Part shown: one piece after another, positions 1-22,457 of the stretch
How positions within the stretch are numbered: position 1 is the stretch's first letter
How the letters are laid out: the number at the start of each line of letters is the position of its first letter
Virus record (IMG/VR): IMGVR_UViG_3300046529_000692
Coordinates: 1 to 22,457 of that record
Length of the DNA stretch: 22,457 nt
Strand: one strand, 5' to 3'
Origin: a virus
Program-made: the position numbers and the translations under genes
Notes under the pieces: model-generated
Told to the model about the DNA's origin: nothing
Database searches by the model: none
Seen by the model: only the letters and a program-made list of their open reading frames with translations

Positions 1-2
1 AC

Positions 3-812
3 AATCTCCCTCCCAACTACGTCCAGGACCTGGAGCGGCAATACCGCAAGAACGCTGCGATGTATAAGCGGATGGTGCTCGGAGAATACGCCGAGGCCTT
101 CAACGGCACCCCCGTGTTCTACGCCTTCGAAGAGCCACACTCGAAAAAAGATTTGCCGTGGCCCAAGGGTGCGTATCTGATTCGCTCGTGGGACTTCGGT
201 GCGACCAACTCGTGCGTCTTCTCCGCCTACTGGACCGTGGGCAAGGACGAATACTGGTGGGACCTCGCGGAACAATTTTCGATGCAGTCCGACACCGACC
301 GGCAGTGCAAGTCCGTCATCGAAATCACGAACACGATTTTCCCTTTCTGGAACGACCGCGCCGTCTGCAACGGTGTGAAAGATTATTGTGACCCAGCGGG
401 CAACGCCAAGACCTCCCTCGGCTCCAACATCAAAGTGCTGAGCACCTACGAAATTTATCCTGGCTTCATGCGGATGGGCCTCTCTGAGTCAATCGCCGTC
501 TACAACCGGCTCCTCGAAAAGAAGGACTCGTGGGGCAACCACATTTATCAAATCGACAAGGAGTGCTGCCCGATGCTTTACGTCGCGAGCCTCGGCGGCT
601 ACCGGTATCCTGTCGAGGGCGAGGCTGGCTTCGGCGGAGACGAGCCGCTCAAGGGACCTTCTGGCGGCAACTTTGACCATATCGCGGACGCATCGCGCTA
701 CGGCAAGTTCAACTGTTTGAAACTCATCCGCGCCGAGGTCGAGGGCAAAAAGGGTTTAACCGGCCCGCTCGACGTGAAGCCGACTCCAAATCGAGCTAAA
801 CGCTATTACTGA
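3..812 (+). CDS. Terminase large subunit, C-terminal nuclease part (5' end outside window)
   Basis: This is the end of the packaging motor protein that cuts concatemeric phage DNA and drives it into the procapsid through the portal. The frame is open from the first bases, and codons before the first ATG at 60 (NLPPNYVQDLERQYRK) read like the linker before the nuclease domain, so the ATPase half lies outside the window. The RNase H-like nuclease signature is visible: an aspartate in SWDFG (codon starting at 192), a second in DPAG (codon at 390), and a DHxxD-type cluster in NFDHIADASRYG (codons about 672-695). These acidic residues coordinate metal in this family. The gene ends at TGA 810-812, and the next promoter overlaps and follows the stop. 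Family assignment is firm; the packaging type (cos, pac or repeats) cannot be told from this part. Confidence 0.93.
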   Translation, partial: NLPPNYVQDLERQYRKNAAMYKRMVLGEYAEAFNGTPVFYAFEEPHSKKDLPWPKGAYLIRSWDFGATNSCVFSAYWTVGKDEYWWDLAEQFSMQSDTDRQCKSVIEITNTIFPFWNDRAVCNGVKDYCDPAGNAKTSLGSNIKVLSTYEIYPGFMRMGLSESIAVYNRLLEKKDSWGNHIYQIDKECCPMLYVASLGGYRYPVEGEAGFGGDEPLKGPSGGNFDHIADASRYGKFNCLKLIRAEVEGKKGLTGPLDVKPTPNRAKRYY

Positions 813-814
813 GG

Positions 815-843
815 TTGCCAGAATTCGGAAACCTGCGTATATT
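815..843 (+). promoter_or_regulatory. Sigma-70-type promoter P1
   Basis: TTGCCA at 815-820 is followed after exactly 17 bases by TATATT at 838-843. The expected transcription start is near 850, just before the AAGGAG ribosome-binding site at about 849-854 of the gene starting at 863. It starts inside the junction with the terminase stop codon. It would transcribe the small genes, the fibre-like genes and the portal. The same -35 hexamer recurs at 7886 and 18343. Confidence 0.72.
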
Positions 844-862
844 GAGTTAAGGAGAATTTTCT

Positions 863-1240
863 ATGCCCGATTTATCAATGCCAGCCGAAGCGCCCGAAAT
901 TAAGCCGTCACTCATGCTCGACGGTGACCAAGCCGAACCCTTCATGGATTACGACGTGGGCCACACTTGCCGAATCTCCGGAGATTTCAAAGTCGTTTCG
1001 AAGTCCCACAGCGAGCAATCCGGCCCGAGCATTCGCCTTGAAGCTACCGGCCCCGTTGCCCCCGAGGGCTCCGCCGAGGAAGAGAACAGCGAGACACCCG
1101 CGCAAGAGTCCGAAGAGCCCGCTGACGAAGGTGAAGAGCCCGCTGACAGCGGCGACGAGGAAAAGATTTTGGGGTATAAGCGCCCCACGAAAGAAAACAA
1201 ACCAGCCCCCGGCGCGAGTGCGAAGGACCTGGAGAGCTAA
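863..1240 (+). CDS. Small acidic hypothetical phage protein
   Basis: A 125-residue protein with a good Shine-Dalgarno (AAGGAG, about 8 bases before ATG), directly downstream of promoter P1. The first ~65 residues look folded, with alternating polar and hydrophobic segments around CRISGDFKVVSKSH. Residues ~70-100 form a strongly acidic Glu/Asp/Pro/Ser stretch that contains a short repeat (EEPADEGEEPADSGDEE), and the C-terminus is Lys/Pro-rich. No catalytic motif, signal peptide or membrane segment is seen. It is followed closely by the next small gene, probably in the same transcript. I do not recognise the family. Placement beside terminase suggests a small virion or packaging accessory, but this is a guess. 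Confidence 0.75.
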   Translation: MPDLSMPAEAPEIKPSLMLDGDQAEPFMDYDVGHTCRISGDFKVVSKSHSEQSGPSIRLEATGPVAPEGSAEEENSETPAQESEEPADEGEEPADSGDEEKILGYKRPTKENKPAPGASAKDLES

Positions 1241-1243
1241 TTT

Positions 1244-1594
1244 ATGGCCCTCAACTATCTAGGCTCCGGGACTGGCCCCGGCACAATGCCCGCTGCTGTC
1301 CCTGGCGCAGGTCAAGTGTCTGACGCAATGGGCTCAATCAAAGGCCGAGGTGCTATCGCTCCGAATCTCGCAGCTGCAATCCAGCAGGCGACCCCCGTGA
1401 GCAACCCGGGCCAGCCTGGACTGTTGCCGCCTGGGCCGCAGAATGTTTTGCCGCAATACACGGCAGTGACTCAGGAAGACGGCTCAATTCTGATGCACCT
1501 CAACAAGCCGGACGGCTCGCCCGGGCCAGTCGTGAAAGTAATTTCTGCCATCAATGCGGGCAAGCAGCAGAACGCTGGTCAACCAGGACAATAA
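1244..1594 (+). CDS. Small Gly/Pro/Ala-rich hypothetical phage protein
   Basis: A 116-residue protein starting 4 bases after the previous stop. GGAGAG at the end of the preceding gene lies about 9 bases before the ATG and can act as ribosome-binding site. Composition is rich in Gly, Pro, Ala and Gln (for example GSGTGPGTMPAAVPGAG at the N-terminus), so much of it may be flexible. The segment around residues 75-105 (VTQEDGSILMHLNKPDGSPG) is more regular and may form beta strands. No known domain, signal or membrane segment is visible. It sits in the P1 transcript between terminase and a structural protein; a minor virion protein is possible but not shown. Confidence 0.68.
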   Translation: MALNYLGSGTGPGTMPAAVPGAGQVSDAMGSIKGRGAIAPNLAAAIQQATPVSNPGQPGLLPPGPQNVLPQYTAVTQEDGSILMHLNKPDGSPGPVVKVISAINAGKQQNAGQPGQ

Positions 1595-1597
1595 TTT

Positions 1598-2236
1598 ATG
1601 CAGGACGTAATTTTAAAAGTAGAGGTCACAAACCCGAGTGACATCACCATCGGGACAATGGCGGAAACCGTTCTCGACGGCGCAGACGTAACGCAAGGTG
1701 CATTGGCCGATGCCGCTGCGACGAACACCACTTCGTCCTGGTCAGTGGTTGCTCTGCTCAAGGGCATCCTCTCCAAGTTTACTCGGACCGAGACCGTCAT
1801 CAAAGTCGTGCCGGTCATCACCACGACCCCGTATTCTGTCGGCGACTCTGTCGGTCCGGCCCAGACCCTCACAGGCGCGCTTACCCCGAACGGTAGCGGT
1901 CTTCTGGAGTCCCTCGTGCTGCTCGACAAGTCCAACCAAAAAGTTGCTCTCGACGTTTTGATTTTCGAATCGAGCCCAGCTGCTGCGACCATCACCGACA
2001 ATTCCGCCTTCGTCTTTTCGACGGACGACCTCAAGGTCATCGCTCGCGTATCTATCGCGACCGGCGACTACGTCACGGTTGCCAGCGAGGCTGTCGCCGT
2101 GAAATCGAATCTTCGAACCTCTTTGAAATCTTCTGGCGGCAACAACCTCTATGCTGCTGTTATCGCCTCGACCGGCTCAACCCCGACTTACGCTGTCGGC
2201 GCACTACAATTCGTCTGGGGCTTCTCCAGAGACTAA
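1598..2236 (+). CDS. Phage structural protein of unknown role (possible capsid decoration or tail protein)
   Basis: A 212-residue beta-rich protein with no cysteines. AGGA lies 9 bases before the ATG and the spacing to the previous stop is 3 bases. The segments TPYSVGDSVG, SLVLLDKSNQKVALDVLIFE, NSAFVFSTDDLKVIARVSI and the ending LQFVWGFSRD match, from memory, a conserved protein found among the structural genes of many tailed phages whose exact role is usually left unannotated. The fold looks like a beta-sandwich with a Ser/Thr/Ala-rich N-terminal third. I infer it is a virion protein, perhaps a head decoration or a tail accessory. The position next to two fibre-like genes fits either. The family resemblance is moderately sure; the function is not. 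Confidence 0.72.
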   Translation: MQDVILKVEVTNPSDITIGTMAETVLDGADVTQGALADAAATNTTSSWSVVALLKGILSKFTRTETVIKVVPVITTTPYSVGDSVGPAQTLTGALTPNGSGLLESLVLLDKSNQKVALDVLIFESSPAAATITDNSAFVFSTDDLKVIARVSIATGDYVTVASEAVAVKSNLRTSLKSSGGNNLYAAVIASTGSTPTYAVGALQFVWGFSRD

Positions 2237-2245
2237 AGGACTTTT

Positions 2246-3358
2246 ATGAGAAACTTACTCGCAACCGGCGACTTTCGCACCGGCACCCTCGACGTCAAAG
2301 TCGGTAACGGTGCGGGCACAGTCGCAACCTCGACAGACCTTGTCGGCTCCTGGGCACTCAACGTGGACGAGACCGATGTCGGGACGAACAAATACATCCG
2401 CATCCGCAACATCGGCGTTGCCGCTGCAGTGGCCGCGACCAAAGTGACCGAGCCCCCTGCGGAAGTCATCGGTGATTCTCTTCTGCTCATCGACCTGGAG
2501 TCCGGCCCGCTGCGCGCCCCTGGCGTTGCACGCACCGGCTTCGCTAAGGTCACTCAGGTTGTGAACGCTTCGCCGAAGGCTCTTTCGAATCAAATCGTCG
2601 AGCTCAACTTTTTCGCCTACTCGTCTGTCGCCGGGACCTTCGGTATCCGCATTTCGAAAAGCAATGTGTATGCTGGCGGCACCCTCGCTGCTGACATTCT
2701 GTCTGAAGCGGTTCAGCTCAACGCCGGATGGAACCGAGTTCGGCGCGTCTTCTTGCATCCGAACGTTCTCGACACCGACCCTGCGAAGGGCGCGTATGTC
2801 AGCGGCTCCCACACCATTTATCTCGAAGCCGACCAGGGTGATTTCTCCCAGGTCAACATCAACGTCAATACTACGGTTGCAATCACCGGAGTTTTCTTCG
2901 GCCTACAGGCGGATGCAGAGTTTGACCGCATCGAGGAAATCCTTCGGCTGAACAGCGGCACCCTGCCGACCGGCGGCACGATTGGTCAGGTCGTTAAGAA
3001 AAATTCCGGCACCAACTTCGACGCGAGCTTCGTCAACCTCCTCGGGAGCGGGCTTGAGTCAACCACGACCGGCGCAATCGCCATCGACCTGACTCCGGGT
3101 AAAGAATTCGACAGAGTGGTGCTGACCGGCGCGCCGACCTTCTCTACTGCCAACCGAGCGAACGGTCTCTTCAAGAGCATCCGGATTGACTCGAACGGCT
3201 CTAGCCGAGCACTCTCTTTCAACGCGAGTTGGAAATGGCTCGGGGCTGACTACTCTGCAGGCGTCACGCTCGCGAGTGGAAAAATCGCGGTGCTCTCGCT
3301 CACTTGTTACGGCACCGCTGAAACCGACATCGTCGCGGTCTTCGCGGCTCAACCGTAA
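2246..3358 (+). CDS. Fibre-like / virion adhesion protein with one tail-repeat motif
   Basis: A 370-residue protein with ribosome-binding site AAGGA 5 bases before ATG. The N-terminal half (residues ~1-230) is beta-rich and includes a carbohydrate-binding-like sandwich region (VELNFFAYSSVAGTFGIRIS ... TIYLEADQGDFSQVNI). Residues ~240-264 carry one copy of the LPTGGTxGQxxxKNSGTNFDASF repeat that occurs eight times in the protein at 13777. The C-terminal ~80 residues (LFKSIRIDSNGSS ... TDIVAVF) resemble C-terminal sandwich domains of phage tail-fibre proteins. The stop overlaps the next start (TAATG), so the two are probably translationally coupled. A role in surface attachment is inferred from domains; it could also be a head fibre given the location beside terminase and portal. 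Confidence 0.72.
   Translation: MRNLLATGDFRTGTLDVKVGNGAGTVATSTDLVGSWALNVDETDVGTNKYIRIRNIGVAAAVAATKVTEPPAEVIGDSLLLIDLESGPLRAPGVARTGFAKVTQVVNASPKALSNQIVELNFFAYSSVAGTFGIRISKSNVYAGGTLAADILSEAVQLNAGWNRVRRVFLHPNVLDTDPAKGAYVSGSHTIYLEADQGDFSQVNINVNTTVAITGVFFGLQADAEFDRIEEILRLNSGTLPTGGTIGQVVKKNSGTNFDASFVNLLGSGLESTTTGAIAIDLTPGKEFDRVVLTGAPTFSTANRANGLFKSIRIDSNGSSRALSFNASWKWLGADYSAGVTLASGKIAVLSLTCYGTAETDIVAVFAAQP
2963..3037 (+). repeat. Single outlying copy of the phage tail repeat
   Basis: Codons for LPTGGTIGQVVKKNSGTNF and the following six residues match the 28-residue unit repeated eight times at 13942-14616: same GG(T/S)xxQxxxKNSGTN(F/Y)D core. It lies within the fibre-like gene at 2246-3358, linking its N-terminal and C-terminal domains. 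Confidence 0.8.
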
Positions 3359-4185
3359 TGATTACGCAATCTGTCAACGACCTTCCGTTCATGGCTCTCG
3401 GCGACCAATGGGCTCGTCGAGTTGTGGTGAACGGTGGACCCATGCCGAGCGGTAACACGCTCACAGCACTGGCGTCATTCAATCTGGCAATCAGGGACAT
3501 CAGGAGCCAAATCGTTGCGTGCAATTTCTTTGCTCCGGACAGTGTGATTGCCGCCCGGACTCCTCTCATCGTCGGTCCAAGTGGTGTCGACCCTTGGGAC
3601 AATCTAGCTCATGACAACTACGACGGTCGAAGCGGATTGAACGGCTGGGCACTCAACATTGTCGGAGACCCGACACTTGTTGGCATTATTCAGCCGTCGC
3701 TTTCTGGCCTGTCGTTTAACAGTGCGGGCGTAGTGCTCTATGGCTACGACATCGCCGCTGACCCTCAGCACGCTATAGACTTCGGAGCCCTCCACGTTGC
3801 GACCGGTGACGGGCTCTACTTCGGCACCGCTTCTGGGAATAAAAAAACTCAAATCGGGAAAGTGCTCCTCACCGTAGCTGGCGCAGGAGCTAACGGCTTC
3901 TACTCCTGCCAGCGCACGGGTAGCACCAGCCTCAACATGTATTTTGCCAACAGCGGCAGCGCTCACGCATCTATCGGTAGCACCGCTACAGCCGAGACCG
4001 GGGACATTTCGAACCTCAACTTTTCAATGGGTATCGGAATGAACACAGACGGGACATTCGGCGAGGCACTGGGGCGCATCTATTCGTTCGCAGCCGTCAC
4101 TACCGGCATGAACGCTACGGACAGCGGCACGCTCTACGCAGCGGTGCAGGCTCTGAGAACTTCTTTGGGTGGTGGGTTTGTTTAA
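3358..4185 (+). CDS. Fibre-like protein built from one copy of a ~260-residue module
   Basis: A 275-residue protein whose ATG overlaps the previous stop (TAATG), indicating translational coupling. After ~15 residues, nearly the whole chain is one module starting QWARRVVVNGG and ending ALRTSLGGGFV. This module is clearly related to the two tandem copies in the protein at 15027: shared RVV.NGG..PSG, FxPDSxxAxxTPLI and DPW.N near the start, and the same Leu-Gly-Gly-Gly ending. The middle is Gly/Ser/Thr/Ala-rich and probably a jelly-roll (LamG-like) sandwich. The expected role is binding a host-surface glycan or another receptor, as part of a fibre or capsid appendage. That role is inferred from the Ig-containing fibre context of the paralogues, not from a catalytic motif. 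Confidence 0.72.
   Translation: MITQSVNDLPFMALGDQWARRVVVNGGPMPSGNTLTALASFNLAIRDIRSQIVACNFFAPDSVIAARTPLIVGPSGVDPWDNLAHDNYDGRSGLNGWALNIVGDPTLVGIIQPSLSGLSFNSAGVVLYGYDIAADPQHAIDFGALHVATGDGLYFGTASGNKKTQIGKVLLTVAGAGANGFYSCQRTGSTSLNMYFANSGSAHASIGSTATAETGDISNLNFSMGIGMNTDGTFGEALGRIYSFAAVTTGMNATDSGTLYAAVQALRTSLGGGFV
3403..4182 (+). repeat. Copy A of the ~260-residue fibre module (upstream locus)
   Basis: 780 bp coding for the module from DQWARRVVVNGG to GGGFV, nearly the same length as the two copies at 15570 and 16380 (783 bp each). It keeps the opening block and the end but is the most diverged copy in the middle. Confidence 0.78.
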
Positions 4186-4191
4186 CGATTT

Positions 4192-6330
4192 ATGGACTTA
4201 TTACTCGCAAGGCGGATTGAGAAGGACAAGGATTTCCGAGCGAAGATGGTCAAGCTCGCGAAGGATTACTTGCGCCTGGGCCGAGACGCACTCGCGTATT
4301 GGTCGAATGAATTCGACGTCGCTTACGACATCCTGAACGTCTACGCCCCTCTCACGAAGAAGGACATGGACGCCCTGGAGCGCGGCAGTCCGAAGCGTTA
4401 CATTTTGCCGATGACCTCGACGCAAATCGAGACGATGACAACTTACGTCTCGCAAGTGCTCTTCGGTCAGGCTACGCCCAATGCAGTGGAAGGCCGACGA
4501 CCGGAAGACGAAATTCCTGCCGAGTTTGTGAACCAGCTCCTTCGCTGGAATTCTGAGCAGCAGCCTGGGGGCTCGTATCAGATGGGCTACCTCTGGACTA
4601 AGGACGCTCTCGCGGTTAACCGTGGCATCTTCTACAATTCTTGGAGACCGATTTTCCGTCCGCAGATGGTGCAGGAAGATGTGCCCATCCCCGACGAAAC
4701 CGAGACCGACCCCGAGACCGGCGAGTCGAAACCGAAGACCTACCCGCGCACTCGACGGACGAATGTCGAAGTCGGCGGTTATAACAACATGGAGCTCGTC
4801 TCTCCCTACGACTGGATTTGCGACCCCGCTCTTCCTCTCTGGCGTATGCAGGAAATGCGCTTCGCCGGTCACCGCACAGTCATTCCCGTGACCGAGCTCC
4901 GCAGGCGCGCAAAACTTTCTCCAGACCATCCACAATATGTTCTACCATCCGCAGTCACCGAACTCGTCGAGAAGGCCAAGAAAGGTGTCGCGCAAGCTGA
5001 CGCCGCTGTTCCCTCTCTTCCTGGCGTTCTACCTAACCCTGCAGAGATTCGCCTCTCGCGCACTGCGTATGAGCGCACCCGCGCACTACAGCCTACAGGC
5101 GCGTCTCAAGCCGACAAGAACGACACTGGGAACGTTGAATGTTGGGAGCTGTGGGTGCGACTCGTGCCTCGCGACAACGAGATTTACGCTGATGACGTGG
5201 GTGACGAGCCTGTAATTTTCCAGATTCTTATTTCTGGTGGTGATGTCCTCTTATCCATGACCGAGTCAACCTACGCGCACGGGATGTATCCATATTCTGT
5301 TGCGGAAGGTCGGCCTAACGCGCACTTCCAGTTTTCTCCTGGGTGGGTTTTTATGCTGAAAGGCATTCAAGACTACGTTGACTGGTTGAAAAACCGACAC
5401 CAGGAAGCACTGAGCCGGACCGTGGGCAACATCTTTGTCTATGACCCCGCATGTGTGGACGTCTCCGACTTCATGAACCCCGACAAGGAAGGGCTGCTTA
5501 TTTCTCTGCGCCCCGAAGCCGCCGGGAAGAAAATCAGTGACGTGTTCACGCAGGTCCCCATCAAGGACCTTACCGAAAACTTTTTAGAGGAAGCGATGGA
5601 CTTCGTAAAATGGTCCGAGTCCGTCACCGCTGCAAATTCCAACATGCAGGGGGTTACACCTTCTGGTGACCAGAGCGCGACCGAATATGCAGGCACCCAG
5701 CAAATGAGTGCCGGACGCATGACTGCGCTCGCTCGTCTCCTCTCTGTCCAGGGCCTCGTGCCTCAGACCAAGCAGTTCGTTTCGAACTTTCAACAGTTCA
5801 TGAACGATGCCCAGATGGTTAAATTCAAATCGACCAACGTCGAAAATCTTCCTCCAGCTTTAGCGAATGCCTACGCCATTAATATTTCCCGAGACACAAT
5901 CGAAGGTGAGTTTGATTTCATCGCGCACGACGGAGCGCTACCTGGGCCTGACGGTCGCAAGGTCGCGGCTATTACTCGTCTGCTCGAAGCGGCGACAGCG
6001 TTTCCGCAGGTGTTTCAACCGGCTCCTGGCAACCTCGACCCACGCCTGCTTATCTTCGCTGCCGCGAAAGCGTCCGGTGTCTCTGTCGAAAATTTCGTCT
6101 ACACTCCAGACCAGCTCGCAGCTGCACAGGGTGGGGCTCCTGGCGGGCCTCCCGGCGGAACACCTGCTGGTCCTGCAGGCAGTCCCGCAATGGCTGGCGC
6201 ACCGGCTCTCCCGGTTCAACCGGCGGCTCAAGCACCTGGACCGACCCCGCAAGGTATCGCCGCTCCCGAGCTCCCGCCGTTAACGCTTCCTCGCGTTGCG
6301 GCTCCGCAGCCGAAGCCGTCTAACACTTGA
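4192..6330 (+). CDS. Portal protein
   Basis: A 712-residue protein matching the size and layout of large podovirus-type portals. The dodecameric portal sits at one capsid vertex, docks the terminase during packaging and holds the adaptor and tail. Visible features are an N-terminal helical region (ARRIEKDKDFRAKMVKLAKDY, YDILNVYAPLTKKD), the segment MTSTQIETMTTYVSQVLFG, a MELVSPYDWICDPALP motif near residue ~205 typical of portals, a wing region with alternating strands, and a long helical stem after residue ~400 (IQDYVDWLKNRHQEALSRTV). The last ~65 residues are Pro/Gly/Ala-rich and probably disordered. No strong Shine-Dalgarno precedes the ATG. A promoter for the next gene starts 6 bases after its stop. 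Confidence 0.88.
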   Translation: MDLLLARRIEKDKDFRAKMVKLAKDYLRLGRDALAYWSNEFDVAYDILNVYAPLTKKDMDALERGSPKRYILPMTSTQIETMTTYVSQVLFGQATPNAVEGRRPEDEIPAEFVNQLLRWNSEQQPGGSYQMGYLWTKDALAVNRGIFYNSWRPIFRPQMVQEDVPIPDETETDPETGESKPKTYPRTRRTNVEVGGYNNMELVSPYDWICDPALPLWRMQEMRFAGHRTVIPVTELRRRAKLSPDHPQYVLPSAVTELVEKAKKGVAQADAAVPSLPGVLPNPAEIRLSRTAYERTRALQPTGASQADKNDTGNVECWELWVRLVPRDNEIYADDVGDEPVIFQILISGGDVLLSMTESTYAHGMYPYSVAEGRPNAHFQFSPGWVFMLKGIQDYVDWLKNRHQEALSRTVGNIFVYDPACVDVSDFMNPDKEGLLISLRPEAAGKKISDVFTQVPIKDLTENFLEEAMDFVKWSESVTAANSNMQGVTPSGDQSATEYAGTQQMSAGRMTALARLLSVQGLVPQTKQFVSNFQQFMNDAQMVKFKSTNVENLPPALANAYAINISRDTIEGEFDFIAHDGALPGPDGRKVAAITRLLEAATAFPQVFQPAPGNLDPRLLIFAAAKASGVSVENFVYTPDQLAAAQGGAPGGPPGGTPAGPAGSPAMAGAPALPVQPAAQAPGPTPQGIAAPELPPLTLPRVAAPQPKPSNT

Positions 6331-6335
6331 GCTGT

Positions 6336-6365
6336 TTGACAATTAAAGAGGTATCGGGCTATATT
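6336..6365 (+). promoter_or_regulatory. Sigma-70-type promoter P2
   Basis: Consensus TTGACA at 6336-6341, an 18-base spacer, then TATATT at 6360-6365. The predicted start of transcription, about 6372, is only a few bases before the GTG start at 6375, so the message would be almost leaderless. It lies just after the portal stop and would drive the small coiled-coil gene and scaffold up to the terminator at 7804-7840. Confidence 0.75.
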
Positions 6366-6374
6366 GGTGTGTAA

Positions 6375-6644
6375 GTGGAAACGAGGTTTCATCTTGAAGG
6401 CATTAAGAATGAGGTCGAATCACGCTGGTGCGTTTTTCGTGACTCATCAATCAACTCATTTCTCCTGGCACACTTCGACCAGCGAATCGCCGAATTGGTT
6501 CGTTCGCTTGAGAACGTTACGCCCGAGGGGCTCGCAAGAGTCCAGGGAGAAATTGCAGAAGCTCGCAGGAGCAGAGAATTCCTCGCCCGAACGACAGTCG
6601 CACCCGCAATGTCCGAACTTATCAACAAACTGAAGGAAAAATAA
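6375..6644 (+). CDS. Small helical hypothetical protein between portal and scaffold
   Basis: An 89-residue protein read from a GTG codon; there is no in-frame ATG near the beginning. It is predicted mostly helical, with heptad-like stretches (FDQRIAELVRSLENVTPEGL and ARVQGEIAEARRSREFL), so a short coiled-coil dimer is plausible. Small helical proteins often sit between portal and scaffold in podovirus-like genomes, but their role is generally unknown. No Shine-Dalgarno is seen; promoter P2 places the transcript start almost on the GTG. The overlapping frame starting at 6364 gives a Cys/His/Trp/Arg-rich product and is less likely. The stop is 2 bases before the scaffold ATG, so co-translation with the scaffold is likely. 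Confidence 0.66.
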   Translation: METRFHLEGIKNEVESRWCVFRDSSINSFLLAHFDQRIAELVRSLENVTPEGLARVQGEIAEARRSREFLARTTVAPAMSELINKLKEK

Positions 6645-6646
6645 TT

Positions 6647-7765
6647 ATGGCAGACGCAGCTACACTCGAAACGCCCGCAGCGGTTATACCATCACCTGCT
6701 GCTACACCGAATCTCCCCGTTGGAATTCCCGACCCTCCCGCTAAGTTAACCGTCCCGGCCAGCGCGCTAGGACTGGAAACTTCTCTGGACCCGAAACCTT
6801 CGAAGCCAGCGGAACCGGCGAAACCTGCAGAGCCCACCGAGACCGTTCCTGCATCGAAGCCCGCAGCTGCTGCCGCACCGGCTACCCCGGCGGCTCCTGC
6901 AAAACCTGCTGTTCCTGCCGCGCCCGAGAAAGTCAAAATCGGCGACAAGGAATACACCGTCAAAGAGCTCGAAGCCCTGGTTGCGAAACCGGCGGCTCCC
7001 GCGCCCGCACCGAAACCCGCAGCCGCGCCCGCAGCTCCTGCTGCTCAGCGTCAACCGACTCCCGAGGAGATTGCTGCCTCGAAGGCCGACGTCGCACAGC
7101 GCGAGGAAGCCTGGGTCAACAGCTTCATCAAGAAAGAAGCCATCAGCTTCCCCGTCACCGAAGACGAAATGGAAACCATTCTGTCCGGCGGCAAGGGTGC
7201 TGTCGAACTCTTCGGCCAGAAGCTCGCAACAGTTTCTGCCCGCACGGCGCTCCTCGCTCGCAAGTCGATGTATGAAGACCTGGAGCCGATGATTCAGAAT
7301 CTGCAGACCACGCTGACCCCGCTCCTAACCAACCACCAGGACATCGCTCGCGTTGCTGCTGAGACGCAATTCAGCTCAGCCTTCCCGGACCTCAAGCCGC
7401 ACATGAGCCTCGTTCGAGAAATCGCGCAAGGCCTCGAAGCGCAGTTCCCGCAGCAAGTCGCCGCGATGTCTCAGGACCAGTTCGGCAAGGAAGTCGCCGC
7501 TCAAGTCGACTCCATGCTGCAGACCGAATACAAGCGGTGGTTTCCCACTGCTACCGACACCTGGAGAGAGAAAGCCGCCCGCGATGTAGCAGCTGCCGCT
7601 GCCGCCGCGCCCGCCGCAGTCGTTCCCGCACCTGCCGCTGCCGCCGCGCCCGCCGCGCCAGCTAAGCCCCGGGTTCAAGCTCCTTCTGGAAATTCACCGG
7701 CTGCTATCGCGGCTGGCTCTACGCCCGACTTCCACAAAAGCGTGGCAAAAGATTTGCAAGACTAG
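6647..7765 (+). CDS. Capsid scaffold-like protein
   Basis: A 372-residue protein immediately upstream of the major capsid gene, the usual place for an internal scaffold that templates procapsid assembly and then leaves. AAGGA lies 9 bases before ATG. The N-terminal ~95 residues are Pro/Ala/Lys-rich and likely disordered, followed by KVKIGDKEYTVKELEAL (residues ~97-115), a short motif common in phage scaffolds. A second Ala/Pro-rich linker is followed by a helical section from ~145 to ~310 (VELFGQKLATVSARTALLA, MSLVREIAQGLEAQFPQQ). The C-terminus has another Ala/Pro tract and a short charged end, where scaffold proteins often contact capsid. No protease motif is visible. Assignment rests on position, composition and the KELEAL motif. 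Confidence 0.72.
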   Translation: MADAATLETPAAVIPSPAATPNLPVGIPDPPAKLTVPASALGLETSLDPKPSKPAEPAKPAEPTETVPASKPAAAAAPATPAAPAKPAVPAAPEKVKIGDKEYTVKELEALVAKPAAPAPAPKPAAAPAAPAAQRQPTPEEIAASKADVAQREEAWVNSFIKKEAISFPVTEDEMETILSGGKGAVELFGQKLATVSARTALLARKSMYEDLEPMIQNLQTTLTPLLTNHQDIARVAAETQFSSAFPDLKPHMSLVREIAQGLEAQFPQQVAAMSQDQFGKEVAAQVDSMLQTEYKRWFPTATDTWREKAARDVAAAAAAAPAAVVPAPAAAAAPAAPAKPRVQAPSGNSPAAIAAGSTPDFHKSVAKDLQD

Positions 7766-7774
7766 TCGCAAAGA

Positions 7775-7790
7775 CGGAGCTCCCGCTCCG
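7775..7790 (+). other. Short hairpin after the scaffold stop
   Basis: CGGAGC (7775-7780), loop TCCC, GCTCCG (7785-7790) form a 6-bp stem ten bases after the scaffold stop and just before the main terminator. It has no U-tract of its own; it may protect the 3' end of the scaffold message. Confidence 0.4.
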
Positions 7791-7803
7791 GTCATCATCA
7801 CAA

Positions 7804-7840
7804 CCCCGCAGGTTAACCTTCGCCTGCGGGGCTTCTTTTT
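7804..7840 (+). terminator. Rho-independent terminator after scaffold
   Basis: A perfect 9-bp stem, CCCCGCAGG (7804-7812) with CCTGCGGGG (7823-7831), closed by a 10-base loop and followed by CTTCTTTTT (7832-7840). It ends the portal/scaffold transcript and separates it from the capsid promoter 46 bases further on. Confidence 0.88.
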
Positions 7841-7885
7841 GCCCAGATTCAAAACCATTTTCTGCAGACATAAAATCCCAACCAT

Positions 7886-7914
7886 TTGCCAATGCGTTTT
7901 AATCAGGCTATTCT
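7886..7914 (+). promoter_or_regulatory. Sigma-70-type promoter P3 for the capsid unit
   Basis: TTGCCA (7886-7891), exactly 17 bases, TATTCT (7909-7914). Predicted start of transcription about 7921, giving a ~50-base leader before the capsid ATG at 7972. It lies between a terminator and the capsid gene in a 206-base gap with no other coding signal. The -35 box is identical to P1 and P4. Confidence 0.75.
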
Positions 7915-7924
7915 TCCAGTGTAA

Positions 7925-7939
7925 GGACGACCTTCGTCC
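7925..7939 (+). promoter_or_regulatory. 5' leader hairpin of the capsid transcript
   Basis: GGACGA (7925-7930), loop CCT, TCGTCC (7934-7939): a perfect 6-bp stem starting about 5 bases from the predicted transcript start. Stem-loops at the extreme 5' end are known to stabilise strongly expressed messages against 5'-end-dependent decay; that role here is inferred. Confidence 0.5.
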
Positions 7940-7971
7940 AATCGAAACAACCTAACAAGGGGACATAACTC

Positions 7972-9231
7972 ATGAGCGCAGTAGCAGGATTACTTTCTCA
8001 AACCAACGTAAGCAATTCGTTGGACAATAAGGGCGACCTCGTCGGTGAATACCAGGAGAGCATCTTGGTCCGTAACAGCAAAGGCATGAATGCCGGTTCA
8101 ACGCTGTTCGGGCTGATGTCCCGGTTGAAAGCCGAGCCCGCCGAAAACACCGAATTCAACTGGTTCGAACGCGACCCAGTGAAGCGGGAAATCTTCGCCG
8201 ACCATACGTCCGGCGCAAACGCCGTTCCCCCTGTCTCTCAGGGCGTTTCTGGCACAATCGTTTTCTCAGCCGCCAGCGGCTCCTCGGTCGATGCTTGGCC
8301 CTACCTCATTCAGGGTCACATTCTGCGCAATGCGCGGACCGGCGAGTATATCGAAGTGACCGCGACCCCGACGACCAACACGGTCACCGTGGCTCGGTCG
8401 ATTGACGCCGCGCCTACCGGTGCGACCGTCATCAACATCGACGACACCTGGAGCATCGTTACTGCTGGTAAAGAAGAGGGCGTGGTTCCTTCTCGCGGTT
8501 CCTACGAAGAGCCCACGGTTCTCACGAACTACGTGCAGACTTTCAACTCGGTCATCGAGCTCTCGAACGCTTTCAAAGCGAACAAGCTCCGCTCCGACCA
8601 AGCCGGTCCTCTGAAGGCTCGGCGCATCCAGGCCCTCGAACGTATTTCGAAGGACATCGAAGGCAGCTTCTTGCTCGGCCTGAAACGGCGCGCAACCGGC
8701 GCTTCCGGCGGCTACGAATATTTCACCGGCGGCATCAAGAATGCAGTCGACGCTGCTGGCCTCACGGTCAACGCACTCAACGGTAACGGCGGCTCGGGCA
8801 CCTCGCTCGCGAACGTCAATGCTTGGTTGAACTCGTTCATGACTGTCGGCTCGGACGCGAAGCTCGCTCTCTGCGGCCCGACCGCTTACAGCGTGTTCAG
8901 CACTTTCGCCAACAGCGCGGCCAACGGGTTCCGTATCATGAACCAGGAAACTGTGTTCGGTATGAACATCACCGTGGTCAACACTCCCTTCGGTGAGCTC
9001 GACCTCGCGTTCCACCCGCTCCTCAAAGAAATCCCGACCTTCGTCGACTGGATGTTCGTTGTGGACTTGGCGCACGTCATGCAGAAAACTATGGAGCCCT
9101 TGTTCCTGGAACCCAACATCCAGACCCCGGGCCAGGACAGCTACAAGGAGCAGTTCCGGGCTAAGCTCGGTCTGAAGCTCCGCTTCGCGAACGCCTTCGG
9201 CTACGCGCAGTCGCTGCAGAAAATCACCTAA
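7972..9231 (+). CDS. Major capsid protein
   Basis: A 419-residue protein directly after the scaffold, with its own promoter and a strong AGGGGA ribosome-binding site 8 bases before ATG. The segments STLFGLMSRLKAEPAENTEF and RIQALERISKDIEGSFLLGL (followed by a Gly-rich GASGGYEYFTGGI stretch) resemble the SU10 / DUF5309-type group of HK97-fold capsid proteins, in which a long spine helix ends in a KDIExxFLxG motif. It forms the icosahedral shell. Near the C-terminus PFGELDLAFHPLL and a Lys/Arg/Phe-rich strand fit the axial domain. Size is normal for the group. The gene is flanked by terminators upstream (7804-7840) and downstream (9747-9784), which would allow high independent expression. Assignment as capsid is firm; the exact subfamily is less so. 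Confidence 0.87.
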   Translation: MSAVAGLLSQTNVSNSLDNKGDLVGEYQESILVRNSKGMNAGSTLFGLMSRLKAEPAENTEFNWFERDPVKREIFADHTSGANAVPPVSQGVSGTIVFSAASGSSVDAWPYLIQGHILRNARTGEYIEVTATPTTNTVTVARSIDAAPTGATVINIDDTWSIVTAGKEEGVVPSRGSYEEPTVLTNYVQTFNSVIELSNAFKANKLRSDQAGPLKARRIQALERISKDIEGSFLLGLKRRATGASGGYEYFTGGIKNAVDAAGLTVNALNGNGGSGTSLANVNAWLNSFMTVGSDAKLALCGPTAYSVFSTFANSAANGFRIMNQETVFGMNITVVNTPFGELDLAFHPLLKEIPTFVDWMFVVDLAHVMQKTMEPLFLEPNIQTPGQDSYKEQFRAKLGLKLRFANAFGYAQSLQKIT

Positions 9232-9236
9232 GCCCA

Positions 9237-9536
9237 ATGGAGGCTAAGAGAATTGTAAGGGCGGAGAAGCTGGCGACCCCAGCCTCTCCAGAAAGAGAAG
9301 AGCTGGTTAGCCCACCAGCCGTCGAGCAAAAGCCTCGATGGAAGTTTGCGAAGCTGCACTGTGTAGGACAGGAGCTTGTTTTCAAGGACGGGAGCGCGTT
9401 TACGTTCCCTCTGAGACATCGCCAGGACCGGACCTTTAGTCCGTCTTCTGAGATTGTCACCGAAGACGAAAAGTTAGCAGAAAATTTGAGACAGCTACCC
9501 GCCGGTTATGGTGTGGTGGAAGTCCCAGCAAAGTAG
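9237..9536 (+). CDS. Small hypothetical protein downstream of capsid
   Basis: A 99-residue protein starting 5 bases after the capsid stop, with no clear Shine-Dalgarno, so it probably depends on ribosomes finishing the capsid gene. The N-terminal third is Pro/Glu/Lys-rich, and the central part (WKFAKLHCVGQELVFKDGSAFTFP) looks like three short beta strands. It carries no known domain, signal or membrane segment. It lies in the capsid transcript and before its terminator, so a capsid-associated or minor head protein is possible. Many phages carry one or two unassigned small genes here. I do not recognise the family. Confidence 0.66.
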   Translation: MEAKRIVRAEKLATPASPEREELVSPPAVEQKPRWKFAKLHCVGQELVFKDGSAFTFPLRHRQDRTFSPSSEIVTEDEKLAENLRQLPAGYGVVEVPAK

Positions 9537-9548
9537 GAGAGAAAAATT

Positions 9549-9713
9549 ATGGCCGACAATGTTAAGCCCACGTTCGCGAAGGCAGATGTAAAATCTGGCC
9601 TCGACCACGAAACCTATGCCTCGAAAGTCCTGGACGGTATCCCTGACAAGAAAGCCGTCGAAGCAATCGAGAAAGAGAATTCCGTGAAGCGGGGTCCCTC
9701 GGACCTCCATTAA
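9549..9713 (+). CDS. 54-residue hypothetical protein, last gene of the capsid unit
   Basis: A short ORF with a strong ribosome-binding site (GGAG in GTAGGAGAG, about 9 bases before ATG), 12 bases after the previous stop and 33 bases before the terminator. The product begins MADNVKPTFAKADVKSGLDH and ends KRGPSDLH. It is hydrophilic, with alternating Lys and Asp/Glu and a probable helix around residues 33-48 (DKKAVEAIEKENSV). Support for its being real comes from the Shine-Dalgarno, the unbroken + strand gene order, the GAC/GCC/AAG-rich codon use like its neighbours, and the fact that it fills the space exactly up to the terminator. No function can be assigned; co-expression with capsid suggests a virion or assembly role. 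Confidence 0.68.
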   Translation: MADNVKPTFAKADVKSGLDHETYASKVLDGIPDKKAVEAIEKENSVKRGPSDLH

Positions 9714-9746
9714 GTGGCCACGCGCCTCTGAAGACAGTTTTCATCG

Positions 9747-9784
9747 CCGAGAGGTGCTATGCAAGTAGCGCTTCTCGGTTTTTT
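9747..9784 (+). terminator. Rho-independent terminator closing the capsid unit
   Basis: A 13-base arm at 9747-9759 pairs with 9766-9778 (two G-U-type wobbles, the rest Watson-Crick) across the 6-base loop TGCAAG, and is followed by six Ts (9779-9784). It lies between the 54-codon gene and the adaptor gene. Confidence 0.85.
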
Positions 9785-9788
9785 GCGT

Positions 9789-9794
9789 TATAGT
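9789..9794 (+). promoter_or_regulatory. Possible -10 box immediately before the adaptor gene
   Basis: TATAGT lies right after the terminator T-run and 5 bases before the ATG at 9800. A start of transcription would fall at or next to the ATG, giving a leaderless message. No convincing -35 box is seen 16-18 bases upstream, where the terminator stem sits, so this is only a candidate. Some promoter or read-through is needed for the genes from 9800 onward. Confidence 0.35.
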
Positions 9795-9799
9795 ATTGT

Positions 9800-10462
9800 A
9801 TGAACTTCGCTGACATGCAGGCAGCGGTAAAGCAAGGTGTTCTCCGCAACGATTTGTCCTACGACGGATTCGTTAACGCCGCTCTCCGCGAAATCCAAAA
9901 TCGCCGCTCGTGGTCCTTCATGCGGACCCGGGCCACGGTCACACTTCTCGCCGGTCAGACTTCTGTCGCGCTCCCAGCTGACTACAAGGAGCTCCAGAAC
10001 GTCCGGCCCGCAGTCACCCTGGCGATTCAAGACCCTGCCGTCCCTGGTGGAGCTGTCGCCAAGCCGGTCAATGTCGTCACCGAGTCCGAGCAGGTGCGCT
10101 CCGCCTGGAACTTCGACATCACGATGTTCCCTCTTATGTCGGTGTTCCTCACCGAGGAGAGCGACCTCACCACTTACGGCACGCAGGTCAAGACCCTCGG
10201 CATCGTCATCCCTGGCACGCAGGACTTGGTTTTCAATGTCCGCTACTACAGATTTTTCCCGGACCTCGTCAACGACAACGACACGAACCAGTTCATGATT
10301 CAGTATCCTGAAATGGTCGAGCTCAAGGCGAAGACAAAAGCTTTCAACCGAATCAACGACCCAGCCGCTGGTCAAACCGAGCAGCTCTTCGGAGAGCAGT
10401 TCGGAGTTGCTATGCGCCAGGACGCTTACAAAGACACAACCGGCAGAGAAAATAGGATGTAA
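9800..10462 (+). CDS. Head-tail adaptor-like protein
   Basis: A 220-residue protein after the capsid unit and before the tail genes, the usual place for the ring that joins portal to tail. The N-terminal helix pair containing ALREIQNRRSWSFMRTRATV and the following TLLAGQTSVALPADYKELQN match a pattern I know from phage adaptor / neck proteins: a helical bundle, an arginine-tryptophan motif, then a strand entering a small beta domain. The last third is helical (MVELKAKTKAFNRIND). No Shine-Dalgarno precedes the ATG, and a -10-like box ends 5 bases before it, so initiation may be leaderless. It might instead be classed as a tail tube A-type protein, which occupies the same position in other podoviruses. 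Confidence 0.66.
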   Translation: MNFADMQAAVKQGVLRNDLSYDGFVNAALREIQNRRSWSFMRTRATVTLLAGQTSVALPADYKELQNVRPAVTLAIQDPAVPGGAVAKPVNVVTESEQVRSAWNFDITMFPLMSVFLTEESDLTTYGTQVKTLGIVIPGTQDLVFNVRYYRFFPDLVNDNDTNQFMIQYPEMVELKAKTKAFNRINDPAAGQTEQLFGEQFGVAMRQDAYKDTTGRENRM

Positions 10463-10466
10463 AATT

Positions 10467-11171
10467 ATGGCTCTTTTTCCCGACTCAATTCCAGCCGACA
10501 CAGACCCAGTAAAACTCGGGGCCTCGGCGATTCGCGCTGTCAAGACGGCTCTCAATGTCATCTTCAGCGTTTTTCTGAATGACGACGGCACCTTCAAGAA
10601 CAACGTGGTGACCGGCGCGGCTCTCGTCGACGCAACCGTCACGCCCGCCAAGCTCACTGCCGGTGTAGGCACACTGTTCCAGGTTCCTACAGGGGCTGTC
10701 CTGGAGTTTGCAGGCTCTGCAGCTCCCACCAACTATGTTCTGTGCGATGGAGCCAACTACGACGGGACTGACCCGACGTATGCCGCGCTCTTCGCAGTCA
10801 TCGCGACGACCTACGGAAATTCCGGGGGCGCGAGTCACTTCAATGTCCCGGACCGGCGCGGTCGTGTTGCCGTTGGCCTCGACGGTGGAGCGGGCCGAAC
10901 CCCAGCTATCGCTGCCCTCGGCGATTCAGCCGGTGTAGATTCTGTCACTCTGTCTCCGAGTCAGCAGGGCAGCTTGGACATTAATATCGAGGAAGACGAC
11001 GGTGATGCACAGACCGGTGGTCGTGTGTCTCTCGAAAAACTAATCGTGAACGCACACAACTTTGGCGACGGCTCGGGGACCGGCGTCACCAACGTCAAGC
11101 TGAAGGCCGACGCTGCTTCGCACACGAACTTGCAGCCGTCCTTCGGTTCTAACTTTATCATCAGACTCTAA
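10467..11171 (+). CDS. Tail collar-domain protein
   Basis: A 234-residue protein starting at the ATG after AGGATGTAAAATT; a longer frame upstream overlaps the adaptor and is not needed. The N-terminal ~75 residues (SAIRAVKTALNVIFSVFLND) form a short attachment region. Residues ~80-150 fit the phage tail collar domain: GAVLEFAGSAAPTNYVLCDG, then YAALFAVIATTYGN and HFNVPDRRGRVAVGLDGG. This domain is found in short fibres and collar spikes, where it forms a trimeric tip or a knob near the baseplate or neck. The C-terminal part ends in a typical HTNLQPSFGSNFIIRL strand. The stop overlaps the next start (TAATG), so expression is coupled to the nozzle-like gene. Assignment to the collar family is strong; whether it is a fibre tip or neck part is open. 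Confidence 0.82.
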   Translation: MALFPDSIPADTDPVKLGASAIRAVKTALNVIFSVFLNDDGTFKNNVVTGAALVDATVTPAKLTAGVGTLFQVPTGAVLEFAGSAAPTNYVLCDGANYDGTDPTYAALFAVIATTYGNSGGASHFNVPDRRGRVAVGLDGGAGRTPAIAALGDSAGVDSVTLSPSQQGSLDINIEEDDGDAQTGGRVSLEKLIVNAHNFGDGSGTGVTNVKLKADAASHTNLQPSFGSNFIIRL

Positions 11172-13777
11172 TGAGACGCGCAGACCCAATCAGCGTCCGA
11201 GTCCGGGCTCCGTCGCGTGGACTAGTCACACGCTTTCCTCACGAGTCCGCAGACATGTATCGCCAAGGCGACATGCAGCGCACCGCTACGGACGCGCAGA
11301 ATGTCCGCTATGAAGACGGAGTGACCAAGAACGCTCCTGGTTACACCCAGGCCCAGGTAGGCTCCCTGGTGACCGGCCTACTGGCCCACTGGCGCATGGA
11401 AGAGGCCAGCGGCACACGCATAGATGCGTCCATTAATTCCTATGACCTAGCAGAGTCCCCCGGGAACAACGACGACGTTGTTCCTCCTATTGTTCACATC
11501 AATCAGGTGGGCGGGAAAATCGGCAAAGGTGCGCAGAAATTTTCCGGCTTCGTCCCGGCCAGCTACACCTCGTATCCGTTTCTGCACACCGAGGCACCAG
11601 CTCTCGTGCATTTAGCCAGCGCGCCTTTCACCATCGCTGGGTGGTTCTACGTTGGCTCGGTATCTCACACCTCGACTCTCTTTTCTTTCCCTGGTGCAAA
11701 GCTGGAGTCGGTCAGTGGTTTCATCAGAGGAACTTTTTTCAAGTCCACTCCTACGGCTGGGTTCGTGACCAACACTTTTTCTAGTGCTGGCTTCATGCCT
11801 CTCGCCACTTGGTATTTCATTTCCCTGACTTACGATGGGGCGACGGTAACGCTCAAAATCAACAACGGCACCGCTTCGACTTTCTCTGTAGTCCTCGGTG
11901 CTGCCGGTCCCCAGACGGTAACTGTTTTTGACGCTGCAAACTCCGAGACCGTTGCGGCAGACTCGATGTCCGTTTTCAATCGGGTCTTGAGCGGAACGGA
12001 GCTGACCACGATTTACAATGCGGGCACTGGCCTCGACTTCCCGTTCAACGCCGGGGCCTACTCTCTTTTGTATCAGGGCAACCTCATCGGCTCTGTGCCG
12101 ACTCCTCTCATCGGAGCGCACGGTGGTCTGGTAGAATCTCTCGACCGCTCTTTTACTAGTGGGGTGTTCTTCCTCACTCCAACGAATTTGTTCAGCGGGG
12201 CTACGCCGACCACAGGCTATCCCTGGACAGCCACAGACTTTTTCGACACCATCCTCCTGGCGCAACACGACAACCCAGCGCAGTATTGGACCGCTCCCCT
12301 TCCTAATGTTTGCCAGCCGATTCCGGGACTGCCGTCAGCAGACTCGCAATGGGACGGAGTCGAAGCCTTCTTCGGTCATGCCCTTCTGTGGAAAGACGAC
12401 CGTCTCAAATGGTCAGACAAGGACGACTACACGAACTGGATTCCGGTCGCGCAGACCGCTGCTTCTGCAGTGTTCGTCCTCGACACCCCTGGCTACGTTC
12501 AACCGGCCACTGGCGCGACTGTAGCCATTCCGGTTACCACGGACCCAGTTGCTGCTGGCATCGTCGTGGGTCAGTTTATTTTTGTTCAGGACAATCGCGG
12601 TTCGGGAACTGTTAACCAGTTCTACAACTACTATCAGGTCACTGCGGTCGCGACCGGACCTAACGTCATCACCGCTCGTCTGCAAGACCTGACCGGACAC
12701 ACGACCACTGGTCTGACTATCGCTGCCGGTCAGCAGCTCTTCACGGTCGATGCGAACGAAGCCGGGGAGACCCGGGTAGTCGGCTCGAAGATGAACGGAA
12801 AGATTTTCAAAATCATCGCGATGGGCGACTACGCCTACATTTTCAAAGAGCGCTCGATTCAGTCAATCCAGTATGTCGGCCTGGGGTCCGGGACGTTCTT
12901 CATCCATCCCGAAATCAGCGATGAGGGCGCGCTCTCGCGCACTGCCGTCCTGAATCTCGGCGACGGTCGAATTGTTTTCCTCGGCCACAAAGAGCTCTAC
13001 CTTTATACCGGCGGGCCTTCTCCTCAGCCTATCGCTACTCAAGTCACTCGGCAGGTGCTGAAAGAAATTGACCGCACTCGCCTGAACGAAATCGTTATGG
13101 TGCATAAAGAAATCCGGCACGAGGTCTGGATTTCCTATCCCATCAACGGTGGACAAAAGACTCTCATTTGGAATTACGTCGAGGACACCTGCAGCTTCGA
13201 CTACTACGACAGCTCGGTCAGGGGCATCAGCGCGGCTTCCGATGTCGACTTCTCGGTCGACCCGCCGTGGAATTCGCTGCCCGAGTCTCTGACCTGGGAC
13301 ACGATGGACCCGACACTCAACTGGCTCAGCTTCGCCGGTTCGAGCACCGACCGAGTCCTTCTGCTCGGCTTCGGCGACGGAGAAATTGTCATTTGGGGAT
13401 TCGGCAATACCTTTAACCGAAACGGCAGAGGCTACAAGTGTCTGTCCGAGACACAGGACTTTGACCTGGGCGAGCCAGACATCTGGAAGTATGTCGATGT
13501 GGTCGTCATCGGCCTAACTATTTCTGCCGCGACGAATCAGACTCGCACGCTCTATCTCCAAGTGGGGCAGCGCGCCGGTCTAGGCACTCCGGAAGACAGC
13601 ATCTTATTCACTGACCCATTCCCTGTGAGTGTGTCGGGCAATACCAGCGACGTCGTCAGGATTAACCCTGGCGGGGCCGGTCGCTATCTCAGGCTCCGCA
13701 TGTTCTCTCAGGACGCCGACGTAGAGTGGGCCGTTTCCAGTTTTGAAATTCACTGCCGACCCGGAGGGACCTACTAA
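11171..13777 (+). CDS. Tail nozzle/hub-like protein with an inserted LamG-like domain
   Basis: An 868-residue protein, ATG overlapping the previous stop (TAATG). Residues 1-60 (RAPSRGLVTRFPHESADMYR, DAQNVRYEDGVTKNAPGY) and ~295-868 look like one podovirus nozzle / tail-hub beta-propeller. Features include WDGVEAFFGHALLWKDDRLKW, the WSDKDDYTNWIP motif, repeated strand blades (YAYIFKERSIQSIQYVG, IVFLGHKELYLYTGG) and a C-terminal sandwich ending in RYLRLRMFSQD. Residues ~68-290 are an inserted LamG / concanavalin-like lectin fold: GLLAHWRMEEASGT, PFTIAGWFYVG, TWYFISLTYDG, and the FNRVLSGTELTTIYN ending typical of this family. The protein would form the DNA exit channel of the short tail, and the lectin insert could touch host glycans. 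The channel role is inferred from resemblance. Confidence 0.72.
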   Translation: MRRADPISVRVRAPSRGLVTRFPHESADMYRQGDMQRTATDAQNVRYEDGVTKNAPGYTQAQVGSLVTGLLAHWRMEEASGTRIDASINSYDLAESPGNNDDVVPPIVHINQVGGKIGKGAQKFSGFVPASYTSYPFLHTEAPALVHLASAPFTIAGWFYVGSVSHTSTLFSFPGAKLESVSGFIRGTFFKSTPTAGFVTNTFSSAGFMPLATWYFISLTYDGATVTLKINNGTASTFSVVLGAAGPQTVTVFDAANSETVAADSMSVFNRVLSGTELTTIYNAGTGLDFPFNAGAYSLLYQGNLIGSVPTPLIGAHGGLVESLDRSFTSGVFFLTPTNLFSGATPTTGYPWTATDFFDTILLAQHDNPAQYWTAPLPNVCQPIPGLPSADSQWDGVEAFFGHALLWKDDRLKWSDKDDYTNWIPVAQTAASAVFVLDTPGYVQPATGATVAIPVTTDPVAAGIVVGQFIFVQDNRGSGTVNQFYNYYQVTAVATGPNVITARLQDLTGHTTTGLTIAAGQQLFTVDANEAGETRVVGSKMNGKIFKIIAMGDYAYIFKERSIQSIQYVGLGSGTFFIHPEISDEGALSRTAVLNLGDGRIVFLGHKELYLYTGGPSPQPIATQVTRQVLKEIDRTRLNEIVMVHKEIRHEVWISYPINGGQKTLIWNYVEDTCSFDYYDSSVRGISAASDVDFSVDPPWNSLPESLTWDTMDPTLNWLSFAGSSTDRVLLLGFGDGEIVIWGFGNTFNRNGRGYKCLSETQDFDLGEPDIWKYVDVVVIGLTISAATNQTRTLYLQVGQRAGLGTPEDSILFTDPFPVSVSGNTSDVVRINPGGAGRYLRLRMFSQDADVEWAVSSFEIHCRPGGTY
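11372..12040 (+). other. LamG-like (concanavalin-type) domain insertion within the nozzle-like gene
   Basis: This segment encodes residues ~68-290. Signatures are HWRMEEASGT at the start, the central FTIAGWFYVG strand, TWYFISLTYDGATVTLKING-like strands and the closing RVLSGTELTTIYNAGTG helix. The flanking nozzle-type sequence continues on both sides, so the domain appears inserted after the conserved N-terminal arm. Confidence 0.75.
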
Positions 13778-14664
13778 TGAGCGAGCTCGGAAATATTATT
13801 CTGCCGCCCACTCCGAAGCTAGGCTCTCTTAGCCTTCCGGAGTATCAGCAGAATGTGTCTCTATGGACCCGTCAAGCCGAGCAGACCGTTCGGCAGATTG
13901 AACGGTTCCTCCGCTCTCTGTCTACTACCGGCGGCTCGGGTCTCCCTCCCGGCGGAACGACCGGCCAAGCGCTGGAGAAAAATTCTTCCACAGATGGCGA
14001 TGCCAGCTGGAAGACCTTACACGAGCTACCTATTGGTGGAGCATCCGGCGAGGTCTTGACCAAAAATTCTGGAACGGACTACGATGCAAGCTGGCAAGCA
14101 GCCGCCTCGGGTCTACCTACTGGGGGCACGACCGGTCAGGCATTGCGGAAGAACTCTTCCACTAATTTCGATGACAGCTGGCAGGATGTCCACGAGGTTC
14201 CCACCGGCGGTTCTACCGCTCAGGTGCTCAGCAAAAATTCTGGGACGAACTATGATGAGGGCTGGAGGGATGTCCACGAGGTTCCTGCCGGTGGTTCCAC
14301 CGCTCAGGTGCTCAGCAAGAACTCCGGGACGAACTACGACGAGGGCTGGAGGGATGTCCACGAGGTTCCTACCGGCGGCTCGACCGGTCAGGCACTGAGG
14401 AAAAATTCTGGAACAAATTACGACGAGGCTTGGCAGGATGTCCACGAGGTTCCTACCGGCGGCTCGACTGCCCAGGTTCTCAGCAAAAATTCTGGGACGA
14501 ACTACGACGAGGTCTGGAGAGACACGCACGAGGTCCCTGCCGGTGGTGCGACCAATGAGGTGCTGACCAAGAACTCTGGAACGAACTACGACACCGTCTG
14601 GGCAGCTCCCACTATTTCCAGCCTTAGCGCTACCAATGTGCTCCAGGTTCAGGTATTCTCTTAA
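13777..14664 (+). CDS. Tail protein with eight 28-residue phage tail repeats
   Basis: A 295-residue protein whose ATG overlaps the nozzle stop (TAATG). Residues ~22-50 form an amphipathic helix (QYNVS-type start, then TRQAEQTVRQIERFLRSLS) that probably trimerises the chain. Residues 56-280 are eight head-to-tail repeats with core xPxGGxTxQxLxKNSGTNYDxxW and linking DVHE, matching the phage tail repeat (PTR-like) pattern found in collar and fibre proteins. The last ~15 residues are a short hydrophobic end (SATNVLQVQVFS). Such repeats form an extended shaft or a linker between tail and a distal fibre part. There is no receptor-binding tip in this protein itself, so it may be a connector onto which the following fibre protein docks. 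Confidence 0.8.
   Translation: MSELGNIILPPTPKLGSLSLPEYQQNVSLWTRQAEQTVRQIERFLRSLSTTGGSGLPPGGTTGQALEKNSSTDGDASWKTLHELPIGGASGEVLTKNSGTDYDASWQAAASGLPTGGTTGQALRKNSSTNFDDSWQDVHEVPTGGSTAQVLSKNSGTNYDEGWRDVHEVPAGGSTAQVLSKNSGTNYDEGWRDVHEVPTGGSTGQALRKNSGTNYDEAWQDVHEVPTGGSTAQVLSKNSGTNYDEVWRDTHEVPAGGATNEVLTKNSGTNYDTVWAAPTISSLSATNVLQVQVFS
13942..14616 (+). repeat. Eight tandem 84-bp coding repeats (phage tail repeat)
   Basis: Eight units of 28 residues (unit 2 has one extra codon) in the frame of the gene at 13777. Units 4-7 are near-identical at protein level (variations T/A after VP, AQVLS versus GQALR, and EGW/EAW/EVW) and very similar at DNA level. Units 1-3 and 8 are more diverged. The direct DNA similarity gives scope for unequal recombination and changes in copy number. 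Confidence 0.93.
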
Positions 14665-14676
14665 GAGGGCTAATTT

Positions 14677-15030
14677 ATGGCAACGTTCACAAAACAACTC
14701 TTGAGTGGGAGCACCAACGGGAAGCAGATTAAGGTGACTGCAATCACCAACGGCACCGCGCAGACAATTCATACCGCTGTGTCCGGGACATCTGCCCTGG
14801 ATGAAATTTGGCTCTATGCTTACAACCACTCCACAGCTCCCGTGGTCCTGACTGTTCTGTGGGGAGGGACGACCGAGCCCGACAACGAAATCAAAATGAC
14901 CATACCGGCCCAGGCTGGCCGCATCGAGCTCTTCGACGGTATGCTTCTGCAAAACTCTCTCATCGTCAAAGCCTACGCTGACACTACCGCTGTCATCAAC
15001 CTCGACGGTTTCGTGAACAACATCGCATGA
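14677..15030 (+). CDS. Small beta-sandwich virion protein
   Basis: A 117-residue protein with AGAGGG about 7 bases before ATG. It starts MATFTKQLLSGSTNGKQIKV and continues as alternating strands (TIHTAVSGTSALDEIWLYAY, VVLTVLWGGTTEPDNEIKMT) ending ADTTAVINLDGFVNNIA. From memory this matches a widespread small protein encoded among tail or fibre genes of many tailed phages and usually left as hypothetical. A compact sandwich that caps or decorates a fibre is a reasonable guess. The stop overlaps the next start (ATGA), tying its translation to the Ig-domain fibre, so stoichiometric partnership with that fibre is plausible. Function not established. Confidence 0.76.
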   Translation: MATFTKQLLSGSTNGKQIKVTAITNGTAQTIHTAVSGTSALDEIWLYAYNHSTAPVVLTVLWGGTTEPDNEIKMTIPAQAGRIELFDGMLLQNSLIVKAYADTTAVINLDGFVNNIA

Positions 15031-17165
15031 GCACTTTTGGAAGAATTCATTTTCTTAGGCGTCAACGTCGCTTCTCTCTCGGTGAATTTCCTTCCCCGAG
15101 CATCGGGGCCTTCGAGGACTTCGAATCGCAGAGATTGGACTATGGCGGGCCTGAAAGAGGCTGGGCCGGTCCTGGTGTAGTCTACACCTACGCCGCTCTG
15201 GTAGCGTTCGAGAATTACGAGACCAGCACACTCAACTCTACTATCCTGCCCGTCTTCGGCTGGGCATCAGGGGGCGTAGGGACACCTCCGTCCTTCTCTG
15301 TCCAGCCCACCGCTTCAGTAGGTGCGATGGCTGGTGACAACATCATAATCACCGCGACTGAAATCAATGGCGCTGCGCCGGTCACTTTCCAGTGGCAGAA
15401 GAATGGAGTAAACTTGAGCAACGGTGGCGTTGTCTCCGGTGCGACCACTACGACTCTCACTCTCACCGGTATTAGCACAGGCGATTACGGCAGCTACACC
15501 CTGATTGCAACGGACGCCGCCAGCGCGTCAGCTACATCGACTGCTTGTGTGGTCACGGACATCACCAGCGACTGGGTGACTCGGGTAGTTGCAGCCGGTG
15601 GAGCAACGCCTAGTGGGGCAACTCAGACCGCTCTGACTACGTTCATGAACGGTCTGGTCACCGACAGCATCTACACTTCGATGAAGGGTGTCTGCTGCTT
15701 TGTGCCAGACAGCCTCATTGCTTCAATCACTCCTCTCATCAAGGGCACGGGTATCAGCCCTTGGACAAACCATAGTTTTGTCTTGGGCGACCTATCCCTC
15801 AATGGTCTCAAAGGCAACGGCTCTTCTAAATATTTAGACACCGGCATTCTACCCAATCCGACCTTCGCCAGTGACAATGACGGAGCTCTGACGGTCTATA
15901 ACTATTCCGCAAGCACTAGCGGTATCATCGACCTGGGTTGTGAGGGAAGCGCTTTCAACGTCAATTCGTTCCACCTTTACGCTCCTTGGAGCGATGGAAA
16001 TATTTACAGTGACATTTACGGAGCCGGGACGGGGCGTATCGCTGTCGCCTATCCGGCGGCTACTGGGTTTGTGTCATCCAACCGCACTGCGTCCAATGCT
16101 CATGCGGTCTATAAGGGTTCGTCAAATTTCCCGCACTCCACTTTGGTGACAGGTTCCGGTGTCTCAGACCAGACCAGGAGCTCAACCCGTTCGGTTTACT
16201 GCTTTGGTTCGAACGCCAACGGAACCCCGGCAGGTTTTAGTAATAGGAGAATGTCCTTTGCCGCTGTGCATGGCGGGTTGTCTTCGGGGCAGTCGGCAAA
16301 CTTATTCACTCGCGTCCATCAAATGCGGAAGGACCTTCACGGTGGTTATGTGACCCTGTCTGGAAACGATTGCGTCGACGACTGGGCTCTGCGCGTGGTC
16401 GCAAACGGCGGGGCAGCTCCGAGTGGCGGCACCGTGACTGCTCTGAAAACTTTTATGGCCGGACTGGCTACCGATGCCATCGACAATAAAATTCTGTCCT
16501 GCAACTGCTTTGTCCCCGACAGCTTAACTGCGGCAATCACTCCACTGATTAGCGCGCTAGTCGGTGCATTCAACGACCCTTGGACTAATACTAACTTCGT
16601 GGGCGGAGACCTGACCGTCAATGGTCTCACTGGCAACGGTTCGAATAAGTGGTTGAACACGGGGATTAAGCCCATCGTCGCAGGAACAAACAACATAGGC
16701 CTAGCTGTCATGATGCCCGCGACTGGGTCCAACGGTGCAGTTATGGGTAGTTGGGACGGAGCAGGCGCAACCTCCCGTCTGACTCTATCCTGTAAGTTCA
16801 GCGACACCTTCTTCTACAGCTTCGATGGTGCGAACGCGAACTTAATCGGCGGCACCCTATCTCCAGGCATAGGCTTCTACGCGAACAACCGGACATCCTC
16901 GACGGACCACCGAGTCTGGTTTGCGAAGACGGGCTCCGCTTTCGCGCAGATTAATGCGACAGACACAACGAGCTTCACCGGCACAGCGGTAGCTACTAAC
17001 CCCATGTCGGTGTTTGCACAAAACGGTAACGGGGCGAATAACTCTTTCTGCTCGGACACTCTCTCGTTCGCGTGCTTCCATTTCAACATGTCGTCCACTG
17101 ACCTATCTAATCTCTTCAACCGAGTGCAGACGCTGCGCGTGGCATTGGGTGGAGGCTCTGTTTAA
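15027..17165 (+). CDS. Large fibre protein: N-terminal anchor, Ig-like domain, two tandem ~260-residue modules
   Basis: A 712-residue protein starting in the ATGA overlap with the previous gene. Residues 1-85 include a basic N-terminus (RIHFLRRQRRFSLGEF) and two related AFEDFES / AFENYET segments, probably the virion attachment part. Residues ~86-178 are an I-set Ig-like domain: PPSFSVQPTASVG, the core FQWQKNGV strand and DYGSYTLIATDAA, with the Asp-x-Gly-x-Tyr pattern. Residues ~182-442 and ~452-712 are two copies of one module (RVV.xGGxxPSG, CFVPDSLxAxITPLI, NGLxGNGSxKxLxTGI, Gly-Gly-x-Val end), which also occurs once at 3403-4182. The NGL-GNGS segment and the following strands fit a jelly-roll lectin-like fold. 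It is the best receptor-binding candidate in the window; glycan binding is inferred. Confidence 0.78.
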   Translation: MSTFGRIHFLRRQRRFSLGEFPSPSIGAFEDFESQRLDYGGPERGWAGPGVVYTYAALVAFENYETSTLNSTILPVFGWASGGVGTPPSFSVQPTASVGAMAGDNIIITATEINGAAPVTFQWQKNGVNLSNGGVVSGATTTTLTLTGISTGDYGSYTLIATDAASASATSTACVVTDITSDWVTRVVAAGGATPSGATQTALTTFMNGLVTDSIYTSMKGVCCFVPDSLIASITPLIKGTGISPWTNHSFVLGDLSLNGLKGNGSSKYLDTGILPNPTFASDNDGALTVYNYSASTSGIIDLGCEGSAFNVNSFHLYAPWSDGNIYSDIYGAGTGRIAVAYPAATGFVSSNRTASNAHAVYKGSSNFPHSTLVTGSGVSDQTRSSTRSVYCFGSNANGTPAGFSNRRMSFAAVHGGLSSGQSANLFTRVHQMRKDLHGGYVTLSGNDCVDDWALRVVANGGAAPSGGTVTALKTFMAGLATDAIDNKILSCNCFVPDSLTAAITPLISALVGAFNDPWTNTNFVGGDLTVNGLTGNGSNKWLNTGIKPIVAGTNNIGLAVMMPATGSNGAVMGSWDGAGATSRLTLSCKFSDTFFYSFDGANANLIGGTLSPGIGFYANNRTSSTDHRVWFAKTGSAFAQINATDTTSFTGTAVATNPMSVFAQNGNGANNSFCSDTLSFACFHFNMSSTDLSNLFNRVQTLRVALGGGSV
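15282..15560 (+). other. Ig-like domain within the fibre gene
   Basis: Codes for about 93 residues from PPSFSVQPTASV to TACVVTD. The tryptophan strand FQWQKNG and the DYGSYTLIATD strand are the Ig-fold core pattern. The usual first cysteine of vertebrate Ig domains is absent, as in most phage and bacterial versions. Confidence 0.78.
15570..16352 (+). repeat. Copy B of the ~260-residue fibre module
   Basis: 783 bp from DWVTRVVAAGG to LHGGYV in the Ig-domain fibre. Separated from copy C by a 9-codon linker. Confidence 0.85.
16380..17162 (+). repeat. Copy C of the ~260-residue fibre module
   Basis: 783 bp from DWALRVVANGG to LGGGSV, the C-terminal end of the Ig-domain fibre. It shares the CFVPDSL, ITPLI, PWTN, NGL-GNGS and TGI blocks with copy B, and its end is most like copy A (LGGGxV). 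Confidence 0.85.
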
Positions 17166-17169
17166 TTTT

Positions 17170-17895
17170 ATGTCACTATTCGTCACAAGAACTTTTGCAT
17201 CGGGCGCAGACATCGCACTTCAGCTCGGCACCGAGGAGTGGGCGCGCACCCTTTCCATCGGGAACTTGTGGAATAAAATCCGCATCGGCTGCATGTTGGC
17301 AATCAATCCTGCTGGAGTAGCGAGCACCCCAACCCCCTCCGGGCCTACGATTGGCATGTGCGCTGGCACCGGCTCGACTTACGGAATGACGAGCACCAAT
17401 AACTTCATCGGGGCTTCGTCTGCCTTAACAATAGGAGGTTTTTATTCTGCTGGCACAGGCGGGGTTCAGCCGGTCTTCGATTGGAACGGCGGCAACTTCG
17501 CCCTTACGAAAGTCGCGACCACCGTTAACTCGGTTTCTTTGGGCGGAGGTTGGAATGCTGGTATCCCTGTCCAGGGTGTCGGCACACAAAGACACTGGAT
17601 TATTCTGGTGGACATCCTGAAAGGGACCCCGAACTACACGGTGACGCATTGGGCTCAGGACCCTCCAGCCCACGGCGGCTCGACCGGCGTTGACCAGACT
17701 ACTGCGGACTTGCTTTTTGCTATGTCCCAAACCGGCGCGATTACTTTTCCGAGCAACGGAGAGACCTTGCAGACGCATTCAGTCGCCATCGCAGCCAGCG
17801 AAGCAACCGGCGCTTTCGACACGGTGAACATCCACTGCAATCTTTCGGGCTTCCCGATGGAGATTTATTCAGTAGCGGTTCAGAAGATGTCGTAA
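17170..17895 (+). CDS. Unrecognised beta-rich protein downstream of fibre
   Basis: A 241-residue protein. I place the start at ATG 17170, 4 bases after the fibre stop; an upstream in-frame ATG inside the fibre gene would give a Cys/Arg-rich extension in the wrong reading frame and is unlikely. A GGAGG lies about 14 bases before the ATG, too far to be ideal. The chain opens MSLFVTRTFASGADIALQLG and is rich in Gly, Thr, Ser and aromatic residues throughout, with alternating strands (HWIILVDILKGTPNYTVTHW, TVNIHCNLSGFPMEIYSVAV). This suggests a single jelly-roll-type virion protein. There is no signal peptide, membrane segment or catalytic motif. Position at the end of the fibre block suggests a fibre accessory, chaperone or tip. 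Family not recognised. Confidence 0.7.
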   Translation: MSLFVTRTFASGADIALQLGTEEWARTLSIGNLWNKIRIGCMLAINPAGVASTPTPSGPTIGMCAGTGSTYGMTSTNNFIGASSALTIGGFYSAGTGGVQPVFDWNGGNFALTKVATTVNSVSLGGGWNAGIPVQGVGTQRHWIILVDILKGTPNYTVTHWAQDPPAHGGSTGVDQTTADLLFAMSQTGAITFPSNGETLQTHSVAIAASEATGAFDTVNIHCNLSGFPMEIYSVAVQKMS

Positions 17896-17905
17896 GCCTT
17901 TTTGT

Positions 17906-18340
17906 GTGCTACCTTATACTGTGACTGTTCTCGAAGCACTGAAGGAAATCTCGAACGGCAACGAAGATGCCCACCGCTTTATGCGGGCATTTTACGTGTG
18001 GGTCCAGGTCCAAGACGACCTCTTCGACCGGGACCAGGATGTGACTGCCTCGCAGCTGGTGAGCGCCAACATGGACCTGCTCATCGAGGTCAGCCAGAAC
18101 AAGTTTTACCAGGAGCACCGTGCAGTTTTTCTGCCGGTCATTTTTAGCTCGTCCCTGGCTTGGGTCTCGTCCGAGGACTTCAAGAAACGGGACGCAGCTC
18201 TGGACCGGCTGTCCAGCCAAGTGATTAAGAGCCAGTATCAGGACGTTTTTATCCAGGTCGCGCTCCTCGTGGGCGGAATGGACTTTTGCCTCGCGATGCA
18301 GGCGAAATACCGCAGTTATTACTTTGACGCCACTTCTTAG
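17906..18340 (+). CDS. Unrecognised small helical phage protein
   Basis: Up to 144 residues, read from GTG 17906; GTG 17921 (product beginning VTVLEALKEISNG) is an equally plausible start and neither has a Shine-Dalgarno. The product is mostly helical and contains an acidic DDLFDRDQDVT segment near residue 40, an NKFYQEHRAVFLPVIF stretch, and a final helix with Gly-Gly-Met-Asp (ALLVGGMDFCLAMQAKYR). From memory similar all-helical proteins with a DDxxD-like stretch sit beside ejection or fibre genes in other tailed phages, without known function. The aspartates recall metal-binding sites, but no enzyme family is clearly matched. It lies between the fibre block and the ejection block and may belong to either. 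Confidence 0.66.
   Translation: MLPYTVTVLEALKEISNGNEDAHRFMRAFYVWVQVQDDLFDRDQDVTASQLVSANMDLLIEVSQNKFYQEHRAVFLPVIFSSSLAWVSSEDFKKRDAALDRLSSQVIKSQYQDVFIQVALLVGGMDFCLAMQAKYRSYYFDATS
17915..17920 (+). promoter_or_regulatory. Weak candidate -10 box at the start of the helical protein gene
   Basis: TATACT lies between the two possible GTG starts. A transcript from it would begin near 17927, after both GTGs, so it could not serve them. No -35 box is visible at 16-18 bases upstream. Listed only as a candidate for the downstream genes; may be chance. Confidence 0.2.
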
Positions 18341-18342
18341 CT

Positions 18343-18371
18343 TTGCCAAAAGGGCTTAAACGTGGTATCTT
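18343..18371 (+). promoter_or_regulatory. Sigma-70-type promoter P4 for the ejection genes
   Basis: TTGCCA (18343-18348), 17 bases, TATCTT (18366-18371), starting just after the stop of the preceding gene. Expected transcript start near 18378, immediately before GGGGAG, the ribosome-binding site of the gene at 18391. It would drive the ejection gene block to the right edge. Confidence 0.7.
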
Positions 18372-18390
18372 AAATCTATAGGGGAGCCTT

Positions 18391-19068
18391 ATGCCTTTTT
18401 GCAATTCGACACAGAAATATACCGACCAGCCGCAGGTCCTGGACACCATGACGGGTCAGGGCCAGCAACAGCGCTCGAACATCTACAGCCAGCTCGACCA
18501 GAACAAGGGCGCAATCAACGCTGGCACCCAGGCCTACGCTGGCGGGCTCAAGACCGCTGCCGCTGACCCAGGATGGGCAACCGCTGCCGCCGAAGCTGGC
18601 AAGACCGCTGGCGGAAGTTATCTCAGCGGCTCTCCTCAGCTCAAGGCCCAGCTCGACGCGAACTACAATCGCGCCCTCTCCGCTTCTGCAGACCAGGACG
18701 CCCGCATCCGCTCCCAGTTTGCGCGCTCCGGAATGAGCTTCTCCACGGCGAACCAGCAGGCCCAGGAAGCGAACCGCGCTGCCGCTGCCGGTCAGGCTCA
18801 AGGCCAGAACGCTCAGGTCATCGGCCAGAATTACATGGCCGAACGTCAGCTGCAATCTCAGGCTCCGCAAGCGCTCGCGACCGCAACCGGCGTCCCGCTA
18901 AGTTATTTGGGAGCTGTCCCAGGCGCATACATGAGCCCGCTGCAAACGCAGGCCGGATTAGTTTCAGGACTTTCGACCGGACAGGTTGCGACACCGAGCA
19001 CCGCTGTCTACAATAAACCGGGGCTCGCGCAAGAGTCCGGCCTCACAAGTCTAATCGGCAACCTGTAA
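18391..19068 (+). CDS. Probable internal virion / DNA-ejection protein
   Basis: A 225-residue protein with strong ribosome-binding site GGGGAG and promoter P4. The central part (YLSGSPQLKAQLDANYNRAL, then DQDARIRSQFARSGMSFSTA) matches a pattern I associate with small podovirus ejection proteins: a GSPxLxAQLD-like helix, repeated Ala/Gln-rich helices, and a Phe-Ala-Arg-Ser-Gly turn. Such proteins are packaged inside the capsid and leave with the DNA to build a channel across the cell envelope. The chain is Ala/Gln/Gly-rich and helical from ~20 to ~165, with a more hydrophobic end. No signal peptide. Assignment rests on motif resemblance and on lying first in a block of similar Ala/Gln-rich genes. 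Confidence 0.6.
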   Translation: MPFCNSTQKYTDQPQVLDTMTGQGQQQRSNIYSQLDQNKGAINAGTQAYAGGLKTAAADPGWATAAAEAGKTAGGSYLSGSPQLKAQLDANYNRALSASADQDARIRSQFARSGMSFSTANQQAQEANRAAAAGQAQGQNAQVIGQNYMAERQLQSQAPQALATATGVPLSYLGAVPGAYMSPLQTQAGLVSGLSTGQVATPSTAVYNKPGLAQESGLTSLIGNL

Positions 19069-19075
19069 AAAATTT

Positions 19076-19411
19076 ATGGCAATTTCACTAGGATTCGGAC
19101 AAGGAAACAAGGACGCCCCGATGTCTGGCTCGACCGGCGGAGGCAGCATTCAACCTAAGCTGCAACTCAATCCCCAAGGCAAGATGGTGACCGATGGCTC
19201 GGGCGGGTTCTTGAACTATTTGCACGGACTGATGCAGCAGCCCGCTGTCGCTCCCGCCAATCAGGCTCCGCTCGCACCCCCTGCCGCAGATGGTGGAGCT
19301 GGAGGCCCAGGCGGCTCCAATACCAGTGGAGCTGCCCAGCAAGGGACTAACGCTGCCGCTGGTGCTCTGGCTGGTAAAGCAGCTGGCGCGGCTCTCGGTG
19401 GTGGTCTGTAA
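19076..19411 (+). CDS. Small Gly/Ala-rich protein in the ejection block
   Basis: A 111-residue protein starting 7 bases after the previous stop; no clear Shine-Dalgarno, so coupling is likely. The N-terminal half contains GSIQPKLQLNPQGKMVTDGS and FLNYLHGLMQQP, possibly a short helix. The second half is almost all Ala, Gly, Pro, Ser and Gln, and the last ~25 residues (AAAGALAGKAAGAALGGGL) form small-residue GxxxA-type helix packing, which would suit membrane insertion or tight oligomerisation. I infer a minor internal virion protein because of the gene position. It could instead be a spacer protein with no structural role. Family not recognised. Confidence 0.62.
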   Translation: MAISLGFGQGNKDAPMSGSTGGGSIQPKLQLNPQGKMVTDGSGGFLNYLHGLMQQPAVAPANQAPLAPPAADGGAGGPGGSNTSGAAQQGTNAAAGALAGKAAGAALGGGL

Positions 19412-19428
19412 AATAGGAGAAAAGTTTT

Positions 19429-21174
19429 ATGGCAAGCGCTACAGGTTTCGGAACGCCGACCCCTCCTCAGTGGACGGGGGTGCAAACTCTTGTCCAGAAT
19501 TGGCTGAAGTCCAAGTCGCCTGAGTATATCGCGCAGCAGGCTCAAATCCAAAAAGAGAACGAGTTCCGCCAGCACAACCAGGAGCTAGCCGACAAACAGT
19601 TTCAGGACACTCACGCTCAATCCGGCCTTGCTCAGGAGACCGGCCAGTTCAATCTGAATAACGCGAAGCGTCAGTTCCATCTGATGACTTACGACCCGCA
19701 GGGCGCATTCGGAAACGACGAGAGTGTTCCCTCGGGCAATGACGTAGGCCAGGAACAGGCTCCGCCCCCGCCCCAGGCTGGCGCGACCGCTGCCGCTGGA
19801 GAGCCAACCTCTTTCCAAAATCCGCAGCAGGCCTCGGCGCAGTCGACGACCACTCTGCCGAAATCTGATGCGACCGAGACCGCGACTTCCCCGAGCACCG
19901 AGGGAGACAACGGTTTCGATTACAATATTTACGGCTTCAAAGCTGGCACCGGTCACCCTGGTGATGTCAAGGCCAGCAACCCGAAGACCACGTTCGCGAA
20001 ACCGAACCGGCAAATCCCCGCTCTGAAGGGCGACCAGAAAGCAGCCAACTCTCTGCCCGATGTTCCGAGCTCTGGTGTTCCTCAGCCGGACAGTGCGAGC
20101 CTCGGCTCCGCTTCTCGGCTCAACGCTATCCCTTCTGCAACGACTGCCTCCAGTGCTTCTGCTGGTGGTGACGCTGGCCCGAGCACCGATGCAATGCAGT
20201 TCGGAATTCACGGCAAACCTTTTTCGGCAGCTGCCGCAGCCGCGCAGTCCGCTTCTCATGATGCTTCAACCCCGTGGGATGAGCTCTCCCGGAGCGAACA
20301 GAAAAAAGTCATCGCTGGTTACCAAAAGGGAGCCCCCGGAGGGACCACAGTTTCTCCGACCGAGGCAGTCCGCGCTTACCGTATGCAGCAGTGGGCACGC
20401 TCGGGAATTTCCACTCCTCAAGGAATGTATGCGGACGAAATGACCGTCGACCCGAGCACCGGCCTGCCTACCATCAAATACAAAGCGAATCCTTTCGCTG
20501 GAGAGGGCGACGAAGGCGGGGGCGGCATGGCTACACCTGCCGGTCTGGAAATGGCCGGGAAGGTCGACTCTCTCAACAAGGCAATCTCTGGCGACGAGAA
20601 CATGAAGTCTGCCCAGAATGTCATCAAGGCCTACGGCAACATGCTGCATCAGGCCGAGCTCGCGAAGACCTCGAAGGCTCCCGGCGTAAACGACCGGACC
20701 CTGGCGCAGCTCTACGCACAAACTTTTGCTCCTAACGCGAAATTCAACGAAGCGACCCAGGAGTTAGTCGGTGACACCCACAACATCATCGACGCAATCA
20801 AGCAACCACTTTATCACGCGCTGTCCGGGCAGACTCTTTTGCCCGAGCATCGAGAAGCCCTTCTCGAATCAGCGCGGCTTAATGCGCAAGCAGCTCACAG
20901 CGCAGCAATACAGAGCACTCAGGCACCTCGCTCGCTCGGCGAACTGGCACTTGGTAAGAAAAGGGCCTTACGGCTCATGACCCAAGTTCCGGAACTCCCA
21001 GGAGAAGCAACTGGAACTTCGCCTCGTGTCGGCAACGGCACCGTCGAAGGCTCCGCTGGCTCTGGTCAGAATAAAACTCTGGATGCCGCCACGGCTCAGA
21101 AGTTCATTGACCAAGCCAAGGGAGACAATGCTAAAGCGAGACAGTTAGCCAAAAGTGCTGGTTATGCCATCTAG
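19429..21174 (+). CDS. Probable internal virion / DNA-ejection protein (large)
   Basis: A 581-residue protein with strong AGGAG 9 bases before ATG. Residues ~15-85 are a long helix or coiled coil (PEYIAQQAQIQKENEFRQHN, QFNLNNAKRQFHLM). Residues ~95-285 are low-complexity Pro/Ser/Ala/Gly/Gln and probably unfolded, as expected for a protein that must thread through the portal channel. Residues ~365-510 are helical, with DRTLAQLYAQTFAPNAKFNE ... SGQTLLPEHREALLESAR, a pattern I know from phage ejection proteins (a sequence ending in Gly-x-x-Leu-x-Pro-x-x-Arg). The C-terminus carries QAKGDNAKARQLAKSAGYAI, a short helix motif common at ends of phage structural proteins. No transglycosylase motif is seen. 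Confidence 0.63.
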   Translation: MASATGFGTPTPPQWTGVQTLVQNWLKSKSPEYIAQQAQIQKENEFRQHNQELADKQFQDTHAQSGLAQETGQFNLNNAKRQFHLMTYDPQGAFGNDESVPSGNDVGQEQAPPPPQAGATAAAGEPTSFQNPQQASAQSTTTLPKSDATETATSPSTEGDNGFDYNIYGFKAGTGHPGDVKASNPKTTFAKPNRQIPALKGDQKAANSLPDVPSSGVPQPDSASLGSASRLNAIPSATTASSASAGGDAGPSTDAMQFGIHGKPFSAAAAAAQSASHDASTPWDELSRSEQKKVIAGYQKGAPGGTTVSPTEAVRAYRMQQWARSGISTPQGMYADEMTVDPSTGLPTIKYKANPFAGEGDEGGGGMATPAGLEMAGKVDSLNKAISGDENMKSAQNVIKAYGNMLHQAELAKTSKAPGVNDRTLAQLYAQTFAPNAKFNEATQELVGDTHNIIDAIKQPLYHALSGQTLLPEHREALLESARLNAQAAHSAAIQSTQAPRSLGELALGKKRALRLMTQVPELPGEATGTSPRVGNGTVEGSAGSGQNKTLDAATAQKFIDQAKGDNAKARQLAKSAGYAI

Positions 21175-21180
21175 CACTTT

Positions 21181-22457
21181 ATGTCTGACATCTTCGACCA
21201 GCTAAATCCTGGAACTCTCCAGGGCACAAAGCCTACTCCTAGCAAGGGTCTAAAGTTCAACGACTCGTCTGCCGCTGGTGCTCCGCAAGCACCGCAAGAG
21301 CAGCAACAGGTCGCTGCGTCTCCCTCGACCGGAGACATCTTCGACAAGATTAACCCGACACAGGACATCTTCGACCAGCTCAACCCTGGCGACACTCACT
21401 ATCGCCAGCTCTACGCTCAGCAAAAGAACCAGGGCATCGGCGATGTAGCGAAGGGTGCTTGGGAGGGAGTCAAGTCCCTCGGCAATATGGCTATTGGCGG
21501 AGCTAAGGAGCTCGGCCAGTCCTACGGCAACATTGAAGCTGGCGCAGAGCAAAACCCTCTAGGCTTCGAAGAGACAGAGGGAGCGCGCAGGCTCCGCGCA
21601 ACGGCTCTCGAAGGCGTAGCGCAGACTGGCCGAAACTATTTGAACATGGTCACGCACGACGTGCCCAGTATCGAAGACCTCGCCAGCGGTGCAGCCGGTG
21701 GACTAAACCCGAGCGCACTTCTGTCTGCTCAGGTTCACCACGAGATTAATAAGCCCGGGGGCATGGTCCGAAATCTTTTGAAGAAGGCCGGAATAATTAA
21801 TCCGACCCCGGAACAGGAAGAGGCCGAATACCAAACTTGGAAGAGAGCTCAGCAAGACAAAGACGAGCTCGCAAAAACTCCTGCTGCCCCTGCTGCTCTT
21901 CAGCAGCTCGTGTCCGGCGGAGCCGAGCCGCTCCCCAACTTGACCGGCGCAGTCAGCATGGTCGCGGACCCGCTCAATTATCTCAGCTTAGGTGGAGCTC
22001 CCGCTGCCCAGGCCCTTCGTAAAGTCGAGGCCGGTATAAAGACGGCGAGCGCTGCCGAGAAGGCCGCGCAGGTTGCTGGCAATGTCATGAAGACAACCGG
22101 CCACGTTCTGGAGAAGACCGGAGAGCTGCCCGAGACACTCGCTCAAAAAATCACCGAGGGAGCTCTCGGACCCCAGGCTGGAGAGGCCGCGAAGAAGCTC
22201 GGCGCTTCTATCGGTCCTGTCTCTGCTGTCGCTTCTGTCATTCACGGCGGAGCACCTGAAATGGTTATGGCCGGTCTCGAAGGCGCAAAGCGCGCTGGTA
22301 AAGCTTTGCAGGGTGCTGGTGAGGCTTCTGTGGCCTTGGCCGAGGCCGACCGCAACAATCCTTTTGGTCGTCTCGCTGCCCTGGCGAAAGATTCTGATGC
22401 CCCGGAGTGGATGCGCTACGCTGCGTCCTCTCGCCTAGTCAAAGCCGCAGCTCCTGC
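21181..22457 (+). CDS. Large internal virion / ejection protein, 3' end outside window
   Basis: At least 425 residues, open to the right edge. It starts at the ATG 6 bases after the preceding stop; no Shine-Dalgarno, so probably coupled. The N-terminus has three copies of DIFD(Q/K)(L/I)NP (residues 3-10, 52-59, 62-69) joined by Pro/Gln/Ser-rich linkers. Residues ~80-330 are Ala/Gly-rich amphipathic helices (GDVAKGAWEGVKSLGNMAIG, AVSMVADPLNYLSLGGAPAA), a composition typical of large podovirus ejection proteins that insert into the host envelope. Residues from ~330 on are again Ala-rich helix. No lytic transglycosylase or peptidase motif appears in the visible part; if present it would be further on. 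Frame is certain; function is inferred from context and composition. Confidence 0.64.
   Translation, partial: MSDIFDQLNPGTLQGTKPTPSKGLKFNDSSAAGAPQAPQEQQQVAASPSTGDIFDKINPTQDIFDQLNPGDTHYRQLYAQQKNQGIGDVAKGAWEGVKSLGNMAIGGAKELGQSYGNIEAGAEQNPLGFEETEGARRLRATALEGVAQTGRNYLNMVTHDVPSIEDLASGAAGGLNPSALLSAQVHHEINKPGGMVRNLLKKAGIINPTPEQEEAEYQTWKRAQQDKDELAKTPAAPAALQQLVSGGAEPLPNLTGAVSMVADPLNYLSLGGAPAAQALRKVEAGIKTASAAEKAAQVAGNVMKTTGHVLEKTGELPETLAQKITEGALGPQAGEAAKKLGASIGPVSAVASVIHGGAPEMVMAGLEGAKRAGKALQGAGEASVALAEADRNNPFGRLAALAKDSDAPEWMRYAASSRLVKAAAP
21187..21387 (+). repeat. Three DIFDxxNP motif repeats at the start of the last ejection gene
   Basis: The DNA word GACATCTTCGAC occurs at 21187, 21334 and 21364, each followed by (Q/K)(L/I)NP codons. 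Copies one and three have the same protein core DIFDQLNPG; copy two is DIFDKINPT. Copies two and three are only 10 codons apart. Confidence 0.85.

Follow-up and report, generated by a model that had tools for sequence, protein, structure and literature searches.

Why should a phage genome be completely devoid of particular four-base words, and is it the DNA or the message transcribed from it that is under pressure? This question is raised by a stretch of 22,457 nt (hereafter the window), which corresponds to positions 1 to 22,457 of IMG/VR record IMGVR_UViG_3300046529_000692. The features below combine genes called with a simple gene caller of our own, matches to PHROGs families and string counts of short words.

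72..22455, + strand: 22 called genes (own gene caller, coding fraction 0.93), with 0 sense GATA in each
60..812, + strand: terminase large subunit, C-terminal part (phrog_10250, E 1.7e-7)
4192..6330, + strand: portal protein (phrog_156, E 1.4e-8)
7972..9231, + strand: major capsid protein (phrog_1328, E 1.5e-16)
9800..10462, + strand: virion structural protein, head and packaging class (phrog_2941, E 6.9e-11)
11171..13777, + strand: large virion structural protein (phrog_3287, E 2.4e-29)
15027..17165, + strand: protein with a Hoc-like head-decoration stretch, residues 86-189 (phrog_2973, E 3.2e-10; phrog_4069, E 5.3e-9)
1..22457, both strands (palindromes): zone without GATC and without GTAC (string count)
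1..22457, + strand, the coding strand of all called genes: zone without GATA, TATC = 63 (string count)

The 22-gene stretch is the late, structural block of a tailed phage, and its terminase gene probably starts upstream of the window, as suggested by the 521 aa open frame present there in G001, G002 and G004. Relatives were found using the major capsid protein as query (10) and an alignment as query (13). The window's clade comprises 6 records, and the comparison set is made up of 15 other relatives and 8 further contigs. Many of the counts come from G004, a relative of the window of 65.9 kb with 90 proteins.

Loss of GATC and GTAC

The initial annotation of this DNA had stated that GATC and GTAC appear to be absent from the window, while the other palindromic tetramers that it looked for are present. 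A string count on the 22,457 bases yields 0 and 0, and when all 16 palindromic tetramers are compared with Markov expectations, as had been suggested, only these two are empty; each of the remaining 14 is present, with ATAT and TATA (17 each) and CTAG (21) at the low end. The figure of about 88 expected copies per site, which was based on equal base use, has been superseded by expectations derived from base composition (83.8 each), from an order-1 Markov model (GATC 95.4, GTAC 40.0) and from a maximal-order Markov model (GATC 50.8, z -9.6; GTAC 39.1, z -8.5). Synonymous-codon shuffling, which holds the protein and the codon usage fixed, predicts 70 GATC (z -10.5) and 58 GTAC (z -9.2) in the 22 genes of the window, where 0 of each are observed.

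Both words are also at 0 throughout G001-G004, with 290 GATC and 104 GTAC expected in the whole G004 record. The gaps between the called genes of G004 (five gap classes summed, which may include uncalled genes) hold 0 GATC and 0 GTAC against 28.3 and 16.2 expected, and the 355 isolated substitutions between G000 and G003 have created no new GATC or GTAC, against 7.3 and 5.0 expected. No DNA methyltransferase family was detected among the 55 of 90 G004 proteins scanned, and a methyltransferase motif scan of all 90 revealed a single DPPW, in a tail protein, which was taken as chance. Because the loss spans genes and gaps, no new sites appear and no phage methyltransferase was found in these scans, it can be read, with good support from the sequence comparisons, as long-term avoidance of type II restriction sites. 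Enzymes of the Sau3AI/MboI type (GATC) and the RsaI type (GTAC) are candidate agents, and the loss of a methylation target, also put forward for these words, cannot be told apart from avoidance of the restriction enzymes. The two losses are separable, because G007, G010 and L040, which have lost GTAC, retain GATC; neither word is left in the window's clade, in L074 or in L077. Selection by host restriction, as proposed in the initial annotation, is thus supported in part: type II site avoidance has good support, but the DNA-only view misses the strand-specific loss of a third word, GATA.

Loss of GATA from the coding strand

Only 3 of the 256 tetramers are empty on the + strand of the window, namely GATC, GTAC and GATA. 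The last one is expected 34 times according to an order-1 Markov model and 21 times after shuffling (z -5.1), and its complement TATC is found 63 times on the same strand. In the window's clade (6 records), the loss of GATA tracks the coding strand. The genes of G004 contain 2 sense GATA against 62.3 predicted by synonymous-codon shuffling, and 147 antisense copies against 136.7, which represents a loss of about 97% in the sense strand only. This depletion is independent of the reading frame, as it affects all codon phases of G004, with 0, 1 and 0 copies in the three frames of the + genes (27, 11 and 6 expected) and 0, 0 and 1 in those of the - genes (10, 4 and 3 expected). In genes of at least 300 nt, 1 sense and 91 antisense GATA were counted for the + genes (p 4e-26), and 1 and 36 for the - genes (p 6e-10). 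The asymmetry flips with gene direction; this is seen in each of the two arms and also within a small cluster of reversed genes, which in four records holds 2 to 4 + strand GATA in about 1.3-1.6 kb (for reference, the density of + strand GATA in the + genes of G004 is 0.025 per kb). GATA is also an outlier in strand asymmetry, with a log ratio of -3.1 in G004, whereas the 8 records tested outside the clade reach -0.73 at most. This strand-specific loss is not explained by restriction of double-stranded DNA.

Gaps of at least 12 nt between co-directional genes of G004 contain 4 sense and 22 antisense GATA; these counts, taken without a margin, were adopted, and a 3-base margin gives 5 and 22. 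The result is less clean in G001 (5 sense, 14 antisense), G002 (4 and 12) and L069 (2 and 3), and in all these counts the gaps stand for presumed untranslated parts of transcripts, some of which may contain uncalled genes.

A few sense GATA sites persist, and they count against a reading at the RNA level. In G004, genes hold two of them (7335 and 25017, numbered on the reversed record) and gaps hold five (33863, 35890, 39356, 40889 and 41159), the first of these five lying in a 6-nt gap and hence outside the 4-versus-22 count. In G001, two are genic (3135 and 13200) and six are intergenic, with a single long gap holding four of the six. Start-codon windows hold 3 GATA against 14.6 by composition, and the remaining coding sequence 1 against 78. 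Shielding by ribosomes would fit the weaker depletion in the start windows, although the numbers are small and the idea was formed after the counts. Predicted RNA pairing of the surviving GAUA sites provided no discrimination.

Variants and relatives add to this distribution. The same 355 isolated substitutions between G000 and G003 have generated 0 GATA on the + strand against 3.8 expected, and 8 TATC against 4.0. For the G001-G004 pair, isolated substitutions yield 5 + strand GATA gains (6.5 expected) and 3 TATC gains (7.0 expected), a pattern attributed to the left arm of these records, where genes lie on the other strand. Out of 40 aligned sites with a sense GATA in G005, none is kept in G004, the commonest replacement being GACA (12), and TATC is kept at 11 of 76. 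Near-total loss of sense GATA is found in 6 of 6 clade records, in 0 of the 15 other relatives and in 0 of the 8 further contigs. Outside the clade, moderate reductions with respect to shuffling are seen in G006 (30 observed, 43 expected) and G009 (108 and 161); the + genes of G005 show 61 sense and 104 antisense GATA, yet they are at the shuffle expectation (64/56, all + genes). GATC is lost with GATA present in L074, L077, L097 and L105-L107. Two clade genes, coding for an RNA ligase and a nucleotidyltransferase-like protein, were rejected as markers of the GATA effect, as GATA is normal in L105-L107, which carry a relative of the first, and in L077, which carries a relative of the second.

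Candidate pressures on DNA and RNA

The explanation that we favour, with moderate confidence and from sequence patterns, comprises two layers of selection: type II restriction would act on the DNA (GTAC, GATC), and GAUA-directed selection would act on the mRNA in the window's clade only. In the DNA layer, hosts would carry type II restriction systems reading GTAC and GATC, and new sites would be kept out; judging from its distribution, the loss of GTAC appears to be wider, and probably earlier, than that of GATC. In the RNA layer, GAUA would be purged from the transcripts, and not from the DNA as such. We infer an RNA target, in preference to single-stranded DNA, and a nuclease as the agent, which would most likely be a sequence-specific single-strand endoribonuclease cutting GAUA in mRNA during infection. 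A host toxin or an abortive-infection nuclease would be candidates for this role; a nuclease used by the phage to degrade host mRNA, the phage's own messages being free of GAUA, is less probable. We give an even chance to the proposal that this is a dsDNA phage lineage with near-complete "RNA restriction-site avoidance", caused by a GAUA-cutting RNase (for host defence or phage host-shutoff) on top of DNA restriction avoidance.

Losing a non-palindromic word from a single strand is what would be expected under type III restriction with strand-oriented sites, in which all GATA would lie in one orientation with no head-to-head pair, as is the case of the EcoP15I sites of phage T7; a four-base site is, however, short for this type of system. 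Strand-asymmetrical avoidance has been discussed as an escape route (PMC6286503). Nevertheless, G004 has both orientations, with + strand GATA in the left arm and the reversed cluster and TATC in the right arm and the first 5 kb, so that facing and diverging pairs exist, and the orientation follows gene direction with no genome-wide rule. Type III orientation bias was rejected on these grounds, and we regard it as very improbable. That single-stranded DNA is attacked, for example by DarT-like ADP-ribosylation of a strand exposed in transcription or replication, seems unlikely. The displaced coding strand is exposed in transcription, making a sense-strand loss possible, and an agent acting on it would yield much the same pattern. 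According to PMC5179494, the modification by DarT takes place in single-stranded DNA and at TNTC. A sense GATA reads TATC on the template strand and so matches this motif. However, the other template-strand TNTC words (TTTC, TGTC and TCTC) are near expectation, the sense words being observed and expected 347 and 361 times for GAAA, 335 and 273 for GACA, 250 and 305 for GAGA, and 2 and 83 for GATA. DarT-type targeting was set aside because only TATC is lost among the four TNTC words, a conclusion that covers the TNTC motif only. In addition, transcription leaves the template strand in a hybrid with RNA, which counts against an attack on it. A pure replication-strand bias was rejected, as it is contradicted by the flip of the GATA asymmetry inside the reversed gene cluster.

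A phage-encoded GAUA-specific RNase that shuts off host mRNA, with its own transcripts purged, would agree with a purge that spans genes of both arms and with the many small clade genes of unknown function for which tblastn gave no hit in the records searched outside the clade; however, no RNase toxin family was found, apart from a weak PADLOC match to Csx3, among the 55 of 90 G004 proteins scanned (Pfam, PADLOC and NCBIfam), and we consider this origin improbable. Effects of translation or codon use, or of spurious promoters or terminators, could keep GATA off the coding strand, and would be in line with a loss tied to genes, with the less depleted start-codon windows and with the long G001 gap that keeps four sense GATA. 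Against this, all three codon phases are depleted at fixed codon usage, sense GATA is also scarce between G004 genes (4 versus 22) and the 15 non-clade relatives keep it; codon-level effects were set aside for these reasons, and the whole family of explanations is quite unlikely. Finally, GATC and GTAC might be avoided at the RNA level (GAUC, GUAC) instead of as restriction sites, since palindromes carry no strand information, and a single RNA word, GAU(A/C), would account for two of the three. This possibility is improbable, as the co-directional gaps of G004 hold 0 GATC (24.6 expected) and 0 GTAC (14.4) versus 4 GATA (16.6), and GATC is lost without GATA loss in L074, L077, L097 and L105-L107.

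The searches for a host and a nuclease were also carried out on sequence databases. No capsid relative was found in genome contigs with the single query or the alignment query, leaving the host search without result, and the capsid or portal matches to annotated phages were all distant, with less than 27% identity, and lay in phages of Caulobacter, Microcystis, Roseobacter, Vibrio and Desulfofustis and in an EBPR podovirus. The scans revealed no restriction gene and no RNase on the phage side, the PHROGs matches of G004 being 25 listed of 52 matching families. A weak PADLOC match to Csx3, a CRISPR ancillary nuclease, was obtained among the G004 proteins (E 0.0071). The clade RNA ligase has no match among annotated phages or solved structures, and the nucleotidyltransferase-like protein has no significant match among solved structures. 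Two small proteins specific to the clade, one of them lacking its first residue in the input, were modelled from single sequences, and the resulting structures were too poor for use (mean pLDDT 37 and 46).

Comparison with known systems

Restriction-site avoidance is a known record of DNA-level warfare. If the two-layer explanation is true, a gap that follows gene direction would document RNA-level warfare in the same way, from sequence alone, and sense versus antisense counts could reveal phages facing sequence-specific RNases, along with the word read, before the enzyme is isolated. GAUA would be a testable specificity for the proposed nuclease.

As in type II restriction-site avoidance by dsDNA phages, short palindromes are fully lost here from genes and gaps, with no methyltransferase detected in the scans; in contrast to it, a third word, GATA, is gone from the sense strand only. 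R.PabI-type restriction glycosylases read GTAC, a word that is rare in Helicobacter and Campylobacter (PMC10273834), and they are a candidate class for the GTAC pressure, not favoured over an ordinary endonuclease. The absence of a non-palindromic word from one strand resembles the type III orientation bias of T7 and EcoP15I, but the orientation is set here gene by gene and not genome-wide.

At the RNA level, the sites at which MazF homologues cleave single-stranded RNA are three to seven bases long (PMC5408214), and a GAUA-specific enzyme was found neither in the literature searched nor in the accessible text of that review. In RNA phages, the MazF site ACA is under-represented, which has been attributed to the toxin endoribonuclease; that study puts the mean at 0.83 over 57 genomes, a mild depletion, and reports no significant effect for phages whose genomes are not ssRNA (PMC12151602). 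The case described here is similar in that a short word is depleted in phage RNA, but it differs in that the phage has a dsDNA genome, the loss reaches about 97% and it affects the transcribed sense only.

The window, its relatives, and the two missing palindromes

The window is a complete viral-collection record rather than part of a longer genome record. It is a block of late genes from a tailed phage and encodes terminase, portal, major capsid, and virion structural proteins; a simple codon-bias program, used for all gene calls, places 22 genes in it, all on the + strand. One of them (13777-14664) contains five tandem repeats of 84 bases (80% matches) at 14177-14592. A DNA-level search of annotated phages with the window gave no match. 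Relatives were obtained from IMG/VR through the capsid gene (ten), an alignment query (three more), and a portal query, which added six short contigs; G001, G002, and G004-G012 were read at full length, and G003 as locus L004. The window (G000) forms a clade with G001-G004 and L069; these five contigs come from five metagenome numbers, all different from that of the window's record. The capsid protein of G001-G004 is 100% identical to that of the window in the best segment, as is the portal of L069, while the G003 portal shows 98% identity. The ends of G004 (65,867 bases) overlap over 877 bases at 96.8% identity, and this record is therefore probably close to the whole genome.

The initial annotation noted that GATC and GTAC appear to be missing entirely from the window, which is right; base composition, Markov models, and synonymous-codon shuffling all make such an absence very unlikely by chance. 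Both words are also missing over the full G001-G004 (order-1 expectation in G004, 290 GATC and 104 GTAC). Even the gaps between called genes of G004 are empty (0 vs. 28.3 GATC and 0 vs. 16.2 GTAC expected, five gap classes summed), and of the 355 isolated substitutions that separate the window from G003, none creates GATC (7.3 expected) or GTAC (5.0 expected). No DNA methyltransferase was found in the 55 of 90 G004 proteins scanned or in a motif scan of all 90. Due to this evidence of loss, together with the negative methyltransferase search, the best reading is restriction-site avoidance in response to candidate host enzymes.

Across the 21 records counted, GTAC occurs 0-2 times in 17, some of which are short and have small expectations (4 in L081, 9 in L078). 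It is undepleted by the order-1 model in G008, G009, G011, and G012, and synonymous shuffling shows a moderate reduction in three of these four (observed/expected 92/138, 59/110, and 115/195). GATC is absent from eight records (G000-G004, L069, L074, and L077), strongly reduced in G005 (14 vs. 191 in genes), G006 (15 vs. 73), L064 (12 vs. 46), L075 (2 vs. 23), and L078 (5 vs. 18), more mildly reduced in G007, G010, and L081 (8 vs. 17 in L081), and near expectation in G008, G009, G011, G012, and L040. GTAC thus appears to have been lost more broadly than GATC. Eight further contigs were recruited by a nucleotidyltransferase-like gene or an RNA ligase gene; GATC is absent from L097, L105, L106, and L107, and GTAC from L097 (expectation only 7), L098, L106, and L107. 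The window capsid protein has no match in the records of L105 and L107 and only a marginal 34-residue match in that of L106, records that may all be fragments. GATC loss in contigs with no clear capsid match that have accessory genes in common with the clade points to a shared host pressure.

Other words are also missing. The whole G004 record lacks nine palindromic hexamers (GCCGGC, CGCGCG, CTCGAG, GGCGCC, CGGCCG, GGGCCC, CCGCGG, ATCGAT, and GTGCAC; 10-41 expected each by a maximal-order model), and its 64 palindromic hexamers sum to 718 vs. 1031 expected. The non-palindromic GAGATG/CATCTC, possibly a further restriction site, is absent from the genes of G004 (14.7/9.1 expected) and G005 (11.7/7.4). 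G010 genes lack GGWCC (GGACC 0 vs. 45.8, GGTCC 0 vs. 32.9), and in G011 genes CTAG is nearly gone (2 vs. 128 by order-1, 2 vs. 54 by shuffling), with GATC and GTAC undepleted by the order-1 model.

Loss of GATA from the coding strand

GATC, GTAC, and GATA are the only tetramers missing from the + strand of the window. Unlike the other two, GATA is non-palindromic, and 63 copies of its complement TATC are present. The + strand of G001 and G004 does contain GATA, in a left arm almost devoid of TATC, because the genes of that arm are called on the other strand. Counted on the coding strand of the 90 called genes of G004, GATA (sense) occurs 2 times vs. 62.3 expected under synonymous shuffling, and TATC (antisense GATA) 147 vs. 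136.7. The sense word is empty or nearly so in all three codon phases, and in G004 genes of at least 300 nt sense/antisense counts are 1/91 for + genes and 1/36 for - genes. Expressed as the log of sense over antisense observed/expected values, the asymmetry of GATA is -3.1 in G004 and -2.9 in both G001 and G003; in the eight non-clade records tested (G005-G012), none of the non-palindromic tetramers whose sense and antisense expectations both reach 15 falls below -0.73.

All six clade records have 0-2 sense GATA in genes, and a near-total loss is seen in none of the 15 non-clade relatives or the eight further contigs; thus, it is confined to one clade. Milder reductions of sense GATA exist by shuffling in G006 (30/43) and G009 (108/161), and in several relatives sense sites are somewhat fewer than antisense ones (61 and 104 in G005 + genes). 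Of the 40 aligned sites with sense GATA in G005, G004 keeps none and most often has GACA (12); its retention of TATC and of GATG is 11/76 each.

Accessory genes of the clade have been considered as markers of this loss. In the reversed G004 record, an RNA ligase (PF09414, Pfam E 1.2e-15) is encoded at 29436-30425 and a nucleotidyltransferase-like protein at 27944-28750. Both are matched in G001 and G002, and tblastn gave no match in the non-clade records G005, G006, G008-G012, and L040. Relatives of the ligase are found in L105-L107, and those of the nucleotidyltransferase in the non-clade relative L077 and in L097-L101. Three records carry a single putative tRNA-Met gene (CAT anticodon), the alternative being an isoleucine tRNA reading AUA:
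L018:4105-4181, tRNA-Met (CAT) of G004
L013:8570-8646, tRNA-Met (CAT) of G001
L036:13051-13126, tRNA-Met (CAT) of G010
GATA is normal in L077, L105-L107, and G010, so these three genes are at most suggestive as markers. A protein identical in G001 and G004 (L019:4191-4676) matches HNH endonuclease and, less strongly, AP2. It has a relative in G009 and no match in G005; its gene is possibly mobile, of the homing type.

Gene direction and the level of selection

In G004, the switch between the two words coincides with the change in gene direction. At the first boundary, the last TATC lies at 5122 and the first GATA at 5678, with gene direction changing at ~5650 and one later TATC at 7335. At the second, the last left-arm GATA lies at 23955, and TATC reappears at 24446, within a gene-free stretch (24197-24928); a single GATA follows at 25017. 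Moreover, a few genes oppose their neighbours at ~39.2-40.8 kb of the reversed G004 record. This reversed cluster (~1.3-1.6 kb) holds + strand GATA in G004 (2), L069 (4), G001, and G002 (2 each), against a background of 0.025 per kb in G004 + genes, and its called genes lack TATC. G004, G002, and L069 each carry one TATC immediately upstream of a small gene, and G004 has another two in the gap on the upstream side of the cluster. The four records share the cluster by common descent and represent one evolutionary case. A replication-strand effect is argued against by this switch, both in the cluster and at the arm boundaries; the switch and the presence of both orientations likewise argue against a type III orientation bias. 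A large survey reports no systematic strand-asymmetrical avoidance for type I and III sites (PMC6286503).

In gaps between co-directional genes, some of which may contain uncalled genes, sense/antisense counts are 4/22 in G004, and the bias is weaker in G001 (5/14), G002 (4/12), and L069 (2/3). Because the loss is sense-only, independent of frame, and also found between co-directional G004 genes, it points to an action through the transcript.

Sense GATA survives within called genes at two sites in G004 and two in G001, and in gaps at five and six sites, respectively; four of the G001 gap sites lie in one long gap. A gene-poor accessory-region gap of ~0.8 kb (G001 ~21970-22773, G004 ~35260-36060, reversed records) keeps four sense GATA in G001 and one in G004, and may contain promoters or a non-coding RNA. 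Start-codon windows hold 3 sense GATA vs. 14.6 expected by composition, and the rest of coding sequence 1 vs. 78. This post hoc pattern of small numbers is compatible with an agent acting on exposed mRNA and partly blocked by initiating ribosomes; predicted pairing at the surviving sites did not help to explain their survival. GATC and GTAC are missing where GATA leaks (0/12.5 and 0/5.5 in the same windows), which supports selection at two different levels.

A candidate agent and known systems

It is proposed that a host-encoded RNase specific for GAUA would purge the sense word, a phage-encoded enzyme being the less likely variant. No RNase toxin emerged when 55 of the 90 G004 proteins were scanned with Pfam, PADLOC, and NCBIfam, beyond a weak Csx3 match from PADLOC (E 0.0071), and no GAUA-specific RNase was found among the best 25 of 52 matching PHROGs families. 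A title and abstract search, with most subscription journals and bioRxiv preprints outside its scope, found no report of sense-strand word loss in a dsDNA phage. Toxins of the MazF type cleave single-stranded RNA at motifs three to seven bases long (PMC5408214), and mild depletion of the MazF word has been reported in RNA phages and not in other phages (PMC12151602). The GATC and GTAC losses are probably of an already known kind; the surprising part is the strand-specific loss of GATA, a strong signal limited to one clade.
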